64,000 nucleotides of DNA, taken from Bacteroidales bacterium (lineage in GTDB: Bacteria > Bacteroidota > Bacteroidia > Bacteroidales > P3). The translations under genes were made by a program, and so were the position numbers. Positions 1-64,000 of the stretch are shown here, in pieces; the stretch's first letter is position 1; each line of letters starts with the position of its first letter. The notes beneath the pieces were generated by a model. That model worked only from the letters and a program-made list of their open reading frames with translations. It was not told the DNA's origin and ran no database searches. Location of the stretch: assembly GCA_017522105.1 (NCBI GenBank), contig JAFXAA010000027.1, forward strand, positions 1 to 64,000. The letters are read 5' to 3'.

Positions 1-26
1 TTTCTCATTTCTCATTTCTCATTTTT
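1..26. repeat. heptamer array TTTCTCA x3
   Basis: Three perfect tandem copies of TTTCTCA at 1-21, plus a partial one. On the minus strand each copy reads TGAGAAA and so contains a TGA; one of these is the stop codon of the YceD gene. The array may continue beyond the window. Confidence 0.8.
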
Positions 27-539
27 CAACTTCTTCAGCGCTTCCCACCTCGGATCCACCTCGCCGTTCTCCTCCTTCTCCAGTTTCAACTCCTCTTCGC
101 TCTTGATGTAGCTCACTGTCTCTGTGTCGCAATCACCCTCGGCATGCATGTGCTGCATCGGTATCCTCACCGCCACATACTCATACAGCCATTGGGCCAG
201 GTCTATCTCAAAGGCCCCTTCGGGCAGGATGGCCACGTTCTCGTCGTCGCTCACCTCGGTGTCGCTCAACCTGATGTTCAGGCTCTCGCTCCCCTCTATC
301 GGCACCCTCATCTCGCCAAGGCATCGGTCGCACAGCGTCGTCACCTCGCCGCAGAGTGTGAAATTCATCACCATCACCCGCTCCGTTTTCTCCAAAACAG
401 CCTCGATTTCCACCTTCCCGTCGCGTATTTCGTCGTTTTCAAAACGCTCGAAAAACTCTTTTCCAAGCTTGAAACTATAACTGTAACGCCCTGGTTTCAA
501 GCCGCTGAAGCGCACTATGGTGTCATCGTTCCTGCTCAT
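12..539 (-). CDS. YceD/DUF177 family protein
   Basis: A 175-residue member of the YceD (DUF177) family. Homologues are usually encoded directly upstream of rpmF (ribosomal protein L32) and are linked in published work to 23S rRNA accumulation. The diagnostic block is TTLCDRCLGEM near residue 70, followed by an acidic stretch and IDLAQWLYEYVAVRIPM. I chose ATG 539 over the in-frame GTG at 545 because a good promoter (-7 element at 562-569) lies just upstream. The last codons (K-N-E-K-stop) are made of a TGAGAAA heptamer array that runs to the window edge. rpmF would be expected just beyond the left edge; I cannot see it. Confidence 0.88.
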   Translation of the reverse strand: MSRNDDTIVRFSGLKPGRYSYSFKLGKEFFERFENDEIRDGKVEIEAVLEKTERVMVMNFTLCGEVTTLCDRCLGEMRVPIEGSESLNIRLSDTEVSDDENVAILPEGAFEIDLAQWLYEYVAVRIPMQHMHAEGDCDTETVSYIKSEEELKLEKEENGEVDPRWEALKKLKNEK

Positions 540-561
540 TTCCACACTCCTATTGAGTTTG

Positions 562-592
562 CAAAGATACGAACTTTTTTCAAACTGACAAA
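562..592 (-). promoter_or_regulatory. promoter of the YceD gene
   Basis: On the minus strand TTTG (592-589), a 19-bp spacer and TATCTTTG (569-562) match the Bacteroidota -33/-7 consensus exactly. The expected transcription start lies about 15-20 nt before ATG 539. Confidence 0.75.
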
Positions 593-677
593 AAAAAAGT
601 CTGTACGGTCATTTTTTTTCTCTTGGCTGGGATGAAATAGGGTTAAATTATGAAAAAAAATCCTGCCGCTCCGCCAT

Positions 678-765
678 GGAGTCCCTACGGAGCCCCTACG
701 GACCCCCTACGGCCGTTCTTCAGTGGAAAGCCGTCGAAGGGTCGTTGCGGGGCGGTGGTGGCTCC
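678..765. repeat. 11-bp-word modular hairpin A (degenerate)
   Basis: This lies in the gap of about 315 bp between the divergent YceD and LysE genes. The left arm (678-713) contains three CCTACGG words in 11-bp register. The right arm (730-765) is exactly as long and is complementary at 24 of 36 positions without gaps, with several of the remainder G-U compatible; the loop is 714-729. The left arm plus loop is nearly identical, in inverted orientation, to the right arm of the hairpin at 19843-19940. This looks like a decayed copy of the family described under findings. Confidence 0.7.
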
Positions 766-804
766 GCAGCGGGGACATCGGATAGGGGGGTGAATAAAAA
801 ACTT

Positions 805-835
805 TTTGCCACATGTCTTTTTTTTACTATCTTTG
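805..835 (+). promoter_or_regulatory. promoter of the LysE-family gene
   Basis: TTTG (805-808), a 19-bp spacer and TATCTTTG (828-835) form a consensus Bacteroidota promoter. The -33 box is extended to TTTTTGCCA. ATG 855 follows 19 nt downstream. Confidence 0.8.
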
Positions 836-854
836 CATTTACTTTTTTTGCGAA

Positions 855-1619
855 ATGGAACTGCTAATTGGCATATTGTGCGGCATTGCGCTGTCGCTGT
901 TCTTTAGTTTCGGGCCTGCGTTTTTTGGCTTGATTCAGAGCAGTATAGAGCATGGTTTCCGTCGCGCCATGGCATATGCTGTGGGCGTGAGCCTGAGCGA
1001 CGTGCTGGTGGTGGCGCTGATGCTGACAGTGTTCAAAAATGTGGACATGGAGGCCGTGTTGCACAATATCTATGTGGCGCTGATTGGCGGCGCGGGCATA
1101 ATTGCCATGGGTGTATACACGTTCCGCAAAAAGACCAAGCCCGCTTCGGGCAAGCACGGGCACATGAAGTTCAGGAGCACTGAGAACGTGGGTCGCAAAC
1201 AGTTGCTTCTGCACGGCTTCCTGCTCAACATCCTCAACCCCTTCATCTGGGTCTACTGGATTTCGGTCATCACGCTCCTTTCGGGCGAGATGGGGCTCCG
1301 CGGTGCCGAGCGTTACCTTTTCTTCACGGGATTGCTGGGTGCCACGCTGGGTTGCGACCTGCTGAAGTGCCGACTGGCAGCCATGCTCCAGCAGATGATC
1401 ACCGCCAAGGTGCTGAACATCTTTAATATGGTTACGGGTCTGATTATGATAGCATTCGGTGTCTATCTTATCGGGGCTATGGTTGTCTATCAGACCAATC
1501 CCGAAGCAAGGGAGAAGGAACAGGAGGCGATTCCGCAGAAGACCAAGGTGATACAGGATTTGCACAACAAGATGGTCCGCGACTCGGCCAAGCACGCCGA
1601 GACGGCGGATTACAGGTAG
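855..1619 (+). CDS. LysE/RhtB-family exporter
   Basis: Predicted inner-membrane exporter of 254 residues, LysE/RhtB type (amino acid or small metabolite efflux; the substrate cannot be read from sequence). The N terminus MELLIGILCGIALSLFFSFGP has the family's hydrophobic start and the conserved FGP turn. Further hydrophobic segments lie near residues 40-65, 72-92, 130-150, 155-175 and 195-220, separated by a basic loop. The lysine- and glutamate-rich tail is probably cytoplasmic. ATG 855 is preferred to the longer frame from 813 because 813-854 is promoter sequence. The 3' end overlaps the convergent LRR-protein gene by 10 bp. Confidence 0.82.
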   Translation: MELLIGILCGIALSLFFSFGPAFFGLIQSSIEHGFRRAMAYAVGVSLSDVLVVALMLTVFKNVDMEAVLHNIYVALIGGAGIIAMGVYTFRKKTKPASGKHGHMKFRSTENVGRKQLLLHGFLLNILNPFIWVYWISVITLLSGEMGLRGAERYLFFTGLLGATLGCDLLKCRLAAMLQQMITAKVLNIFNMVTGLIMIAFGVYLIGAMVVYQTNPEAREKEQEAIPQKTKVIQDLHNKMVRDSAKHAETADYR

Positions 1620-2665
1620 CAGACTTTCAGCGGGGCGGAGGCTCCGACGCTGACGATGTAGACGCCCTTGGCGGGCAGGGCTACGCTTGTGTCGTTGCCT
1701 GCGGCGGCGATGTGGAGGATGCGCCGTCCGGCGATGTCGCAGACTGTGAGTGGCTGTCCCTGGGCGCCGTTGATGTGGAGGATGCCGCTGCTGACGGTGG
1801 TGGCGATGGCGCTGCGCTGGGCGGTGGCAATGGCAACGGGAGGCTCGGGACACGTGTCTTCGACGATGTTGAGTTGGCTCCAGTGCTGGGCCGCGCTGTA
1901 TGCCGTGGCGCTGTTGCAGGGCACGGCTATCGCGAGGCTTGTGGAGGTGCCCTGGAAGGAGTCGCCGCCCAAGCTCGGCGGCGTGGCTCCGAGGAGGCGC
2001 ACGGTGTCAAGGAGTTGGCAGTCCTTGAAGGCAAAATCGCCGATGAAGTGCAGCCCGGAGGGGAGCACGCATTTGCTGATGTGGCAGTATTCAAGGGCGT
2101 CGTTGGCGATGCCCAGCGTGCTGTCGGCCACTATGAGGGGGGCTGTGCGCGAGCTTTGGACGGCCACGAGGTAGCGCCCCACATAGAGCACAGAGTCTTG
2201 CCAGTGGCTGCCGTTTGTCATGTAGGCCGTCATGCCGAAGCAGCCTGCTGCAAGCTGTGTGATGGTGGTGGGGAGGCTGACGGTGTCCAGCGCCGTACAG
2301 CTGGAAAAGACCATCATGGCGAGGCTCTGCACCCCTTCGGCCAGGAATGCCGACGTCAGCGAGCTGCAGCCCGCAAAGGCGCGCATGCCTATGGTCGTCA
2401 CGCTGCCGGGGATGCTGACCGAGGTGAGGCCCGTGCAGTTGCTGAAGGCCATGCGGTCTATCTCTGTGACGCTGTAGCCCTGTGTCGTGGCGGGTATGAC
2501 GAGGCGTCCGGTGGGTTTCGGCGTGCCTGAAACCACCTTGACGGTGCTGCCAGAAGTGATGGTGTAGTAGAGCGTCTGGCCCGTAGGGGCGGCTTCGCTG
2601 AAATCAAAAGCCCTCGCCACCATGGCGGTGGCGAGGAGCATTGTGATGAGTGTCAGTCTTTTCAT
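1610..2665 (-). CDS. BspA-like leucine-rich-repeat surface protein
   Basis: A 351-residue secreted protein. A signal peptide (MKRLTLITMLLATAMVARA) precedes BspA/LRR_5 repeats; the clearest run is MAFSNCTGLTSVSIPGSVTT followed by RAFAGCSSLTSAFL and VFSSCTALDTVSLP (about residues 70-140), with degenerate copies to about 240. The last 70 residues contain the GRRIL ... LPAKGVYIVSV pattern typical of the C-terminal sorting tail of type IX secretion substrates. A surface-adhesion role is inferred from the family. The gene starts only 7 bp after the mutB stop on the same strand and may be read from the mutB promoter. Confidence 0.82.
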   Translation of the reverse strand: MKRLTLITMLLATAMVARAFDFSEAAPTGQTLYYTITSGSTVKVVSGTPKPTGRLVIPATTQGYSVTEIDRMAFSNCTGLTSVSIPGSVTTIGMRAFAGCSSLTSAFLAEGVQSLAMMVFSSCTALDTVSLPTTITQLAAGCFGMTAYMTNGSHWQDSVLYVGRYLVAVQSSRTAPLIVADSTLGIANDALEYCHISKCVLPSGLHFIGDFAFKDCQLLDTVRLLGATPPSLGGDSFQGTSTSLAIAVPCNSATAYSAAQHWSQLNIVEDTCPEPPVAIATAQRSAIATTVSSGILHINGAQGQPLTVCDIAGRRILHIAAAGNDTSVALPAKGVYIVSVGASAPLKVCYL

Positions 2666-2672
2666 TGTGTTG

Positions 2673-4826
<2,154 letters not shown>

Positions 4827-4868
4827 TATCAGATGTTTATATTGTTATCGTTTATCGTATCTGAAGTG

Positions 4869-4899
4869 CAAATATAATAAATAATATTTATATGGCAAA
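4869..4899 (-). promoter_or_regulatory. mutB promoter
   Basis: On the minus strand TTTG (4899-4896, extended TTTTGCCA), a 19-bp spacer and TATATTTG (4876-4869). It lies in the gap before the PurL-related gene's stop and gives a leader of about 35 nt. Confidence 0.8.
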
Positions 4900-4903
4900 A
4901 TAT

Positions 4904-5698
4904 TTATCTGCTGATGGTTGTGTATTCGGCCACTGGGCCGAAGTCGTAGCCGTCCACCATGAGACGGTTCTTGGTGGTGCGGCCAAGGAAGCAACAGTTG
5001 AGGCGTGCCTCGCCGAGCTTGAGGAGGAAGGTGTCGTCTTGGCTGTCGGCGACGGCCACAAGGTAGCGTCCAGGCTCTTCGCCGAAAAGGAATGCGTCGA
5101 GGCGCACCTCGCGTGGCGAGAGTATGTCGTAGCCTAAGGGTGCGGTGAGGCGCAGCAACGAGCCGAAAAGCCCCCCTTTGCCAATGGAAGTGCCGGCAGT
5201 GGTTAGTCCGCTGTTTTGCAGTGCCGCAAGTATCATTTCAATGTATTGACAGTCTTCGTCGTGCCCGCCGGTAGCCATGGGCTCTTCGACGAGGTGCAGG
5301 CAGCGCCTGGAATACTCGCTGTCGGCGAACTCTGTGCTGACGTTGCCCACCATGTACAGGAGGGTGCCAGTGGAGAAAGCGGGGCTTTCTGTGCCGAATG
5401 TCAAACCCTTGCAAAGGCTATGCCCTATCTCCACACATTCTTTGACTTTGGGCTCCCGGATGCTTTTGTGGTCGGCTTTGCCGCTGTACAGGTACTCGTC
5501 GCGCTCCACTGTGTGGCGCTGGCCGCGCAGCCAGCCATAGAGGCTCTGCTGCTTGCCGTTGCTCTCCCACATGGCCAGCAATGTGGACAATTCCTCGATG
5601 GTAGGTATGCGCCCCACTATGTCGAGCACCTCGTCGTAGGCTTCGTGGCTGATGCCCAAGGCTTCGGCCTGCTCGTAGTCAATCTTCTGCTCCGTCAT
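4904..5698 (-). CDS. AIR-synthase/PurL-related protein
   Basis: A 264-residue protein. Its C-terminal half resembles the AIR-synthase C-terminal domain of the PurM/PurL superfamily: AGTSIGKGGLFGSLLRL (about residue 165) recalls the glycine-rich helix of that fold, followed by DILSPREVRLDAFLFGEEPGRY. It is far shorter than full PurL (over 1000 residues in this phylum) and lacks the ATP-binding and amidotransferase parts, so it is probably not the purine enzyme itself. ATG 5698 is chosen over 5731 because the longer form would overlap the phosphatase gene by 53 bp instead of 20. The 20-bp overlap suggests coupling to that gene. Function unknown. Confidence 0.6.
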   Translation of the reverse strand: MTEQKIDYEQAEALGISHEAYDEVLDIVGRIPTIEELSTLLAMWESNGKQQSLYGWLRGQRHTVERDEYLYSGKADHKSIREPKVKECVEIGHSLCKGLTFGTESPAFSTGTLLYMVGNVSTEFADSEYSRRCLHLVEEPMATGGHDEDCQYIEMILAALQNSGLTTAGTSIGKGGLFGSLLRLTAPLGYDILSPREVRLDAFLFGEEPGRYLVAVADSQDDTFLLKLGEARLNCCFLGRTTKNRLMVDGYDFGPVAEYTTISR

Positions 5699-6143
5699 TG
5701 AGCTTGTCGAAGAGCGCCGTGCATCCGGCATAGATGTCTTTCCATGCTGCTGTGAAGTTGCGTGTGTACCACGGGTCGGCGATGTCGCGTGGGTGGTCTG
5801 TATGGTCGAGCAGCAGTGAGACCTTGCCTTCAGGGTCTCCGCCGAAGATGGCCATGATATTCTTTATGTTTTCGCCGTCCATGCCTATTATCATGTCGTA
5901 CCGGCTGTAGTCGTCGGGGGTGAGCTGTCGCGCCGCATGTCCCGGGCAGCCGATACCGTGCTTGGCCAGTTCTTGCCGAGCCATAGGGTACACGGGGTTG
6001 CCTATCTCATCAGTGCTTGTAGCCGCCGATGCTATTTCAAAATCGGCTTCGCGCTCCGCCGTGCGCACCATTTTCTTCATTATAAACTCTGCCATAGGGC
6101 TTCTGCAAATGTTGCCGTGGCAGACAAAGAGTATTCGTTTCAT
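5679..6143 (-). CDS. low-molecular-weight protein-tyrosine phosphatase
   Basis: A 154-residue phosphatase with the catalytic loop C-H-G-N-I-C-R-S-P at residues 9-17 (C-x5-R-S) and the general-acid loop DPWYT near residue 127. This is the normal architecture and length of the LMW-PTP family, which dephosphorylates tyrosine-phosphorylated proteins, often those of capsule export. ATG 6143 is preferred to the longer frame because it begins four bases after a consensus -7 element, so the mRNA is probably leaderless. The gene overlaps the downstream PurL-related gene by 20 bp. Confidence 0.9.
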   Translation of the reverse strand: MKRILFVCHGNICRSPMAEFIMKKMVRTAEREADFEIASAATSTDEIGNPVYPMARQELAKHGIGCPGHAARQLTPDDYSRYDMIIGMDGENIKNIMAIFGGDPEGKVSLLLDHTDHPRDIADPWYTRNFTAAWKDIYAGCTALFDKLNDGAED

Positions 6144-6147
6144 GGTG

Positions 6148-6179
6148 CAAAGATACGACTTTTTCTTGACATGGCCAAA
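6148..6179 (-). promoter_or_regulatory. promoter of the tyrosine phosphatase gene
   Basis: On the minus strand TTTG (6179-6176), a 20-bp spacer and TATCTTTG (6155-6148). The start codon at 6143 lies within 5 nt of the -7 element, which predicts a leaderless or near-leaderless transcript. Confidence 0.7.
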
Positions 6180-6203
6180 TTTTTTTGCTGTGATGGTGCA
6201 AAA

Positions 6204-6236
6204 ACATAACACCCGCACGTCGGTGCGGGTGTTATG
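6204..6236 (-). terminator. terminator after rplS
   Basis: A perfect inverted repeat (arms 6205-6218 and 6223-6236, core ACCCGCAC, loop GTCG) is followed on the minus strand by a short T run. It lies 35 bp downstream of rplS and closes the translation-gene cluster. Confidence 0.85.
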
Positions 6237-6270
6237 CATATATCCTTGCCGTATCGCCAAAGCGAGCGGA

Positions 6271-6624
6271 CTAACGTCTTTTCTCTTTGATACGGGCTTT
6301 CTTACCGGTGAGGTCGCGCAAGTAGAAGATGCGGGCGCGGCGCACGGCACCGTGCTTGTTGACATCAATCTGCTCGATGAACGGGCTGGCGAAGGGGAAG
6401 ATGCGCTCCACTCCGACGCCGTTGGCGATCTTGCGGACAGTAAAGGTCTCAGTAGCTCCGCTTCCACTGCGCTGCAGGACAACGCCCTGGAAGTTCTGGA
6501 TTCTCTCTTTGTTACCCTCTTTAATCTTATAGTGGACGGTGATGGTGTCGCCAGCTTTGAACTCAGGGAACTCCTTGCGCTCTACAAGGTTCTCCACATA
6601 CTGCATTAATTCAGTTTTTCCCAT
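6271..6624 (-). CDS. rplS: 50S ribosomal protein L19
   Basis: A 117-residue ribosomal protein located at the 30S-50S interface. Family signatures are [32 protein letters not shown] and the arginine-rich RRARIFYLR near the C terminus; the length is as expected. It is the last gene of the thrS-infC-rpmI-rplT-rplS run, 30 bp after rplT, and is followed by a strong terminator. L19 is more often linked to trmD, so its position after rplT is a lineage-specific arrangement. Confidence 0.97.
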
Positions 6625-6654
6625 GACAATTAGATTCTTTTAGTGGTTAAACTC

Positions 6655-7002
6655 TTATTTCTTTACCATCTTGACAACAGCGGTGAAGGCCTCGGGATTG
6701 TTCATGGCGAGGTCGGCAAGCACCTTGCGGTTGAGCTCGATGTTGTTCTTGTGAAGTTCGCCCATAAAGACGGAGTACGAGATACCGTTGATGCGGCAAC
6801 CGGCATTGATACGGTTGATCCACAGCGAGCGGAACTCGCGCTTCTTGTTCTTACGGTCACGGTAAGCGTAGGTCTGACCTTTTTCCCATTTGTTCTTGGC
6901 AACGGTCCACACGTTTTTGCCTCTGCCCCAATAACCTTTGGTGCGGTTGAGGATTTTCTTTCTGCGGGCTCTGGAGGCCACAGCATTTACTGATCTTGGC
7001 AT
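6655..7002 (-). CDS. rplT: 50S ribosomal protein L20
   Basis: A 115-residue early-assembly protein of the 50S subunit. Signatures are the basic N terminus [18 protein letters not shown] and the C-terminal fold [20 protein letters not shown]. It follows rpmI by about 100 bp, an AT-poor gap in which a translational operator would be expected in species where L20 represses the infC operon; I did not resolve such a structure. Length and context are standard. Confidence 0.97.
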
Positions 7003-7105
7003 AATTCAATTTGTTTTTCGTTCAGGCGGCAGCGCGGTGCTTTTCGCTTTTTTCTACCGGCTGCTCTTGTCGGCTCTGAGCAATGGTTAATAACTCCTGT
7101 TGTTT

Positions 7106-7300
7106 TTACGCAAGCAGCATGCGTTTCACGCGTGCCTCGTCGTCACGGCTCACAAGGGCGGTGTGGTCGAGGTTGCGCTTCTGCGTCGTCTCCTTCTTGG
7201 TCAGGATGTGACTGTGGTAAGCATGCTTTCTCTTGATCTTGCCGGTGCCGGTGAAGGTGAAACGCTTCTTGGCAGCGGCCTTGGTTTTCATTCTTGGCAT
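7106..7300 (-). CDS. rpmI: 50S ribosomal protein L35
   Basis: A 64-residue, strongly basic ribosomal protein. [14 protein letters not shown] and [17 protein letters not shown] are the family signature. It sits between infC (47 bp upstream) and rplT, the classical IF3-L35-L20 order, so one transcript and coordinated regulation are expected. Confidence 0.97.
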
Positions 7301-7347
7301 TACTTTACTGTTTTTTAAGTTAGACTATATTGATACGGTTCGGATAT

Positions 7348-7920
7348 TCATTGTTTCTTGGGTGCAATGATCATCAGCATCCTCTTCCCCTCCAGGCGCG
7401 GCATCTGCTCCGGCTTGCCGTATTCCAGCAGCGCCTCGGCGAACTTCAGCAGCTGCTGCTCGCCCTGCTCTTTGTACACGATGGAGCGTCCGCGGAAGAA
7501 GACGTCCACCTTCACCTTATTCCCCTCCTTGAGGAAGCGGATGGCGTGGTTGAGCTTGAACTCGAAGTCGTGGTCGTCGGTTTGGGGACTCAGGCGGATC
7601 TCCTTGATGACAATCTTCTGCGAGTTGGCTTTGCGCTCCTTGTCGCGTTTCTTCTGCTCGTAGAGGAACTTCTGGTACTCTATGATCTTGCACACCGGCG
7701 GGTTGGCCGTGGGCGAAATCATCACCAGATCCAGACCTTCGTCGTAGGCGCGGCGCAGGGCCTCCTTGGTGTTCATGATGGTGGGCTCCATGCCTTCGCC
7801 GACCACGCGCACCATCGGCACATCGATGCGCTCGTTGATCAGGTGTTCGGGCTCCTTCTTCATGGGGCCTCGGCCTCTCTGCGGCATGCGCGGCCCGTTG
7901 GGGTTGAATGGTGTTGCTAT
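7348..7920 (-). CDS. infC: translation initiation factor IF-3, probable AUA start
   Basis: IF-3 prevents premature 50S joining and proofreads start codons. The family core is clear: EPEHLINERI, DLVMISPTANPPVCKIIEYQKFLY, IRLSPQTDDHDFEFKLNHA and the C-terminal FRGRSIVYKEQG. The first ATG (7887) gives 179 residues and has no Shine-Dalgarno. In the same frame 33 bp upstream an ATA codon (7920-7918) is preceded by GGAG at a 9-nt distance, giving 190 residues beginning (M)ATPFNPNGPRMPQ. IF-3 genes characteristically use rare start codons (AUU in E. coli) for self-repression, so I prefer the ATA start. The upstream in-frame stop is at 7935-7933. Confidence 0.9.
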   Translation of the reverse strand: MATPFNPNGPRMPQRGRGPMKKEPEHLINERIDVPMVRVVGEGMEPTIMNTKEALRRAYDEGLDLVMISPTANPPVCKIIEYQKFLYEQKKRDKERKANSQKIVIKEIRLSPQTDDHDFEFKLNHAIRFLKEGNKVKVDVFFRGRSIVYKEQGEQQLLKFAEALLEYGKPEQMPRLEGKRMLMIIAPKKQ

Positions 7921-7929
7921 AACTTGGTT

Positions 7930-7933
7930 CTCC
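7930..7933 (-). promoter_or_regulatory. Shine-Dalgarno supporting the ATA start of infC
   Basis: GGAG on the minus strand, 9 nt before the ATA codon at 7920-7918. Strong Shine-Dalgarno motifs are uncommon in this window, which makes it informative for choosing the start. Confidence 0.55.
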
Positions 7934-7942
7934 TATATTAAA

Positions 7943-9877
7943 TTATTTCATTACCTCGGCAATCTCGTCCTCGATTATCTTAGCGAAAGCCTCGGGCTTC
8001 ATGGCCCCGAGGTCGCCAGCGCCCTGGCGGCGCACGCTGACGGTGCCGTCGGCCACTTCCTTCTCGCCCAGTATGAGCATGAAGGGCACCTTGGCCAACT
8101 CGGCGTCGCGTATCTTGCGGCCTATCTTCTCGCTGCGCTCGTCGATGGTTCCGCGCAGGTTCAGCTCTTCGAGGCGGGCCTTCATGGCGCGGGCCTCGTC
8201 GATGTACTTCTCGCTCACGGGCAGTATGATGAACTGGTCGGGCGTGAGCCACAGCGGGAACTTGCCGCCGGTGTGCTCTATCAGCACGGCGCAGAAGCGC
8301 TCCATCGAGCCGAAGGGGGCGCGGTGTATCATTACCGGACGGTGTTTCTGACCGTCGCTGCCTATGTATTCCAGGCCGAAGCGCTCCGGCAGGTTGTAGT
8401 CCACCTGTATGGTGCCCAGCTGCCAGCGGCGTCCGATGGCGTCCTTGACCATGAAGTCCAGCTTGGGCCCGTAGAAGGCGGCCTCGCCCAGCTCCACGCG
8501 GGCCTTCAGGCCTTTCTCCTGGCAGGCTTCCACGATGGCCTGCTCGGCCTTGGCCCAGTTCTCGTCGGTGCCCACATATTTGGTGGTGTTCTGCGGGTCG
8601 CGCAGCGATATCTGAGCCTCGAAGTTGTCGAAACTCAGTGCTTTGAAGATGATTTCTATAATCTCCATCACCTTGATGAACTCGTCCTTCACCTGGTCGG
8701 GACGGCAGAAGATGTGGGCGTCATCCTGAGTAAATGAACGCACGCGCGTGAGGCCGTGCAGCTCGCCGCTCTGCTCGTAGCGGTACACCGTGCCGAACTC
8801 CGCCAGTCTCAGCGGCAGCTCCTTGTAGCTCATCGGCTCGTTCTTGTATATCATGCAGTGGTGCGGGCAGTTCATGGGCTTCAGCAGGTACTCCTCGCCC
8901 TCCTCGGGTGTGGTGATGGGGCGGAAGGAATCCTCGCCGTAGTGGTCCCAGTGGCCGCTGGTCACATAGAGCTGCTTGCCGCCTATGTGGGGCGTCATCA
9001 CCTGCTTGTAGCCGTAGCGCTTCTGTATCTTGCTCAGGAACTCCTGCAGCCTCAGGCGCAGGTCGGTGCCCTTGGGCAGCCATATCGGCAGGCCCTTGCC
9101 CACCATGTCGCTGAACATGAACAGGCCCATCTCTTTGCCAATCTTGCGGTGGTCGCGCTTCTTGGCTTCCTCCAGCATGGCCAGGTACTCATCCAGCTCC
9201 TTCTTCTTGGGGAAGCTGATGGCGTATATGCGCGTCAGCTGCTTGCGGTGCTCGTCGCCGCGCCAGTAGGCGCCGGCCAGGCTCAGCAGCTTCACGGCCT
9301 TGATGGCTCCGAAGTCCACCAGGTGCGGGCCGCGGCAGAGGTCGGTGAACGAGCCGCTCTCGTAGAACGAAATCTCGCCGTCCTGCAGCTCGCCGATGCG
9401 CTCCAGCTTGTACTCGTCGCCCTTCTTGGTGAAGAAGTCCAGCGCCTCGGCCTTGCTCACCTCGCGGCGCGTGATGGCCGTCTTGGCCTGCACCAGCTCC
9501 ATCATCTTCTTCTCTATCTTCGGGAAGTCCTCGCTCGAAATCTGGTAGTCCATGAAGTCGATGTCGTAGTAAAAGCCGTTCTCGATGGCCGGGCCGAAGC
9601 CGAACTTCACGCCCGGGTAGAGCAGCTCGATGGCCGAAGCCAGCAGGTGCGCGCTCGTGTGCCAGAAGGTTTCTTTGCCCTCCTCGTCGTTCCAGGTCAG
9701 CAGCTGCACCGTGGCGTCCTCGTTGATGGGGCGGTAGAGCTCCGTCACTTTGTCGTTCACTTTAGCGGCCAGCACGTTGCGTGCCAAGCCTTCGCTGATG
9801 CCTTTCGCAATCTCCAAAGGTGTCACACCAGCCTCGTGCTGGTGCACCGAACCGTCGGGTAATGTTATGTTTATCAT
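7943..9877 (-). CDS. thrS: threonyl-tRNA synthetase
   Basis: A 644-residue class II synthetase charging tRNA-Thr. Order of domains: TGS (residues 1-60), the editing domain with [10 protein letters not shown] near residue 73, and the catalytic core with [12 protein letters not shown] (zinc-binding Cys) and motif 2 ([20 protein letters not shown]), then the anticodon-binding domain. Full length. infC begins 22 bp downstream. The upstream region has a good -7 element (TATCTTTG, 9921-9914) but no clear -33 box. No threonine-type leader repression hairpin was identified. Confidence 0.97.
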
Positions 9878-9913
9878 TATATTAGTTTCTTTTTTGCCTA
9901 ATCAATTGAACTG

Positions 9914-9921
9914 CAAAGATA
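9914..9921 (-). promoter_or_regulatory. -7 element of the thrS promoter
   Basis: TATCTTTGCAG on the minus strand, 37 nt before the thrS ATG. No TTTG box is present at the expected distance, so only the -7 half is supported. Confidence 0.5.
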
Positions 9922-10108
9922 CACTTTTTTTACATTTTGGAAGAAATTATTTTATTTTCTTGCTTTTTTTTCACCTCTTGGCCGCTTCTTCCGTCACTCT
10001 CCGTCACGCCTGCGTCCACGTTTTTCAACCTCCACCGGGTTTCGTGCTGTTTTATGTTAAAATTAACCAAAATCGCTGCCTTTCCCCACCGAAGCCCCTA
10101 CGGACTTT

Positions 10109-10203
10109 CTACGGCTGTTCTACGGTTGTTCTACGGTTGTTTAACGGTTGTTCTACGGTTTTAACCGTTAAACAACCGTTAAACAACCGTAGAACAGCCG
10201 GTG
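10109..10203. repeat. 11-bp-word modular hairpin B
   Basis: This sits in the 450-bp gap between tRNA-Val and thrS. From outside inward the left arm reads the words CTACGGCTGTT, CTACGGTTGTT, CTACGGTTGTT, TAACGGTTGTT and a half-word at the centre. The right arm is the reverse complement of the same series minus one CTACGGTTGTT word. The centre is ACGGTT-TT-AACCGT-like, with CTACGG on one side and TAACGG on the other. The rest of the gap (9922-10108) holds no gene I can support; 10261-10289 is a separate GCCGGAGCG hairpin. Confidence 0.85.
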
Positions 10204-10306
10204 AAGTGGCGTGGGGCAGAGGCGTTTGCGCACTCCGCGCACGGTGCGGGGGCTGCGGTCGCCGGAGCGCATGTGTGCGCCGCTCCGGCGGATGGGGGCA
10301 AAAAGA

Positions 10307-10331
10307 AAGGCAGCCCTTCGCGGACTGCCTT
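10307..10331 (-). terminator. terminator after tRNA-Val
   Basis: On the minus strand AAGGCAGTCC pairs with GGGCTGCCTT (one wobble) around a GCGA loop, followed by TCTTTTTG. It abuts the encoded CCA of the tRNA. Confidence 0.75.
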
Positions 10332-10408
10332 GGTGATCTGTACAAGATTTGAACTTGTGACCTCTTGCCTGTCAAGCAAGCGCTCTAAACCAACTGAGCT
10401 AACAGATC
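10331..10408 (-). tRNA. tRNA-Val (anticodon GAC)
   Basis: A cloverleaf on the minus strand: acceptor GATCTGT pairing with ACAGATC, D arm TAGCTCAGTTGG, anticodon stem CTTGC/GCAAG enclosing the loop TTGACAG (anticodon GAC, valine), and T arm ACAAG-TTCAAAT-CTTGT. The discriminator A and the CCA end are encoded (CCA at 10333-10331). A consensus promoter lies 35 nt upstream and a hairpin terminator directly follows. Confidence 0.96.
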
Positions 10409-10443
10409 GTTTTTGTGTCGGATTTCGCTCGTGAAATCGGGTG

Positions 10444-10474
10444 CAAAGGTACACACATTTTTCAAACTGGCAAA
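10444..10474 (-). promoter_or_regulatory. tRNA-Val promoter
   Basis: On the minus strand TTTG (10474-10471, extended TTTTGCCA), 19 bp, then TACCTTTG (10451-10444). It lies back to back with the DUF2147 promoter, whose -7 box is at 10494-10501. Confidence 0.8.
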
Positions 10475-10493
10475 ATATTTTTTCATTTTTTTG

Positions 10494-10501
10494 TATCTTT
10501 G
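10494..10501 (+). promoter_or_regulatory. -7 element of the DUF2147 operon promoter
   Basis: TATCTTTGCA, 20 nt before ATG 10522. The -33 box is T-rich without an exact TTTG. Confidence 0.6.
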
Positions 10502-10521
10502 CAACAACAAACGACATCGAA

Positions 10522-10986
10522 ATGAAAGGTATCAGACTTCTGATGTTGCTGGCTGTCATGCTGTTGGGTGGCCAGTCGGCAATGGCGCAAAATGCGCTCA
10601 ACAACAATGGCGACAACATCGTAGGCGAGTACGAAGGCAAGCAAAACGAGGACCGTTTCAAAGCGAAAATCGTAAAATTGACCGATGGAACCTACCGCGC
10701 GCAGATAACCTGGCTGGAGCACGACCGCGACGCCAAGGGCAACAAGATACTTGACACCAAGAACCCCGACAAGAGCCTGCGCAGCACGCCGGCCGACCGC
10801 ATCGTGATTTTCACGGGCCTCAAGTACGACGCCCGCAAGCACGAGTGGAACGGCACCAAGATCTACGACCCGCAGCGCGGCGTGCGCGCCAAGCTCGTGG
10901 CCGAGTTCACCGACGACGGGCGCCTGGCGCTCACGGGCTCCGTGCTGGTCATCAGCGAGACGGTCTACTGGAAGAAAATCAAATAA
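10522..10986 (+). CDS. DUF2147 domain-containing secreted protein
   Basis: A 154-residue exported protein. A signal peptide (MKGIRLLMLLAVMLLGGQSAMA) is followed by a DUF2147 domain: IVGEYEGKQNEDRFKAKIVK, then GTYRAQITWLEHDRDAKGNK and IFTGLKYDARKHEWNGTKIYDP. The family is a small periplasmic or outer-membrane-associated beta-rich fold of unknown function. ATG 10522 is preferred over 10441 because the -7 element lies between them. It begins a probable three-gene operon with the nitroreductase (9 bp downstream) and comEC. Confidence 0.82.
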   Translation: MKGIRLLMLLAVMLLGGQSAMAQNALNNNGDNIVGEYEGKQNEDRFKAKIVKLTDGTYRAQITWLEHDRDAKGNKILDTKNPDKSLRSTPADRIVIFTGLKYDARKHEWNGTKIYDPQRGVRAKLVAEFTDDGRLALTGSVLVISETVYWKKIK

Positions 10987-10995
10987 CTGGACGCC

Positions 10996-11640
10996 ATGGC
11001 CGACAACTATCTGGAGAAACGCTACGAGGAGACCCTCGGCTCCGCGCGCCCCAAAGTGAAGCGCGTGGGCAACACCGTGGACACCCTCCTGCTGCGCAGC
11101 CGCAGCCATCGCGGGTACAACAAGAATTACGTCGTTTCGCGCGCCGAACTGGAGCGCATCGTGGGTGTGTGCACCAAGCTGCCTTCGGGCTGCAACCAGC
11201 AGGTGCTGCGCTATTGGCTTGTGACCAAGGACACCGGCGCCGACCGTGTGCTGCCGCTCATCAAGCTTGGCGCCGCGCTGCCGGAGCTGCATCTGCCCCT
11301 GCCGGGTACCGAGCCGGAGGCTTTCATCGTCTGCTGCTCCGTGGCGCCGGAGGGCAAGCTTGTCGACATAGACCTCGGCATAGCCCTGCAGAGCATGGCT
11401 CTCAAGGCCGTGGAGATGGGGCTCAACACCCTGATGATTGGCGCCTTCAACCGCGAGAAGCTGCGCGAGGCGCTGGCTCTGCCCTGCGAGCCGCTGATGC
11501 TTTTGGCCGTGGGCAAAGGCACCGACCGCATTGAGCTGGTGCCCACCGCTGCCGACGCTCCGCGCGCCTACTACCGTCGCGACGGTGTGCACTATGTGCC
11601 CAAGGTGCGCCTCGACGACCTCATCCTCAATCATGCGTAG
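10996..11640 (+). CDS. nitroreductase family protein
   Basis: A 214-residue FMN-dependent nitroreductase-fold protein. Recognisable parts are RSHRGYNKNYVVSRAELERI (N-terminal FMN-phosphate region), PSGCNQQVLRYWLV and GIALQSMALKAVEMGLNTLMIGAFNREKL, ending with AYYRRDGVHYVPK. The reaction is NAD(P)H-dependent reduction; the substrate is unknown. The last 8 bp overlap the start of the comEC-like gene, so the two are probably translationally coupled. Confidence 0.85.
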   Translation: MADNYLEKRYEETLGSARPKVKRVGNTVDTLLLRSRSHRGYNKNYVVSRAELERIVGVCTKLPSGCNQQVLRYWLVTKDTGADRVLPLIKLGAALPELHLPLPGTEPEAFIVCCSVAPEGKLVDIDLGIALQSMALKAVEMGLNTLMIGAFNREKLREALALPCEPLMLLAVGKGTDRIELVPTAADAPRAYYRRDGVHYVPKVRLDDLILNHA

Positions 11641-12878
11641 GGCTCCGCTGGTGCCTGTGGCGCTGGCGTTCATGGCCCTTGTGGCTCTCACCGGCGCTCT
11701 CGGTCGCGCCGACCGTCTGTGGCACCGCCACTGTCCGGCACAGGTCTATATGACCGTGTGTGTCAGCGACATACCCGCCAATTTGGGAGATGTTGCTGTG
11801 GGGGGGGGGTAAAGTGCTGAAAATTAATAACATACAGAGGTGTGGCAACATTAGGATGTTCTTCCGCGGCGACTCGTTGGCACACACTCTGCGCTACGGC
11901 GACACGCTGCTCCTGCACGGCTACCCCGACACGCTGCGTCGCAGCATCTACCTGACGGCCGACCATTACATCGTCACCGGGCGCGACAGCACGTCGTTCC
12001 GCGCCCGCTGCGAGGCTCTGCGCATGCGCCTGCTGCGCCGCATGCGGCGCGGGCCCCTGGAGGACGGCGCCGTGGCCGAGGCTTTGGCGCTGGGGTGGAA
12101 GGGCGGCATCGGCCGCGACACGCGGGCGCACTACCGCGATGCCGGGCTGGCGCATCTGCTGGCGGTCAGCGGGCTGCACGTGGGTCTGCTGGCGGCCATG
12201 GTGGGGGCGGCGTTCTTTTGGACGGGGCGCGAGCGGCGCGGGCGCGTGGTGCGCGGCGTCGCACAGCTTGCGGCGGTGTGGCTTTTTGCACTGATTACGG
12301 GGCTTGCGCCGTCAACACTGCGTGCGGCGCTGATGTTCTCCATGTTCATCGTCAACAGCATGGCGGCGCGGCGCGTGGCACCGCTCAACCTGCTGGCCCT
12401 GGTGGCCATCGTGATGCTCTGCGCCGACCCGCTGCTGCTCTACGATGTGGGGTGGCAGCTGTCGTTCAGCGCTGTGGCGGGCATCCTGTTGGCGCAGCCT
12501 GCCATCATGGCGCTGCGCACCCCTGTGGGGCAGGCGGCGGCCGTGAGCACGGCGGCCACGCTGGCCACGATGCCCGTGGTGGTGGCCACATTCCACCGCC
12601 TGCCGCTCTACTTTCTGGTGGCCAACGTCGTAGTGGTGCCCGCGGCGGGCGTCATTCTGGGGCTTTCTCTATTGTATATGCTGCTGCCTTGCGCCGTTAC
12701 GGCGTGGCCGCTGGGGCTGCTGCTGAGGGGCGTCGACGCGCTGACGGCGTGGGTGGGTTCGCTGCCCTATGCCGTCGCTGAGGGCATACACCTCTCCGCG
12801 CCGCTGCTGGTGGCGCTGACGGTGGTGGTCGTTGTGATGTTGCTGTTGCCGCAGGTGCTTCTGCGTCGCGGCGACTAA
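11633..12878 (+). CDS. comEC: ComEC/Rec2-like competence protein, frame broken at a G10 tract
   Basis: Two overlapping frames together encode one 414-residue ComEC-like membrane protein. The first frame starts at ATG 11633 (MRRAPLVPVALAFMALVAL, one membrane helix) and runs into ten consecutive G at 11800-11809, where it stops within a few codons. The second frame carries the rest, including RGDSLAHTLRYGDTLLLHG, LLAVSGLHVGLLAAM (the ComEC core motif) and several membrane helices to 12878. Removing one G, or adding two, joins them exactly. The protein would form the DNA-import channel of natural transformation. It lacks the beta-lactamase-like C-terminal domain. Possible explanations: phase variation by slippage, a pseudogene, or a homopolymer assembly error. 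Confidence 0.8.
11800..11809 (+). repeat. poly-G tract (10 G) in comEC
   Basis: Ten uninterrupted G residues on the coding strand exactly at the frame break of the comEC-like gene. Nine or twelve would restore one open frame. Confidence 0.95.
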
Positions 12879-13549
12879 CCGATGCGTGTCCAGTCTATGG
12901 GTGTCTGGCCGGTGCTGCGCAGGTAGTCGTTGGCACGGCTGAAGTGGCGGCAGCCGAAGAAGCCGCGGTAGGCCGACAGCGGCGAGGGGTGCGGGGCTGT
13001 GAGGATGCAGTGGTGCAGCGGGTTGATGAGTTTGCGCTTGCCGATGGCGTAGCTGCCCCAGAGGAGGAAGACGATGCCTTGGCGGCGTTCGGCGAGGGCC
13101 TGGATGGCGGCGTCGGTGAACTGCTCCCAGCCGTGGCGCTGGTGGCTGCCGGCGGCGTGCTCGCGCACGGTGAGGGTGGCGTTGAGCAGCAACACCCCCT
13201 GTGCCGCCCAGCCGCTGAGGTCGCCGCTGGTGGCGGGTATCTGCGTGCCCAGGTCGTCGTTGATTTCCTTGATGATGTTCGCCAGCGAGGGCGGCACCTG
13301 CACGCCCTGCGGCACCGAGAAGCAGAGGCCCATGGCCTGCCCCGGCTCGTGGTAGGGGTCCTGGCCGATGATGACGGCTTTCACTTTGTCGAACGGTGTA
13401 CTGTCGAAGGCTGCGAATATCTTGCTGCCCGGCGGGTAGCAGGTGTGTTGCTGCCGCTCGGCAACGAGGAAGTTCTTGAGCTCGGCGAAGTACGGCGCCT
13501 CGAACTGCGGCCGCAGCACCGCGTACCAGCTGGGGTCTATCTTTACCAT
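12875..13549 (-). CDS. ung: uracil-DNA glycosylase
   Basis: A 224-residue family-1 uracil-DNA glycosylase removing uracil from DNA for base-excision repair. The water-activating motif G-Q-D-P-Y-H (near residue 62), LLLNATLTVREH and the HPSPLSAYRGFFGCRHF loop near the C terminus are all intact. ATG 13549 (MVKIDPSW) is chosen over 13612 because the extra N terminus would be encoded by the octamer array 13556-13628. The stop overlaps the convergent comEC stop by 4 bp. Confidence 0.96.
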   Translation of the reverse strand: MVKIDPSWYAVLRPQFEAPYFAELKNFLVAERQQHTCYPPGSKIFAAFDSTPFDKVKAVIIGQDPYHEPGQAMGLCFSVPQGVQVPPSLANIIKEINDDLGTQIPATSGDLSGWAAQGVLLLNATLTVREHAAGSHQRHGWEQFTDAAIQALAERRQGIVFLLWGSYAIGKRKLINPLHHCILTAPHPSPLSAYRGFFGCRHFSRANDYLRSTGQTPIDWTRIG

Positions 13550-13555
13550 ATCAGA

Positions 13556-13640
13556 TTGCGTTATTGTGTTATTGCGATGTTGTGTTATTGCGCTGCGTAG
13601 CCATTTACGCATTCACGCATTCCCACATTCACGCATTCAG
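13556..13640. repeat. 8-bp-word hairpin between the MBL gene and ung
   Basis: Left arm words of 8 bp (GCGTTATT, GTGTTATT, GCGATGTT) and right arm words (ACGCATTC three times, CCACATTC once) face each other. On the minus strand the right arm supplies the last three codons and stop of the MBL gene (CTG AAT GCG TGA). A very similar array ends the DRTGG gene at 46920. Confidence 0.75.
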
Positions 13641-14270
13641 AAACGAGTTGTATTTGCGCTCCTTGCCGATGACGCTCTCAATGCCGTGGCCGGGGAGCAC
13701 GCGGTAGTCGTCGGGCAGGGTGAGGATGCGCGTCTTGAGCTTCTCGATGAGGGTGGGGTAGTCGCCGCCAGGCAGGTCGGTGCGGCCGATGCTGTAGTGG
13801 AAGAGGGCGTCGCCCGTGATGACGGCCTTCTCGCCCGGCAGCACGAAGCAGAGGCTGCCAGGGCAGTGGCCCGGCACATAGCGGCACTCCACCTCGATGC
13901 CACCCACCTTCAGCACGTCATTATCGTTGAGCTCCACCACCTCCAGGTCGCCCATATTGTCCACGGCAAAGCCCATGATAGAGCCGTAGGCCTCTGCTTG
14001 GCGCAGCAGCTTGCGCCCCTCGGCGTGCATGCCGACAGGCAGGTGGTAGTGTTCGCAGCACTGGCGCAGGCCGGCGATATGGTCTACATGGGCGTGGGTG
14101 AGCAGAATCATGCTTACCGTCAGCCCCTGCTCCTCGATATATTGTGTCAGCTGCACGTCCTCGAACGATGCTTCCGATGCGGGGTCCACGATGGCGCATT
14201 TGCGCGTGGCGGGGTCGACAATCAGGTAGCAGTTGACCTCAAAGTGGTTGAACTGGAATTGCTTTATCAT
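13629..14270 (-). CDS. MBL-fold hydrolase (glyoxalase II-like)
   Basis: A 213-residue metallo-beta-lactamase-fold protein. The metal-binding motif T-H-A-H-V-D-H-I near residue 59, PGHCPGSLCF and GDALFHYSIGRTDLPGGD are intact, followed by LPGHG. This matches the glyoxalase II/YcbL-like hydroxyacylglutathione hydrolase group; the physiological thioester is not known. The last residues L-N-A and the stop come from an octamer repeat array, so the true ancestral end may have been slightly different. Confidence 0.88.
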   Translation of the reverse strand: MIKQFQFNHFEVNCYLIVDPATRKCAIVDPASEASFEDVQLTQYIEEQGLTVSMILLTHAHVDHIAGLRQCCEHYHLPVGMHAEGRKLLRQAEAYGSIMGFAVDNMGDLEVVELNDNDVLKVGGIEVECRYVPGHCPGSLCFVLPGEKAVITGDALFHYSIGRTDLPGGDYPTLIEKLKTRILTLPDDYRVLPGHGIESVIGKERKYNSFLNA

Positions 14271-14404
14271 TGCCTGTGGTTTCTTTTCTCACTAAAAAAC
14301 GCAACTTGCTTATAAATATTGTTTGCGGCATTAGTAACCTTGGTCTGTACAATATTCTTTGAGGCACGGCGTTAATGAATAGTAAAGGACAAAACTAATA
14401 CATA

Positions 14405-15505
14405 ATGAAGAGAACGATACTTTTGCTCGCTGTTGCGGCGCTTGTCTTCGCGTCGTGCGATAAGGAGAATGTCACCCCCACGCCGTCGACAGACGGGACG
14501 GTGACGCTGAATTGTGTGCGCCCCGCCTACCTGAAGGCCGGCGACACCATAGCGTTGATTTCGCCCTCCTACTACACGGCGATGGAGAACGTGGAGGCCA
14601 CGGCCGACCTGCTGCGGTCGTGGGGCTTCGTGCCCGTCATTGGTCCCAATGTGGGTAAACTGGTCGACGGCAAGTATGCCGGCACCGTGGCCGAGCGCGT
14701 CAGCGACCTGCTCTGGGCCTTCGGCGACCCGAGTATCAAGGCTATCATCTGCAATCGTGGCGGCTACGGCACCATCCAGCTCATCGACCAGATACCGCTT
14801 GCCAAGCTGTCGGCTTCGCCCAAGTGGCTCGTCGGCTTCAGCGACATCAGCACCTTGCACGGTCTGCTGAACCGCGCCGGGGTGATGAGCATGCACGGCA
14901 CCATGAGCTCGTTCCTGGCTGCCGGTGGCACCGACGAGACCAGCACCCTGATGCGCGACCTGCTGAAAGGGGAAGTGCCATGCTACCGTCTGCTGCCCCA
15001 TGCCCAGAACATCGAGGGCACCGCTACAGGCGTGCTGGTGGGCGGCAACCTCTGCACCGTGGCGCCCAATGTGGGCTCGCAGGCCGATGCCACGATGGGG
15101 CGGGATATCATCCTCTTCGTCGAGGAGGTGGGTGAGTCGATGCACAACATAGATCGCCAGATGCGCATCCTGCAGATGAACGGTGTGCTGGACCGCTGCA
15201 AGGGCGTCGTGCTGGGCGAGTTCTCCGACTGCGGCACGGAGTTTACCTACGAGAATGTCGAGGCCATGATACGCCAGATAGTGGAGCCCTACGGCATCCC
15301 GATGCTCTGCGGCTTCCCCGCCGGCCACGGAGACGTCAACCTGCCCCTCGTCATGGGTGCTTCCGTCACCATCGACGTGCGTGGCGACGGCGCTACCCTG
15401 CAGTTCAATATCGGCGGTAATCAGCACAATATCACCACCGAGCCTTCCGTGGCAAACACGAAGTCGCTCAGCGACCGCCTGCGGATGGCCGGCAAAGTTT
15501 TCTGA
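14405..15505 (+). CDS. LD-carboxypeptidase (peptidase S66), lipoprotein
   Basis: A 366-residue lipoprotein: signal sequence with lipobox F-A-S-C at residues 16-19. The S66 family trims the terminal D-amino acid from murein tetrapeptides. Recognised parts are DTIALISPSY, CNRGGYGTIQLID, the nucleophile motif LVGFSDIST (Ser), FVEEVGESMHNIDRQM, GEFSDC and the His-containing GFPAGHGDVNLPL near the C terminus. Lipid anchoring is less common for this usually cytoplasmic family and implies action in the periplasm or at the surface. The ferredoxin-flavodoxin gene begins 6 bp downstream. Confidence 0.9.
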   Translation: MKRTILLLAVAALVFASCDKENVTPTPSTDGTVTLNCVRPAYLKAGDTIALISPSYYTAMENVEATADLLRSWGFVPVIGPNVGKLVDGKYAGTVAERVSDLLWAFGDPSIKAIICNRGGYGTIQLIDQIPLAKLSASPKWLVGFSDISTLHGLLNRAGVMSMHGTMSSFLAAGGTDETSTLMRDLLKGEVPCYRLLPHAQNIEGTATGVLVGGNLCTVAPNVGSQADATMGRDIILFVEEVGESMHNIDRQMRILQMNGVLDRCKGVVLGEFSDCGTEFTYENVEAMIRQIVEPYGIPMLCGFPAGHGDVNLPLVMGASVTIDVRGDGATLQFNIGGNQHNITTEPSVANTKSLSDRLRMAGKVF

Positions 15506-15511
15506 GGCGAG

Positions 15512-16339
15512 ATGGCCAAGCTCAAGGCATACTATTTCAGTCCCACGGGCTGCACGTTCCATGTGGCGACACGTTTGGCGGGGCATCTGGCTGGGCGGCT
15601 TGGGCTGCCGGTGGAGTGCCATTCCTATACCCTGCCCGCCGAGCGCGAGGTGCTTCCCACCCTCGACGCCGACGATGTCGTGCTCTGGGCCACGCCGGTC
15701 TATGCCGGCCGCATCCCCAACAAGACGCTTGACTACGTCCGTCGGGCGATACATGGCAACGGGAATCCGGCCGTGGCCCTGGTGACCTTCGGCAACCGCG
15801 CCTACGATAACGCGTTGGCCGAGCTCGTCGGGCTGATGCGCGACGGCGGCCTGCGACCCGTGGGCGGTGCCGCCGTGGTGACGCGCCACGCCTTCAGCGA
15901 CACCCTCGGCGTGGGGCGCCCCGACGCCGTCGACCTCGCCGCCATCGACCGGTTCGCCGGCGAGGTGGCGGAACGGATACCCGTTGTCGGCGACGCCATG
16001 CTCACGGTGCCCGGCGAAGCGCATCCCGAGCGTTACTACACCCCCTTGAAGGTGGGCAACGCCCCGGCCGGATTCCTCAAGGCGCGCCCCTCGTGCGCCG
16101 CAGACCGCTGCACGCGCTGCGGCAAATGCCTGTCGGTTTGCCCGATGGGAAGCATCGCGGAGAGGGACTGCATGCCCGTGTTCGACGGCGTATGCATCAA
16201 GTGCCAGGCCTGCCGCCGCAACTGTCCCACGGGTGCCATCGCCTTCACCGACCCCGAGTATCTCTCGCATGTGGCTATGATTGAACGCACCTTTGCGGAA
16301 CCCAAGCGGTCGGAGTTCTATGTGGCGCAAGGGGGGTGA
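15512..16339 (+). CDS. EFR1-type flavodoxin-ferredoxin fusion
   Basis: A 275-residue protein joining an N-terminal flavodoxin-like domain (KAYYFSPTGCTFHVATRLA for FMN phosphate; VLWATPVYAGRIPNKTL) to a C-terminal pair of 4Fe-4S clusters (C-T-R-C-G-K-C-L-S-V-C-P and C-I-K-C-Q-A-C-R-R-N-C-P, from about residue 198). It matches the EFR1-family ferrodoxins of anaerobes, thought to act as electron carriers. It lies between the S66 peptidase (6 bp) and the DUF1294 gene (1 bp), so the three are probably co-transcribed. Confidence 0.9.
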   Translation: MAKLKAYYFSPTGCTFHVATRLAGHLAGRLGLPVECHSYTLPAEREVLPTLDADDVVLWATPVYAGRIPNKTLDYVRRAIHGNGNPAVALVTFGNRAYDNALAELVGLMRDGGLRPVGGAAVVTRHAFSDTLGVGRPDAVDLAAIDRFAGEVAERIPVVGDAMLTVPGEAHPERYYTPLKVGNAPAGFLKARPSCAADRCTRCGKCLSVCPMGSIAERDCMPVFDGVCIKCQACRRNCPTGAIAFTDPEYLSHVAMIERTFAEPKRSEFYVAQGG

Positions 16340-16340
16340 T

Positions 16341-16580
16341 ATGCCGAACTATACGACCATCCTGCTCCTATTTCTTGCGACCCTGCTGTTGCTGGCCGTA
16401 CTCGGCGGCAGCGTCGGTGCCTGGCTCGGCATGTATGTCTGGCGCCACAAGACCCAGCACAGGAAGTTCAAGTACGGCGTGCCGCTGATCCTCCTCGTCC
16501 AAGTGGCCATCATGAGCGCCTGCAAGAGCGGCATCGACTTTGCCAATATCCAGACGGACCCCCAGTTTATTATAAACTAA
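16341..16580 (+). CDS. DUF1294 family membrane protein
   Basis: A 79-residue protein with an N-terminal helix (TTILLLFLATLLLLAVLGG), the DUF1294 signature GAWLGMYVWRHKTQHRKFKYGVPLILLVQ and a second helix. ATG 16341 is preceded at close range by a G-rich Shine-Dalgarno (GGGGGGTG) and starts one base after the upstream stop; the longer frame from 16281 would overlap the previous gene. Function unknown. Confidence 0.8.
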   Translation: MPNYTTILLLFLATLLLLAVLGGSVGAWLGMYVWRHKTQHRKFKYGVPLILLVQVAIMSACKSGIDFANIQTDPQFIIN

Positions 16581-16659
16581 AAATCACCATCAGATAGTTT
16601 GCCAGCGCCAAATGAGAGTGTTTTCAGGGCCTTTCAAAAAAGACTTTTTATATAATATA

Positions 16660-16690
16660 AAAGCGAGACATTGCGTGTCTCGCTTTGTTT
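16660..16690. terminator. bidirectional terminator between DUF1294 and lysS
   Basis: Arms AAAGCGAGACA (16660-16670) and TGTCTCGCTTT (16676-16686) pair perfectly around TTGCG. GTTTT follows on the plus strand and an AT-rich run on the minus strand, so it can serve both convergent genes. Confidence 0.85.
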
Positions 16691-16740
16691 TCATGTAAAA
16701 ATGCAGGGCAACTCTTCCTGCTCGTAGCAGTGACTGCTTG

Positions 16741-18465
16741 TTACCCGTTCAGCCAATTGTCGAACTGTTCGCGTTTGAGGGCGGGGATGTCGAGTTTGAG
16801 CTTCTTGCGGAGGCCGCCGAGGTCGTTGAAGAGTTTGTTGGGGTTGGCCTCGCAGAGCTGGGCGTAGTTCTTCACGCCGGCCTTGGCCAGCACGGGCAGC
16901 CAGGCCTCGTCGACGCCGTGGGCGGTGAGGTCTGAGGCCTCGTCCTCGGCGCTCTTGGCCTGCACCTCGGGCTTCATCTGGGGGAAGAGGAGCACGTCCT
17001 GGATGCTCTGGGCGCCTGTCATCATCATCACCAGACGGTCGATGCCGATGCCCATGCCGGAGGTCGGCGGCATGCCGTACTCCAGCGCGCGCACGAAGTC
17101 CATGTCGATGAACATGGCCTCGTCGTCGCCCTTCTCGCTCAGGCGCAGCTGCTCCTGGAAGCGGCCCAGCTGGTCGATGGGGTCGTTGAGCTCGCTGTAG
17201 GCGTTGGCCAGCTCCTTGCCGCAGACGAAGAGCTCAAAGCGCTCGGTGAGCTCGGGGTTGTCGCGATGGCGCTTGCAGAGGGGCGACATCTCGATGGGGT
17301 AGTCGGTGACGAAGGTGGGCTGGATGAGCTTGCCCTCGCACTTCTCGCCGAAGATGGCGTCGATGAGCTTGCCTTTGCCCATCGTGGCGTCGGTCTCCAC
17401 GCCGAGGCGCTTGCAGGCCTCGCGCAGCTCGTCCTCCGTCATCGGAGCCACGTCGACGCCCGTCTCCTCCTTGATGAGTTGGCACATAGGTGCGCGGCGG
17501 AACGGCGGCTTGAAGTCAATCTCGTTGCCCCAGACGTTGACCTTCGTCGTGCCGTGCAGTGTCTTGGCGATGCGCTCCAGCATGTTCTCCGTGAAGGTCA
17601 TCATCCAGTTGTAGTCCTTGTAGGGTACATAGATTTCCATGGCCGTGAACTCTGGGTTGTGTGTGCGGTCCATGCCTTCGTTGCGGAAGTTGCGGCTGAA
17701 CTCATACACGCCCGGGAAGCCGCCCACGATAAGGCGCTTCAGGTACAGCTCGTTGGCGATGCGGAGGTAGAGGTCGATGTCCAGCGCGTTGTGGTGCGTA
17801 ACGAAGGGGCGCGCGGCGGCACCGCCGGGGATGCTCTGCAGCACGGGGGTGTCCACCTCCAGATAGCCCTGCTCGTTGAAGTAGTTGCGCATGGTGTTCA
17901 CTATCTGGGCGCGCTGCACGAAGGTCTCGCGCACCTGCGGGTTGACGATAAGGTCGACATAGCGCTGGCGGTAGCGCAGCTCGGGGTCGCTGAAGGCGTC
18001 GTACACCACGCCGTCCTTCTCCTTGACGATGGGCAGCGGGCGCAGGCTCTTGCTGAGCACCGTAAGACTCTTCACATGGATGGAGGTCTCGCCCATCTGG
18101 GTGACAAACACATAGCCAGTCACGCCGATGATGTCGCCGATGTCAAGGAGGCGTTTGAAGACGGTGTTGTAGAGTGTCTTGTCCTCGCCGGGGCATATCT
18201 CGTCGCGCTTGATATACAGCTGTATGCGGCCGTAGCTGTCCTGCAGTTCCACAAACGAGGCGGCACCCATGATGCGGCGGCTCATGATGCGGCCGGCGAT
18301 GCTCACGTTCTGGTAGAGCGTGTTGTCCTGGGGGAACTTCTCCAGTATCTCGTTGCTCTTCGCGTTCACCTCGTAGAGGGCGGCGGGGTAGGGGTTGATG
18401 CCCAGTTTCTTCAGTTCGGCCAGCGAGTTGCGGCGTATCTGTTCTTGCTCAGTAAGTTCTGCCAT
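16741..18465 (-). CDS. lysS: lysyl-tRNA synthetase (class II)
   Basis: A 574-residue class II LysRS. The OB-fold anticodon domain occupies about residues 55-160, motif 2 is [20 protein letters not shown] and motif 3 is [12 protein letters not shown]. After the catalytic core there is an extra segment of about 70 residues ([19 protein letters not shown] ... LREQFDNWL-like helices) that many LysRS lack; Bacteroidota versions often carry such a tail. It has its own consensus promoter, located at the end of the upstream NlpC gene. Confidence 0.96.
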
Positions 18466-18503
18466 ATCTTTTTATGTACTTTTTATTCCGTAATAAGAAA
18501 GTG

Positions 18504-18534
18504 CAAAAGTACAAAAAATGTGTGACCTGGCAAA
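18504..18534 (-). promoter_or_regulatory. lysS promoter
   Basis: On the minus strand TTTG (18534-18531, extended TTTTGCCA), 19 bp, TACTTTTG (18511-18504). ATG 18465 follows about 40 nt downstream. Confidence 0.8.
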
Positions 18535-18544
18535 ATATTTTTTC

Positions 18545-19111
18545 TCAGAGCATGCGGCGGATGCTGTGGAGGCGGTGGCTGTACTGGCCGGTGCGCTCCA
18601 CGAGGATGCCGCGGGTGTCGAGGGTGTCGATGCGCACCTGGCCTGAAGCGTGGATGATGCGGCCGTCGCCGAGGCAGATGCCCACATGGACGATGCGTCC
18701 CTGGTCGTTCTGGAAGAAGGCGAGGTCGTCGCGCTGCACGTCGCAGGCGCACACCTCGACGCCGCAGGTGGCCTGCTGGCTGGCGTCGCGCGGCAGCCAT
18801 ACACCCTTGGCTTTGAAGCATATCTGTGTCAATCCGCTGCAGTCTATGCCCCCCGTGGAGCGTCCGCCCCAGAGGTAGGGCACGCCGAGGAAGAGCCCCT
18901 CGGCCAGCGAGGCGGCGTCCTCGAAAGGCGTGTACTGCTTGTTGTCGACCCAGCCCTCGTAGCCGTCGTATTCGCTCTTCACGCGCGACCATTTCTCCTG
19001 CCGCTCAATCACTTCCACGGTGTCGCCCATCACGAGCTGGTTCACCATCTCGCTGCGGTCGCTGGCCTCGGCCCTCATAGGCACCGCCGTCAAGTGTACA
19101 TATCCTTTCAT
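18545..19111 (-). CDS. SH3 plus NlpC/P60 cell-wall peptidase
   Basis: A 188-residue peptidoglycan hydrolase. An SH3b-like domain (VHLTAVPMRAEASDRSEMVN ... GYEGWVDN) precedes an NlpC/P60 domain with the catalytic Cys in STGGIDCSGLTQ and the His in GRIVHVGICLGDGRIIHASG. The family cleaves D-gamma-Glu to diamino-acid bonds in stem peptides. No signal peptide is apparent from ATG 19111. The longer form from 19144 would begin with residues encoded by a heptamer array, so I rejected it. It follows DUF4294 by 37 bp. Confidence 0.88.
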   Translation of the reverse strand: MKGYVHLTAVPMRAEASDRSEMVNQLVMGDTVEVIERQEKWSRVKSEYDGYEGWVDNKQYTPFEDAASLAEGLFLGVPYLWGGRSTGGIDCSGLTQICFKAKGVWLPRDASQQATCGVEVCACDVQRDDLAFFQNDQGRIVHVGICLGDGRIIHASGQVRIDTLDTRGILVERTGQYSHRLHSIRRML

Positions 19112-19120
19112 CTTTTTTTT

Positions 19121-19151
19121 CAATAACCAATAACCGATAACCAATAACCTA
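19121..19151. repeat. heptamer array CAATAAC between DUF4294 and NlpC genes
   Basis: Four tandem 7-mers (CAATAAC three times, CGATAAC once) fill the whole intercistronic gap up to the DUF4294 stop codon. On the plus strand each contains TAA. Confidence 0.85.
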
Positions 19152-19730
19152 AATCTGTCCGCGGTCTATCGAGATGCAGATGCGGTCTATCAGGTCGTCC
19201 TTCTTGTTGTGTTTGGGGTCGAAGGTGTCTTTGAGGTTGTAGCCGAAGAGGCGTGCTATGGCCTGGTATAGGCCTGCGCGCAGCGAGCCGCGGAGCTCGC
19301 CCACAATCTTGTAGGCCGAGCGGTTGGTCTCGCGGTCGATGAGCTTGATGAGCACCAGGCCCTGCGAGAAGGTGTAGTTGGAGAGCTCGCCCTTGTAGTC
19401 AGCCAGCAGCTGGCGTTCGGCCTCCTTGATGGCGGCGCGGCGGTCGCGGCGCGGCAGGGCGGCGATCTCCAGCTCCAGCTTGTCGAGGCGGTGCTTGCCT
19501 TCCAGCGCATAGGGCCGCATGAGGCGCACGTTCTTGATGAGCTTGGCGTTCTGGCGTATCTCCTTGGGTGTAAGCAGCATGCCGCTGCTGTACACCGTCA
19601 CCTCGTGCAGATAGTAGAGCGGCACCGTGTCGCCGTCGAGGACGGTGCCGAAGGTGTAGTGCTCCTGCCCGAAGGCGGTGCCCGAGGCCATCAGAGCCGC
19701 TATTATCATTATGAGCTTCAGTCTTTTCAT
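19149..19730 (-). CDS. DUF4294 domain-containing protein
   Basis: A 193-residue exported protein with signal peptide MKRLKLIMIIAALMASGTAFG. The DUF4294 family, restricted to Bacteroidota, is recognised by VLDGDTVPLYYLHEVTVYS near residue 32 and RLMRPYALEGKHRLDKLELEI. The C-terminal half is helical and basic (YKIVGELRGSLRAGLYQAIARLFGYNLKDTFDP). Function unknown; the linkage to an NlpC/P60 hydrolase suggests an envelope role but does not show it. Confidence 0.85.
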   Translation of the reverse strand: MKRLKLIMIIAALMASGTAFGQEHYTFGTVLDGDTVPLYYLHEVTVYSSGMLLTPKEIRQNAKLIKNVRLMRPYALEGKHRLDKLELEIAALPRRDRRAAIKEAERQLLADYKGELSNYTFSQGLVLIKLIDRETNRSAYKIVGELRGSLRAGLYQAIARLFGYNLKDTFDPKHNKKDDLIDRICISIDRGQI

Positions 19731-19842
19731 CGTTGCCTTTCGTTAAGGCGTCTATTATAACGCCGACTTTTATGTTTTAGTATGTCGCCGGCATATTTAA
19801 TTGCATCCCGTGCTATTATTATTTGTCTGCGACACCTCTGCC

Positions 19843-19940
19843 GGGTCCCTACGGCCCCTCTTCGGCCCCCCTACGGCCCTTCTACGGCCTTCCACTGAAG
19901 AACGGCCGAAGGGGGTCCGTAGAGGGTCCGTAGGGGCTCC
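19843..19940. repeat. 11-bp-word modular hairpin C
   Basis: This occupies the middle of the 390-bp gap between the divergent DUF4294 and SPFH genes, so it is upstream of both. Words are of the type CCTACGGCCCC and TCTTCGGCCCC in 11-bp register. The two arms pair over about 41 nt with single mismatches spread along the stem. The right arm is nearly the same sequence as the left arm plus loop of hairpin A. Outside this element and the SPFH promoter I see nothing else in the gap. Confidence 0.8.
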
Positions 19941-20030
19941 GAGCAAACCCAGTCTGGCAAAGGGCCGGCGAAAATTCCATGGTTAGGGATGCTTGAATGT
20001 CAATGTGTTGCAAAATAATTGAAAAAATAT

Positions 20031-20061
20031 TTTGCCATGTTGAAAATAGTGCATATCTTTG
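20031..20061 (+). promoter_or_regulatory. promoter of the SPFH-ABC operon
   Basis: TTTG (20031-20034, extended TTTTGCCA), 19 bp, TATCTTTG (20054-20061), about 60 nt before ATG 20124. Confidence 0.85.
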
Positions 20062-20123
20062 CACTTGAAATGATATTGAAACAATATCACTGAAAAATGG
20101 ATAAATGACTAAAAATAAGTAAT

Positions 20124-21086
20124 ATGGAAACAAATGAAAAAGTGATGAAAATGGGTGCAGCGAACAATGGCTTCCTGCATTTGGTTCTGAATTTGGCAAT
20201 GGTGGCGCTGGCCATCTGGCTGTGTGCTGTCGCCGGTGCCGAGGGGCTGGCGGGAGCCGGCATTGCGGGCGGTGTGATGTGGGTCGTGTGGGGCTTCCAC
20301 CTGCCCGGCTTCATGGTCATCCAGCCCAACCAGTGCCGTGTGCTGACCTTCTTCGGCCGCTACAGCGGCACGGTGGTGGACAACGGGTTCTTCTGGACCA
20401 ATCCCTTCTACGTGAAGCGCAAGCTGTCGCTGCGTGCCCGCAACATGGACGTGCCCCCCATCAAGGTCAACGACAAGGGCGGCAACCCCATCATGATAGG
20501 CCTCGTGCTGGTGTGGCGCATCAAGGACACCTACAAGGCCTGCTTCAACATTGACGTCGAGGGCGCCACACAGCCCGCCACGAGCCGTCAGGTGGCGGTG
20601 AACACCAACAGCACCACCGTGCAGCAGCAGCTCAAGGGCTACGACAACTTCGTGTCGGTGCAGAGCGACTCGGCCCTGCGCAAGGTGGCGAGCCTCTATG
20701 CCTACGACAACCTCGAGGACAAGAACGAGGTGACGCTGCGCAACGGTGGCGACGAGGTCAACCGCCGTCTGGAGCAGGAGATCAGCCGCCATCTCGACAT
20801 TGCCGGCATCGAGGTGGTTGAGGCCCGCATCAACTACCTGGCCTACGCACAGGAGATTGCCAGCGTCATGCTCAAGCGCCAGCAGGCCGAGGCCATCATC
20901 GCCGCCCGCGAGAAGATTGTGGAGGGCGCCGTGAGCATGGTGGACATGGCGCTGAAGAAGCTTGCCGCAGACAAGGTGGTGGAGATGGACGACGAGCGCA
21001 AGGCCGCCATGGTGAGCAACCTGATGGTGGTGCTCTGCGGCGACGAAGGTGCGAGCCCGGTGGTCAATACGGGAAGCATTTATTAA
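20124..21086 (+). CDS. SPFH (band 7/stomatin-like) membrane protein
   Basis: A 320-residue protein with two N-terminal membrane helices (about residues 18-60) followed by an SPFH domain (GFMVIQPNQCRVLTFFGRYSGTV ... LSLRARNMDVPPIKVNDKGGNPIMI). The C-terminal part is helical, with the flotillin-like AYAQEIASVMLKRQQAEAIIAAREKIV. SPFH proteins form membrane microdomain scaffolds that recruit or regulate transporters and proteases. It heads an operon with an ABC exporter, an Arc-like protein and a hydrolase. The stop codon is the first element of a heptamer array, 21084-21164. Confidence 0.9.
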   Translation: METNEKVMKMGAANNGFLHLVLNLAMVALAIWLCAVAGAEGLAGAGIAGGVMWVVWGFHLPGFMVIQPNQCRVLTFFGRYSGTVVDNGFFWTNPFYVKRKLSLRARNMDVPPIKVNDKGGNPIMIGLVLVWRIKDTYKACFNIDVEGATQPATSRQVAVNTNSTTVQQQLKGYDNFVSVQSDSALRKVASLYAYDNLEDKNEVTLRNGGDEVNRRLEQEISRHLDIAGIEVVEARINYLAYAQEIASVMLKRQQAEAIIAAREKIVEGAVSMVDMALKKLAADKVVEMDDERKAAMVSNLMVVLCGDEGASPVVNTGSIY

Positions 21087-21164
21087 GTTTTGAGTTTTAA
21101 GTTTTGAGTTGTGAGTGGGGCGGAAGCCACTTAAAGCTTACAGCTTAAAACTAAACGCTAAGAA
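21084..21164. repeat. 7-bp-word hairpin starting at the SPFH stop codon
   Basis: Five heptamers from the stop codon on (TAAGTTT, TGAGTTT, TAAGTTT, TGAGTTG, TGAGTGG), each beginning with TAA or TGA, form the left arm. The right arm is CTTAAAG, CTTACAG, CTTAAAA, CTAAACG and CTAAG. They are partly complementary. A 7-bp period places stop codons in all three frames. Confidence 0.8.
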
Positions 21165-21169
21165 AAGGC

Positions 21170-21946
21170 ATGGAAGAGATATTGAAAGTTGAAGGGCTCA
21201 GCAAGACGTTCACGCTGAGCCGCAAGCAGCAGAAGATAGAACGCTCCGCGGCACGGAAGAAAGTGGCTGTGGACAACCTGTCGTTCAGCGCCTACAAGGG
21301 CGAGATATTCGGCCTGCTGGGTCCCAACGGGGCCGGCAAGACCACCACCCTGCGCATGCTGAGCACCCTGATAAAGCCTGACAGCGGTGACGCTGTGCTC
21401 GGCGGCAGCTCGGTGGTGCACCAGCCGGAAGAGGTGAGGGCCAAGATAGGCTTCCTCACCAGTGAGCTGAAGCTGGAGGACTTCTTCACGCCGAACTATC
21501 TGTTCGACTTCTTCAGCGAGCTGCACGGCGTGGAGGAAAGCAAGAGGGAGGAACGGAAAAAGGAAATGTTCGTACGCTTCGGCATAGACAAGTTCGCTGA
21601 AGTCAAGGTGGCCAACCTCTCGACGGGCATGAAGCAGAAACTGAGCCTCGTCATCTCGCTGGTGCACGACCCGGAGGTTATCATCTTCGACGAGCCCACC
21701 AACGGCCTTGACGTGTTGACGGCGCGCACGGTGACCGACTACCTGCAGGAGCTGCGTGCCGAGGGCAAGACCATCATCCTGAGCACGCACATCTTCTCGC
21801 TGGTGGAGCGCCTGTGCGACCGCGTGGGCATAATCATTGACGGCCGTCTCATCGCTTGCGGCAGCCTCGGCGAGGTGTGCAACGGTATGAGCATCGAGGA
21901 CCGTTTCTTCGAGATGTACAAAGAAGTGAAAGGAGGTGAAGAATGA
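21170..21946 (+). CDS. ABC transporter ATP-binding protein (NatA/CcmA-like)
   Basis: A 258-residue ATPase: Walker [10 protein letters not shown], signature [11 protein letters not shown], Walker B VIIFDEP, and the H-loop STHIFS. It belongs to the class that pairs with ABC-2 permeases (Na+/drug/polysaccharide export). The next gene, an ABC-2 permease, overlaps it by 4 bp (ATGA), so the pair forms one exporter. An unusual feature is the basic insertion [15 protein letters not shown] near residue 20, before the Walker A motif. Confidence 0.93.
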
Positions 21947-23118
21947 AAAGCAACACATGGACAATCATCAAGAAAGAGTTTGCGCGCTTCTTCGGCGACC
22001 GGCAGCTGCTGTTCACCACGGTCATCATGCCTGGCCTGCTGATATACATCATCTACAGCCTCATGGGCAGCGGCATACAGAGTATGGTCACCGAAGGGCA
22101 GGACGAGCGTGTGACGTTGGGGGTGGAGAACATGCCTGCAAGTCTGGCGCCGCTTATTATGACCCCGGATAACGAGGTTGTGCCTATGACCTTCGGCGAG
22201 AAGGAAATAGCAATGTTGGCAGACAAGGATGTGAACATGGTGCTGGTGCGTTTCCCCGAGGGGTTTGACGAGCAGGTTGCCGCCTATGACCCGCAGGGTG
22301 ACGGCGTGGTGCCCAACGTGGAGGTCTACTATAACAGCACCAACAATGCCGCGATGCGGGAGTACATGAAAATCAACGGCGTGCTGGGCAACTATGCGCG
22401 GCCATTCACGGTCAACGTGCCGCAGAATGAGGGGCAGCGCTTCGACCAGGCCAGCGAGGAGAGTATCGGCGCCATGATATGGGGCAAGATACTGCCTATG
22501 CTGATTATGATGATGCTCTTCAGCGGAGTGATGGCCATAGCGCCCAGCAGCATAGCAGGCGAAAAGGAACGCGGCACCATAGCCACGCTGTTGGTGACGC
22601 CCATGAAGCGCAACGAGCTTGCCCTGGGCAAGGTGGTGTCGCTTAGCTGCATAGCACTGCTCAGCGGATTGTCGAGCTTCGTGGGCATAGCCCTCTCGCT
22701 GCCCAAGATGGTGGCCATGGGGGATGGGGTGGACCTGGGCTTCCACTACACTACAGCCGACTACTTTGCCCTGTTGCTGGTCATCCTCGCCTCGGTGCTC
22801 ATCATGTCCTCTGCGGTGAGCCTTCTGTCGGCGCTGGCCAAGGATGTGAAGAACGCCGGCACCATGGTGACGCCCTTCATGCTGGTGGTGATGCTTGCAG
22901 GCCTGCTGCCGATGATGCAGAGCGAGGTGCCAACGGGGGTTGTGACCTACCTCATACCGTTCTACAACAGCATAGAGGTGATGACGGCGGTGTTCTCGCA
23001 CGAGCTGGCGTGGATGCCGGTGGTCGTCACGCTGGCCTCCAACGTGGTGTATACTGGCATTGCGGTGTGGGGATTGACAAGGATGTTCAACAGCGAGAAG
23101 ATAATGTTTGCCCGATGA
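21943..23118 (+). CDS. ABC-2 type permease
   Basis: A 391-residue permease. A first helix (residues 25-45, LFTTVIMPGLLIYIIYSLMG) is followed by a large extracytoplasmic domain (about 50-175) and five helices, with the ABC-2 core SSIAGEKERGTIATLLVTPMKRNELALGK near residue 205. This matches NatB-like or ABC-2_3 exporters. Substrate unknown. It overlaps the ATPase gene and the following Arc-like gene by ATGA junctions, indicating tight translational coupling. Confidence 0.9.
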   Translation: MKSNTWTIIKKEFARFFGDRQLLFTTVIMPGLLIYIIYSLMGSGIQSMVTEGQDERVTLGVENMPASLAPLIMTPDNEVVPMTFGEKEIAMLADKDVNMVLVRFPEGFDEQVAAYDPQGDGVVPNVEVYYNSTNNAAMREYMKINGVLGNYARPFTVNVPQNEGQRFDQASEESIGAMIWGKILPMLIMMMLFSGVMAIAPSSIAGEKERGTIATLLVTPMKRNELALGKVVSLSCIALLSGLSSFVGIALSLPKMVAMGDGVDLGFHYTTADYFALLLVILASVLIMSSAVSLLSALAKDVKNAGTMVTPFMLVVMLAGLLPMMQSEVPTGVVTYLIPFYNSIEVMTAVFSHELAWMPVVVTLASNVVYTGIAVWGLTRMFNSEKIMFAR

Positions 23119-23273
23119 AGAAGAATTTTGCACTGCGGATTGACTCGGAAGTCTACGACGCCATCGAGAGATGGGCCGCCGATGAGTTCCGCAGTGCCAA
23201 CGGGCAGATAGAATGGATAATAGCAGAGGCCCTAAAAAAGGCTAAGCGGATGCCCAAAAAGAAGCAGGAATGA
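23115..23273 (+). CDS. Arc-like ribbon-helix-helix protein
   Basis: A 52-residue protein, KKNFALRIDSEVYDAIERWA followed by DEFRSANGQIEWIIAEALKK, matching the Arc/MetJ-type ribbon-helix-helix DNA-binding fold (beta strand NFALRID, two helices). It overlaps the permease stop and the hydrolase start by 4 bp on each side, so it is a genuine internal cistron despite its size. It may autoregulate the operon, or act with the SPFH protein; this is inference. It is not accompanied by a recognisable toxin. Confidence 0.8.
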   Translation: MKKNFALRIDSEVYDAIERWAADEFRSANGQIEWIIAEALKKAKRMPKKKQE

Positions 23274-24607
23274 GAAAAGTGGCAATAATAATGATGCTGT
23301 GCGTGGGCCTTGCGGCACACGCACAGTGGTATACGGGAATGAGCCAGAAGACGGGTCTGGTGCTGTGCATACACCTGTCGGGCGAGGAAGCGCGGTTGTA
23401 CAGCCCGCTGCAGACGCAGGAGCCGATACCTGTGAGCACATGGAGCCTGCGCGGCGACACGCTGCGCATGGAGTGCAAGAGTATAGGATTCAAGACTGTG
23501 CTTGCACGCCACGACGACGGTTGGCAGGGCTACTGGAAGCAGGGCATCATGAAGGAGGACATCGTCTTCAGCCCTGCCGATACCCTCTTCAGCCTGCGGC
23601 GGCCGCAGACACCTGTGGCGCCCTACCGCTTTGCGGAGGAGACCGTCACGGCGGACTACACAGACAGCCAGGGCAACGCCGTGCATCTGGAGGGCACGCT
23701 GACCTACCCCAAAGGCGAAGGACGCTACCCGTGCGTGGTGATGGTCAGCGGCAGCGGCCAGCAGAACCGCGACGAGGAGATAATGCAACACAAGCCATTC
23801 CTGGTGCTGGCCGACTACCTGGCATCGCGCGGCATAGCCATGCTGCGCTACGACGATCGCGGCGTGGGTGGAAGCACAGGCGTGATTGACAGTGCCGACA
23901 CGCGGCTTTTCAGCGAGGACGCCGAGGCAATGCTGCGCGCCGTGAAGGGGAACCGGCATGTGGACAACCGGCGGCTGGGCATGGGAGGCCACAGCGAGGG
24001 CGGCGCCATAGCCCCCATGGTGGCGGCGAGAAACAGCGATGTGCGGTTCGTGGTGATGCTGGCAGGGCAGGGCTGTACGGGCACGGAAGTAATGGTGCAG
24101 CAGAACGAAGCCCTCTTCCGCAGCCGTGGCGTGAGCGAGAGGCTCTGTAAGGTGCGCGGAGCCTGCATGCGCGAGCTGTTTGCCCTGCCGCAGGGTAGCA
24201 CTGTGAAGGATTATCAGGCAGTAATATTGCGTCATGCGGAAGGCCTCGGCAAGGCTGAAGCCGACAGCATAGAGCTGAAGAAAGGCATGGCCTACGCCAT
24301 AAGGCAACAGCTGGGCAGCAGATGGATGCAGTCTTTTCTGGGGTTCGACCCAGCGGAGTTCCTGCCACGGGTGAAATGCGCGGTGCTGGCACTGAACGGT
24401 ACCAAGGACTGTCAGGTGTTGGCGGAGCCGAACATGCGGCGCATCAAGGAGTTGTGCCCCAAGGCTGACTGCCGTGCCGTGGAGGGGCTGAACCACCTGT
24501 TCCAGCACTGCTCTACGGGCGATGCCGCCGAATACATGCTGATAGAGGAGACTTTTGCACCGGAAGCGATGCAGGCTGTGGCCGACTGGATTTTGGGGTT
24601 GCGTTAG
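23270..24607 (+). CDS. secreted alpha/beta hydrolase
   Basis: A 445-residue exported hydrolase: signal peptide (MRKVAIIMMLCVGLAAHA), an N-terminal beta-rich region of about 100 residues, then an alpha/beta-hydrolase core with VMVSGSGQQNRDE (oxyanion region), YDDRGVGGSTG and the nucleophile elbow G-H-S-E-G-G near residue 237. The C-terminal EGLNHLFQ supplies the catalytic His. Resembles S9-like esterases/peptidases common in Bacteroidales; substrate unknown. The gene ends 4 bp inside the convergent histidine-kinase gene. Confidence 0.88.
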   Translation: MRKVAIIMMLCVGLAAHAQWYTGMSQKTGLVLCIHLSGEEARLYSPLQTQEPIPVSTWSLRGDTLRMECKSIGFKTVLARHDDGWQGYWKQGIMKEDIVFSPADTLFSLRRPQTPVAPYRFAEETVTADYTDSQGNAVHLEGTLTYPKGEGRYPCVVMVSGSGQQNRDEEIMQHKPFLVLADYLASRGIAMLRYDDRGVGGSTGVIDSADTRLFSEDAEAMLRAVKGNRHVDNRRLGMGGHSEGGAIAPMVAARNSDVRFVVMLAGQGCTGTEVMVQQNEALFRSRGVSERLCKVRGACMRELFALPQGSTVKDYQAVILRHAEGLGKAEADSIELKKGMAYAIRQQLGSRWMQSFLGFDPAEFLPRVKCAVLALNGTKDCQVLAEPNMRRIKELCPKADCRAVEGLNHLFQHCSTGDAAEYMLIEETFAPEAMQAVADWILGLR

Positions 24608-25830
24608 GCTTTGAGGGGTAGGCTGACGATGAAGGTGGAACCCTGGCCGGGCTCGCTCTCAAGGGCAATGTGGCCGTGGTGCAGGCGCACCACCTGGGCT
24701 ACGTAGTTGAGCCCTATGCCGAAGCCTTTTACGTTGTGCACGTTGCCCGTGGATACACGGTAGAACTTCTCGAAGATGTGCTTTTGGTCGGCCTTGGCAA
24801 TGCCGATTCCATGGTCTTGCACACGGATTACGAAATGCTTGCCTTCGATGGCGGTGCTGACGACGATGTGGGGGGCGCCGGTGGAGTATTTGATGCCGTT
24901 GTCGACGAGGTTGTAGATAAGGTTGGTCATGTGCAGCTCGTCGGCGATGACTATTGAGGGGGTGGCGTCGAGGTGGCGCTCCACGCTGCCGCCGCGGTTG
25001 GCAAGGGTGAGCTTGAAGCTGGTGAGCACTTTGTCGGTCAGGGCGTTGAAGTCTACTTCTTTGGGGTTCATGCTGAAGTTTTTGTTGCCCATCTTGGCGC
25101 TCTGTAGGATGGTCTCCACGAGCAAGCGCATGCGCTGGTTCTCGTCGGCCACGATGTTGATGAAGTTTGCCCGTGAGGCGTTGTCCTGTGAGATGGTTTC
25201 GTCGCTGAGCATCTCGCAGGCGAGGCTGATGGTGGAGATGGGGGTTTTAATCTCGTGGGTCATGTTGTTGATGAACTCATTCTTCATCTGGTCAAGCTTG
25301 CGCTGGTTGGCGATGGTGCGGAGCGAGAGGATGAACATGACGGCGATGATGAGCAGCAGGAAGATGCTCATGTAGAGGTAGAGGTTGGGGTTGCGTTGCA
25401 GGAAAAGCTCGGCGTCGGGGAAGCTGAGAATGATGAAGTATTGGCTGCTGGAGACGACGCCCTGTGGGCGGAAGCTGTATCGGTATGGCGAGTACTCAAG
25501 GTCGTCCTCGTGGCGCGGGTTGGAGCTGTATAGGAATGACCCCTGCGAGCCGTCGTATACACCTATTACGGGGTGCATGTCGATGCCGTTGATGATGAGC
25601 TCCTCGACAATGAGCGAGTCGAGGTCTTGGTAGCTGAAGTTGGCCGAGTTGTAGGGCTTGTCGCTGTCGAGCTGTTTGATGACTTCTTCCATGGCGTTGC
25701 CAACGCTGACGCTGAACATGTTGTCGCTGATGGAAAAGGTGCGGCGCGTCTGGATGAGTTGTACGACCACAAGACTGACGGCTGCAATGGCGAAAATGGA
25801 TATTATAAAGACACTAAACCACCGTTTCAT
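24604..25830 (-). CDS. two-transmembrane sensor histidine kinase (RprX-like)
   Basis: A 408-residue kinase. TM1 (about residues 5-27), a periplasmic sensor segment, TM2 (LYLYMSIFLLLIIAVMFIL, about 150-170), the HisKA phosphoacceptor motif NNMTHEIKTPIST, then HATPase boxes IYNLVDNGIKY (N), VQDHGIGIAKADQ (G1), FEKFYRV (F) and GFGIGLNYV (G2). The layout and N-terminal pattern resemble RprX of Bacteroides, but I am not certain of orthology. No response regulator is adjacent, so the kinase is an orphan here. ATG 25830 is chosen because the much longer frame from 26238 runs antisense to mtnN. Confidence 0.88.
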   Translation of the reverse strand: MKRWFSVFIISIFAIAAVSLVVVQLIQTRRTFSISDNMFSVSVGNAMEEVIKQLDSDKPYNSANFSYQDLDSLIVEELIINGIDMHPVIGVYDGSQGSFLYSSNPRHEDDLEYSPYRYSFRPQGVVSSSQYFIILSFPDAELFLQRNPNLYLYMSIFLLLIIAVMFILSLRTIANQRKLDQMKNEFINNMTHEIKTPISTISLACEMLSDETISQDNASRANFINIVADENQRMRLLVETILQSAKMGNKNFSMNPKEVDFNALTDKVLTSFKLTLANRGGSVERHLDATPSIVIADELHMTNLIYNLVDNGIKYSTGAPHIVVSTAIEGKHFVIRVQDHGIGIAKADQKHIFEKFYRVSTGNVHNVKGFGIGLNYVAQVVRLHHGHIALESEPGQGSTFIVSLPLKA

Positions 25831-25917
25831 AGTATGCTGTTGATTCTTTAAGATGTTCTTATAACGGACGTTAAAAAAAAATATTATGCGCGGTGGCGGC
25901 ATTTGCAAAAAAAGTTG

Positions 25918-25925
25918 TACTTTTG
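25918..25925 (+). promoter_or_regulatory. -7 element upstream of mtnN-luxS
   Basis: TACTTTTGCA, 21 nt before ATG 25946. The -33 box is not at the ideal distance. Confidence 0.5.
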
Positions 25926-25945
25926 CAAGAAATAAACGCAAAGAT

Positions 25946-26632
25946 ATGAAGATAGGAGTGATAATAGCCATGGATATTGAGTATCGGCAGATGCACGATA
26001 CACTTGGGGGCGATACCGGGCGCCTCGGCAACAACGAGATTGTCCTTTGGCAGTGTGGCATCGGCAAAGTGAACGCTGCTGTTGGCACCATGCGCCTCGT
26101 GCAGCAGCACCACCCCGACGCTATTTTAAGCACGGGCTTGGCTGGTGGCATAGACCCGCTGATGAGGGTTATGGATGTTTTTGCAGCCACGCAATGTGTG
26201 TACCACGATGTGGATTGCGGCGGCATTAGCGATGGCACGATGTGCCCGCTTGGCCAGGTGCAGGGGTTGCCGGCACGTTATGATGCAGACAAACGCCTTG
26301 TAGACCACGCTCTGGACGTTATGGCCGGCATCAACGAGACGCCTAAGCCGATACTCCGCACTGGCCTTATCTGCACGGGTGACCAGTTCATCACGGACCG
26401 TGAGCGACAGAATGTCATCAAGCGCCACTTCCCGGACGGGCTGGCCTGCGATATGGAAAGCGCAGCCATAGCGCAGACATGCTATCTGGAAGGCATACCG
26501 TTCATGAGTCTACGCGTCATTAGTGACACGCCGGGCAATACCGAGGATCACCATCTCCAGTGGGCCGATTTCCTTGCATCTATGTGCGACCGCTCGTTCC
26601 GTTTCGTGAAAACGTATTTAAGCACTCTTTAA
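25946..26632 (+). CDS. mtnN: 5'-methylthioadenosine/S-adenosylhomocysteine nucleosidase
   Basis: A 228-residue nucleosidase removing adenine from S-adenosylhomocysteine and methylthioadenosine. Signatures: IGVIIAMDIEYRQM, GIGKVNAAVGT, STGLAGGID, and the catalytic region CDMESAAIAQTCYLEGIPF ending in RVISDTPG. ATG 25946 follows the -7 element. luxS starts 13 bp downstream, forming the two-step activated-methyl-cycle pathway (SAH to S-ribosylhomocysteine, then to homocysteine and DPD). Confidence 0.94.
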   Translation: MKIGVIIAMDIEYRQMHDTLGGDTGRLGNNEIVLWQCGIGKVNAAVGTMRLVQQHHPDAILSTGLAGGIDPLMRVMDVFAATQCVYHDVDCGGISDGTMCPLGQVQGLPARYDADKRLVDHALDVMAGINETPKPILRTGLICTGDQFITDRERQNVIKRHFPDGLACDMESAAIAQTCYLEGIPFMSLRVISDTPGNTEDHHLQWADFLASMCDRSFRFVKTYLSTL

Positions 26633-26645
26633 TAAACACAGAGTA

Positions 26646-27140
26646 ATGGAAGTAATACAAAGTTTTACCATTGATCATACCCACTTGAAGCCCGGCATAT
26701 ATGTGTCGCGTATCGACAGGGGTTTCACGACATTCGACCTCCGCATCACCGAGCCCAACCGTGAGCCCGCCGTTGCGCCGTCGGCCATGCACAGTATGGA
26801 GCACCTGATGGCCACATGGTTCCGCAACTCACAGTCCAAGGACGATGTGGTGTATGTGGGCCCCATGGGCTGCCTCACGGGCATGTACATCATCATGACT
26901 GGCAGCTACACGGTCGAGGACATGCGTCAGCTCACCATGCAGTGCCTTGAATGGATACTGACGCAGACCGAGGTGCCCGCCACCACACCGGAGACCTGCG
27001 GCAACTACCTGCTGCACGACCTGCCCATGTGTCTGTGGGAGAGCCGCCGTTACCTCGGACGCCTCCGCAACGACTTCCACAGCGAGTACACCAAACTTGA
27101 GGTTACGCTGGCCGACGGCAAAGTGTTTGCCGATGCCTGA
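26646..27140 (+). CDS. luxS: S-ribosylhomocysteine lyase LuxS
   Basis: A 164-residue metalloenzyme cleaving S-ribosylhomocysteine to homocysteine and DPD, the autoinducer-2 precursor. The metal-binding motif H-S-M-E-H is near residue 49 and the third ligand Cys lies in TCGNYLLHDL near residue 119. GCLTGMY matches the active-site loop. It is co-transcribed with mtnN (13-bp gap), so a methyl-recycling role is certain in principle; AI-2 signalling cannot be judged from this window. Confidence 0.96.
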   Translation: MEVIQSFTIDHTHLKPGIYVSRIDRGFTTFDLRITEPNREPAVAPSAMHSMEHLMATWFRNSQSKDDVVYVGPMGCLTGMYIIMTGSYTVEDMRQLTMQCLEWILTQTEVPATTPETCGNYLLHDLPMCLWESRRYLGRLRNDFHSEYTKLEVTLADGKVFADA

Positions 27141-27152
27141 ACCGGTATAACG

Positions 27153-28223
27153 TTAAAACTCGTAGATATATGACCACTCGATGAAGTCAATGTGGTCATA
27201 GTGCACTTTCATGCCGGCGCCGACCAGATGATGGCCGGCGTCGCCTATTCTGTAGTACACCGCCACGCGCTCATAGTATTGCTCCCAGTTCAAGTGGTAA
27301 TAGGCCAGGTAGTGAGCCAGGCCGAGGCGCAGTGTCAATGGTCCCCATTGGGTGTCGAAGAAGCCGAAGAGGGCAGGATAGATGGGCAACTCGTCGTCCG
27401 GCGCCATACGGCGGTGCGAGAAGTTGTAGCTCATGTCTAACGCCCCACCGACGGAGAAGCAGGGGTACAGGCGTTGCAAGTAACCCATCTGTACGGTGTA
27501 GGTTGGGTAGTATTTGATGTCGTCAAGCGCGTCGTAGCGTGACATGACCGCTCCCGGCGCTACCAGCAGGAACGGCCGCCCATAGGTGTGGAAGCTGCTG
27601 TCGCTGCGGAAAGAGGGGCGATGGTTGTAGGAGCGGCGGGCAGGACCGTAGCGCAGCCCCAACTCGGCCTGCAGGTAGTTAAGGCCGTGGTTGGGCTTGT
27701 AGAGGTAGCCGTTGCTTGAGTGCACCAGCTTCGCCGTCAGCGTCAGGGTGAGCCTGTCGGTCAGTGGCTGGTCGTAGACGAAGCCAAGGTCAATCAGGCA
27801 GTTGAGCGGCGAGCCGATGAAGCTGTTTGCCGTGTCGTGGGTGACGCTGTAGGGCTTGGTGTACATTGACACCCCTACGCTGTAAGTCCATCCCAGTCGC
27901 CCGATGATGGGGCCGTGCAGCGTGCCTGCCAGCCCGAGGCGGTCGCCGGCCACGCTGTTCCAGATGTGGGCGTAGTTCATGCGTACACCCAGCATCGGCT
28001 CGCCCCAGAAACGGTGCCAGAAGCGTGTGCTGTCGCTCTGCTGCCATAGGGCCGCCAAGTCTATGCCCGCCGTGGGCGAGCGGCCGTCAAACGGCGACCC
28101 GTTGGTGGCTATCACCATGCCGCCGGTACCCCCGATGGCATAATGAGTAGGTTGCCCCTCGGCTGCTGTGTGGATTAACACAAGCAGCACAAGGGGCAAC
28201 CATATTTTATGCAGTGTCTGCAT
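27153..28223 (-). CDS. acyloxyacyl hydrolase/PagL-like outer-membrane deacylase
   Basis: A 356-residue beta-barrel protein with a signal peptide (cleavage near A-E-G-Q). Near residue 165 it has VHSSNGYLYKPNHGLNYLQ, which contains the H-x-S-N catalytic element of PagL-type lipid A 3-O-deacylases and is the form found in Bacteroidota acyloxyacyl hydrolases. The spacing of the catalytic Glu differs from Pseudomonas PagL, so activity on lipid A is inferred. It follows the acyl-CoA dehydrogenase by 9 bp and may be in its operon. Confidence 0.72.
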   Translation of the reverse strand: MQTLHKIWLPLVLLVLIHTAAEGQPTHYAIGGTGGMVIATNGSPFDGRSPTAGIDLAALWQQSDSTRFWHRFWGEPMLGVRMNYAHIWNSVAGDRLGLAGTLHGPIIGRLGWTYSVGVSMYTKPYSVTHDTANSFIGSPLNCLIDLGFVYDQPLTDRLTLTLTAKLVHSSNGYLYKPNHGLNYLQAELGLRYGPARRSYNHRPSFRSDSSFHTYGRPFLLVAPGAVMSRYDALDDIKYYPTYTVQMGYLQRLYPCFSVGGALDMSYNFSHRRMAPDDELPIYPALFGFFDTQWGPLTLRLGLAHYLAYYHLNWEQYYERVAVYYRIGDAGHHLVGAGMKVHYDHIDFIEWSYIYEF

Positions 28224-28232
28224 AGTCGTGTC

Positions 28233-29954
28233 TTACTCGGCGCGGAACGACGGCAGGTCGGCCTCGCTGAAGTGCATCACGTAGTAGCTCTTTGCGCAGA
28301 CATCTTCCTCTGTCATGCGGACATACACGTTGGCGCTGTCGGCAAAGCGTTTCTTAAGGTCGCCTTCGGCGCGTGTGGCATCGTCCATGATGAGCAGGCT
28401 CATGATAATCTCGGCCGTCATGTCGTAGAGGCGGCGCGCCAGGAAGTCGTGCACATCCTGGTTGCCCTGCTCTTTGACGTAGGCCACAGCCTTCTCGTAG
28501 AGGTCCACCAGAGGGGCTATGCGTGCCTTCAAGGGTTTCATCTCCTCGCTCACCTCGCTCTGCATCATGTCCTTGATGACCTGGAGGTAGGTGCCGTTGG
28601 TCACATAGCGTATGGCCGCCACCACCTGCAGCTGCGTCGTGCCCTCGTAGATGCTGAAGATGCGCGCGTCGCGGTAGAGGCGCTGGCTCTTGTACTCCAT
28701 GATGAAGCCGCTGCCGCCGTGGATGCTTATGGCGTCGTAGGCGTTATGGCTGGCATACTCCGAGTTCATGCCCTTTGCCAGTGGCGTGAAGGCGTCGGCC
28801 AGCTTGCTGTACTGCTTCATCTCGGTGCGCTCCTCGGGCGTAAGCTTGCGGAAGCGGGCTATGTCCTCAAGACTCTTGTAGATGTCCACATAGCGCGACG
28901 TGCAGTAGAGCAGCGAGCGGCCTGCGTCAAGCTTGGCTTTCATGCGTGAGAGCATGTCGTAGACGGCGGGGAAGTTGATGATCTTCTCGCCGAACTGGGC
29001 GCGCTCGCGTGCGTAGGCCAGCCCTTCGTTGTAGGCTTCCTGCTCCACGCCCACGCTCTGGGCGGCAATGCCCAGACGGGCGCCGTTCATCAGGGCCATG
29101 ACGTACTTGATGAGGCCCAGCTTGCGGTCGCCGCAGAGCTCGGCTTTGGCGTTCTTGTAGGTCAGCTCGCAGGTGGGCGAGCCGTGGATGCCGAGCTTGT
29201 GCTCTATGTGGCGCACGTCCACGCCGCCGTTGCGCTTGTCGTAGATGAACATCGACAGGCCGCGGCCGTCCTTGGTGCCCTCCTCGCTGCGGGCCAGCAC
29301 CAGGTGGATGTCCGAGTCGCCGTTGGTGATGAAGCGTTTGACGCCGTTCAGGCGCCAGCACTGCTCCTTCTCGTCATAGGTGGCCTTGAGCATCACGCGC
29401 TGCAGGTCGCTGCCGGCGTCGGGCTCGGTGAGGTCCATGCTCATGGTCTCGCCCTTGCAGATGCGCGGTATGTACTTCTCGCGCTGCTCGTCGCTGCCGA
29501 ACTCGTAGAGGGTGTCTATGCAGCTCTGCAGGCTCCAGATGTTCTGGAAGCCGGCGTCGGCGGCGCTGATCACCTCGCTCATCATGCTGAACACCGTGCT
29601 CGGCAGGTTCAGTCCGCCGTAGCGGCGCGGCATCGAGACGCCGTAGAGGCCCGCTTTGCGCGTGACATCCAGGTTCTCGAACGTCTTGCTGGCGTAAATC
29701 ATGCGCCCGTTCTCCAGGTGCGGCCCTTCGAGGTCCACACTCTCCGAGTTGGGCTCTATGGTGTTGGCTGCCACGTCGCCCGTGATGTCGAGGATGCGGC
29801 GGTAGTTCTCTATCGCGTCCTCATGGTCCACAGGGGCGTAGTCGCACTCTTTGGCGTCCTTGAAGCCGTCTTCTTTCAGCTCCACCAGCCGTTTCATCAG
29901 CGGATGGTCAAGATGGAATGCTATCTCGGGATGGTCGGTAAAGTAGTTTGCCAT
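28233..29954 (-). CDS. acyl-CoA dehydrogenase
   Basis: A 573-residue FAD enzyme, longer than the classical form (about 380) by a C-terminal helical domain of about 130 residues. Core motifs are MSMDLTEPDAGSDLQ, RFITNGDSDIHLVLARS, RAQFGEKIINFPAVYDML and the C-terminal NAYDAISIHGGSGFIMEYKSQRLYRDARI with IYEGTTQLQ. It oxidises acyl-CoA and passes electrons to EtfAB, whose genes lie upstream on the same strand. The etf genes and this one are separated by the S23-like gene 30020-30400. Confidence 0.93.
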   Translation of the reverse strand: MANYFTDHPEIAFHLDHPLMKRLVELKEDGFKDAKECDYAPVDHEDAIENYRRILDITGDVAANTIEPNSESVDLEGPHLENGRMIYASKTFENLDVTRKAGLYGVSMPRRYGGLNLPSTVFSMMSEVISAADAGFQNIWSLQSCIDTLYEFGSDEQREKYIPRICKGETMSMDLTEPDAGSDLQRVMLKATYDEKEQCWRLNGVKRFITNGDSDIHLVLARSEEGTKDGRGLSMFIYDKRNGGVDVRHIEHKLGIHGSPTCELTYKNAKAELCGDRKLGLIKYVMALMNGARLGIAAQSVGVEQEAYNEGLAYARERAQFGEKIINFPAVYDMLSRMKAKLDAGRSLLYCTSRYVDIYKSLEDIARFRKLTPEERTEMKQYSKLADAFTPLAKGMNSEYASHNAYDAISIHGGSGFIMEYKSQRLYRDARIFSIYEGTTQLQVVAAIRYVTNGTYLQVIKDMMQSEVSEEMKPLKARIAPLVDLYEKAVAYVKEQGNQDVHDFLARRLYDMTAEIIMSLLIMDDATRAEGDLKKRFADSANVYVRMTEEDVCAKSYYVMHFSEADLPSFRAE

Positions 29955-29969
29955 AATCGTGTTTTTTAT

Positions 29970-30018
29970 GGAAGATAGAAGGAGATAAGTGGAGATATGG
30001 GGAGATAGAGGACAAATG
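29970..30018. repeat. left arm of 10-bp-word repeat flanking the S23-like gene
   Basis: Purine-rich 10-mers (GGAGATAAGT, GGAGATATGG, GGAGATAGAG) fill the gap between the acyl-CoA dehydrogenase and the S23-like gene. They are complementary to the pyrimidine-rich array 30412-30500 on the other side of that gene; the outermost stretch matches at 17 of 18 positions. Confidence 0.8.
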
Positions 30019-30019
30019 T

Positions 30020-30400
30020 TTATTCTTTGATGCCGTTATTGTTCACAACCCCTTTGATATAGGCGTTGAGGAAATAGCTGGCATCGCGAATGGTGTCTGT
30101 CGCGTCGGTGAATTTGTCTATGTTTATATAACCAAGATCTTTGGCAAGCAGGCAATAATATCTGCACTCTTCCAAACTGCCTTGCGCAATGTTGAAGAAA
30201 CGCAGTTTGTCTTGTTTGCCCAGCTTTTTATAGCCCTCGGCAATATTGGCAGGTATGGATACTGCGGCACGTCTGAATTGTGAGCATAACCCATATTGCT
30301 CATAGGAAGGAAACGTCGCAGCAAGATTGTATGCAAGCACGACAAATTGGTGTGCTTTCTGCCATGCCAGCAATTCTTCGTATGAGCGTGTCCCTTCCAT
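30020..30400 (-). CDS. four-helix-bundle protein (S23/IVP family)
   Basis: A 126-residue protein of the four-helix-bundle family named after the ORF inside 23S rRNA intervening sequences (also related to Avd of diversity-generating retroelements). Diagnostic parts are LLAWQKAHQFVVLAYNLAA, FPSYEQYGLCSQFRRAAVSI, PANIAEGYKKLG and IAQGSLEECRYY. It interrupts the etfB-etfA-acyl-CoA dehydrogenase gene order and is flanked by inverted arrays of 10-bp words. No reverse transcriptase or rRNA is nearby. Proteins of this family bind nucleic acids in known cases; the role here is unknown. Confidence 0.9.
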   Translation of the reverse strand: MEGTRSYEELLAWQKAHQFVVLAYNLAATFPSYEQYGLCSQFRRAAVSIPANIAEGYKKLGKQDKLRFFNIAQGSLEECRYYCLLAKDLGYINIDKFTDATDTIRDASYFLNAYIKGVVNNNGIKE

Positions 30401-30411
30401 AGACTCTTCGC

Positions 30412-30500
30412 TATTGTCTTCTATCTTCTTCTATCTTCCGTTATCTTCTTTTGTCTTCTATCTTCTTCTATCTTCCGTTTTCTTCTTTTATCTCCGTTTT
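30412..30500. repeat. right arm of 10-bp-word repeat flanking the S23-like gene
   Basis: Pyrimidine-rich 10-mers such as CTATCTTCTT, CTATCTTCCG and TTATCTTCTT fill the gap between the S23-like gene and etfA. The same words recur at 54654-54793 without an enclosed gene. Confidence 0.8.
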
Positions 30501-31521
30501 ATTTACTATTTTGTTTATAATATTTTATAAGCTTCGGTACCACCTCTTCCACGGTGCCGTTGATGACGTAGTCGGCTATCTTGTTGATGGGGGCCTCGGG
30601 GTCGCTGTTGATGCTGATGATGATGCCCGAGTCCTGCATGCCGGCTATGTGCTGTATCTGGCCGCTGATGCCGCAGGCTATGTACACCTTGGGGTGCACG
30701 GTGACGCCCGTCTGGCCTATCTGGCGGTCGTTGTCAATCCATCCGGCGTCGACGGCGGCGCGCGAACCGCCCACCTCGCCGTGCAGCACCTTGGCAAGCT
30801 CGAAGAGCATGTCGAAGCCCTCCTTGGAGCCCACGCCGTAGCCGCCGCTGACCACTATGGGCGCACCCTTGAGGTTGTGCTTGGCGGCCTCCACGTGGTG
30901 GTCGAGCACCTTGACCACGAAAGCCTCGGGGCCCACATATTTCTTCACCTCCGGGTACACCACTTCCTTGCGGCAGGCCCCCTCGTAGAGGGCTTTCTGC
31001 ATGACGCCCGAACGCACCGTGGCCATCTGCGGACGGTGGTCGGGGTTGACGATGGTGGCCACGATGTTGCCGCCAAAGGCGGGACGTATCTGGTACAGCA
31101 GGTTCTCATACACCTTGCCGCTCTTCTTGTCCTCGTAGGGGCCTATCTCCAGCTGCGTGCAGTCGGCCGTCAGACCGCTGGTGAGGCTGCTGCTGACGCG
31201 CGGCCCAAGGTCGCGTCCTATCACCGTGGCACCCATCAGGCATATCTGTGGCTGCTCCTCCTTGAAGAGGTTGACCACGATGTCGGTGTGCGGGGCCGAG
31301 GTGTAGGGGAAGAGCCCCTCGCCGTCGAAGACGTAGAGCTTGTCCACGCCGTAGGGCAGTATCTGTTCCTCCACCTTGCCTTTGATGCCGGTGCCTATCA
31401 CGATGGCCTCAAGGTCCACTTTCAGCTCGTTGGCCAGCTTGCGGCCCTTGGTCAGCAGCTCCTGGCTCACTTCGCGCACCTCGGTGCCCTCGATTTCTAT
31501 GTATACAAAGACGTTGTTCAT
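30499..31521 (-). CDS. etfA: electron transfer flavoprotein, alpha subunit
   Basis: A 340-residue EtfA. The C-terminal FAD domain is clear: PIVVSGGYGVGSKEGFDML, VGGSRAAVDAGWIDNDRQIGQTG, KVYIACGISGQIQHIAGM and ISINSDPEAPINKIADY. With EtfB it shuttles electrons from the acyl-CoA dehydrogenase encoded downstream. ATG 31521 is chosen over 31581 because the extra residues would come from the octamer hairpin between etfB and etfA. Confidence 0.95.
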   Translation of the reverse strand: MNNVFVYIEIEGTEVREVSQELLTKGRKLANELKVDLEAIVIGTGIKGKVEEQILPYGVDKLYVFDGEGLFPYTSAPHTDIVVNLFKEEQPQICLMGATVIGRDLGPRVSSSLTSGLTADCTQLEIGPYEDKKSGKVYENLLYQIRPAFGGNIVATIVNPDHRPQMATVRSGVMQKALYEGACRKEVVYPEVKKYVGPEAFVVKVLDHHVEAAKHNLKGAPIVVSGGYGVGSKEGFDMLFELAKVLHGEVGGSRAAVDAGWIDNDRQIGQTGVTVHPKVYIACGISGQIQHIAGMQDSGIIISINSDPEAPINKIADYVINGTVEEVVPKLIKYYKQNSK

Positions 31522-31530
31522 ATCTTTCTG

Positions 31531-31600
31531 TTGTGTTATTGTGTTCTCGCGACAATGTGTCGGTGGCATGGCCGCATACACACATTGTCGCGTTGGCGCA
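31531..31600. repeat. 8-bp-word hairpin between etfB and etfA
   Basis: Octamers GTGTTATT and GTGTTCTC lead into a perfect 13-bp stem (31548-31560 with 31580-31592, core GACAATGTGT) with a 19-nt loop. It fills the entire gap between the two cistrons. Confidence 0.8.
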
Positions 31601-32470
31601 TTATCCTATGATTTTGTCGTTCAACAATTCGGTGATCAGGCCGTTGATGTCCTCGTCGCTGGCCGTGAGGGTCTTGCTCTCCTTGGCCTGGAAGGCTATG
31701 CTCTGCACCTCCTTCACCTTGGTCGGCGAGCCGCTCATGCCGCACTGCTGCGGGTCGCCGTCCACGTCGGCCACGCTCCACTGCGTGAGCGTCAGCTCCG
31801 GGCGCTCGGCGCGCAGTGCCTTGCGCGGGTCGTCCTCGGCCACCTCCAGCGGGCAGGCGGCGTACTTGTACTTCATCACCAGTTTGGCGTTGGCGGGGCG
31901 GCACTCGGCGGCCGAGCCGTTGACGGTAACCACCAGCGGCAGCGGCGCTTCCACCACCTCCACGCCGCCGTCAATCATGCGGCGGATGGTGGCCTTGCCG
32001 TTCTCAACCTTGACAATATCCTCGGCGTAGGTCACCTGGTTCAGCCCCAGCTTCTGGGCCACCTGCGGGCCCACTTGGGCCGTGTCGCCGTCGATGGCCT
32101 GGCGGCCGCCGATGACGAGGTCGACGTCGCCGATCTTCTTGATGGCCGTGGCCAGGGCGTAGCTCGTAGCCAATGTGTCGGCACCGGCAAAGAGACGGTC
32201 CGTGAGCAGCCAGCCGGTGTCGGCGCCGCGGAAGAGGCCTTCGCGTATGATTTCGCCGGCGCGCGGCGGGCCCATGGTCAGCAGCCCCACCGTGGTGCCG
32301 GGGTTCTGCTCTTTGATGCGGAGCGCCTGCTCCAGGGCATTTAAGTCTTCGGGGTTAAAAATAGCAGGCAGCGCGGCGCGGTTCACCGTGCCCTCCGCCG
32401 TCATGGCATCCTTGCCAACGTTGCGAGTGTCAGGCACTTGTTTGGCAAGTACAACAATCTTCAAACTCAT
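31601..32470 (-). CDS. etfB: electron transfer flavoprotein, beta subunit
   Basis: A 289-residue EtfB (FixA type). It starts MSLKIVVLAKQVPDTRNVG, and contains NPEDLNALEQALRIKE, the adenine-nucleotide region DLVIGGRQAIDGDTAQVGPQVAQKLG and the ETF-beta signature VEVVEAPLPLVVTVNG. It is the first gene of the etfB-etfA-(S23-like)-acyl-CoA dehydrogenase transcript and has its own promoter. The length is slightly above the usual 255-265 residues. Whether the EtfAB here bifurcates cannot be read reliably from sequence alone. Confidence 0.95.
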   Translation of the reverse strand: MSLKIVVLAKQVPDTRNVGKDAMTAEGTVNRAALPAIFNPEDLNALEQALRIKEQNPGTTVGLLTMGPPRAGEIIREGLFRGADTGWLLTDRLFAGADTLATSYALATAIKKIGDVDLVIGGRQAIDGDTAQVGPQVAQKLGLNQVTYAEDIVKVENGKATIRRMIDGGVEVVEAPLPLVVTVNGSAAECRPANAKLVMKYKYAACPLEVAEDDPRKALRAERPELTLTQWSVADVDGDPQQCGMSGSPTKVKEVQSIAFQAKESKTLTASDEDINGLITELLNDKIIG

Positions 32471-32492
32471 AGTAGTTATTATTAATAAAATG

Positions 32493-32524
32493 CAAAAATA
32501 CGTTAAATTCCGCACATGACCAAA
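32493..32524 (-). promoter_or_regulatory. etfB promoter
   Basis: On the minus strand TTTG (32524-32521), a 20-bp spacer and TATTTTTG (32500-32493), 23 nt before the start codon. Confidence 0.7.
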
Positions 32525-32598
32525 AAAAAATGCCCTTTGCGACATTTTTTAACAGTTTGTCTGCCGACAGCGGCACCTCCTGCGGACGCCTCTTCAAC

Positions 32599-32719
32599 GG
32601 CTCCGGTACGGCTGTTCTACGGTTGTTTAACGGTTGTTCTACGGTTGTTCTACGGTTTAAACCGTTAAACAACCGTAGAACAACCGTTAAACAACCGTAG
32701 AACAGCCGTAGGGGCTCCG
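32599..32719. repeat. 11-bp-word modular hairpin D (near perfect)
   Basis: Located in the 330-bp gap between the nitroreductase and etfB. The words from outside inward are GGCTGTT, CTACGGTTGTT, TAACGGTTGTT, CTACGGTTGTT and a central CTACGG-TTTAAA-CCGTTA. The right arm repeats the same order exactly in reverse complement, giving a stem of about 46 bp with a mismatch only at the centre and outer edge. This is the most regular copy in the window. The remainder of the gap holds the etfB promoter and no gene. Confidence 0.9.
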
Positions 32720-32804
32720 TGGCGGATAGGCGCCTCGGAGCATGAAAAAACGGAGGGCGCGCATGGCGCCCTCCTTAAGGTTGTCTATGTCGTTGGCCTA
32801 CAGG

Positions 32805-33557
32805 TCAGAAGTCCCACATGCCGCTGTCTTTGAGGAACTGCAGCAGGTCGTTGGAGACGGCGGTGTTCATGCTGTGCGGATAGCGTTTGGTGGTGAATAT
32901 CTCGCAGTAGTTGCGCGTTCCGTTCTCTTCCACCATGCGGCGGTTGAAGGGGTCGTCGTCGCGCACGCGGTGGCTGGCGATGAGCTCGTCGTCGGTGGGC
33001 ACATGGTAGGTCTCGCTGTGCAGCACGGCGTCGGGGCCGAGGCGCTCGCTGCGGCGCGGCTCTTCGTCGGGATGGCCCATGGCTATGGCTATGACGGGCA
33101 CCACGCCCTTTGGGCACTTCAGCAACTCGGCTATCTGGCGCGTGTTGTAGTTGACGGTGCCGAGATAGCAGAAGCCCAACCCTCGGGCTTCGGCGGCAAG
33201 GCAGATGTTCTGTGCGCAGAGAGCGGCGTCGACCAGCGCCGTGGTGAACCACAGCAGGTTGCCGTAAGGCTCGTCGCAGCCGTTGACGCGGCAGTAATGG
33301 TGGTAGCGTGCCACGTCGACGCAGATGGTGAGCCACAGCGGGGCTGTGGCGCACTGGCCGAAGTGCAGTTTGCAGAGCTCGCTGCGCAGGGGCTCCTGCT
33401 GGGTGGCTATGATGCTGTAGAGCTGCATGTTGCCAGTATTGCTGGCGCGCAGGCCGCACTCCACAAGTTCGGTCAGCATTTCGGGACTGACGGGTTGGGT
33501 CTTGAATTTGCGCACGCTGCGGTGGCCGAGAATGGTGTCTATGGTGTTGTTGCTCAT
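32805..33557 (-). CDS. NfsA-type nitroreductase/flavin reductase
   Basis: A 250-residue nitroreductase of the NfsA/FRP group: MSNNTIDTILGHRSVRKFK (FMN phosphate), ASNTGNMQLYSIIAT, GFCYLGTVNYNTRQIAELL and VVPVIAIAMGHPDEEP, ending with an extended C-terminal helix. It probably uses NADPH to reduce nitro compounds or quinones. Its start overlaps the stop of the upstream glycosyltransferase by 4 bp (ATGA), so it belongs to the end of the fab operon. Confidence 0.88.
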   Translation of the reverse strand: MSNNTIDTILGHRSVRKFKTQPVSPEMLTELVECGLRASNTGNMQLYSIIATQQEPLRSELCKLHFGQCATAPLWLTICVDVARYHHYCRVNGCDEPYGNLLWFTTALVDAALCAQNICLAAEARGLGFCYLGTVNYNTRQIAELLKCPKGVVPVIAIAMGHPDEEPRRSERLGPDAVLHSETYHVPTDDELIASHRVRDDDPFNRRMVEENGTRNYCEIFTTKRYPHSMNTAVSNDLLQFLKDSGMWDF

Positions 33558-35350
33558 TGTTGTATGGTTTTTACGAGAAGGTTGCCGACTATATCGACGC
33601 CGTTGCCGTTTCGGCTGACGGTGACGGTGCCCTGTGGGCCTGAGGGGGCTGGATGATAGGAGATATAGCCTATGGCTATGCCGCAGGTGCTAACGCCGTC
33701 GGGCACGGAGGCTGGCAGCGGCAGCTGTGGCCGTATGTTGGTGACGGCACCGGCACGCAGTGTGTCGGTGAGCAGGGTGGAGGCCTCGGCGGCGATGTTC
33801 TGCCCCCACTGGAAATAGAGCGACACCTTGACGGGCATGCTGTCTGTGCCCACGATGTCGTAGGGGTAGGGGTTGCTGACGGTCATGGGCAGCACTATTG
33901 GTTGCAGGCTGTCGGCCGTGCCGTCGTCGCCGGTGCGCGACAGCAGTTCGAGGTGCATGTCGAGCGGCTCCGTCAGGTCGGCGCGCAGTTCGCGTATGGG
34001 GCGGAAGTCGGGTACGAAGATGTAGTGCAGCGTGCTGCTGCCAAGGTCGGCCTCAAAGCCGTTGATCTCGCTCATGTCGGCCACCATGACCTCGCGCCCG
34101 GCGAAGGTGCGGTCCACAGTGTCGTACTGCCACTGGCTGCTGCGGCTGAAATAGTATGAGGTGCAGTGGGTCGGGTTGCCAGTGTAGTAGGCGTATTTGG
34201 CTGCAAAGGCGTAGCAGCCGATGAACTGCACGGGCCGTCCGTCGGCAATGGCAGCCACCTTGCGGTAGGGTTCGTCACCCTCCCATAGCTGTCCTTTGAG
34301 GTGCAGGGGGTTGGCCATGGCTGCGATACGCACGGCAACAAATATTACAGCACATACTATGGAGGCTGTGTATACGTAGCGTGAGTGGCGTGCGGCGTGG
34401 AAAACCAGCGCAACCACGGGCAGCGCCGTTGGCAACAGCCACTGCGGCTGCACGCGGCCTCGTATTGTTGCCGCAAGGAAGAACGCCCAGAAGCCGAGGC
34501 ACAGGGTGATGCCTACGCGTCGCATCAAGGGCTTTTCGCTTGCCGAAGGTTTGAGCATGGCTCGCACAAGGTGATATAGCCACAGCGGGTTGAAGAGCAC
34601 CAGCAGGGGGCCGAGATATTCCAGTGTGTAGCTGGCGCGGTAGCTCCAGGCGTTGCGGCCTGCCAGGTGGTATCGCAGCGACACCCAGTCATGGGTGTAC
34701 TGCCACCAGAAGTGGGGCAGCATGAGAACCAGTGCCGTCAGGCCTGCCAAGTAGAGCTGTGGGCGAAGGAAGTGGCGTGGGCGTGCCAGCAGCACCAGTA
34801 ACACCACAAGTGCACCGTGGTACTTGCTGTAGCCCAGCAGGGCCACTGTCAGGCCCAGCAGCATGGCGTTGCCGGTGGTTGTCTTGCTGTCGAAACGTTT
34901 GAACGCCCATAGGAACAGCACTGTGGCCATCATCAGCGGTGCGTCGGGCACGGCCAGAAAGCCGTAGAGTTGCAGCAGGGGCTGCGAGAAGCACAGCAGC
35001 GTGTAGAGCACTGCATCGCGACGTGTAGCGTCTGCTGGTTTCACAAGGTGCCAGAAGAGGAGCAGGTATAGGGGTTGCAGCAGCGTGCTGAAGAAACGGA
35101 CGCCCAGCGCTCCGGGCATGAAGGACGATAGCCACACCAGCAGCGCCACCATTGGCGGGTGGTCGAAGTAGCCCCAGTCGAGGTGCTGTGCATAATACCA
35201 ATAATAGGCCTCGTCGTCGGCAAGGCCTGTGAAAGCCGCCTGCAGCAGGTTCAGCACCCACCAGGCGGCCATCAGGATAAGGACAAGGGTGTCCGGCGTT
35301 GTCTGTCGGGCACCCTTGGCTATGTTACAGGGAGACGCCACCGTCCACAC
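33554..35350 (-). CDS. ArnT/PMT-like membrane glycosyltransferase (GT83-type)
   Basis: A 598-residue polytopic protein: about ten hydrophobic helices in the first 350 residues, then a soluble C-terminal domain of about 220 residues. The catalytic loop carries D-D-E (GLADDEAYYWYYAQHLDWGYFDHPPMV), as in the ArnT/PMT family that uses polyprenyl-phosphate sugars, and NAWSYRASYTLEYLGPL follows. It probably glycosylates lipid A or another lipid-linked acceptor. The start is uncertain: GTG 35350 or GTG 35341 overlap the fabG end, while ATG 35272 would cut into the first helix. Its place after fabG links it to the fatty-acid genes. Confidence 0.78.
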   Translation of the reverse strand: MWTVASPCNIAKGARQTTPDTLVLILMAAWWVLNLLQAAFTGLADDEAYYWYYAQHLDWGYFDHPPMVALLVWLSSFMPGALGVRFFSTLLQPLYLLLFWHLVKPADATRRDAVLYTLLCFSQPLLQLYGFLAVPDAPLMMATVLFLWAFKRFDSKTTTGNAMLLGLTVALLGYSKYHGALVVLLVLLARPRHFLRPQLYLAGLTALVLMLPHFWWQYTHDWVSLRYHLAGRNAWSYRASYTLEYLGPLLVLFNPLWLYHLVRAMLKPSASEKPLMRRVGITLCLGFWAFFLAATIRGRVQPQWLLPTALPVVALVFHAARHSRYVYTASIVCAVIFVAVRIAAMANPLHLKGQLWEGDEPYRKVAAIADGRPVQFIGCYAFAAKYAYYTGNPTHCTSYYFSRSSQWQYDTVDRTFAGREVMVADMSEINGFEADLGSSTLHYIFVPDFRPIRELRADLTEPLDMHLELLSRTGDDGTADSLQPIVLPMTVSNPYPYDIVGTDSMPVKVSLYFQWGQNIAAEASTLLTDTLRAGAVTNIRPQLPLPASVPDGVSTCGIAIGYISYHPAPSGPQGTVTVSRNGNGVDIVGNLLVKTIQQ

Positions 35351-36071
35351 AGATTACCTGTCCGGTGATGTACTCGCTGAGGTCGGAAGCAAGGAAGAGC
35401 GAGGTGCGGGCTATGTCGAGGTCGGTGCCGCCGCGGCGCAGGGGTATCTCGCTGAGCCACTTGTCGTGAGCTTCTTTGGGCATGGCCTGTGTCATGGCCG
35501 ACTCAATGAGGCCGGGGGCTATGGCGTTGCAGCGTATGCCGCGCGAGCCCACCTCCTTGGCGAGGCTCTTGCTGAAGCCTATGATGCCGGCCTTGGAGGC
35601 TGAATAGTTGCACTGGCCGGCGTTGCCGTTGACGCCTACCACCGAGGCGGTGTTGATGATGCTGCCGCTGCGCTGCTTGAGCATCATGGGTACGAAGGCC
35701 TTGCAGTAGTTGAACACCGAGCGCAGGTTCACCTCCATGACGAGGTCCCAGTCCTTGGGCTGCATGCGCAGCAGCAGGTTGTCGCGAGTGATGCCTGCGT
35801 TGTTGACCAGGGCGTCAAGGCGTCCGTATTCTTTCTGCACCTGCTCGGCCACGGCCATGGTCTGGTCATAGTCGGCGGCGTTGCTGGCTATGAAGGTGCT
35901 TTTTGGGCTCATCTTGCGCAGCTCGGCGAGGAGTTCTGCGCTGGCCTCGTTCTCCTGGAGGTCGGTGAAAATCACTGTGGCACCCTCTTCGGCGAAGGTG
36001 AGGGCTGTACGGCGACCGATACCGCGCGAACCGCCGGTCACCAATGCTATCTTGTCTTTTAATATATTCAT
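35325..36071 (-). CDS. fabG: 3-oxoacyl-ACP reductase FabG
   Basis: A 248-residue short-chain dehydrogenase. Cofactor motif TGGSRGIGR, NNAGITRDNLLLRM and the catalytic S...YxxxK (NTASVVGVNGNAGQCNYSASKAG) are all present. It reduces 3-oxoacyl-ACP with NADPH in fatty-acid elongation. It starts 5 bp after the fabZ-like gene; its end overlaps the glycosyltransferase gene by up to 26 bp. Confidence 0.93.
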   Translation of the reverse strand: MNILKDKIALVTGGSRGIGRRTALTFAEEGATVIFTDLQENEASAELLAELRKMSPKSTFIASNAADYDQTMAVAEQVQKEYGRLDALVNNAGITRDNLLLRMQPKDWDLVMEVNLRSVFNYCKAFVPMMLKQRSGSIINTASVVGVNGNAGQCNYSASKAGIIGFSKSLAKEVGSRGIRCNAIAPGLIESAMTQAMPKEAHDKWLSEIPLRRGGTDLDIARTSLFLASDLSEYITGQVICVDGGVSL

Positions 36072-36076
36072 TGTAT

Positions 36077-36508
36077 TTATTCTTTAGGGTTGTCTATCAG
36101 TGCAAATGTCAGTTCGCCCTGGCAGCAGGGCTTGCCGTTCACGGAAGCCTTGGCGTCCACGAAGAATATCATGCCGCGGCGGTTGGTGATGCGGGCGCGT
36201 ATCTCCATGGTGTCGCCGGGGCGCACGGGCTGGCGGAAGCGCACGTTGTTGATGCCGCTGTAGAGGGGCGTGCGGCCTATGAGCTCGTCGCGCACCAGGA
36301 TGCAGCTCGACTGGGCCATGATCTCGCACTGTATCACGCCGGGCACCACGGGGTTGCCGGGGAAGTGCCCCTGCAGGAAGAACTCGTCGCCGCGCACGTG
36401 ATAGTGTGCTATGGCGGTGTCGCCCTCCATGGTCACGTCGTCCACAAGCAGCATGGGCTCGCGGTGCGGCAGGAAGGTCTTGATGTCGTCTCTGTTAAGT
36501 ACGTTCAT
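36077..36508 (-). CDS. fabZ: 3-hydroxyacyl-ACP dehydratase FabZ-like
   Basis: A 143-residue hot-dog-fold dehydratase: FLPHREPMLLVDDV, then the catalytic FFLQGHFPGNPVVPGVIQCEIMAQ (His and downstream acidic residue). This matches the FabZ family. ATG 36508 is chosen because the longer frame overlaps fabF. It lies between fabF (20 bp) and fabG (5 bp). Confidence 0.92.
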   Translation of the reverse strand: MNVLNRDDIKTFLPHREPMLLVDDVTMEGDTAIAHYHVRGDEFFLQGHFPGNPVVPGVIQCEIMAQSSCILVRDELIGRTPLYSGINNVRFRQPVRPGDTMEIRARITNRRGMIFFVDAKASVNGKPCCQGELTFALIDNPKE

Positions 36509-36528
36509 GTTATTGTGCTTTATGTGTT

Positions 36529-37767
36529 TTATACTCTGCGTAGGGCGACGGTGGCGTTGTTGCCGCCGAAGCCGAAGGTGTTGCTGATGGCTATGTCGGC
36601 CTGCCACTGGCGTGCGGTGTGCGGCGTGTAGTCGAGGTCGCACTCCGGGTCGGGCTGGTCGAGGTGTATGGTGGGCGGTATTATGCCGTTCTTCAGTGCC
36701 AGTGCGCTGATGATGAGCTCCACGGCGCCGGTGGCTCCGAGCATGTGGCCGTGCATGGACTTGGTGCTGCTGATGACGGCCTTGCGTGCGCCGTCCTCGC
36801 CGAGGGCCGCCTTGATGCCCTTTGTCTCGCCCTTGTCGTTGAGGGGCGTGCCTGTGCCGTGGGCGTTGATGTACAGCTTCTCGTCAGCCTTGAAGCCTGC
36901 TTCTTCCAGGGCCAGTCGCATGGACTGGGCGCCGCCGCGGCATTCGGGGTGCGGGGCTGTGTAGTGGTGGGCGTCGCAGGTGTTGCCGTAGCCGCACACC
37001 TCGGCGTAAATCTTGGCTCCGCGGCGACGGGCGCACTCCTCGCTCTCCAGCACCATGATGCCTGAGCCTTCACCGAGCACGAAGCCCTTGCGGCGTGCGT
37101 CGAAGGGCAGCGAGGCTGCCATGGGGTCGTCGCTGGTACTGAGGGCTTTCATGTTGTTGAAGCCGCCTATGGCCATCTCGCACACTGCTGCCTCGGCACC
37201 GCCGGTGATGACGGCGTCGGCGCGTCCTTCGTGAATGAGGCGGTAGGCCTCGCCCACGCTGTGGGTGCCTGTGGCGCAGGCCGTGACCACGGGTATGTTG
37301 GGTCCCTGCGCGTTATAGGTGATGGCTACGTTGCCGCCGGCAATGTTCGATATCATTTCGGGGATGAACAGCGGCGAGATGCGGCGCAGGCCGTACTGCA
37401 TCTTGTTGGCGTGCTCGCGCTCGAAGGTCTGTATGCCGCCGATGCCGCTGCCTATGGCGGTGCCGAAGCGGGTGGGGTCAACATCCTCGCCCACGCGCAG
37501 TCCGCTGTCCTGCATGGCCTGTGCGGCTGCCGCCAGGGCGTAGAGGGCGTAGACGTCGTTGTGGCGTATCATCGTCTTGTCAATGCCGTAGTCTTCGGGG
37601 TGGAAGTCCTTGACTTCGGCAGCCACCTTGACGGGCATCGCCTCGCGGTCGAGCTTGGTGATGTAGCCGATGCCGCAAACACCGTTTATTATGTTGTTCC
37701 ACAACGTCTCGACGTTGTTTCCCAGCGGGGTTATGCAGCCCACGCCTGTGATATAAACTTTTGTCAT
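36529..37767 (-). CDS. fabF: 3-oxoacyl-ACP synthase II (FabF)
   Basis: A 412-residue condensing enzyme with the complete Cys-His-His triad: VVTACATGTHSVGEAYRLI (Cys), YINAHGTGTPLNDKGE (His) and STKSMHGHMLGATGAVEL (His). The terminal NTFGFGGNNATVAL loop is normal. It elongates acyl-ACP chains with malonyl-ACP. No chain-length-factor substitution is seen, arguing against a type II polyketide role. Confidence 0.95.
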   Translation of the reverse strand: MTKVYITGVGCITPLGNNVETLWNNIINGVCGIGYITKLDREAMPVKVAAEVKDFHPEDYGIDKTMIRHNDVYALYALAAAAQAMQDSGLRVGEDVDPTRFGTAIGSGIGGIQTFEREHANKMQYGLRRISPLFIPEMISNIAGGNVAITYNAQGPNIPVVTACATGTHSVGEAYRLIHEGRADAVITGGAEAAVCEMAIGGFNNMKALSTSDDPMAASLPFDARRKGFVLGEGSGIMVLESEECARRRGAKIYAEVCGYGNTCDAHHYTAPHPECRGGAQSMRLALEEAGFKADEKLYINAHGTGTPLNDKGETKGIKAALGEDGARKAVISSTKSMHGHMLGATGAVELIISALALKNGIIPPTIHLDQPDPECDLDYTPHTARQWQADIAISNTFGFGGNNATVALRRV

Positions 37768-37833
37768 ATTATATTAATGTTTTCAAAATATAGTAACGCA
37801 GCAATGCCGTGTTTTATTGTTGCGTTGTGTTTG

Positions 37834-38796
37834 TTAATAGCGCATCACGGCGGCCCCGGTGACGAAGCCTGCGCCGAAACCGTTGAATACCATAAGGTCG
37901 CCGCGTTTCACCACGCCCTCGCGTATCTTCTCGTCAAGCAGCATGGGTATGCTTGCCGAGCTCGTGTTGCCGCGGTACTCTATGTTGTGGTGGAAGCGCT
38001 CCTGCGGCAGGTCGAAGTTTTGCTTGATGGCGTCCACGATTCTCATGTTGGCCTGGTGCAGCAGGTAGTGGTCTATGTCCTCCAGCTGCAGGCCCGCTTT
38101 TGCCACCACGTCCTTGATGTCCTTCTGTGCCGAGGTGACGGCCATGCGGAACACCTCGCGTCCCTTGAGCTGCATGGCTATGTGTGTGTCGATGCCCTCG
38201 CCGGTCTCGAAGGGGGTGGGCTCGCAGGGCAGGCGATAGTAGATGACTTCGGGCATGGGCGTGGAGGTCAGCTTGCTGGCCAGGTAGTTGTCGCCTTTGC
38301 CGAGCACCATGGCTGCGGCACCGTCGCCGAAGAGCACACAGGTCTCGCGCTGTGTCCAGTCCACCATGCGTGTCACCTCTTCGGCGCACACAAACAGTAT
38401 CTTCTTTGCGCGGCCGGTCTGCAGGAACGCCTCGCAGATTTCGAGGCCGTAGATGAAGCCCGCGCATGCCGAGTTGAGGTCCATGGTGGGGCAGTTGGGG
38501 CCTTTGATGCCGAGGATGTGCTGTATCAGCGCCGCCAGCGAGGGGGTGACGTAGGCGTTGCACACGTTGTGGCAGATGATGAAGTCGATGTCCTCGGGCA
38601 CCAGCCCGGCGGCGTCGATGGCGCGCTGGGCGGCCAGGGCGGCCAGCTCCTCGAAGCGCTCTGTGGTGATGATTTGTCTCGATTTGATTCCGGTGCGCGT
38701 GGTGATCCACTCGTCGTTGGTGTCCACTATCTCCGACAGCATGTCGTTGGTGACGGTGTGTTTCGGCAGCGCGCTTCCTGTTCCTAATATTTTCAT
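37834..38796 (-). CDS. fabH: 3-oxoacyl-ACP synthase III (FabH)
   Basis: A 320-residue initiation condensing enzyme: GTGSALPKHTVTND, WITTRTGIKSRQI, the catalytic Cys in DLNSACAGFIYGLEI, His in HYLLHQANMRIVDAI and Asn in EYRGNTSSASIPMLL. It heads the fabH-fabF-fabZ-fabG run. Bacteroidales usually carry another fabH next to rpmF, and the YceD gene at the left edge suggests such a locus close by, so this may be a second copy with a specialised primer. No acyl carrier protein is encoded in the run. Confidence 0.94.
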   Translation of the reverse strand: MKILGTGSALPKHTVTNDMLSEIVDTNDEWITTRTGIKSRQIITTERFEELAALAAQRAIDAAGLVPEDIDFIICHNVCNAYVTPSLAALIQHILGIKGPNCPTMDLNSACAGFIYGLEICEAFLQTGRAKKILFVCAEEVTRMVDWTQRETCVLFGDGAAAMVLGKGDNYLASKLTSTPMPEVIYYRLPCEPTPFETGEGIDTHIAMQLKGREVFRMAVTSAQKDIKDVVAKAGLQLEDIDHYLLHQANMRIVDAIKQNFDLPQERFHHNIEYRGNTSSASIPMLLDEKIREGVVKRGDLMVFNGFGAGFVTGAAVMRY

Positions 38797-38931
38797 ACTA
38801 TAAATTGTTGTGGGCAGGGTGTGCTTTCATGTGTTATGCCCGTAATTGTTATCTTAAATTTTATTAAATTTGGGCTGCAAAGAAACATCATCCCGAAAAA
38901 TTATAAATGTTAAAATCCGTAAAAAGGACAA

Positions 38932-38986
38932 TATGTTTGGTGAAAGACCGTTATTTTGGGCGAAAATAAGTTATTTTGGGTGAAAA
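38932..38986 (+). promoter_or_regulatory. 20-bp direct repeats abutting the LytTR gene (candidate operator)
   Basis: GGTGAAA or GGCGAAA occurs at 38939, 38959 and 38979, exactly 20 bp apart, and the last two copies share GTTATTTTGGG upstream. ACCGTTATT and TAAGTTATT within them each match the published LytTR-site pattern (GTT core) at 8 of 9 positions. The third repeat touches the start codon, so binding would be expected to block expression: a candidate autoregulatory operator. Confidence 0.5.
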
Positions 38987-39901
38987 ATGAACGAAGTATA
39001 CATTGACCAACCGCTGAATATCGCCTCCGCGAGGCGTTTTTTGACCCGCTACGAGTCCATTTTGCTCTTTTTGGCACTCACCCTCGTGGTCGCCGTTTTG
39101 CTCGTGGTTTTCGGCCAGCCCACCTCCATCCTCGGCTATTTTGAGCAGCAGTCGAGCCTCACTCCGTTGGGGCAGATAACCATCTCGTTTATATCGGGTT
39201 TCGGGGTGCTCCTGCTCAGCCGTGTGGTTCTTTTCCTCGTCGGACGCAAGCGCACGCTATCGCCGGCGACGATGGTTATATGGATTGTCGCCGAGCTTAT
39301 TCTCTGTCTGTCGGTCATCACCTTGGTGCTGTGGGGGTTGTGCGGCGGAGGCACCGTGCATCTCGCCACCCTCGTGAGCGACCTTGTCTTCGGCTTGATA
39401 GGTGTTCTACTGGTGCCCACCGTCGTCACCTACCTCATCAGCCGCCTCAACGAGGCGCAGGCCGAGGTTGTCCGTCTGCGCCAATTCGTTGACCGCCAGG
39501 ATGCACAGCCGCGACAGGCTGCCGATGCCAGCGTCAATTTCTACGCCAAGGGCGGTCGTCTGGCGTTCTCCACGCGCATGGGCAACATTCTGTTCATCGA
39601 GTCGGCCGACAACTATGTCAACATCCACTATATCAACGGCGAGAAGGAGGAGACCTTCATTCTGTTCAACTCTATGAAGAACATCGAGAAGAGTTTTGCC
39701 GGCACCAGTCTCATGCGCTGCCATCGCGGCTACATGGTCAACGCTGACAATGTGCGCCTTATGCGCAAAGAAGCCCTCGGACTGGTGCTTGAACTCAATC
39801 ACACCGCCAAGACCATACCCGTCTCCAAGAGCTTCGCCGAGCCTGTCACACAGTATTTTGCCTACAACACCAATATGACTCTCCCCAGCGAACAAAAATA
39901 A
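38987..39901 (+). CDS. membrane-anchored LytTR transcriptional regulator
   Basis: A 304-residue protein with four predicted membrane helices (about residues 22-44, 60-85, 95-120, 128-150), a short coiled segment (LNEAQAEVVRLRQFVDRQ) and a C-terminal LytTR DNA-binding domain (about 200-295: GNILFIESADNYVNIHY, FILFNSMKNIEKSF, LMRCHRGYMVNADNV). There is no receiver domain, so sensing must come from the membrane part or a partner kinase. Regulators of this one-component type are frequent in Bacteroidota. The next gene lies 9 bp downstream. Confidence 0.88.
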   Translation: MNEVYIDQPLNIASARRFLTRYESILLFLALTLVVAVLLVVFGQPTSILGYFEQQSSLTPLGQITISFISGFGVLLLSRVVLFLVGRKRTLSPATMVIWIVAELILCLSVITLVLWGLCGGGTVHLATLVSDLVFGLIGVLLVPTVVTYLISRLNEAQAEVVRLRQFVDRQDAQPRQAADASVNFYAKGGRLAFSTRMGNILFIESADNYVNIHYINGEKEETFILFNSMKNIEKSFAGTSLMRCHRGYMVNADNVRLMRKEALGLVLELNHTAKTIPVSKSFAEPVTQYFAYNTNMTLPSEQK

Positions 39902-39910
39902 ACTGCATAT

Positions 39911-40324
39911 ATGGAGCTTCGACTAACATTCGACGAAATCAGTCAGATGATTGAGAAAAAGGCCGGCCGCGCCCTGCCGCTCTCCTACGGCGGACCTCAT
40001 ACCGTGCGCGTCAGCTACGACGTCAACGTCCTCTTCAAGTCCGCCTCGGTGGGCATAGACCTCACTGTCGACCAGGTGGTGGACAGTGATATCTACCTCA
40101 GCTTCAATGGCGGGGCTGGCATAGATTTCATGGTGCGCCAGGCCATAGGCATGGCCAAGAGCCGCCCCGGCGGCGAGTTCATCGAGCAGCTCGACGGCAA
40201 CCGCATCCTGCTGGCGCTGAGCCGCACGCAGCAGGCGGGCTCGCTGTTGGAGCATGTCACCCTGCGCGACATCCGCTTCGACGAGCACTACGCCATCATC
40301 GACTTCGTGCCCAAAGCCCTGTAG
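39911..40324 (+). CDS. conserved hypothetical protein coupled to the LytTR regulator
   Basis: A 137-residue soluble protein that I do not recognise. It has no signal peptide or membrane helix. Visible features are an N-terminal MELRLTFDEISQMIEKKAG, alternating hydrophobic strands (VRVSYDVNVLFKSASVGIDLTVDQVVD) and an acidic-aromatic end (DEHYAIIDFVPKAL). The composition suggests a small beta-rich domain. The 9-bp spacing to the LytTR gene implies co-expression and a possible modulatory role; this is inference from context only. Confidence 0.7.
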   Translation: MELRLTFDEISQMIEKKAGRALPLSYGGPHTVRVSYDVNVLFKSASVGIDLTVDQVVDSDIYLSFNGGAGIDFMVRQAIGMAKSRPGGEFIEQLDGNRILLALSRTQQAGSLLEHVTLRDIRFDEHYAIIDFVPKAL

Positions 40325-40472
40325 CGGCCCTCCACGGTCGTTGAGCGTCGCCTGCGGAGCATCCGTTCCGCGGGCTTTGCTCGTTTGTTTCCAGTCCTTT
40401 GCCCCTCGGCATGCCCTCTTTGGGCAGGGTGCTGCAGCCAGCCTGCCATCCCTCCGCCTCCCGGCGGAGTCC

Positions 40473-40611
40473 CTACGGCTCTCCTACGGCTGTTCTACGG
40501 TTGTTTAACGGTTGTTCTACGGTTGTTTAACGGTCAAAACCGTAGAACAACCGTAGAACAACCGTTAAACAACCGTAGAACAGCCGTAGAACAGCCGTAG
40601 GAGAGCCGTGG
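40473..40611. repeat. 11-bp-word modular hairpin E (longest)
   Basis: In the 414-bp gap between the hypothetical gene and the FtsE-like gene. The left arm has the words CTACGGCTCTC, CTACGGCTGTT, CTACGGTTGTT, TAACGGTTGTT, CTACGGTTGTT and a central TAACGGT. The right arm is the reverse complement of the same order with one extra CTACGGCTGTT and with CTACGG at the centre, i.e. the central asymmetry is reversed relative to hairpin D. Upstream (40325-40470) I see nothing else; downstream is the FtsE promoter. Confidence 0.9.
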
Positions 40612-40679
40612 CGGTGGGGTGGGGAAGGGCGTCTGGGTGGAGCCGGAGGAGAGGTGCCGATAGTGTCTTTTGCAACTTT

Positions 40680-40712
40680 TTTGCTGTGTTTTTAAAATTT
40701 TGTGTATTTTTG
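40680..40712 (+). promoter_or_regulatory. promoter of the FtsE-like gene
   Basis: TATTTTTG (40705-40712), 26 nt before ATG 40739, with TTTG at 40680-40683; the spacer is 21 bp, slightly long. Confidence 0.55.
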
Positions 40713-40738
40713 CATCCCGAATAACATTGGCAAGACAG

Positions 40739-41440
40739 ATGGAAAACACCGAAAAGGAAATGGCTCAAGAACCAGTTGTGGAGCTTGAGAATGTGGTGAT
40801 TAGTTATGATGACGACCCTGTGCTGAAGGACGTGAACCTGCGTCTCGGCAAGGGCGATTTTGTCTATCTGATAGGCAAAAGCGGCGCCGGCAAGACGTCG
40901 TTGCTGCGCTCGCTCTACGCCGATCAGCCCATCGAGAGCGGTGTGGCGCGTGTGTGTGGCTTCGATGTGGTGAACATCAAGCGCCGCCATGTGCCGCGGC
41001 TGCGCCGCAAGATAGGCATCGTGTTCCAGAACTTCCGCCTGCTGCCCGACCGCAGTGTGTACTCGAACCTGGAGTTCGTGCTGCGCGCCACGGGCTGGAA
41101 GAAGCGCAACGAGATACAGAACCAGATTGTCAAGACCCTTGAGGCTGTGGGCATTGCCGGCAAGGCCGACGTGCTGCCCACGCGCCTGTCGGAGGGCGAG
41201 CAGCAGCGGGTGGGCATTGCCCGCGCCATCATCAACAGCCCGCAGCTCATCCTCGCCGACGAGCCTACGGGCAACCTGGACCCGGTGACCTCGGCGGAGA
41301 TCATGCAGCTGCTGGTGGACATCAACAAGAACACCGGCACCACGATGATGATCTCCACGCACGACTTCATGATGATCGACCGTTTCCCGGCCCGCGTGGC
41401 TGTGTGCGAGGACGGCACCCTGAGGGACACGGAGTCTTGA
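40739..41440 (+). CDS. FtsE-like ABC transporter ATP-binding protein
   Basis: A 233-residue ATPase: Walker A GKSGAGKTS, Q-loop VFQNFRLLPDRSVYSNLEFV, signature LSEGEQQRVGIARAI, Walker B LILADEPTGNLDP and STHDF. The sequence pattern is that of FtsE, which with FtsX controls septal peptidoglycan hydrolases. No ftsX lies next to it; the following gene encodes an OmpA protein. The stop codon is the first TGA of a heptamer array. Confidence 0.85.
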   Translation: MENTEKEMAQEPVVELENVVISYDDDPVLKDVNLRLGKGDFVYLIGKSGAGKTSLLRSLYADQPIESGVARVCGFDVVNIKRRHVPRLRRKIGIVFQNFRLLPDRSVYSNLEFVLRATGWKKRNEIQNQIVKTLEAVGIAGKADVLPTRLSEGEQQRVGIARAIINSPQLILADEPTGNLDPVTSAEIMQLLVDINKNTGTTMMISTHDFMMIDRFPARVAVCEDGTLRDTES

Positions 41441-41476
41441 GTTGTGAGTTGTGGGTTTTGAGTTGTGAGGGGGTGA
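41438..41476 (+). repeat. heptamer array starting at the FtsE stop codon
   Basis: Five heptamers (TGAGTTG twice, TGGGTTT, TGAGTTG, TGAGGGG) begin exactly with the stop codon TGA at 41438-41440. Four of the five start with TGA, so all three frames are closed within about 21 bp. Confidence 0.8.
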
Positions 41477-41529
41477 AATAAATGACGGGTGTCGGGTACG
41501 AAATAGAGAACAAAAAACATACGACGGAT

Positions 41530-42459
41530 ATGAAGAAGATACTGTTGATACTGATGGCCTGCCTCATTGCGGCGGGCGGCGCCGAGGCGCAGCAGAAGGG
41601 CCAGCGGAAGGGCAAAAAGGGCGACTCGCCGGCGATAGAGGGCAAGCAGAAAGTGCGCGAGAGCGACTACATGACCTTCGACCGCTTCACGCAGTTCACC
41701 ACCAAGGACTTGAACCGCTATTTCACGCCTTTCGACTACTCGAAGATATGCGCCGAGACGCAGGAGAAGGTGCCCAACTGGGGCACGCTGCAGCCGGTGA
41801 TGAACTACTTGGAGAAGGTGTCGCGCGCCACGCTGACCATGTGCGCCGTCTATGCCGTCAACCCCTCGGTGGAAGGCTCCAAGGAGCATGACCGCATAGC
41901 AGCCCAGGGCCGCCAGGAGGCGCTGAAGGCCGTGGAGTGCTTCGACGCCTGGAAGGTGGAGCAGGGCTGGCGCAACAAGATACAGTACAAGGTGGCCGAG
42001 GTGGACTACCGCTACTTCAAGGGCGCCGCCTATGGCGACGGCATGTACACCGACGAGCTTATCCATGTCGGCGTGATCCTCTATTTCGGCACCAAGAAGA
42101 AGCCCGTCTTCGACCCCGACACCACGACGCGCACCTTCAGCGACATCAAGTTCTTCCCCAACGACGCCACCATCGTGGAGTCGTGGAACACGCTGCTCGA
42201 CGAGCTGAGCGACTACTTGAAGGAGAACGACCGCAAGGGGGTGCTCGTCACCGGCCATAGCGACAACCAGGGCACCGAGGCCTACGTGGTGGGCCTCTCG
42301 CGCCAGCGTGCCGTGGAGGTGAAGAAAGCCCTGGTGGCCCGTGGCATCGACGCTTCGCGCATAGATGTGGAATACAAGGGCGCCGAGCAGCCTGTGGGCG
42401 ACAACTCGACCTACGAGGGCCGCGTGCAGAACAACCGCGTGAGCATCAAGATACAGTGA
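41530..42459 (+). CDS. OmpA-family outer-membrane protein
   Basis: A 309-residue exported protein (signal peptide MKKILLILMACLIAAGGAEA). The C-terminal third is an OmpA-like peptidoglycan-binding domain: IKFFPNDATIVESWNTLLDE, VLVTGHSDNQGTEAYVVGLSRQRAVEVKKAL and RIDVEYKGAEQPVGDNS ... RVQNNRVSIKI. The N-terminal part does not look like the classical OmpA beta-barrel. It probably anchors an envelope complex to the cell wall. Confidence 0.88.
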   Translation: MKKILLILMACLIAAGGAEAQQKGQRKGKKGDSPAIEGKQKVRESDYMTFDRFTQFTTKDLNRYFTPFDYSKICAETQEKVPNWGTLQPVMNYLEKVSRATLTMCAVYAVNPSVEGSKEHDRIAAQGRQEALKAVECFDAWKVEQGWRNKIQYKVAEVDYRYFKGAAYGDGMYTDELIHVGVILYFGTKKKPVFDPDTTTRTFSDIKFFPNDATIVESWNTLLDELSDYLKENDRKGVLVTGHSDNQGTEAYVVGLSRQRAVEVKKALVARGIDASRIDVEYKGAEQPVGDNSTYEGRVQNNRVSIKIQ

Positions 42460-42469
42460 GAAGTGGCGC

Positions 42470-42597
42470 AAGGAGTTCGTGGAGTGCATAGAGTTTGTGT
42501 AGTTCAGGGAGCTCATGGAGTTAAAGGAGTTCAGGACAAATGTAACGACCGTTGTATTGTCTTGAACTCCCTGAACTCCCTGAACTCCGGGAACTTC
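42470..42597. repeat. 9-bp-word hairpin between OmpA and the FemAB-like gene
   Basis: The left arm has eight consecutive 9-mers such as AAGGAGTTC, GTGGAGTGC, AGGGAGCTC and ATGGAGTTA (42470-42541). The right arm has four 9-mers such as CTGAACTCC (42562-42597). The arms are complementary in word sequence (GGAGTTCAG versus CTGAACTCC). Confidence 0.85.
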
Positions 42598-42609
42598 CCG
42601 GAATAAGTC

Positions 42610-43521
42610 TTGGACAACAAAGAAAAATACAGGCAGTTTTGTGAAGCAGAGGGGGCGCGCATCCCTCTGTTTCAGCAATGGTGGTGGTGGGAGACGGTGT
42701 GCGTGGGCAAACGGTGGGACGTGCTCCTCGCCGAGCGCGACGGCAGGGTGGCGGGCGCCATGCCCGTGCTGGTGGGACGCAAGGCCTGCCTGCGCTATTC
42801 CCTCATGCCGCAGCTGACGATGTTCACCGGGCCGTGGCTCGCCGACGCGTCGGACCGCGAGGTCTTCGACGACCTCTTCCGCCAGCTGGCCGAGCGCCGT
42901 TTCGTGCTCTACGTGGGGCGCCTGTCGCCGGCAGTGTCGGCTGCTGGTCACGCGTTGCCACGTGGCTATCGCCCCTCGCTGCACTACACCTACCGCTTCG
43001 ATCCCATTCGTCCGCTACCCGAGCTCATGGCAGCCGCCAGTCCGTTGCGCCGCCGCGACTACAAGCGCCTCGGCGCGATGCTTGCGGTAGACACTGCGGT
43101 GGCTGCCGAGGAGTTCGCCGACTTCCACACGGCCTACATGCAGGGGCGTGGCAGGCGCGACCTGTTGCCACACGGCCTTATGGTGCGCGTGTGCAGCGAG
43201 GCGGTGCGCCGCGGCCAGGGCTTGGTGGTCGGCGCCCGCGACGCTGGCGGCTCGCTGCAGGCGGCTCTCTTCGTGGCTTGCGATGCCGAGTGTGCCTACA
43301 TGCTCATGCTGGCACGCGGCACCGAGGCTCCACGCAACGCCATGGCTTTCCTTGTGTGGCGCACCGTGGAGTTGATGGGGGCGAGGGTGCGTGTCTTCGA
43401 CTTCGAGGGCAGCATGGAGCCCGGCGTCGAAGAGTTCTACCGCTCCTTCGGGCCACGGCGGGTGGACATGACGCAGGTGAGGCGTGTGGGCCTGCCGTTC
43501 AATAATGCTTATGGACATTAA
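42610..43521 (+). CDS. FemAB/GNAT-like acyltransferase, TTG start
   Basis: A 303-residue protein with the fold of FemAB-type or BioF2-like (Acetyltransf_6) enzymes: an N-terminal half with VAGAMPVLVGRKACLRYSLMP and a C-terminal GNAT-like half with LQAALFVACDAECAYMLMLARGTEAPRNAMAFLVWRTVE and FDFEGSMEPGVEEFYRSFG. The only in-frame start before the conserved region is TTG 42610; an in-frame stop lies 6 bp upstream. The end overlaps rlmH by 11 bp. The acyl or aminoacyl substrate is unknown. Confidence 0.72.
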   Translation: MDNKEKYRQFCEAEGARIPLFQQWWWWETVCVGKRWDVLLAERDGRVAGAMPVLVGRKACLRYSLMPQLTMFTGPWLADASDREVFDDLFRQLAERRFVLYVGRLSPAVSAAGHALPRGYRPSLHYTYRFDPIRPLPELMAAASPLRRRDYKRLGAMLAVDTAVAAEEFADFHTAYMQGRGRRDLLPHGLMVRVCSEAVRRGQGLVVGARDAGGSLQAALFVACDAECAYMLMLARGTEAPRNAMAFLVWRTVELMGARVRVFDFEGSMEPGVEEFYRSFGPRRVDMTQVRRVGLPFNNAYGH

Positions 43522-43984
43522 ACTCATAGTGGTATCGAAAACCGATGTGCCTTACATTCAGGCCGGCATCGACGAATATGTTGGGCGCCTGCGGCACTAC
43601 TGCAACTTCGAGATGTTGGTGGTGCCGGCCCTCAAAGGCATGGGCAAGGCCTCGCCCGACGAGGTGAAGGAGCGCGAGGGCGAGCAGATACTGAAACAGC
43701 TGGGCAAGGCTGACAGCGTGGTGCTCCTCGACGAGCACGGACGCGAGTACACCTCCGTGGGCTTCGCGGAGATGCTGCAGAAACAGATGAACGCCGGCAC
43801 CCGCACCCTGGCTTTTGTCATAGGCGGTGCCTACGGCTTCTCTCCGGCGGTCTATGCCGCTGCCACACAGAAACTTTCCCTCTCGCAGCTTACCTTTAAC
43901 CATCAGATGGTGCGCCTCTTCTTTCTTGAGCAGCTCTACCGTGCCCACACCATACTGCGGCACGAGAAATATCATAATGAGTAG
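43511..43984 (+). CDS. rlmH: 23S rRNA (pseudouridine1915-N3)-methyltransferase RlmH
   Basis: A 157-residue SPOUT methyltransferase modifying pseudouridine 1915 in helix 69 of 23S rRNA. The SAM-binding knot is TLAFVIGGAYGFSPAVYA and the conserved C terminus is RLFFLEQLYRAHTILRHEKYHNE. ATG 43511 gives the usual start MDIKLIVVSKT; ATG 43505 would add two residues. It overlaps the preceding FemAB-like gene, so it is probably coupled. Confidence 0.96.
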   Translation: MDIKLIVVSKTDVPYIQAGIDEYVGRLRHYCNFEMLVVPALKGMGKASPDEVKEREGEQILKQLGKADSVVLLDEHGREYTSVGFAEMLQKQMNAGTRTLAFVIGGAYGFSPAVYAAATQKLSLSQLTFNHQMVRLFFLEQLYRAHTILRHEKYHNE

Positions 43985-44125
43985 CCTGTAATTTAAGAAT
44001 ATTTAACATTAAATATCGCAACATCGCGCAATAATAAGTATTGAGGGGCGTTATAAAAGCGGCCATTAGGGATAATGGCGGACTGTTTGGAATGAGAATA
44101 TAAACTAATAAAGTATAACAGAGAA

Positions 44126-44998
44126 ATGAAAAAAAACTTTTTGGCTTTAGGCCTTATGATGTTCACCGTGGCTTTCACGGCATGCAACCAGAAAGAGCTT
44201 GACGCTCAGAAAGCGACCATCGACTCGCTGCAGGGTGTTGTCGACAGCAAGGATGCCGAGATTGACGACCTCTTCCAGATGCTCAACGAGATTGAGGGCA
44301 ACCTGTCGATGATCAACTCGAAGTACAGCAGCGTGCAGGAGATGCGCCGCAACAACACCGAAGGCACCTACAACCACAAGAAGGAAATCGCCGACCAGAT
44401 GAGCTCCATAGAGAGCATCATGGCCGACAACAAGGCCAAGATAGCCCAGCTCAACTCTCGCGTGAGCTCGCTGAACAAGAAGAACGCCGACCTTCAGGCT
44501 TACATCACCAAGCTTGAGGAGCGCAGCGCCGCCCAGGAGCAGCAGATTGCCGAGCTGCTCACCGAGCTTGAGAACAACAAGGTCGTCATCAAGGGCCTCA
44601 ACAAGAACGTCAGCGAGCTGACCGCCAGCAACCAGCAGAAGGACGACTACATCGCCCAGCAGATGGCTGACGCTAACCGCGCCTGGTTCATCGTGGGTAC
44701 CTACAGCGACCTCAAGGACGCCGGCATCGTCAACAAGACCGGCGGCTTCATCGGCATCGGCCGCCGCCAGGGCACCATGGCCGACATGCCCACAGAGCTT
44801 TTCACCGAGATTGACCGCACCAAGGTGACCACCATCACCGTCAACCAGAAGCGCGCCCAGGTGATCTCCAAGCACCCCGAGAACAGCTACGAACTCGTGG
44901 CCGACGAGGAGGAGAGCAACGTCACCGCCTACCTGCGCATCCTCAACCCCACGCTCTTCTGGAAGTACACCGACTATCTGGTTATCTCCACCAAGTAA
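44126..44998 (+). CDS. coiled-coil lipoprotein
   Basis: A 290-residue lipoprotein: lipobox F-T-A-C at residues 17-20, then a long coiled coil (about residues 25-185, heptads such as IADQMSSIESIMADNKAKIAQ and LNKKNADLQAYITKLEER). The globular C-terminal domain of about 100 residues has AWFIVGTYSDLKDAGIVNKTGGFIGIGRR. The layout resembles Bacteroidales proteins that are annotated in databases as Cbp1-like collagen-binding adhesins; binding activity is not shown by the sequence. The 140-bp upstream gap has no clear promoter consensus. Confidence 0.75.
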   Translation: MKKNFLALGLMMFTVAFTACNQKELDAQKATIDSLQGVVDSKDAEIDDLFQMLNEIEGNLSMINSKYSSVQEMRRNNTEGTYNHKKEIADQMSSIESIMADNKAKIAQLNSRVSSLNKKNADLQAYITKLEERSAAQEQQIAELLTELENNKVVIKGLNKNVSELTASNQQKDDYIAQQMADANRAWFIVGTYSDLKDAGIVNKTGGFIGIGRRQGTMADMPTELFTEIDRTKVTTITVNQKRAQVISKHPENSYELVADEEESNVTAYLRILNPTLFWKYTDYLVISTK

Positions 44999-45061
44999 AG
45001 AAAAATCGAATAACAACACATTTTAAACAACACATTTTATTAACCAAAAAACATCAAAATT

Positions 45062-45844
45062 ATGAAAAAAGTCGTATTAACCCTCACGCTTGCTGCTTTC
45101 GCATTTGCAGCTAATGCACAGTTCGTGATTGGTGGCCAGCTTGGCTTCAACACCAATGGCGGCAGAACCGCTAATGAGACCAACGTCGGCGGCACGACCA
45201 CCGCATGGAATGTCCCCGCTACTGCCTCCAGCAGACTCACCATTCTCCCGAAGGTTGGCTATCAGCTCAACGACAACATGCAGGTTGGTGCCCAGCTGGG
45301 TCTCACCTACAACTTCACTCGCACCTACGGTGCTATTTATGGTGCCGCCTACACCCCTGCCTTCGACAAGGCTGAAGACTGGCAGAACCAGTGGAACATG
45401 GGCTTCCAGATTGCCCCTTACTTCCGCTACAATGTGACGGAGTTCGGCAACTTCACCCTCTTCTGTGAGGCCGCCCTGCCCATCAACATCAACGGCAAGA
45501 CCCACTTCAAAGATCACGCTACTGAAATCAGCGCCGTTCAGCCCGCTGTCGACACTGCTTATGTTGGCAACACCAATAGTGGCAGCTTCGGCATCACCAT
45601 CACCCCGGGTCTGAACTACAAACTCAACGACAACATCTCCCTCGACCTCTATGTCGACCTGCTCGGCCTTGGCTTTGTCCACGGTTGGAACAGAACCTAC
45701 ATTGACAACAGCACCAGCGGCACCACCAACACCAGCGATGCAAGAACCTCTACCAACAGATTCTACTTCACTGCCAACATGAATGCCCAGACTGTTGCTG
45801 CCCACCTCAACCTCTTCCGCATCGGTTTCAACTATCACTTCTAA
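45062..45844 (+). CDS. outer-membrane beta-barrel protein
   Basis: A 260-residue protein with a signal peptide (MKKVVLTLTLAAFAFAANA) and alternating amphipathic strands ending in the aromatic residue F typical of barrel C termini (RIGFNYHF). Segments such as LPKVGYQLNDNMQVGAQLGL and GLNYKLNDNISLDLYVDLLG fit a small 8-10-strand porin-like or OmpW/OprF-type barrel. Transport role unknown. It follows the coiled-coil lipoprotein by 63 bp and is in turn followed by another small lipoprotein. Confidence 0.83.
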   Translation: MKKVVLTLTLAAFAFAANAQFVIGGQLGFNTNGGRTANETNVGGTTTAWNVPATASSRLTILPKVGYQLNDNMQVGAQLGLTYNFTRTYGAIYGAAYTPAFDKAEDWQNQWNMGFQIAPYFRYNVTEFGNFTLFCEAALPININGKTHFKDHATEISAVQPAVDTAYVGNTNSGSFGITITPGLNYKLNDNISLDLYVDLLGLGFVHGWNRTYIDNSTSGTTNTSDARTSTNRFYFTANMNAQTVAAHLNLFRIGFNYHF

Positions 45845-45933
45845 ACCGAAGGACACGGAAGTGTTTTGAATGACAATTAAACAGGGGCTTCCCCGATATG
45901 AGGTTCAAACAGGCAACTATAAACATTTAAGCT

Positions 45934-46449
45934 ATGAAACGTATTTTTGCAGCATGCCTTTCCGCTATGGCATTGTTTGGCCTCGTATCGTGCGAGAAGT
46001 CCGGCGCCTATGTGCCGGAGACCTTCACCCCGACCACGATAGAGCAGACCGTCTGGCTGGGTTCCAATTACATCGACGAGACAAGCGACCCTGATGTCTG
46101 GGTGCTCGCTTTTGCAACCGACAACGAGGTGGCCTATTGGGAAGGTAAATCCTCTGAATTATCCCGCGAGGAGGAAAACTACAGCAAGGGTTTCACTCAG
46201 GAAGATATTGCTTCGATGCCTGAAGGTACGGTCGTGGGAACATACACCTATGTTGACGGCAACGGCAGCATGGTTCTTCCTACCGGTGTTGCTTCGTTCA
46301 GCATCAACAAGGATGTCCTCACCCTCACTCTGAACGGCGAGGTCAAGACCCTGCAGCAGCTTGAGAGCGAACCAGATCACCCCCAACACCCCGACTATCC
46401 CAACGGTGGTGACGACTGGGGCAATGACGACTGGGGCAATGACTATTAA
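45934..46449 (+). CDS. small lipoprotein with Trp-rich acidic tail
   Basis: A 171-residue lipoprotein: lipobox L-V-S-C at residues 17-20, followed by a beta-rich domain I do not recognise (WLGSNYIDETSDPDVWVLAF, TVVGTYTYVDGNGSMVLPTG). The C terminus is an acidic, tryptophan-containing direct repeat, DDWGN twice then DY, preceded by a His/Pro stretch. ATG 45934 begins the signal peptide. A strong terminator follows. Confidence 0.75.
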   Translation: MKRIFAACLSAMALFGLVSCEKSGAYVPETFTPTTIEQTVWLGSNYIDETSDPDVWVLAFATDNEVAYWEGKSSELSREEENYSKGFTQEDIASMPEGTVVGTYTYVDGNGSMVLPTGVASFSINKDVLTLTLNGEVKTLQQLESEPDHPQHPDYPNGGDDWGNDDWGNDY

Positions 46450-46483
46450 TCATTGTCTTGAGTACAGTGAATAATAAACAATT

Positions 46484-46518
46484 AGGCGGCTCTCATGCGG
46501 AGCCGCCTTTCTTTTTTT
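46484..46518 (+). terminator. intrinsic terminator after the small lipoprotein gene
   Basis: Arms AGGCGGCTC (46484-46492) and GAGCCGCCT (46500-46508), loop of 7 nt, followed by TTCTTTTTTT. Confidence 0.92.
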
Positions 46519-46552
46519 GTTAATAAACAGTGCGGGATAGAGAAAAAAGTCG

Positions 46553-46560
46553 TATCTTTG
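46553..46560 (+). promoter_or_regulatory. -7 element of the DRTGG-PHP operon
   Basis: TATCTTTGCA, 32 nt before ATG 46593. No TTTG box at the ideal distance. Confidence 0.5.
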
Positions 46561-46592
46561 CAGTCGCAAAGGGATTATAAAAACACATCAAT

Positions 46593-46928
46593 ATGAAAGT
46601 AAGAGAACTTGTAGAGAAGCTGAACCTCAAGGTGGTCAGTGGAGAAAATGGCCTCGACCGCGACATCGACGGCTGCTATGTCAGCGACCTGCTGAGCGAC
46701 GTTATGGGCAATGCCGAGATGGGTAACGTGTGGGTCACGCTGCAGACGCACAAAAACGTCATGGCCATCGCCTCGCTCAAGGAGTTGGCCTGCGTCATAC
46801 TGGTCAAGAACCTCATGCCCAGCGACGACACCATAGAGCAGAGCAACGAAGAGGGCATCCCGTTCCTCTCCACCGACATGCAGACTTACGAGACCGTAGG
46901 CAAGATATACCAGCTTTTGAATGCGTGA
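46593..46928 (+). CDS. DRTGG-domain protein
   Basis: A 111-residue single-domain protein: MKVRELVEKLNLKVVSGENG, GCYVSDLLSDVMGNAEMGNVWVTLQTHKNVMAIASL and VILVKNLMPSDDTIEQSNEEGIPFLST match the DRTGG (HPr-kinase N-terminal-like) domain. In anaerobes this gene commonly precedes a PHP-domain gene near hydrogenase or redox clusters; here it is followed by the PHP gene but no hydrogenase. Residues L-N-A and the stop are encoded by an octamer array. Ligand unknown. Confidence 0.85.
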   Translation: MKVRELVEKLNLKVVSGENGLDRDIDGCYVSDLLSDVMGNAEMGNVWVTLQTHKNVMAIASLKELACVILVKNLMPSDDTIEQSNEEGIPFLSTDMQTYETVGKIYQLLNA

Positions 46929-47008
46929 ATGTGTTAATGTGTCAGTGTGTAAGTGTCTGGCGCCGTCAAATACTCACACGATAACGCATTAACGCAATAA
47001 CACATTAG
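46920..47008. repeat. 8-bp-word hairpin between DRTGG and PHP genes
   Basis: Left octamers (AATGCGTG, AATGTGTT, AATGTGTC, AGTGTGTA) start inside the DRTGG gene and include its stop codon. Right octamers (ACGCATTA, ACGCAATA, ACACATTA) run to the PHP start. The arms are partly complementary around a GGCGCC centre. Confidence 0.8.
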
Positions 47009-47010
47009 AT

Positions 47011-47778
47011 ATGCTCAACGCCTACAAAGCCGACCTGCACATCCACACGGTGCTCTCGCCGTGCGGCGATCTTGAGATGTCGCCCACGGCCATAGTGAAG
47101 CGTGCCGTGACGCGCGGGCTCGACATGATAGCCATCACCGACCACAACACCACGCGGCAGGTGAAGCTCACCCAGCGCCTTGGCCGCGAACAGGGCTTGT
47201 TTGTGATAGGCGGCGTGGAAGTCACCTCACAGGAAGAGGCCCACTGCCTCTGCTTTTTCGCCGACGATGCGCAGCTCGACGCCTTCCAGGACTTTCTGGA
47301 CAAGCACCTGCCGCCGATACCCCTCGACGAAGACCGCTTCGGCTACCAGCTCATCGTGGACGAGAACGAGGAGATTGTGGGCGACGAGCCTTATCTCCTG
47401 CATACAGCCATAGATGTGGACATCGACGGCATCTACGACGAGGTGCACCGCATCGGCGGCCTTTTTGTGCCTGCACATATCAACAAAGGCACCACCAGCC
47501 TGATGAGCCAGCTGGGCTTTGTGCCGCCCGACCTCAAGGCCGACGGCCTTGAAATCAACGCGCGCACCACGCGCGACGAGATGGTGAAGAAGTTTGCCTA
47601 CCTCAAGCGCTTCACCTTCATCACCGACAGCGACGCCCACTTCATAGACAATGTGGGCGACGTCTACAACCACGTATACATGGAGCACCGCTCCTTCGAG
47701 GAGTTCGCCATGGCCCTGCACGGCGAAGAGGGGCGCTATGTGGACAGCATGTACTTCCGCGACCATAGATTAAGATAA
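47011..47778 (+). CDS. PHP-domain phosphoesterase
   Basis: A 255-residue PHP-domain protein: KADLHIHTVLSPCGDLEMS (metal ligands), MIAITDHNTTRQVK, VIGGVEVTSQEEAHCL (Glu/His) and ITDSDAHFIDNVGDVY. This is the TrpH/RNase AM-like group acting on phosphoester substrates. It is paired with the DRTGG gene upstream (joined by an 8-bp-word hairpin) and is followed 2 bp later by the DUF4476 gene. Confidence 0.88.
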   Translation: MLNAYKADLHIHTVLSPCGDLEMSPTAIVKRAVTRGLDMIAITDHNTTRQVKLTQRLGREQGLFVIGGVEVTSQEEAHCLCFFADDAQLDAFQDFLDKHLPPIPLDEDRFGYQLIVDENEEIVGDEPYLLHTAIDVDIDGIYDEVHRIGGLFVPAHINKGTTSLMSQLGFVPPDLKADGLEINARTTRDEMVKKFAYLKRFTFITDSDAHFIDNVGDVYNHVYMEHRSFEEFAMALHGEEGRYVDSMYFRDHRLR

Positions 47779-47780
47779 CG

Positions 47781-48536
47781 ATGAAAAGACTTGTTTTAGG
47801 CGCTTTTTTGTGCCTCCTGGGAGCATTTTGCTCCGCCCAGCAGCCCCAGCAGGGCGCCCCGGCGCCGCAGCGCTATACTGTGCGTTTTGAGAGTCAGCAT
47901 GGCGAGGCCTTCACCGTCTTTATCGACGGCGAGTTGCAGAACCGTATGCCGCAGACGCGCGTGATGGTGAGCAACGTCAGCAACATCACCCACGAGGTCA
48001 TCGTTGTGCTCAAGCGACCCGCCGAGAAGGCCGCCGTCATGAGCCTGCGCCCCGGCGAGCCCAATGTGCTGGTGAACATCAACTATGACCGCCGCCTCGA
48101 CAAATTGTACCTCTACACACCGGCCCACAACCGCGGCGACGTTGAGGAGAAATTGCCGGAGCTGAAGGTGCCGAAGACATACGCAGACCGTAAGTCCGCC
48201 GAGGCTGACGCAGCAGTCGGTGAGTCGCGGCAGGATACTGTCGTCAAATATACCGAGGAGCAGGTTGATTCAATGGTGGTGCGGCTCAAGGGGCAGTCCT
48301 TCGACAGCGACCGGCTGGCTCTGGCCAAGGTCATCGTGGCTTCTGCCGAGACGCTCACCTCTGCCCAGATAGCGCGTCTGGCGCGTGTTATAGACTTCAG
48401 CAACTCGCAGGTCGACTTCCTCAAGTACGCCTTCCACTATTGCGCCGACCCCGTCAACTACACTGTAGCGGTGGACATCCTCACTTTCACCAGCGACAAG
48501 CGCAAAGTGCTCGACTACATCGCCGCGCAGCGGTGA
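47781..48536 (+). CDS. DUF4476 domain-containing secreted protein
   Basis: A 251-residue exported protein with signal peptide (MKRLVLGAFLCLLGAFCSA). An N-terminal beta-sandwich-like region (RYTVRFESQHGEAFTVFIDGELQN) is followed by a C-terminal DUF4476 helical domain (MVVRLKGQSFDSDRLALAKVIVASAETLTS ... DPVNYTVAVDIL). Function unknown. The last seven codons and the stop form the first copy of a 44-bp tandem repeat that extends to 48666. Confidence 0.85.
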   Translation: MKRLVLGAFLCLLGAFCSAQQPQQGAPAPQRYTVRFESQHGEAFTVFIDGELQNRMPQTRVMVSNVSNITHEVIVVLKRPAEKAAVMSLRPGEPNVLVNINYDRRLDKLYLYTPAHNRGDVEEKLPELKVPKTYADRKSAEADAAVGESRQDTVVKYTEEQVDSMVVRLKGQSFDSDRLALAKVIVASAETLTSAQIARLARVIDFSNSQVDFLKYAFHYCADPVNYTVAVDILTFTSDKRKVLDYIAAQR

Positions 48537-48666
48537 GGTGGTCAAGTATCGCCAGCGACTACATCGCCGCGCAGCGGTGAGGTGGTCAAGTATCGCCAAC
48601 GACTACATCGCCGCGCAGCGGTGAGGTGGTCAAGTATCGCCAACGACTACATCGCCGCGCAGCGGT
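48513..48666. repeat. 44-bp tandem repeat, 3.5 copies
   Basis: Copies at 48513-48556, 48557-48600, 48601-48644 and a partial one at 48645-48666, differing by one base. The first copy contains the end of the DUF4476 gene (codons for D-Y-I-A-A-Q-R and TGA). The array fills the space between the two convergent genes. Confidence 0.95.
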
Positions 48667-48673
48667 AGCCTCT

Positions 48674-49777
48674 TCAGAGGGCTATTTGTGTGGCGGTATT
48701 GTCTTTCGTATTGATTATCTCCACGGTGTTGGAGAAGCTTACGGTGATATAAGCTTTGCTGCCATAGACCGCCAAGTCCTGTGCCACGTCGCCTAAGGCG
48801 CGTCCGTTGGCGGCGCTGAATATGTTGTTTGTGATGCTTCCGTCGGCCAGTGCCACGCGGCTCAGCGATGCTTCGTTCTCTCCCCAGTTGCCCTGATTGA
48901 GTACGTAGGCCGTACCGTCGCCGACAGGCACCACCTTGGACGGCAGCATGCCCGCCTCGCAGCTCCACTGTCGTGTGCCGTCGGCGCCGAGGCGTATGAC
49001 GTCGCCCTTTGAACCGTCGTACTCATTGGTCGTCAAGTATATGTCCTCGCCGATACAGTTGATGCTGTAGGGGTGCTCTATGCCACAGGAGGCCAGTATC
49101 TGCTCCTCGCTGTTGGTCAGTGGGGCCAGACGGTAATATGTTGCCGGTTGGGCATATCCACCGCCGCTGTAGGCATACACCGCACCGTCGCGTGTATCGA
49201 GCGCCATGTATTCGTGGCCAAGTTCCTGCACCTCGTATGTGGATGTGTTGATAAGCACAGATGTCAGCGGAGCATCCAATCCGTTGCCGCATAGCACCAT
49301 GATATGGCTGTCGTCCACGGCCTTCATCCGGTCGGGGTCTTTGGGCACAGCTATGGTGCGCTCGATGCTGAAACTGTTGATGTCCACAACAATGACTATG
49401 TTGTCGTACAGGATGCCCGACGTTGTTTGAATAAACGAGCTCGCCACGAACAGTTTGCCCTGCGACTCCACCATGCCTTCTAGGTCATAGTCGCTCTCTA
49501 TCTTCAGCATGCGGTCAATCTGTCCGCTGGCGGTGTCTATGCGCAGTATGGCTGGGGGGTAGCCGCAGCTGACATACACCTTGCCGTCATGGCACACCAT
49601 GGAGCGTGGTTTGCGGGCTGCGCCAGCGCTGTAGTCGAGTTGCTGCGCCGCCACCGTCCTGCCTTCGGTTGAGGGCGGCGTTACGGGCTCCGGTTTCGGT
49701 ATTTCCTTGTTACATGCCGTCAGGCCCAACAGGGCGGCAACAACGACGGCCAATGCTCTCATGTGTTTCATGTTCAT
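48674..49777 (-). CDS. btuG: BtuG-like surface cobalamin-binding beta-propeller lipoprotein
   Basis: A 367-residue lipoprotein (lipobox L-T-A-C near residue 22, then a proline-rich linker). The rest is a seven-bladed propeller of the DUF5074/YncE-like type, with blades such as MVCHDGKVYVSCGYPPAILRID, LEGMVESQGKLFVASSF and AVYGSKAYITVSFSNTVEII. In Bacteroides, BtuG is the surface lipoprotein that captures vitamin B12 and passes it to BtuB. Its location 9 bp after a btuB-like gene under a cobalamin riboswitch supports that role strongly. Confidence 0.87.
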   Translation of the reverse strand: MNMKHMRALAVVVAALLGLTACNKEIPKPEPVTPPSTEGRTVAAQQLDYSAGAARKPRSMVCHDGKVYVSCGYPPAILRIDTASGQIDRMLKIESDYDLEGMVESQGKLFVASSFIQTTSGILYDNIVIVVDINSFSIERTIAVPKDPDRMKAVDDSHIMVLCGNGLDAPLTSVLINTSTYEVQELGHEYMALDTRDGAVYAYSGGGYAQPATYYRLAPLTNSEEQILASCGIEHPYSINCIGEDIYLTTNEYDGSKGDVIRLGADGTRQWSCEAGMLPSKVVPVGDGTAYVLNQGNWGENEASLSRVALADGSITNNIFSAANGRALGDVAQDLAVYGSKAYITVSFSNTVEIINTKDNTATQIAL

Positions 49778-49786
49778 GTTGTTTTG

Positions 49787-51826
49787 CTATATCTCGTAAG
49801 TGATTTTTAGACGGTAGTTACGGCCCATCATGGGGTAGGAGCGCACTATCTCGTACTGAGTGCCCAGCAGGTTGAGCACCTGCACCTGCACCTGCAAGGT
49901 GCCCCAGCGCAGGTCGAACTTGTGGTCGGCGCTGAGTCCGAGGTCGCAGTAGGCAGGCAACCGTGTGTCGTCGCTGTTCTGCATGCGGTAGTAGCGTTCG
50001 CCGACCACTGTGGCTGTGGCGCCGAGGTTCACCCATCGGTTCTCCCACCGCAGGCTTGCCCCGCCGCTATGGCGCGGTGTGTAGGCCAGCTGGTGCCCGT
50101 AGGTCTTGCCCTGCGGGTTGCTGCGGTCCACGGCGTGCTGGTAGCTGTAGTTGAGCTGCATGCTTACGTTGCCCGCCTGCCCGTTGGCCGTGGCGTCAAT
50201 ACCTATAATGTCGGCCTTGCCGATGTTCTGCATGCTCCAGAGGAACATGTTCTGTGTCGGTATGGCCAGTATCTTGTCCGTCACGCGGTTGTAGTACATG
50301 TCCAGCGTGCCGCCCCAATGCTCCGCCGTGTGCGTGATGCCCAGGTTGTGCTGTCGCGCACGTTCCGGGCGCAGGTCGCGCGGTATGGTGAAGAAGTACA
50401 GCTCGCTGAAGTTGGGGGCGCGGAATGTCTCTTTGTAGAAGTAGCGCAGCGTGGTGCCCTGCCCGATAGTGTACATCAGGCTGGCGTAGGGCGAGAAGCG
50501 GCTGTAGGTAGGCATGGTGTCGAGGTCGTCCACGCGGTCGCCGATGACGGTGGCCAGCAGCTGGCCCTGCGCCTCGACGGGGCCTTTGTGCAGGCGCACC
50601 CTGGTAGTGGCCACGAGGCTGCTGCGCTGAACGGCGTAGCGTTGCTGCAGGTTGGAGTTGAGCCAGTTGACGGCGCCGTCGGCGGCGGCGTTCACGTCGA
50701 GCCATTCCGTGGCTCTCCACAGCGCGCTGCCGCTTGCATAGGCTTCGCGCTGCAGGTATTCGTTGTGCAGGTAATGGCTGCTGTTCGATGCGGCACTGTC
50801 CTCATACATGTCCCACGTCTCTTGCGCCTTGGCGAGCACCTGCCACTTCCACCGCTCCTTTTCCACACGCCAGCGCACCTGCGCGAATGCAACCTCCTCG
50901 CGGGTGCTTTCGGCCGACGGCACCTGGTTGTACAACTGCACGGGCCCCGGCAGCTGGTGCATGCCGCGCATGTAGTGCAACTTGGCGGTCAGCGTGTTGT
51001 CCTTGGCAATGGTGTAGAACAGCGACGCGTCGGCGGTCAGCATGCGCATGGCCGAGTGGCGGCGCCGCTCGCGGCTGGTCTTCCCCTGGCGGTCGGTGGT
51101 GTAGTAGAGGGTGAAGGGGTAGTCGCCGTCGCTCTTCAGGTAGTTGACCCACAGGCTGCTCTTCAGCCGTCGGCTCCACTTCTGCTCCCACAGCACCTGC
51201 GGGCTCAGCATGCCGAAGGAGCCTGCCTCCATGCCCACCTTGAGGTTGGTGCGTTCGGCGAGGAAGAATGTCGGCTCCGCGCTCACCAGGCTCAGCACGT
51301 TGCCCGCCGCGTAGGCGCGCGCCGAGAGCAGGTCGTCCTGCTGCTGCCCCTGGCTGAAACTGACGTAGGCTGCGTTGCCCAGAAGGTAGCGCCCCAGGTC
51401 CACCTGGCCGTTCTGCGAGTTGTCCACTGCCACACCGTCAATGGTCAGCGTGGAGAACTGCGTGCCCAGGCCCCTCGCCGACACGGTCTTCATGCCGCCC
51501 ACGCCGCCGTAGTCCTTCAGTGTGACGCCGGCCATGCGGCGCACGGCGTCGCTCAGCTGCATGGCTCCCTGGGCTTCTATCTTCTCCACGTCCATCACCT
51601 GCGTGGGCGCCGCCGTGCGGTGGGTCGAGGGGGCCCGCTGTGTGCTCACCTCCACCTCGTCCAGCGTGCGCACGGTGTCCTGTGCCGTGGCGGCAACAGG
51701 CTGCAGCGCAGCCGCAAAAAGCAAAGCCCTGAGGAGAGGACGTGATGCAAGCAGGGCCGGTGACGACCGCCGTGGCCGTCGGCAAACGATAAACGATACT
51801 TTACAATATAGGCTTCCAATGCTCAT
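49787..51826 (-). CDS. btuB: TonB-dependent cobalamin receptor (BtuB-like)
   Basis: A 679-residue outer-membrane receptor. The plug domain (about residues 50-165) has VSTQRAPSTHRTAAPTQVMDVEKIEA, DAVRRMAGVTLKDYGGVGGMKTVSARGLG; the barrel follows, with FRAPNFSELYFF and the terminal RNYRLKITYEI. The N terminus contains two candidate starts; ATG 51826 overlaps the stop of a 9-codon ORF and gives an unusually long basic leader before the signal helix (LLRALLFAAALQPVAATA). The upstream riboswitch identifies vitamin B12 or a related corrinoid as the substrate. Confidence 0.9.
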   Translation of the reverse strand: MSIGSLYCKVSFIVCRRPRRSSPALLASRPLLRALLFAAALQPVAATAQDTVRTLDEVEVSTQRAPSTHRTAAPTQVMDVEKIEAQGAMQLSDAVRRMAGVTLKDYGGVGGMKTVSARGLGTQFSTLTIDGVAVDNSQNGQVDLGRYLLGNAAYVSFSQGQQQDDLLSARAYAAGNVLSLVSAEPTFFLAERTNLKVGMEAGSFGMLSPQVLWEQKWSRRLKSSLWVNYLKSDGDYPFTLYYTTDRQGKTSRERRRHSAMRMLTADASLFYTIAKDNTLTAKLHYMRGMHQLPGPVQLYNQVPSAESTREEVAFAQVRWRVEKERWKWQVLAKAQETWDMYEDSAASNSSHYLHNEYLQREAYASGSALWRATEWLDVNAAADGAVNWLNSNLQQRYAVQRSSLVATTRVRLHKGPVEAQGQLLATVIGDRVDDLDTMPTYSRFSPYASLMYTIGQGTTLRYFYKETFRAPNFSELYFFTIPRDLRPERARQHNLGITHTAEHWGGTLDMYYNRVTDKILAIPTQNMFLWSMQNIGKADIIGIDATANGQAGNVSMQLNYSYQHAVDRSNPQGKTYGHQLAYTPRHSGGASLRWENRWVNLGATATVVGERYYRMQNSDDTRLPAYCDLGLSADHKFDLRWGTLQVQVQVLNLLGTQYEIVRSYPMMGRNYRLKITYEI

Positions 51827-51852
51827 TTCCGTCCTTTCCTCGAGGGCTTCAT
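51823..51852 (-). CDS. nine-codon upstream ORF coupled to btuB
   Basis: ATG 51852 encodes MKPSRKGRK and its TGA overlaps the btuB ATG (ATGA). It lies just after the B12 box of the riboswitch. It could couple ribosome entry at the riboswitch outlet to btuB translation, or it may be chance; only comparative data can tell. Confidence 0.4.
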   Translation of the reverse strand: MKPSRKGRK

Positions 51853-51861
51853 GTTTCTCTT

Positions 51862-52035
51862 GTCGGTTCCGGCAGGTCTTCTGGCTTGCCTCCGGCGCTC
51901 CGCCTTCCCGCGCGCCTGTGGCGGCGTGCAGTGGCTTGTGGAGTGCCTAACTCGTTGAGGCTCACAGCAGCGGGACTGCCCGGGATTTGCACCCGGTTCC
52001 CTATTATCGGCCCTCGCGGGCCGACCGAAACCGGC
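51862..52035 (-). promoter_or_regulatory. cobalamin riboswitch
   Basis: On the minus strand the conserved blocks occur in the usual order: AATAGGGAA, GGTGCAAATCCCGGGCAG, CCCGCTGCTGTGA, AAGCCACTG, GGGAAGG and the B12 box AGCCAGAAGACCTGCC (51886-51871). This is a complete AdoCbl-type aptamer. It is expected to reduce btuB-btuG expression when cobalamin is abundant. No separate terminator was found, so control is probably translational. Confidence 0.95.
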
Positions 52036-52037
52036 TG

Positions 52038-52068
52038 CAAAAGTACGAAGAAAATGCGACATGGCAAA
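52038..52068 (-). promoter_or_regulatory. btuB-btuG promoter
   Basis: On the minus strand TTTG (52068-52065, extended TTTTTGCCA), 19 bp, TACTTTTG (52045-52038), starting transcription at the 5' end of the riboswitch. Confidence 0.85.
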
Positions 52069-52105
52069 AATTATTTGCATCGCCATCGCTCCCCCTACGG
52101 CCCCG

Positions 52106-52212
52106 GTACGGAGCCCCTACGGCATTTCTTCAGTAGTTCTTCAGTAGTTCTTCAGTCAAACACTGAAGAACTACTGAAGAAATGCCGTAGGGACTCCGTA
52201 GGGGCTCCGTAC
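52106..52212. repeat. 11-bp-word modular hairpin F
   Basis: Between the rimO terminator and the btuB promoter. Left arm words: GGTACGGAGCC, CCTACGGCATT, TCTTCAGTAGT twice, then TCTTCAGTC at the loop. The right arm is the reverse complement of GTACGGAGCC, CCTACGGAGTC, CCTACGGCATT, TCTTCAGTAGT and TCTTCAGTG. Both arms keep the 11-bp register, but the words have changed (TCTTCAG in place of CTACGG) in both arms together. The rest of the 420-bp gap is promoter, riboswitch and terminator. Confidence 0.85.
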
Positions 52213-52219
52213 AAAACAG

Positions 52220-52253
52220 AAACCCGCGACGAAGACCTCTTCGTCGCGGGTTT
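52220..52253 (-). terminator. terminator after rimO
   Basis: A perfect 16-bp inverted repeat (arms AAACCCGCGACGAAGA and complement, 2-nt centre), with T-rich sequence on both flanks; 21 bp beyond the rimO stop. Confidence 0.85.
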
Positions 52254-52273
52254 TTGCTGTTTTGCGCTGTTGT

Positions 52274-53644
52274 TTAGTCGGTTATCTCACCGAAGAGGTC
52301 GTTCTCCATGGCGGAGGTGATGCGGACGTTGACGAAGTCGCCAGGGGATAGTGCGTGAATGCGTGAATGCGTCAATGTGTTGGTGGGGATTATCACTTCG
52401 TCGTCGACTTCTGGGCTGTCGTATTCGGTGCGTGCCACAATACCATCTTCCTCGATGCGGTCCACGAGGCAGCGGAAGGTGCGGCCGACGCGTGCTTCGT
52501 TTTTCTCCAGCGATACCTCTTCCTGCACGGCCATCAGCTCGCTGACACGGCGTTCTTTCTCCTCTTGCGGCACGGGGTCGCCGAGGTGCTCGGCGGGGGT
52601 GCCCTCTTCGGGCGAGTAGGCGAAGCAGCCCATGCGGTCGAAACGCGCCTGGCGCACGAACTCCTTGAGCTCCTCGAAGTCTTCGTCGCTCTCGCCGGGG
52701 TAGCCGACGATGAGGGTGGTGCGGATGGCGGCGTCGGGCAGCCGCTGGCGGAATTTGGCCAGCAGCTGCAGAGTGCCCTCGCGGTCGATGCCACGCTGCA
52801 TGGAGCCGAGGATGCGGCTGTTGATGTGCTGCAGGGGTATGTCGATATAGTTGCAGATGTTGGGGTGTCTGGCTATGGCGTCGATAGCGTCGTCGGGGAA
52901 GGAGGCGGGGTAGGTGTAGTGCAGCCTTATCCACTGGGCGCCGCTCTCGTCGGCCAGGCGGTCGAGCAGCTCGCCGAGGGCGCGGCGGTGGTAGAGGTCG
53001 AGGCCGTAGAAGGTGGTGTCCTGGCTGATGACTATCAGCTCTTTGACGCCTTTGGCCACGAGGGCTTTGGCTTCGGCCACAAGGTCGTCCATGGGTATGG
53101 ATTTGTGGGCGCCGCGGATGAGGGGTATGGCGCAGTAGGAGCAGCTGCGGTTGCAGCCTTCGGCAATCTTGAGGTAGGCGTAGTGGGTGGGCGTGGACAG
53201 TGGGCGAGTGGTGGATTTAAGTGGAGAGTGGAGAGTGGAGAGTGTGGAATTATCCGGGTGCGGAATGGCCGCGTCAGCCGATTCTTCATTCTCTGTTCTT
53301 AATTCATCACTTATTTTGTCCCATTCGTGGACGCCGTACCAGGCGTCCACCTCCGGCATCTCCTTGGCGAGCTCTTCTCGATAGCGCTCCACGAGGCAGC
53401 CGCATACGATGAGGCGGCGCGCACGGCGGCCGCGGGTCTTGACGGCTACCTGTTGCAGTATGGTGTTGATGCTCTCCTCTTTGGCATCGCCGATGAAACC
53501 GCAGGTGTTGACGATGACGGCGTCGCAGTCGTTGCGTGCGCGGTCGAAGTGGACGGTATGTCCGTTTGCGACGAGGCTGGCGGCGAGTTTCTCGCTGTCG
53601 ACGGTGTTCTTGCTGCAGCCGAGGGTGATGATGTTGATCTTCAA
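52274..53644 (-). CDS. rimO: ribosomal protein S12 methylthiotransferase RimO, with two repeat-derived inserts
   Basis: A 456-residue radical SAM enzyme that methylthiolates Asp89 of S12. The N-terminal MTTase cluster Cys are at 10, 46-48 region and 81-83; the radical SAM motif C-N-R-S-C-S-Y-C is at residues 164-171; a TRAM domain ends the protein. Between the two domains (residues about 113-152) lies a Ser/Thr/Pro-rich stretch encoded by heptamer arrays (53223-53308), and in the TRAM domain T-H-S-R-I-H-A is encoded by octamers at 52353-52384. Both keep the frame open. The starting ATG lies 25 bp after ftsY. Confidence 0.94.
   Translation of the reverse strand: MKINIITLGCSKNTVDSEKLAASLVANGHTVHFDRARNDCDAVIVNTCGFIGDAKEESINTILQQVAVKTRGRRARRLIVCGCLVERYREELAKEMPEVDAWYGVHEWDKISDELRTENEESADAAIPHPDNSTLSTLHSPLKSTTRPLSTPTHYAYLKIAEGCNRSCSYCAIPLIRGAHKSIPMDDLVAEAKALVAKGVKELIVISQDTTFYGLDLYHRRALGELLDRLADESGAQWIRLHYTYPASFPDDAIDAIARHPNICNYIDIPLQHINSRILGSMQRGIDREGTLQLLAKFRQRLPDAAIRTTLIVGYPGESDEDFEELKEFVRQARFDRMGCFAYSPEEGTPAEHLGDPVPQEEKERRVSELMAVQEEVSLEKNEARVGRTFRCLVDRIEEDGIVARTEYDSPEVDDEVIIPTNTLTHSRIHALSPGDFVNVRITSAMENDLFGEITD
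52353..52384. repeat. octamer array inside rimO (TRAM region)
   Basis: GCGTGAAT twice, GCGTCAAT and GTGTTGGT: the same 8-bp words as in the intercistronic arrays at 13.6 and 46.9 kb, here in frame within coding sequence. Confidence 0.8.
53223..53308. repeat. heptamer arrays inside rimO (interdomain linker)
   Basis: GGAGAGT three times (53223-53243), a GC-rich centre, then ATTCTTC, ATTCTCT, GTTCTTA and ATTCATC (53281-53308). The two arms are of opposite purine/pyrimidine character, as in the intercistronic hairpins. Confidence 0.75.
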
Positions 53645-53672
53645 GTGTTCAGTGATTAGTGTTCAGTGTTTA
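53645..53672. repeat. heptamer array from the ftsY stop codon to the rimO start
   Basis: On the minus strand TAAACAC, TGAACAC, TAATCAC and TGAACAC follow one another starting with the ftsY stop codon; each begins with a stop triplet. The array fills the whole 25-bp spacer. Confidence 0.8.
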
Positions 53673-54623
53673 GGCGAAGAGAGAGTCGACGAACTCGTCG
53701 GGGTTGAAGAGCTGGAGGTCTGTCATCTTTTCGCCGAGGCCTATGTAGCGCACAGGAACGTGGAACTGGTCGCTGATGCCTATGATGACGCCGCCTTTGG
53801 CAGTGCCGTCGAGTTTGGTGAGTGCAAGGGCGTTGACATCGGTGGCTGATGTGAACTGGCGGGCCTGCTCCACGGCGTTCTGGCCAGTGGAGGCATCGAG
53901 GACGAGGAGCACTTCGTGTGGTGCGTCGGGCACGAGTTTCTGCATGACGCGGCGTATCTTGGTGAGCTCGTTCATGAGGCCCACTTTGTTGTGGAGGCGT
54001 CCGGCGGTGTCTATGATGACGACGTCGGCCTGATGGGCGATGGCGCTCTGGAGGGTGTCAAAGGCCACGGAGGCGGGGTCGGCGCCCATGCCCTGCTGCA
54101 CGATGGGCACCCCGACGCGGTCGGCCCAGAGCATGAGCTGCTCCACGGCGGCGGCGCGGAAGGTGTCGGCGGCACCGAGGACGACGCTGCGCCCGGCCTG
54201 CTTGTAGCGGTAGGCGAGCTTGGCGATGGTGGTGGTCTTGCCGACGCCGTTGACGCCTACGACGAGTATGACGTAGGGGTGGCGGGGCAGGGGGGCGTCG
54301 AAGGCGGCCGGCATGTCGGTCTGCGGCTGCCGCAGGAGCTGTGCTATCTCGGCACGGAGGATGTCGTTGAGCTCGGAGGTGGAGATGTACTTGTCGCGGT
54401 GTATGCGCTCCTGTAGTTTGTCGATGACCTTGAGGGTGGTGTCCACGCCCACGTCTGAGGTGATGAGTGTCTCCTCGAGCTTGTCGAGCACATCGTCGTC
54501 GACAGTGCTTTTGCCGAGGATGCTGCGTGTCAGTTTGGCGAAGAAGCTCTCCTTGGTCTTGGCAAGGCCGTTGTCGAGGGTCTGTCGCTCTGCGCTTTTG
54601 TCTTTACGGCTGAATAATCCCAT
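53670..54623 (-). CDS. ftsY: signal recognition particle receptor FtsY
   Basis: A 317-residue SRP receptor GTPase delivering ribosome-nascent-chain complexes to the membrane. N domain (residues 25-95), then G domain with VVGVNGVGKTTTIAKL, GAADTFRAAAVEQL, IIDTAGRLHNK, TKLDGTAKGG and IGLGEKMTDLQLF. It lacks the long acidic A domain of E. coli, as usual in Bacteroidota. It is located between the thioredoxin-like gene and rimO on one strand. Confidence 0.97.
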   Translation of the reverse strand: MGLFSRKDKSAERQTLDNGLAKTKESFFAKLTRSILGKSTVDDDVLDKLEETLITSDVGVDTTLKVIDKLQERIHRDKYISTSELNDILRAEIAQLLRQPQTDMPAAFDAPLPRHPYVILVVGVNGVGKTTTIAKLAYRYKQAGRSVVLGAADTFRAAAVEQLMLWADRVGVPIVQQGMGADPASVAFDTLQSAIAHQADVVIIDTAGRLHNKVGLMNELTKIRRVMQKLVPDAPHEVLLVLDASTGQNAVEQARQFTSATDVNALALTKLDGTAKGGVIIGISDQFHVPVRYIGLGEKMTDLQLFNPDEFVDSLFA

Positions 54624-54653
54624 GAGTGTGTAAGGTTTAATGTTTAAGAAGAA

Positions 54654-54793
54654 AGGGGGAGATAGGGGGAGATAGAGGGAGATAGAGGACGAATGCTTCC
54701 AGTATCTTCTTTTGTCTTCTTTTGTCTTCTTTTATCTCCGTTTGTCTCCGTTTGTCTTCCCGTGTTTTCCTTTATCTTCCCTTATCGCTGTTT
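54654..54793. repeat. 10-bp-word hairpin between the thioredoxin-like gene and ftsY
   Basis: The left arm has GGGGGAGATA twice and GAGGGAGATA (54656-54690). The right arm has nine to ten 10-mers such as TATCTTCTTT, TGTCTTCTTT, TATCTCCGTT and TGTCTCCGTT (54703-54793). It matches the two arrays flanking the S23-like gene at 30 kb but encloses no gene. The right arm runs into the 3' end of the thioredoxin-like gene. Confidence 0.85.
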
Positions 54794-55331
54794 GTCCTTC
54801 AAGAGCTTCCTGTATGGTGGGGTATATCTCTTTGTCGAATATCTGCATGTATTTGTCGAAGGGGTATTTGGTGTTGTCGCCGGAGGCGAAGTACCAGAGG
54901 ATTGCCGTGAAGTCCCTCGGTGCGTAGAAGCCAGGGACCACGGTGAGCAGGGTGCCGTCGGCGCGGAAGATGGCGAAGGACGGGAAGCCTATGCGTTGGC
55001 CGAGGGTGGATTGTGCGAAGACGTGCACCTTGTTGCGCCCGGCGGAGGCTGGCGGGTAGACGCGGCCGTTCCAGGTGACGGTCTCGTTGCCTTCGGCGTT
55101 GAACTTGACGGGGTAGTAGTATTTGTTCATAATCTTGGCCACCGTGGGGTCTGTGAAGGTCTGGCGGTCCATCTTCTTGCAGTAGCCGCACCAGTTGGTG
55201 TAGAAGTCCACGATGTAGAGGCGCGAGCCTATCTTGGCTTTGCCGGCATCGGCGATGGTGTGCCAGTTGACCTGGGCTGCGGCGCTGCCTGCGAGAAGGC
55301 AGAGGATGGTGATGATGAATGTCTTTTTCAT
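54732..55331 (-). CDS. thioredoxin-like secreted protein with repeat-derived tail
   Basis: A 199-residue exported thioredoxin-fold protein: signal peptide (MKKTFIITILCLLAGSAAA), the redox motif W-C-G-Y-C-K-K-M near residue 49, and the cis-Pro region GFPSFAIFRADGTLL. This resembles DUF255/thioredoxin-7-type periplasmic reductases. The last 20 or so residues (TAIREDKGKHGKTNGDKRR) are encoded by the 10-bp words of the adjacent hairpin arm, so the original stop has been replaced. It follows the SpoIID gene by 22 bp. Confidence 0.87.
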   Translation of the reverse strand: MKKTFIITILCLLAGSAAAQVNWHTIADAGKAKIGSRLYIVDFYTNWCGYCKKMDRQTFTDPTVAKIMNKYYYPVKFNAEGNETVTWNGRVYPPASAGRNKVHVFAQSTLGQRIGFPSFAIFRADGTLLTVVPGFYAPRDFTAILWYFASGDNTKYPFDKYMQIFDKEIYPTIQEALEGQTAIREDKGKHGKTNGDKRR

Positions 55332-55353
55332 GGCTGTATGTTGTTTTTGTTTT

Positions 55354-56682
55354 TTACCATTCGTATTGCCAGTCTTGCTCGTTGTCCTGCTCTTCCTCGA
55401 TGTATATCTCTTCGCGTTCCTCGCGGTCGCGGATGCGGAAGAGTCGTCCGAGCCAGTCGTCTTTCTTTGACCGTACCTGTGTGCTGCGCTGGCTGTCTTC
55501 TTCAATGATGCGTGCGAGCTGTGCAGTATAGTTCTCCACGTAGTTGAGGCTTGCGGAGGGGTTGTGGTGCAGGATGGCGCCGGTGTAATAGTGGCGCAGG
55601 ATGGAGTCGTATGTGTATCCGAGCGATACCATGCGTATGGTGCCCTCCTGGCTGAGGCCGACGCCGTGGCCGTAGCCGTGGCCGGTGAGGATGACGTTGT
55701 TGGTGGTGGAGTCTATCTCGGCGGAGAAGAATGTGGACTTGAGCTGCCAGTCGAGGCGCACGCGGGTGAGGGGCACGCCGAGGAGGCGGGCTTGGCGCAC
55801 AGGCTGGCTGAAGTGGAGCAGGGAGTCGCGCACGGCGCTGTCTGCAGTGTTGAGGTGGTGGGTCTTGCTGAAGTAGTTGAGCCATCGGTCGGCGCTGATG
55901 GTTCGCACCCAGTCGCTTTGGCGCATGCCGAGGGAAAATGTGTCTTGCACAGAGCGGAGGTAGGGCAGGGCGGTGCGCCATACATCCTCGGAGTTGGCTG
56001 TCTGTCCGCCGCTGTTGGAGTGGAAGGGTGTCTCGATGAGTGCGCCGGTGCTGTCCACGAGGGTTTCTCCGCTGCTCTGGATGACGCCGAGCATGATGTC
56101 GGGGCGGATGCAACGGTTGAGGTAGGCTTGGCAGTGCACGGCGTCGCAGAAGTTGTAGCCGTCGGCGCGGTGTTTGCCGATGTTGCGCAGTGCCCACGTG
56201 CGGCTGATAATGGCCTGTATGCGGAAGATGTCGCTCTGCTGGCCGTAGATCTCGCTCTGCACCACGCCTGCTATGTAGGTCTCGAACTCCACATCGCCGA
56301 CGAGGAGAAGTTTGCCGCCTGCTGACGGGGTGACCTCAAGGTTGCCCTCGTAGGTGCGTTGCTTGCATCCTTCGGGGTTGATGCAGAGGATGCAGGCGGT
56401 GTCTGTCGCCTCAAGGCGCACTTTGCCGAAGAGACCGTAGTCGTCGTCGTTGACGCTGACGTGCAGGCGTCCCGCTTCGGGGCGTATGAGTACCGAGCGC
56501 CCTTCTCCGACGAGGTCTTCGATGAGTGTGCCGTCGTCGCCGTAGAGGTTGTAGCTGCCCAGGTCGAAACTCACGTTGAGGGTGCTGACGCTATTGGTGG
56601 AGAAGAGGCGTACCCTTACATGGTCGGCCCGCGCCGGCATGACGGTGACGAACAGGACTATTATGAGCAGCAGTCTCTTCAT
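55354..56682 (-). CDS. SpoIID/LytB-domain protein
   Basis: A 442-residue exported protein (signal peptide MKRLLLIIVLFVTVMPARA) with a SpoIID/LytB domain: DVEFETYIAGVVQSEIYGQQ (catalytic Glu region), QAIISRTWALRNIGKHRADG, HSNSGGQTANSEDVW and GHGYGHGVGLSQEGTIRMVSLG. The family includes lytic transglycosylases acting on denuded glycan strands. The charged C terminus (REEREEIYIEEEQDNEQDW) is unusual. Its ATG overlaps the lpxB stop by 4 bp. Confidence 0.88.
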   Translation of the reverse strand: MKRLLLIIVLFVTVMPARADHVRVRLFSTNSVSTLNVSFDLGSYNLYGDDGTLIEDLVGEGRSVLIRPEAGRLHVSVNDDDYGLFGKVRLEATDTACILCINPEGCKQRTYEGNLEVTPSAGGKLLLVGDVEFETYIAGVVQSEIYGQQSDIFRIQAIISRTWALRNIGKHRADGYNFCDAVHCQAYLNRCIRPDIMLGVIQSSGETLVDSTGALIETPFHSNSGGQTANSEDVWRTALPYLRSVQDTFSLGMRQSDWVRTISADRWLNYFSKTHHLNTADSAVRDSLLHFSQPVRQARLLGVPLTRVRLDWQLKSTFFSAEIDSTTNNVILTGHGYGHGVGLSQEGTIRMVSLGYTYDSILRHYYTGAILHHNPSASLNYVENYTAQLARIIEEDSQRSTQVRSKKDDWLGRLFRIRDREEREEIYIEEEQDNEQDWQYEW

Positions 56683-57785
56683 TTGACAGTGTCTATGATT
56701 GTTTGGGCTGTGCGCTCGGAGGCGCCGCCGTTGCCGAGGAGGGCCCTCATGTCTGCATATTCGTTGAGCATGCGCTCGCGGTTGCCGTCGTCGTTGGCTA
56801 TGAGCATGAACTCTCGCTCCAGTCGTTCGCTGTTGAAGTCGCCCTGTATCAGCTCTGTGACAATGGGGCTGTCTGCAATGAGGTTGACGAGGGATATGAA
56901 GCGTATGCGGCGGCTCACGACAGCGCGTGCTATTATGTATGATATCGGGTTGCCGCTGTAGCAGACCACCTGTGGCACGTCGAAGAGCGCGGCCTCAAGG
57001 GTGGCGGTGCCGGAGCAGACGATGGCAGCGTGGGCATGAGAGAGCAGGCTGTAGGTCTGGTCATAGACAACGTCAATGTTGCCGCCTGCCGGGATGTACT
57101 TGTTGTAGGCGCTCTTGCCCAGCAGGCTCATGCCGGCCACCACAAAGCGGTATTCCGGATGTTGCTGCGCGAGATGCACCATGAGCGGCAGGCTGTTTTT
57201 CAGCTCCATCTGGCGGCTGCCCGGCAGCAGTGCGATGATGGGTGAGGAGGTGTTGACGTCAAGTGCGGTGAGTTTGGTGTTCTTTATGGCGTCAAGCAAA
57301 GGGTGCCCCACATATACTGCCTGCTGCATGTCGTTGTCGGCGAAGAATGTCTCCTCGAAGGGCAGGATGTAGCACAGGCGGTCGAGCGTGCGGCGCATGC
57401 CGTTGATGCGGCCTTTCTTCCAGGCCCACAGGTTGGGCGAAATGTAGTGTACGGTCTTGAAGCCATGCTTATGTGCCCATGCCTCTATCTTGAGGTTGAA
57501 CCCCGGGTAGTCTATGCCGACAACCACGTCTGGCTTCCATTGGGCAATGTCTTGTTTGCAGAAGGCCATATTGCCAAGAACGGTGCGCAAGTGTGCCACC
57601 ACTTCCACAAAGCCCATGATGGCCAGGTCGCGGATGTGGCGCACCGGCATGCCACCTATGGCCGACATGGCGTCGCCGCCCCAGAAGCGGAACTCCGCCT
57701 GCGGGTCTTTGTCCTGCAGCGCTCGCATGAGGTTGGCGCCGTGCAGGTCGCCCGAAGCTTCACCGGATATGATGTAGTATTTCAT
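56679..57785 (-). CDS. lpxB: lipid-A-disaccharide synthase
   Basis: A 368-residue GT19 glycosyltransferase that condenses UDP-2,3-diacylglucosamine with lipid X. Family features: IISGEASGDLHGANL at the N terminus, GFVEVVAHLRTVLGN, PDVVVGIDYPGFNLKIE, HYISPNLWAWKKGRI and the sugar-nucleotide region ALLPGSRQMELKN, with CSGTATLEAALFDVPQVVCY. It is coupled on both sides by ATGA junctions to the SpoIID gene and to a small membrane protein, in one envelope operon. Confidence 0.96.
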   Translation of the reverse strand: MKYYIISGEASGDLHGANLMRALQDKDPQAEFRFWGGDAMSAIGGMPVRHIRDLAIMGFVEVVAHLRTVLGNMAFCKQDIAQWKPDVVVGIDYPGFNLKIEAWAHKHGFKTVHYISPNLWAWKKGRINGMRRTLDRLCYILPFEETFFADNDMQQAVYVGHPLLDAIKNTKLTALDVNTSSPIIALLPGSRQMELKNSLPLMVHLAQQHPEYRFVVAGMSLLGKSAYNKYIPAGGNIDVVYDQTYSLLSHAHAAIVCSGTATLEAALFDVPQVVCYSGNPISYIIARAVVSRRIRFISLVNLIADSPIVTELIQGDFNSERLEREFMLIANDDGNRERMLNEYADMRALLGNGGASERTAQTIIDTVK

Positions 57786-58075
57786 TGCAACACGAGGGCT
57801 TTGGTCTTGAGCAGGTATATCATGAATGCTATGAAGGTGACGAAAAAGACCACGATGAGGGTCTTGGTGACGCGCAGTTGTGTGCGCCCTTTGGCATAGT
57901 GGTGCAACACGAGGATAAGAGGGAAGAACATGCCGGCAAACCAGCGCACATGCTCCATAATCGGTTCGCCGGCTATCAGCAACCCGATAGCCAGGGCCAG
58001 ACAGAAGCCCAGCTCGCTGCCCAGCCCGGCCACGATGCCCACGATGGGCTTGTCTTGTGCAAAAAACTTCTTCAT
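57782..58075 (-). CDS. small three-helix membrane protein of unknown function
   Basis: A 97-residue protein with three hydrophobic segments (about residues 12-34, 43-58, 72-92), separated by EPIMEHVRW and HHYAKGRTQLRVTK. I do not recognise the family. It is coupled by 4-bp overlaps to surE upstream and lpxB downstream, so it is probably a lipid A or envelope accessory protein; that is inference from position. The longer frame from 58300 lies mostly antisense-frame within surE and is rejected. Confidence 0.75.
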   Translation of the reverse strand: MKKFFAQDKPIVGIVAGLGSELGFCLALAIGLLIAGEPIMEHVRWFAGMFFPLILVLHHYAKGRTQLRVTKTLIVVFFVTFIAFMIYLLKTKALVLQ

Positions 58076-58842
58076 AGGCTGTCGGTTGTCATGGGCTTCA
58101 GGCTGTTGAATGCCTCGTAGCAAGTGAAGTCGGGATGTATGGGTACCACGCTGACGTAGCCGTTGTTCAACGCCCACTCGTCGCTTGTCTCGTCGGGGTT
58201 GTCGCAGATAAACTTGCCAGTCAGCCACCAGTATGGGCGCCCTTGGGGGTCTATACGTTTCTCGAAGCTGTCGCGCCATTGGGCTTTGGCCTCGTGGCAT
58301 ATCTTGATGCCTTTGATGGCGCCTGCGTCAAGCCGCGGTATGTTCACGTTGAGCGACACGTCGGTGGGCAGGCCATGCTTCAGCACGTAGCCTATTATGT
58401 GGCGCACAGATGGCAGGCAGCCCGAGAAGTCGGCTTCGGGGTTGTGGTTGAGCAAGGAGAAACCTATGCTGTCAAGGCCGAGAGTCGTAGCCTCGATGAC
58501 GGCACCCATGGTGCCGCTGTAGAGCACGTTGATGGAGCTGTTGCTGCCGTGGTTGATACCTGAAAGCACAAGGGCTGGCTGGCGGGGGCAGAAGTACTCC
58601 ACGGCCAGCTTCACGCAATCCACTGGGGTACCGTCGCAGGCATATATGCTGCGGTACTCTTCCTTCTTGACCTCGTGCACTCGCAACGGGCGTGTGGTGG
58701 TCAGGCTGTGGCTCTGGCCCGAGGCGTTGGCTGTCGGAGCCATGACAACCACATCGCCAAACTCCATGGCCACCTCCACAAGAGCCCTCAGGCCTTTGGC
58801 GGCGACGCCGTCGTCATTGGTTATCAGTATCAGGGGCTTCAT
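58072..58842 (-). CDS. surE: 5'/3'-nucleotidase SurE
   Basis: A 256-residue metal-dependent nucleotidase. Active-site signatures: LITNDDGVAAKGLRAL at the N terminus, APTANASGQSHSLT, SGINHGSNSSINVLYSGTMGAVIEA and VNIPRLDAGAIKG. The usual role is dephosphorylation of nucleoside monophosphates during stress. Its start overlaps the DUF4340 gene by 4 bp and its end overlaps the small membrane protein gene. Confidence 0.95.
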   Translation of the reverse strand: MKPLILITNDDGVAAKGLRALVEVAMEFGDVVVMAPTANASGQSHSLTTTRPLRVHEVKKEEYRSIYACDGTPVDCVKLAVEYFCPRQPALVLSGINHGSNSSINVLYSGTMGAVIEATTLGLDSIGFSLLNHNPEADFSGCLPSVRHIIGYVLKHGLPTDVSLNVNIPRLDAGAIKGIKICHEAKAQWRDSFEKRIDPQGRPYWWLTGKFICDNPDETSDEWALNNGYVSVVPIHPDFTCYEAFNSLKPMTTDSL

Positions 58843-59906
58843 TCTATGTCAAGTTTGGTGTCAGCCCCGAGGAAATAGCTGGCGGGCTGAAGTATGTTGT
58901 CGAAGACATGGTACTGGATTAGCACCGTGTCTGTCTTGTCCAGAATGGCATAGAGGCGGTTCACGTCGAAGGTCTCGTACATGTCGGCGTCGGGTATCGT
59001 CTCCAGGTCGTCCGGGTTCACATATTTGATGTATGTGTACAGTTCGCGGGTTGTGCCTGCCGTATCGGTGATGTGCAGTATGGTGCGCGGGGTACCTGCC
59101 AGGCTGCTGTCCCTGCTGTTGGGCACTATGGTGGCGAACTCGTCGAAGTTCAGCCATGTGAACGACGCTATCAGTGCCGCCACCCTCAAGGTGTCGAAGG
59201 CCGGCACCTTGCTGCCGCCCACTATCAGGTCAAAGTCCTCGCCGTTGTTCACCACGGCGAACGACTCGCTTTCGTTGGCCGGAATCTCCAGCTCTATGCG
59301 TGCTATTGCTTTGGGGTCAAGGTCTACGATGGTGTGGCTGCGCCATTTCAGCGGGTCGGTGACGAAGCGCGGAGTCAGGAATCCGCGGAAGCCGGGTATG
59401 TGTATCACGCACGGCGCCTTGTCGCCCTCGCGGAACATGTAGCTGCCAAGCATGTCCTTGGTCTCACGGCCTACAAAGTAGGTGGCGGTGAGCTTCTCGT
59501 GCGGGAACAGCTGCAGGCGTCCGCCGAACCAGTTGATCCTTGGCACGCGCTGGTACACCTCAACCTTTATGGCACGGGCTGAGAGATTCTTGATGACCGT
59601 GGGCACGGCATTACGGTTCACCTGCTGCCTGATGCGCATGGTGTGCAGCGTTTCAAGGAAGAGGTCAACCATGGGCTGGTTGGCCGGATACTTGCCGTCC
59701 ACCACCCAGGCCGAGTCGCCGGTGCGCGTCAGCAGCACCTCATTCTCCTGCTTGTCGGCAAGGAATATGCGTGTGATGGTACTCACATCCTCAATGTGGT
59801 AGTCCTGCTTAAAGGTGGCCTTGCGCGATCCCGTGATAGCCACCACCACGGCCGCGATGCCTATTGCCGCCACTGCGGCGATGATTATTATGTTCTTATT
59901 TTTCAT
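58839..59906 (-). CDS. DUF4340 domain-containing protein
   Basis: A 355-residue membrane-anchored protein (N-terminal helix NIIIIAAVAAIGIAAVVVAI) with a DUF4340 repeat fold: FFLADKQENEVLL-like strand, WVVDGKYPANQPMVDLFLETLHTMRIR and SESFAVVNNGEDFDLIVGG. DUF4340 proteins are encoded next to GldG-type ABC transporter subunits in many bacteria and are thought to work with them. Here it begins 30 bp after gldFG. Confidence 0.87.
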   Translation of the reverse strand: MKNKNIIIIAAVAAIGIAAVVVAITGSRKATFKQDYHIEDVSTITRIFLADKQENEVLLTRTGDSAWVVDGKYPANQPMVDLFLETLHTMRIRQQVNRNAVPTVIKNLSARAIKVEVYQRVPRINWFGGRLQLFPHEKLTATYFVGRETKDMLGSYMFREGDKAPCVIHIPGFRGFLTPRFVTDPLKWRSHTIVDLDPKAIARIELEIPANESESFAVVNNGEDFDLIVGGSKVPAFDTLRVAALIASFTWLNFDEFATIVPNSRDSSLAGTPRTILHITDTAGTTRELYTYIKYVNPDDLETIPDADMYETFDVNRLYAILDKTDTVLIQYHVFDNILQPASYFLGADTKLDIE

Positions 59907-59936
59907 ATTCTTAAGCTGATCACTTGTCGCTAAACC

Positions 59937-62405
59937 CTACTTGCGGTACTTCTTTCTCCTTGCTATGGCTATGGCGCCGCCTGCCAGCGCCAGCAGGGCC
60001 ACAGGCAGCGCAATGTTGAGTATCTGGTATTTGCTGCGCTCTTCCTTGACTTTCATCACGTCAAGCTTGCGCAGTTTTATGTTGCGCGAGCGCGATGCCA
60101 TAAGCCCCTCGTCGCCCACCAGATAGTTCACTGCATTGAGCAGCAGGTCTTTGTTGGCATACTGCGTCTGGGTGTAGAAGTCGTAGCCCATGGGCAGCAC
60201 AGCACCCTCGGCGGCGATGAAGCGGTTGCGCACCACGTCGCCGTCCGATATTACAATCATCTTTGTCTCCTCGCTCTCGCTGCGGAAGCCCATAGCCTCC
60301 TGCGCCATGAAGTCGGGCGACAGGCGGTTGCGCCACGCCGAGCGGAATGTGCCCTCCAGCAGCACCGCTATGGGTAGCGAGCTGCGGTTGTAGAGGCGCC
60401 GGTCGGGCTCTGCCTGTGCGTCGGCCAGGTCTACCATCACCGGCGCGTTCTTCACCCTTGTGTATTCCGACGTGGTCAGCAGCACAGTCTTCTTCACATC
60501 GTTGTCAATGAGGTCTATGGTACTCACAAAGTCGGTCTTTATCAGGTCGAGGTTCCTCACTATCGGATGCTCGCTCAGCGGCACTATCTCGGGGAAGTAA
60601 TACCACGGGCGGAACTCAAACTGAGGCTTCTCGCCCACCATGCCCACCTGTATCGGTATCGGGCGGCAGCGTATGTCCATCACCAGGTCGGGGTTGACGC
60701 GCACGCCGTAGGTGAACAGCATCTCGTCTATGCCCAGCGGCAGCCGTGTGGCTATATACTGCCCGCGCGACGCCAGGCTGTCGATGTCGGCGTCGGTGGC
60801 GTCGAGCAGCCACAGCACCTTGCCGCCATACATGATGTACTGGTCCAGTATGTACTGGTCCTGCTCGCTGAAAGGCTGCGTGGGCTTGGCCACAATGAGC
60901 AGGTCGTAGAGGTTGTAGAAGCGGTAGCTGGAGTCCTTCTCGCTCATGCGGTGGGCCGTCAGGCTCTGTATCTGGCCGTCAATGGTCACATACTCCAGGC
61001 TGTAGAACTCCTGCAGCGCCCGCTGGAAGTCGTAGAGCACAGGCCCCGTCAGCTCGCCGTGACCCTGCAGGAAGCCTATGCTGCGCTTCTCGCCGCGCGC
61101 CAGGGCGCGTATGGCGCTGCTGAGGTTGTACTCCAGGTTCTGTATACTGTTGTTCAGCAGGTCGGCGTCGCTCACGTATTTTTGGTTCTGTATCAGCTGC
61201 ACCGTGGTCTCGCGTCCTTTGTAGTACACGTCGGCCGCCGGTATCAGTATCTGCTGCGTCACCCCGTTCTCGCCCTTCACCTGTATCTGCGTGGGCTGAA
61301 TGCCTTTCTGCGCCAGCTTCTGGTAGAACATCTGCTGCTCTTCGTTGTTCGCGAAGTTGTTGGGGTTGAAGAACTCGTAGTCTATGTTGCTGTTGTAGGC
61401 GCGGAACTGGTTGAGCATCTCCTTGGTCTCGCTCTGCAGGCGCTTGAAGTCCGCCGGGAACTCGCCCTCCAGGTACACGCGGAAGAGCACGGGCTCGTCA
61501 ATGCTCTTGAGCATCGCCTTGGTGTGCTTCGACAGGGTGTAGCGCTTCTCCGCCGTCAGGTCGGCGCGCAGGAAGAGGTAGTTGCCTATGACGCTCACGG
61601 CAACCACTATGGCCACCGTGGCGCCCATCTCCAGCCAGTGGCTGCGGCGCAGGCTCTTGCGTCCTTTCCATCCGCCCCACATGCGGCTCTGCAGCACCAT
61701 GCGTGTGGCCATCAGGAACAGCGCCCCCACGCCGACGAAGTACAGCACGTCGCGCGTGTCCACCACGCCGCGGCTCATGCTCTCGTAGTGGTAGGCCGCG
61801 CCGAGCTTGCGCACGAAAAGCCCCGCGCCGCCCTGCACACCCATGTTGTACACCGACTCGAAGCCCAGGTAGATGGCCACGCACAGCACCGCCGCGGTGA
61901 TGAATGCCACAATCTGGTTCTGCGTCAGCGACGAGCAGAAGATGCCTATGGCCGCGAAGGCCCCGCCGAGCAGCAGCAGCCCTATGTATGAGCCAGCCAC
62001 GCTGCCGGTGTCCACGTTGCCCACGGGGTCGCCAAGGGCGTAGACGCTGAAGTAGGCCACCAGCGTCGGCAGCAGCGAGATGAACACCAGCGTCCATGCC
62101 GCCAGAAACTTGGCCCACACTATCGTCCAGTCGCCCAGCGGCCGCGTCATGAGCATCTCCATGGTGCCCCCGCGGCGCTCCTCGGCCAGCGACCGCATGG
62201 TGATGGCCGGGATGAGGAAGAGGTAGAGGAAGGGCCCCGTCAGGAACAGTCCGTCAAGCCCTGCGTAGCCGTAGTCGAGTATGTTGTAGTCGCTCTTGAA
62301 GACCCACAGCGTCAAGCCTGTCAGCACCAGGAAGACGCCTATGGTCAGGTAGCCTATAATAGAGGAGAAGAATGCCCTCAGCTCTTTCTTGTACAAAGTC
62401 CACAT
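59937..62405 (-). CDS. GldF-GldG fusion ABC transporter protein
   Basis: An 822-residue fusion. Residues 1-245 are a GldF-like ABC-2 permease (MWTLYKKELRAFFSSIIGYLTIG, six helices, EERRGGTMEMLMTRPLGDW). After a further helix at about 260-280 the remainder is GldG (ABC-type auxiliary: YTLSKHTKAMLKSIDEPV, FLQGHGELTG, YDLLIVAKPTQPF), closing with a C-terminal helix. In gliding relatives, GldA (ATPase) with GldF and GldG form a transporter; no gldA is seen in this window. The intact fusion frame is supported by continuous homology across the junction. Confidence 0.9.
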   Translation of the reverse strand: MWTLYKKELRAFFSSIIGYLTIGVFLVLTGLTLWVFKSDYNILDYGYAGLDGLFLTGPFLYLFLIPAITMRSLAEERRGGTMEMLMTRPLGDWTIVWAKFLAAWTLVFISLLPTLVAYFSVYALGDPVGNVDTGSVAGSYIGLLLLGGAFAAIGIFCSSLTQNQIVAFITAAVLCVAIYLGFESVYNMGVQGGAGLFVRKLGAAYHYESMSRGVVDTRDVLYFVGVGALFLMATRMVLQSRMWGGWKGRKSLRRSHWLEMGATVAIVVAVSVIGNYLFLRADLTAEKRYTLSKHTKAMLKSIDEPVLFRVYLEGEFPADFKRLQSETKEMLNQFRAYNSNIDYEFFNPNNFANNEEQQMFYQKLAQKGIQPTQIQVKGENGVTQQILIPAADVYYKGRETTVQLIQNQKYVSDADLLNNSIQNLEYNLSSAIRALARGEKRSIGFLQGHGELTGPVLYDFQRALQEFYSLEYVTIDGQIQSLTAHRMSEKDSSYRFYNLYDLLIVAKPTQPFSEQDQYILDQYIMYGGKVLWLLDATDADIDSLASRGQYIATRLPLGIDEMLFTYGVRVNPDLVMDIRCRPIPIQVGMVGEKPQFEFRPWYYFPEIVPLSEHPIVRNLDLIKTDFVSTIDLIDNDVKKTVLLTTSEYTRVKNAPVMVDLADAQAEPDRRLYNRSSLPIAVLLEGTFRSAWRNRLSPDFMAQEAMGFRSESEETKMIVISDGDVVRNRFIAAEGAVLPMGYDFYTQTQYANKDLLLNAVNYLVGDEGLMASRSRNIKLRKLDVMKVKEERSKYQILNIALPVALLALAGGAIAIARRKKYRK

Positions 62406-62481
62406 TTGCAGTTAATCCGTTGTTGCGTTGATACGTTTGTCTGGTTGGTGCTTTGGCGCATGCCAACTGTCAATAGCCTTT

Positions 62482-62517
62482 AATCAATAACCAATAACCT
62501 ATAACCCATAACCATTA
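62482..62517. repeat. heptamer array between the M28 peptidase and gldFG
   Basis: CAATAAC twice, CTATAAC, CCATAAC and a partial word reach the stop codon of the M28 gene. The words are the same as at 19.1 kb. Confidence 0.8.
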
Positions 62518-64000
62518 CTTAATCCACCTGCGGTCGCGGCCCTGGTAGAGGCCTTCGCCCAGCTCCGCCACGGTCTCCGTCAGCAGTTGGGAGCAGATGG
62601 TCAGTATGCGCCGGTCTATGTTCTCCCACACATCGGTGGTGGTGTGGTTGTGGTGCATGCCGCGTGTGGTGGTGATGACCACCGACGGTATCTTGGCCGC
62701 GTCGAAGGCGCGTGCGTCGCCGCGCAGTCCCTTGGGCTCGCCGCCGCGCACCGCGTTGAGGCGTCCGGCCACGGTGTCGCGGTCAAGCACCAGGGCCTCC
62801 AGCGACGGGTACTTGAGCCCGCCCATCACCGCCACGCTGTCGCCATAGCCTATGTTCTGCACGTTGACGAAGGCTTCGGCGCGCTTCAGCTGCGGATAGA
62901 GTTCCACGAAAGCTCGCGACCCTGCGTACTGCTGCTCGCTGCCGCTGAAGATGACGAAGAGCACGCTGCGCCGCGGACGGTAGTCGGCCTGCGACAGCAG
63001 GCGCGCTGTCTCCAGCACCGCCGCCACGCCGCTGGCGTTGATGTCGGCACCCGGGAAGAGGCATGTCTCGCCCTGCATGCCCGAGCCGTCCATGCTCGCG
63101 CCGACCACCACATATTCCTTGGCCAGGTGCCTGTCGCTGCCGCGCAGCAGGCCCACCACGTTGGCTGTGCGCGCGGCGGGGTTGTAGCGGGCGTTGACGT
63201 CGATCTCGGCCTTCTTCACCAGTGAGAAGCTCTGCACCGTGCGCTCCCGCTCAATGCGCGCCATGGCGCTGTCGAGCGGCGTGACCTGGTCGGCCATGAT
63301 CTCTCGGGCGCAGTCCAGCGTCAGCTGCAGGATGGGGAACGTGGCCATGTGCGGCAGCTCGCCGCACCATGTACGGGCCTGCACCTCGTAGGAAGGGCAG
63401 CTCGGGCTGACGTTCACCGCCAGCATGCCTATGGCGCCGTGCTTCTCCGCCGTGCGCGCCTTGTCGCGCAGCGTGGTGTAGTGGCTCGCCACGCTCTGCG
63501 GCAGCCCCAGCCCTTCGGGCACTCCGGTGAGCACGATGGCTATCTTGCCTTTGACGTCCACATGCTTGTACTCGTTGAAACGCTTGTCGTCCACGCCGTA
63601 GCCGCAGAAGACCATCTGCGCGTCCACGTAGCCGCGGCCCGTCACGCCGGCACAGCAGAACTCGTTGCCCAGCGAGAAGATGCGCCGCTCCTTGTCGCCC
63701 GGACGGTAGACGTTGAACTTGGCGTTCTCCACCTCGTTGCACTCCACCATGAACGGTATCTCCTCAAGCTGCTCCACGCCGTAGCGTCTCAGCACGCGCT
63801 GCACGTAGCGCACCGCGCGGTCGTAGCCCTCGGTGCCCGCCAGGCGCCCACGGTAGGTGTCCGACGAAAGCTCCATCACGTGCTTCACCAGCGTGTCCTG
63901 GTGCACCGTCGGCATCGGCACCTCGTCGCGCTTCACCTGCTGACCCTCGTTCTGGGCCGACAGCAGCCCAACGCCCAAAAACAGCGCCGAGGCAATGGTC
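62515..64000 (-). CDS. M28-family aminopeptidase, N terminus outside the window
   Basis: At least 495 residues of an exported zinc peptidase. A signal-peptide-like segment (SALFLGVGLLSAQ) runs to the right edge, so the start codon lies outside; the TTG at 63978 is not the true start. The protease-associated-like region (VDVKGKIAIVLTGVPEG) is inserted before an M28 catalytic core with PGADINASGVAAVLETARLL (metal ligand Asp), SGSEQQYAGSRAF (Glu) and the His in RGMHHNHTTTDVWENID. Substrates are peptides or glycopeptides in the periplasm. Confidence 0.88.
   Translation of the reverse strand, partial: TIASALFLGVGLLSAQNEGQQVKRDEVPMPTVHQDTLVKHVMELSSDTYRGRLAGTEGYDRAVRYVQRVLRRYGVEQLEEIPFMVECNEVENAKFNVYRPGDKERRIFSLGNEFCCAGVTGRGYVDAQMVFCGYGVDDKRFNEYKHVDVKGKIAIVLTGVPEGLGLPQSVASHYTTLRDKARTAEKHGAIGMLAVNVSPSCPSYEVQARTWCGELPHMATFPILQLTLDCAREIMADQVTPLDSAMARIERERTVQSFSLVKKAEIDVNARYNPAARTANVVGLLRGSDRHLAKEYVVVGASMDGSGMQGETCLFPGADINASGVAAVLETARLLSQADYRPRRSVLFVIFSGSEQQYAGSRAFVELYPQLKRAEAFVNVQNIGYGDSVAVMGGLKYPSLEALVLDRDTVAGRLNAVRGGEPKGLRGDARAFDAAKIPSVVITTTRGMHHNHTTTDVWENIDRRILTICSQLLTETVAELGEGLYQGRDRRWIK

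Follow-up and report, generated by a model that had tools for sequence, protein, structure and literature searches.

What do long hairpins built from tandem short words do in a bacterial chromosome, and why do six of them recur within a single stretch of DNA? We address this with the window, meaning the whole 64,000-nucleotide stretch analyzed, from a Bacteroidales genome (source MAG, GCA_017522105.1), together with the rest of that genome and those of related species.

Word-built hairpins in the window

Folding confirms hairpins at all six loci (A to F), as the initial annotation had held, and they extend slightly past the coordinates first given. The hairpins and the features beside them are as follows.

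Hairpin A, 678..765, no strand assigned: words AGTCCCTACGG AGCCCCTACGG ACCCCCTACGG CCGTTCTTCAG, right arm imperfect; divergent gap, YceD (-) / LysE-like (+)
Hairpin B, 10093..10216, no strand assigned: core TTGTTCTACGG/TTGTTTAACGG; tandem gap with thrS (-) and tRNA-Val (-) on either side
tRNA-Val(gac) beside hairpin B, 10331..10408, minus strand
Hairpin C, 19844..19942, no strand assigned: CCCTACGG CCCCTCTTCGG CCCCCCTACGG CCCTTCTACGG, core of older type; divergent gap, DUF4294 (-) / Band_7 (+)
Hairpin D, 32597..32720, no strand assigned: TTGTT core, arms of 62 nt; tandem gap, ETF-domain gene downstream, terminator of a nitroreductase-family gene preceding the hairpin
Intrinsic terminator of the nitroreductase-family gene, approximately 32744..32776, minus strand: separate from hairpin D, from the terminator scan
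Hairpin E, 40468..40612, no strand assigned: TTGTT core in the orientation opposite to B and D, arms of 63 nt; tandem gap, FtsE-like ABC gene downstream
Cobalamin riboswitch downstream of hairpin F, 51854..52044, minus strand: Rfam RF00174, 111.6 bits
Hairpin F, 52090..52213, no strand assigned: core TAGTTCTTCAG; tandem gap flanked by a MiaB-like radical-SAM gene (-) and by the gene (-) that carries the cobalamin riboswitch
Ordinary terminator-like stem of the MiaB-like gene, 52221..52252, minus strand: separate from hairpin F, read from the sequence; it escaped the strict terminator scan

The arms of B, D, E, and F span 50 to 63 nt among the pairs listed (25 of 29); C is shorter and less perfect than these, and A, which is not among the listed pairs, is the most imperfect. 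Rfam 15 covariance models at the gathering score recovered only the tRNA and the cobalamin riboswitch in the window, and the hairpins match no family. The word inventory given initially was correct, with one additional word in the left arm of B and one additional CTGTTCTACGG in the right arm of E, and the description of a modular family of 11-bp words, present in both orientations with words gained and lost, likewise stood.

The words recur far beyond the window on a strict frame. CTACGGNNNNYCTACGG has 273 exact occurrences in the 2.28-Mb genome and its reversed control has 0 (398 versus 8 with up to one mismatch), and in 325 of 326 cases one word core follows the next at 11 bp, counting cores no more than 16 bases apart in the source MAG and its sister species G023. 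The innermost pair had been described as always CTACGG opposite TAACGG; this is so in one direction at B and D and in reverse at E, and a by-eye parse of a source MAG sample found an asymmetric innermost pair in 9/9 nonchimeric TTGTT-type hairpins, the partner word in one case reading CAACGG, but the rule is not general, as many hairpins in G019 carry TTGTTTAACGG on both sides. One hairpin, at C10:191257, is chimeric, with a TTGTT arm facing a TAGTT arm. GC content falls from base to center of the hairpins, from 0.67 to 0.41 in the source MAG and from 0.60 to 0.36 in G029; in G023 the center is only slightly AT-rich (0.53 versus 0.58 for the genome).

Likeness between arms had been taken as a sign that pairing is maintained, with TCTTCAG in both arms of F as a local matched change. 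Both arms of F do carry that word, yet with 145 doubled-word matches it is a core found throughout the genome. Moreover, when each left arm was compared with its own and with other hairpins' right arms, it was no closer to its own in 5 of 6 core families (P = 0.53 to 0.99, n = 5 to 14 each), so the likeness stems mostly from genome-wide homogenization. The exception, G070_GTCC (P = 0.004), is a family that mixes two subwords.

Placement, spacing, and species dialects

Gap and spacing statistics were computed on contigs with at least four hairpins from the source MAG, G023, G029, and G070, with G036 and G069 excluded; 85 of 86 hairpins were placed, one at the end of C10 being dropped. The source MAG holds 31 hairpins in 449 kb, none inside a called gene, and altogether 0 of 89 hairpin centers fall inside genes, which were called by a codon-usage script with approximate starts. 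Hairpins occupy 44 of 93 divergent gaps but only 37 of 277 tandem and 4 of 33 convergent gaps (Fisher P = 3e-11), and A and C do lie between divergent genes as first proposed. The promoter motif TANNTTTG stands between hairpin and gene at 90 of 126 flanking gene starts, with the control strand giving 20 of 126 (gene calls without tRNAs, scan reaching 60 bp into the called gene), and within 0 of 85 hairpins, so many copies are probably untranscribed. Others may be transcribed, since a strict scan found a separate terminator at just 11 of the 44 gene ends that face a hairpin.

In three of the four species, spacing between hairpins is more regular than chance would give. Mean spacing in the stretches examined is 10.7 to 17.3 kb, and against a gap-type-matched null the coefficient of variation (CV) is 0.58 versus 0.94 in the source MAG (P = 0.004), 0.40 versus 0.92 in G023 (P = 5e-5), and 0.44 versus 0.79 in G070 (P = 0.011), with no significant departure in G029 (P = 0.18); the source MAG and G023 tests are not fully independent because the two genomes share ancestry. 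Intervals below 4 kb number 2 versus about 17 expected, a deficit that is not significant within G070 (P = 0.21); close pairs may be lost where short-read assemblies break at hairpins.

The family is genome-wide, and long exact-word hairpins are present in a number of gut Bacteroidales belonging to one genus, where related species build them on the 11-bp frame from different words at partly common positions. In G023, hairpins or word clusters hold 6/6 window positions, and B, D, and E have had their cores replaced. Its copy at A is orthologous, that at C is almost identical to the source MAG copy, and that at F has an almost identical left flank; older-type words fill D, and older-type cores are found at E and, on the tRNA-Val side, at B. 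Further afield, G019 has a hairpin of other words in the A gap, G036 and G056 have other words in the D gap, and in MAGs L072, L084, and L089 the 400 bp preceding thrS contain other words. Outside the pair of the source MAG and G023, occupied gaps agree only in part. The detector was mixed, taking ungapped hairpins with lag-11 arms and, in the source MAG and G023 only, word clusters as well, so that some elements are overlooked, such as G023 at D in one comparison. No hairpin was found in the sampled stretches of 16 of 20 species, which at 20 to 100 kb do not speak for whole genomes, or at 73 of 80 ThrRS loci.

Across 70 genomes, the source MAG (78) and G019 (54) alone contain the exact doubled TTGTT core, with 0 in the closer relative G023, and the doubled TAGTT core occurs in the source MAG (145), G023 (73), and G008 (1) but not in G019. 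This sharing of cores across species relations is also compatible with mobility.

Candidate roles of the hairpins

The reading that we favor, with rather less than even confidence, is that the hairpins are elements of chromosome architecture working at the level of DNA, as cruciforms and/or phased protein-binding arrays whose cores are overwritten in place. Where divergent transcription leaves DNA most underwound, the AT-richer center and GC-rich base would allow the palindrome to form a cruciform; judging from arm length, a cruciform might absorb about a dozen supercoils, roughly one hairpin per topological domain. What agrees with such an element is the position, spacing, and base composition of the hairpins. 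The available text of one study gives topological domains a size of the order of 10 kb and notes that, between divergent genes, supercoiling may change still more sharply (PMC10642903). The 11-bp-phased words could also, or instead, form a site array for a putative protein, with drift in its specificity between species giving rise to dialects, and recombination or copying among hairpins, guided by the better-conserved outer words, could overwrite the cores. No protein partner for the hairpins was found. Extrusion is not favored by the mismatch of the innermost word pair in all nine source MAG TTGTT hairpins, and the many species without a hairpin in the sampled stretches indicate that the role is hardly essential in the genus. 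A bolder and doubtful version is that dialect-bearing palindromic boundaries segment the chromosome about every 11 kb: phased 11-bp word arrays sited at divergent promoters would be read by a fast-evolving factor, and their words would be rewritten across the genome without the boundaries moving; these would be a bacterial counterpart of boundary or centromere repeats that evolve in concert.

Small selfish elements that overwrite existing hairpin cores or enter their loops, in trans or by recombination, are a possible but tentative alternative, in which divergent untranscribed gaps would be tolerated sites and the spacing would come from target immunity or purging. The distribution of the doubled cores against relatedness, the chimeric hairpin, and the patchy presence within one clade all fit such elements, and there is a precedent in the stem-loop-replacing transposition of IS1272, where, in the portion of the report available, an inverted repeat is exchanged in place without target duplication, as may be the case here, but by a complete insertion sequence with its transposase (PMC5678879). 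Against selfish cores, all window positions are common with G023, implying few new positions, and no partner transposase was found: Y1_Tnp is absent from hairpin-rich G029, and no IS1182-family transposase exceeded the cutoff in any of 25 genomes, with weaker matches in 5 but none at all in the five hairpin genomes tested (source MAG, G019, G023, G029, and G070), for which reason we rejected IS1272-like replacement. Carriage by viruses or plasmids was also rejected, as the 11 viral contigs matched by four exact word patterns contain no such hairpin and hairpin E has no blastn match in plasmids or phages. Loss of the palindrome nuclease SbcCD fared no better as a permissive cause: G070 and G020 bear hairpins and yet have SbcD, and 22 of 30 genomes have no SbcD above the cutoff, as is the case in the source MAG (one weak match), G023, and G029, leaving no clean link.

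It is unlikely that the hairpins are bidirectional insulators at the RNA level, halting or destabilizing read-through and antisense transcripts between operons. Their folds are very stable, in tandem gaps they sit, at a median relative position of 0.38, closer to the end of the upstream gene, and 33 of the 44 facing gene ends lack a separate terminator in the strict scan. One turn of A-form RNA is 11 bp, matching the exact period, although this argument, advanced initially, is weak if copies are untranscribed. Convergent gaps, however, are not preferred, and 60-bp arms, word dialects, and even spacing are all unneeded for termination. An ordinary terminator had been reported at B and F; the separate stem at F stood, and D has one too, in both cases preceding the hairpin, with a promoter-like motif following the D hairpin. 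With 44 of 85 placed hairpins in divergent gaps, intrinsic termination as the main role was rejected, in agreement with the initial view. Very improbable is that the words mark self DNA in the manner of DNA uptake sequences, with dialects tracking a receptor: the words are species-specific and evenly distributed, but uptake has no need of long arms. DUS and USS are not known to form long hairpins. They resemble our elements as short words with species dialects (described in the accessible part of PMC3630211) spread over the genome, but are some tenfold denser, with about 1 kb between USS in Haemophilus influenzae according to the text available (PMC7811141). We give the least credence, next to none, to degraded copies of a single MITE or insertion-sequence end. 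Many palindromic copies in both orientations would suit it, but word period and positions are conserved, there is no transposase link, and no MITE signature emerged: in the single gap examined, D, across 18 species, neither a target duplication nor a clean empty site was seen. Only G019, hairpin-free there, has the same upstream gene, and it lacks terminator and hairpin alike.

If the DNA-level reading is true, the hairpins would be a sequence-visible marker for domain-scale organization of bacterial chromosomes and would make two questions testable: what determines topological domains of ∼10 kb, and by what means an element scattered over the genome stays put while its sequence is rewritten genome-wide. 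The species dialects on one 11-bp frame offer a natural set for tracing a cognate factor. Selfish cores, by contrast, would represent an unusual parasite aimed at its own kind.

Relation to known systems

REP sequences vary between species, and BOX-type repeats are modular, in the order boxA-boxB(n)-boxC, to which the hairpins may bear some resemblance. The TAACTGA heptamer repeats, found also in five Bacteroidetes, are likewise many intergenic tandem short words, but in the available text they have 7-bp words, lie mostly just 5' of start codons, and are direct repeats with one indirect repeat (PMC4679880). Within the Bacteroidales, Porphyromonas gingivalis has a long imperfect inverted repeat with a 77-bp arm at an operon's 5' end, for which a possible cruciform is discussed; as presented in the portion of that report at hand, it is a single locus, and no 11-bp period was seen by eye in its arm.

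REP, BIME, and REPIN elements are also high-copy, extragenic, and palindromic; REPs are described in the available part of the source as 20 to 40 bp long, in most cases tagged at one end with GTAG or CGTC, and often accompanied by RAYT transposases (PMC3733652). CCGTAG is found in most words of source MAG right arms and CCGTC often at G029 hairpin bases, both inside the paired arms, and the G070 arms displayed have neither tag. PF01797, the Y1 family broader than RAYT, is found in 46 of 70 genomes (G070 being outside the search), once each in the source MAG and G023 and not at all in G029 (97% complete) and G019 (81%); with hairpin-rich G029 lacking a match and arms exceeding 20 to 40 bp, we rejected a REP/RAYT system. 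The findings suggest a chromosome-wide structural element undescribed in the literature searched, and it seems a conspicuous, many-copy one for gut and rumen bacteria, set apart from REPs by arms of up to 63 nt, an 11-bp word repeat, and positions that are kept while the cores are replaced.

Word architecture of the hairpins

The window holds six hairpins, A to F:

A, 678..765, between YceD and LysE-like genes
B, 10093..10216, between thrS and tRNA-Val
C, 19844..19942, between DUF4294 and Band_7 genes
D, 32597..32720, upstream of an ETF-domain gene
E, 40468..40612
F, 52090..52213

Fold prediction of all six confirmed the folding described in the initial annotation. An inverted-repeat search found long repeats spanning each of B, D, E, and F, with C also listed; A is imperfect and absent from the output of both hairpin finders. 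Splitting both arms into words bore out the claimed word order and the extra words, in the left arm of B and the right arm of E. The innermost mismatch of CTACGG and TAACGG stood in the window loci for which it was claimed, and it is present in 9/9 nonchimeric hairpins with a TTGTT core word that were parsed by eye in a 449-kb sample of the source genome (the window, contigs C10 and C3, and positions 1 to 60000 of C4; a tenth, chimeric hairpin was left out), one partner reading CAACGG. It failed as a general rule: hairpins with the same core in the related genome G019 often have TTGTTTAACGG on both sides, and TAGTT-type cores of the source genome are mostly symmetric as far as the loop.

Of 326 pairs of successive word cores lying within 16 bases of each other in elements of the source genome and its sister species G023, 325 have a spacing of exactly 11 bp, and CTACGGNNNNYCTACGG has 273 exact matches in the source genome versus 0 for the reversed control. 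GC content climbs from hairpin center to base (0.41 to 0.67 in the source genome, 0.53 to 0.66 in G023, 0.36 to 0.60 in G029, and 0.42 to 0.50 in G070). Matched changes between arms were not supported as a sign of pairing; within core families, arms resembled their own partner no more than another hairpin's arm (P = 0.53, 0.98, 0.99, 0.89, and 0.98 in five families), with one exception (G070_GTCC; P = 0.004), so that family homogenization mostly accounts for arm likeness.

A hairpin finder free of word assumptions, run on stretches of related genomes, recovered hairpins with 11-bp periodic arms built from different words in other species of the genus, many of these words having a T-N-G-T-like start by eye.

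Species-specific words in related genomes
G029: TTGTTCTTCGA
G070: TTGTCCGCTTG, TTGTCCAGTCG, TTGTACAATAC
G036: TTGTACGATAC
G069: TCGTTCAACCA
G020: GATCCTACGGG
G012: TAGTATTACGG
G056: TTGTTCAGTAC; at the ETF gap, TTGTTCGTTTG

In genus DNA totaling 2.46 Mb, hairpins with a score of 20 or more had a best arm lag of 11 in 52 cases and of another value in 3; 24 had an unclear period or an arm shorter than 25 nt. Sampling 20 to 100 kb from each of 20 further species yielded 11-bp-period hairpins in 4 (G012, G046, G054, and G056). Many species had no hairpin in the stretches sampled, and G049, G016, and G068 had none within 63 to 80 kb. Of the 80 ThrRS loci of named metagenome-assembled genomes (MAGs), 7 carried hairpins made of 11-bp words, each of them within the closest 39. 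Among Bacteroidales, the relatives are MAGs from rumen and gut that lie near "bacterium P3" and Candidatus Colimorpha, and in a ThrRS tree of 41 rows the hairpin-bearing MAGs are scattered within one 32-row clade.

Other repeats were also observed. The window has a different inverted array at 42492-42595 (words of ~9 bp, GGAGTTCAG / CTGAACTCC, arms 34 nt apart) and a weak one at 46928-47006 (roughly 8-bp words, AATGTGTT.. / ..AACACATT), the latter resembled by an 8-bp array in G069 (L040 region). Hairpins of 7-bp words (lag 7 or 14; e.g., AGTGGCC, TTTAAGG, and AAGTGGA) occur in G001, G012, G015, G023, and the source genome (C4:12735) and form separate families of other periods; several of them contain a spacer resembling GGCTGACGC. 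In source hairpins C3:62837-62999 and C4:56503-56599, the right arm is followed by the same additional module, CCGTCGCGGAGGCGACGG.., flanked in the former by near-duplicated GAAGAARTGCCGT; a further CTACCAACTCC-like repeat occurs in hairpins of 11-bp-like period in G036, G046, and G009. The 37 matches of G069 to the reversed control pattern are perhaps its own 11-bp-spaced word. Source contigs end at or near hairpins (C10:225803, C8:19, and C12:423), and contigs of L070, L072, L097, and L100 stop 148 to 239 bp upstream of thrS, with a hairpin visible in L072 only; assemblies may therefore break at hairpins, making copy numbers too low.

Kept positions and replaced words

The window aligns collinearly with contig C16 of G023 (roughly 83 to 95% identity in most aligned blocks, 71% in one), and a hairpin or word cluster occupies the matching gap for 6/6 window hairpins, with B matched on the tRNA-Val side only and its other flank rearranged. 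Hairpin and flanks are nearly identical at C, as is the left flank at F, where the hairpins themselves show word or base differences. Three loci (B, D, and E) carry a TTGTT core in the source genome and an older-type core in G023, and outer words are partly kept.

In the stretches compared, orthologous gene starts (gaps of at least 100 bp) in the source genome and G023 comprised 7 with a hairpin in both, representing 5 gaps, 0 discordant, and 12 with neither. Occupied positions agree only in part in more distant hairpin-rich pairs: source-G029 (2 both, 1 source only, 2 neither), G023-G029 (1 both, 4 G023 only, 7 neither), G023-G070 (2 both, 1 G070 only, 3 neither), source-G070 (1 both, 1 neither), and G029-G070 (1 both, 1 G029 only, 3 neither). 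Occupancy was mostly one-sided in pairs involving hairpin-poor species. The ETF-upstream gap contains hairpins of other words in G036 and in G056, as does the YceD-upstream gap in G019; in the named MAGs L072, L084, and L089, other words lie at most 400 bp upstream of thrS. Most other fetched loci for the ETF, DUF4294, and YceD gaps had no hairpin by the same finder, which missed the G023 element at D, and part of the ETF matches are paralogues.

The exact doubled TTGTT core occurs 78 times in the source genome, 54 times in G019, and 0 times in the other 68 of 70 genomes, G023 included; G023 is nearer the source genome than G019 is (96 versus 92% identity for the ETF protein, 85 versus 78% for YceD). 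The doubled TAGTT core is present in the source genome (145), G023 (73), and G008 (1) and in none of the others, G019 included. One chimeric source hairpin (C10:191257) has a TTGTT left arm and a TAGTT right arm. The spread or loss of cores thus departs from species relations.

Location and spacing

In gaps of at least 100 bp, tRNA genes included, hairpins occupied 44/93 divergent, 37/277 tandem, and 4/33 convergent gaps (Fisher P = 3e-11); the 44 of 85 hairpins in divergent gaps compare with a length-weighted expectation of 16.4. Hairpin centers fell inside called genes in 0/89 cases. A TANNTTTG motif, presumably the Bacteroidales -7 promoter element, lies between hairpin and gene and is directed at the gene for 90/126 flanking gene starts (20/126 in the opposite-strand control), and none lies within the 85 hairpins. 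Separate terminator-like sites were found at 11/44 gene 3' ends facing a hairpin (control, 2); at D, the order is gene end, terminator, hairpin, and promoter-like motif.

Against a null with hairpin number fixed per gap type and per contig, spacing was more even than expected in the source genome (CV, 0.58 versus 0.94; P = 0.004), G023 (0.40 versus 0.92; P = 5e-5), and G070 (0.44 versus 0.79; P = 0.011), and not clearly so in G029 (0.65 versus 0.82; P = 0.18). Intervals below 4 kb numbered 2 versus 17.1 expected over these four species (P = 0.002, 0.0008, 0.21, and 0.026 in the source genome, G023, G070, and G029, respectively), and mean spacing was 14.9, 10.7, 17.3, and 13.2 kb in the same order.

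Possible roles and relation to known repeats

Beyond the demonstrated DNA anatomy, location, spacing, kept position, and word turnover, we infer that the hairpins act at the DNA level. According to PMC10642903, negative supercoils form behind transcription, the gaps between divergent genes may see still sharper changes in supercoiling, and topological domains have sizes on the order of 10 kb; given these properties, a cruciform-prone palindrome in a divergent gap could buffer or bound topological domains. Alternatively, a protein might bind the phased words. Selfish replacement of hairpin cores is a serious explanation as well, and it may hold together with a DNA-level role; among candidate factors, none of Y1 transposase, IS1182, and SbcD tracks the hairpins across the genomes searched.

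Among the matches listed in the openly licensed literature, there was no description of Bacteroidales hairpins that are built from 11-bp words, bear dialects, or are evenly spaced; as a broad kind, dispersed extragenic palindromes are already known.
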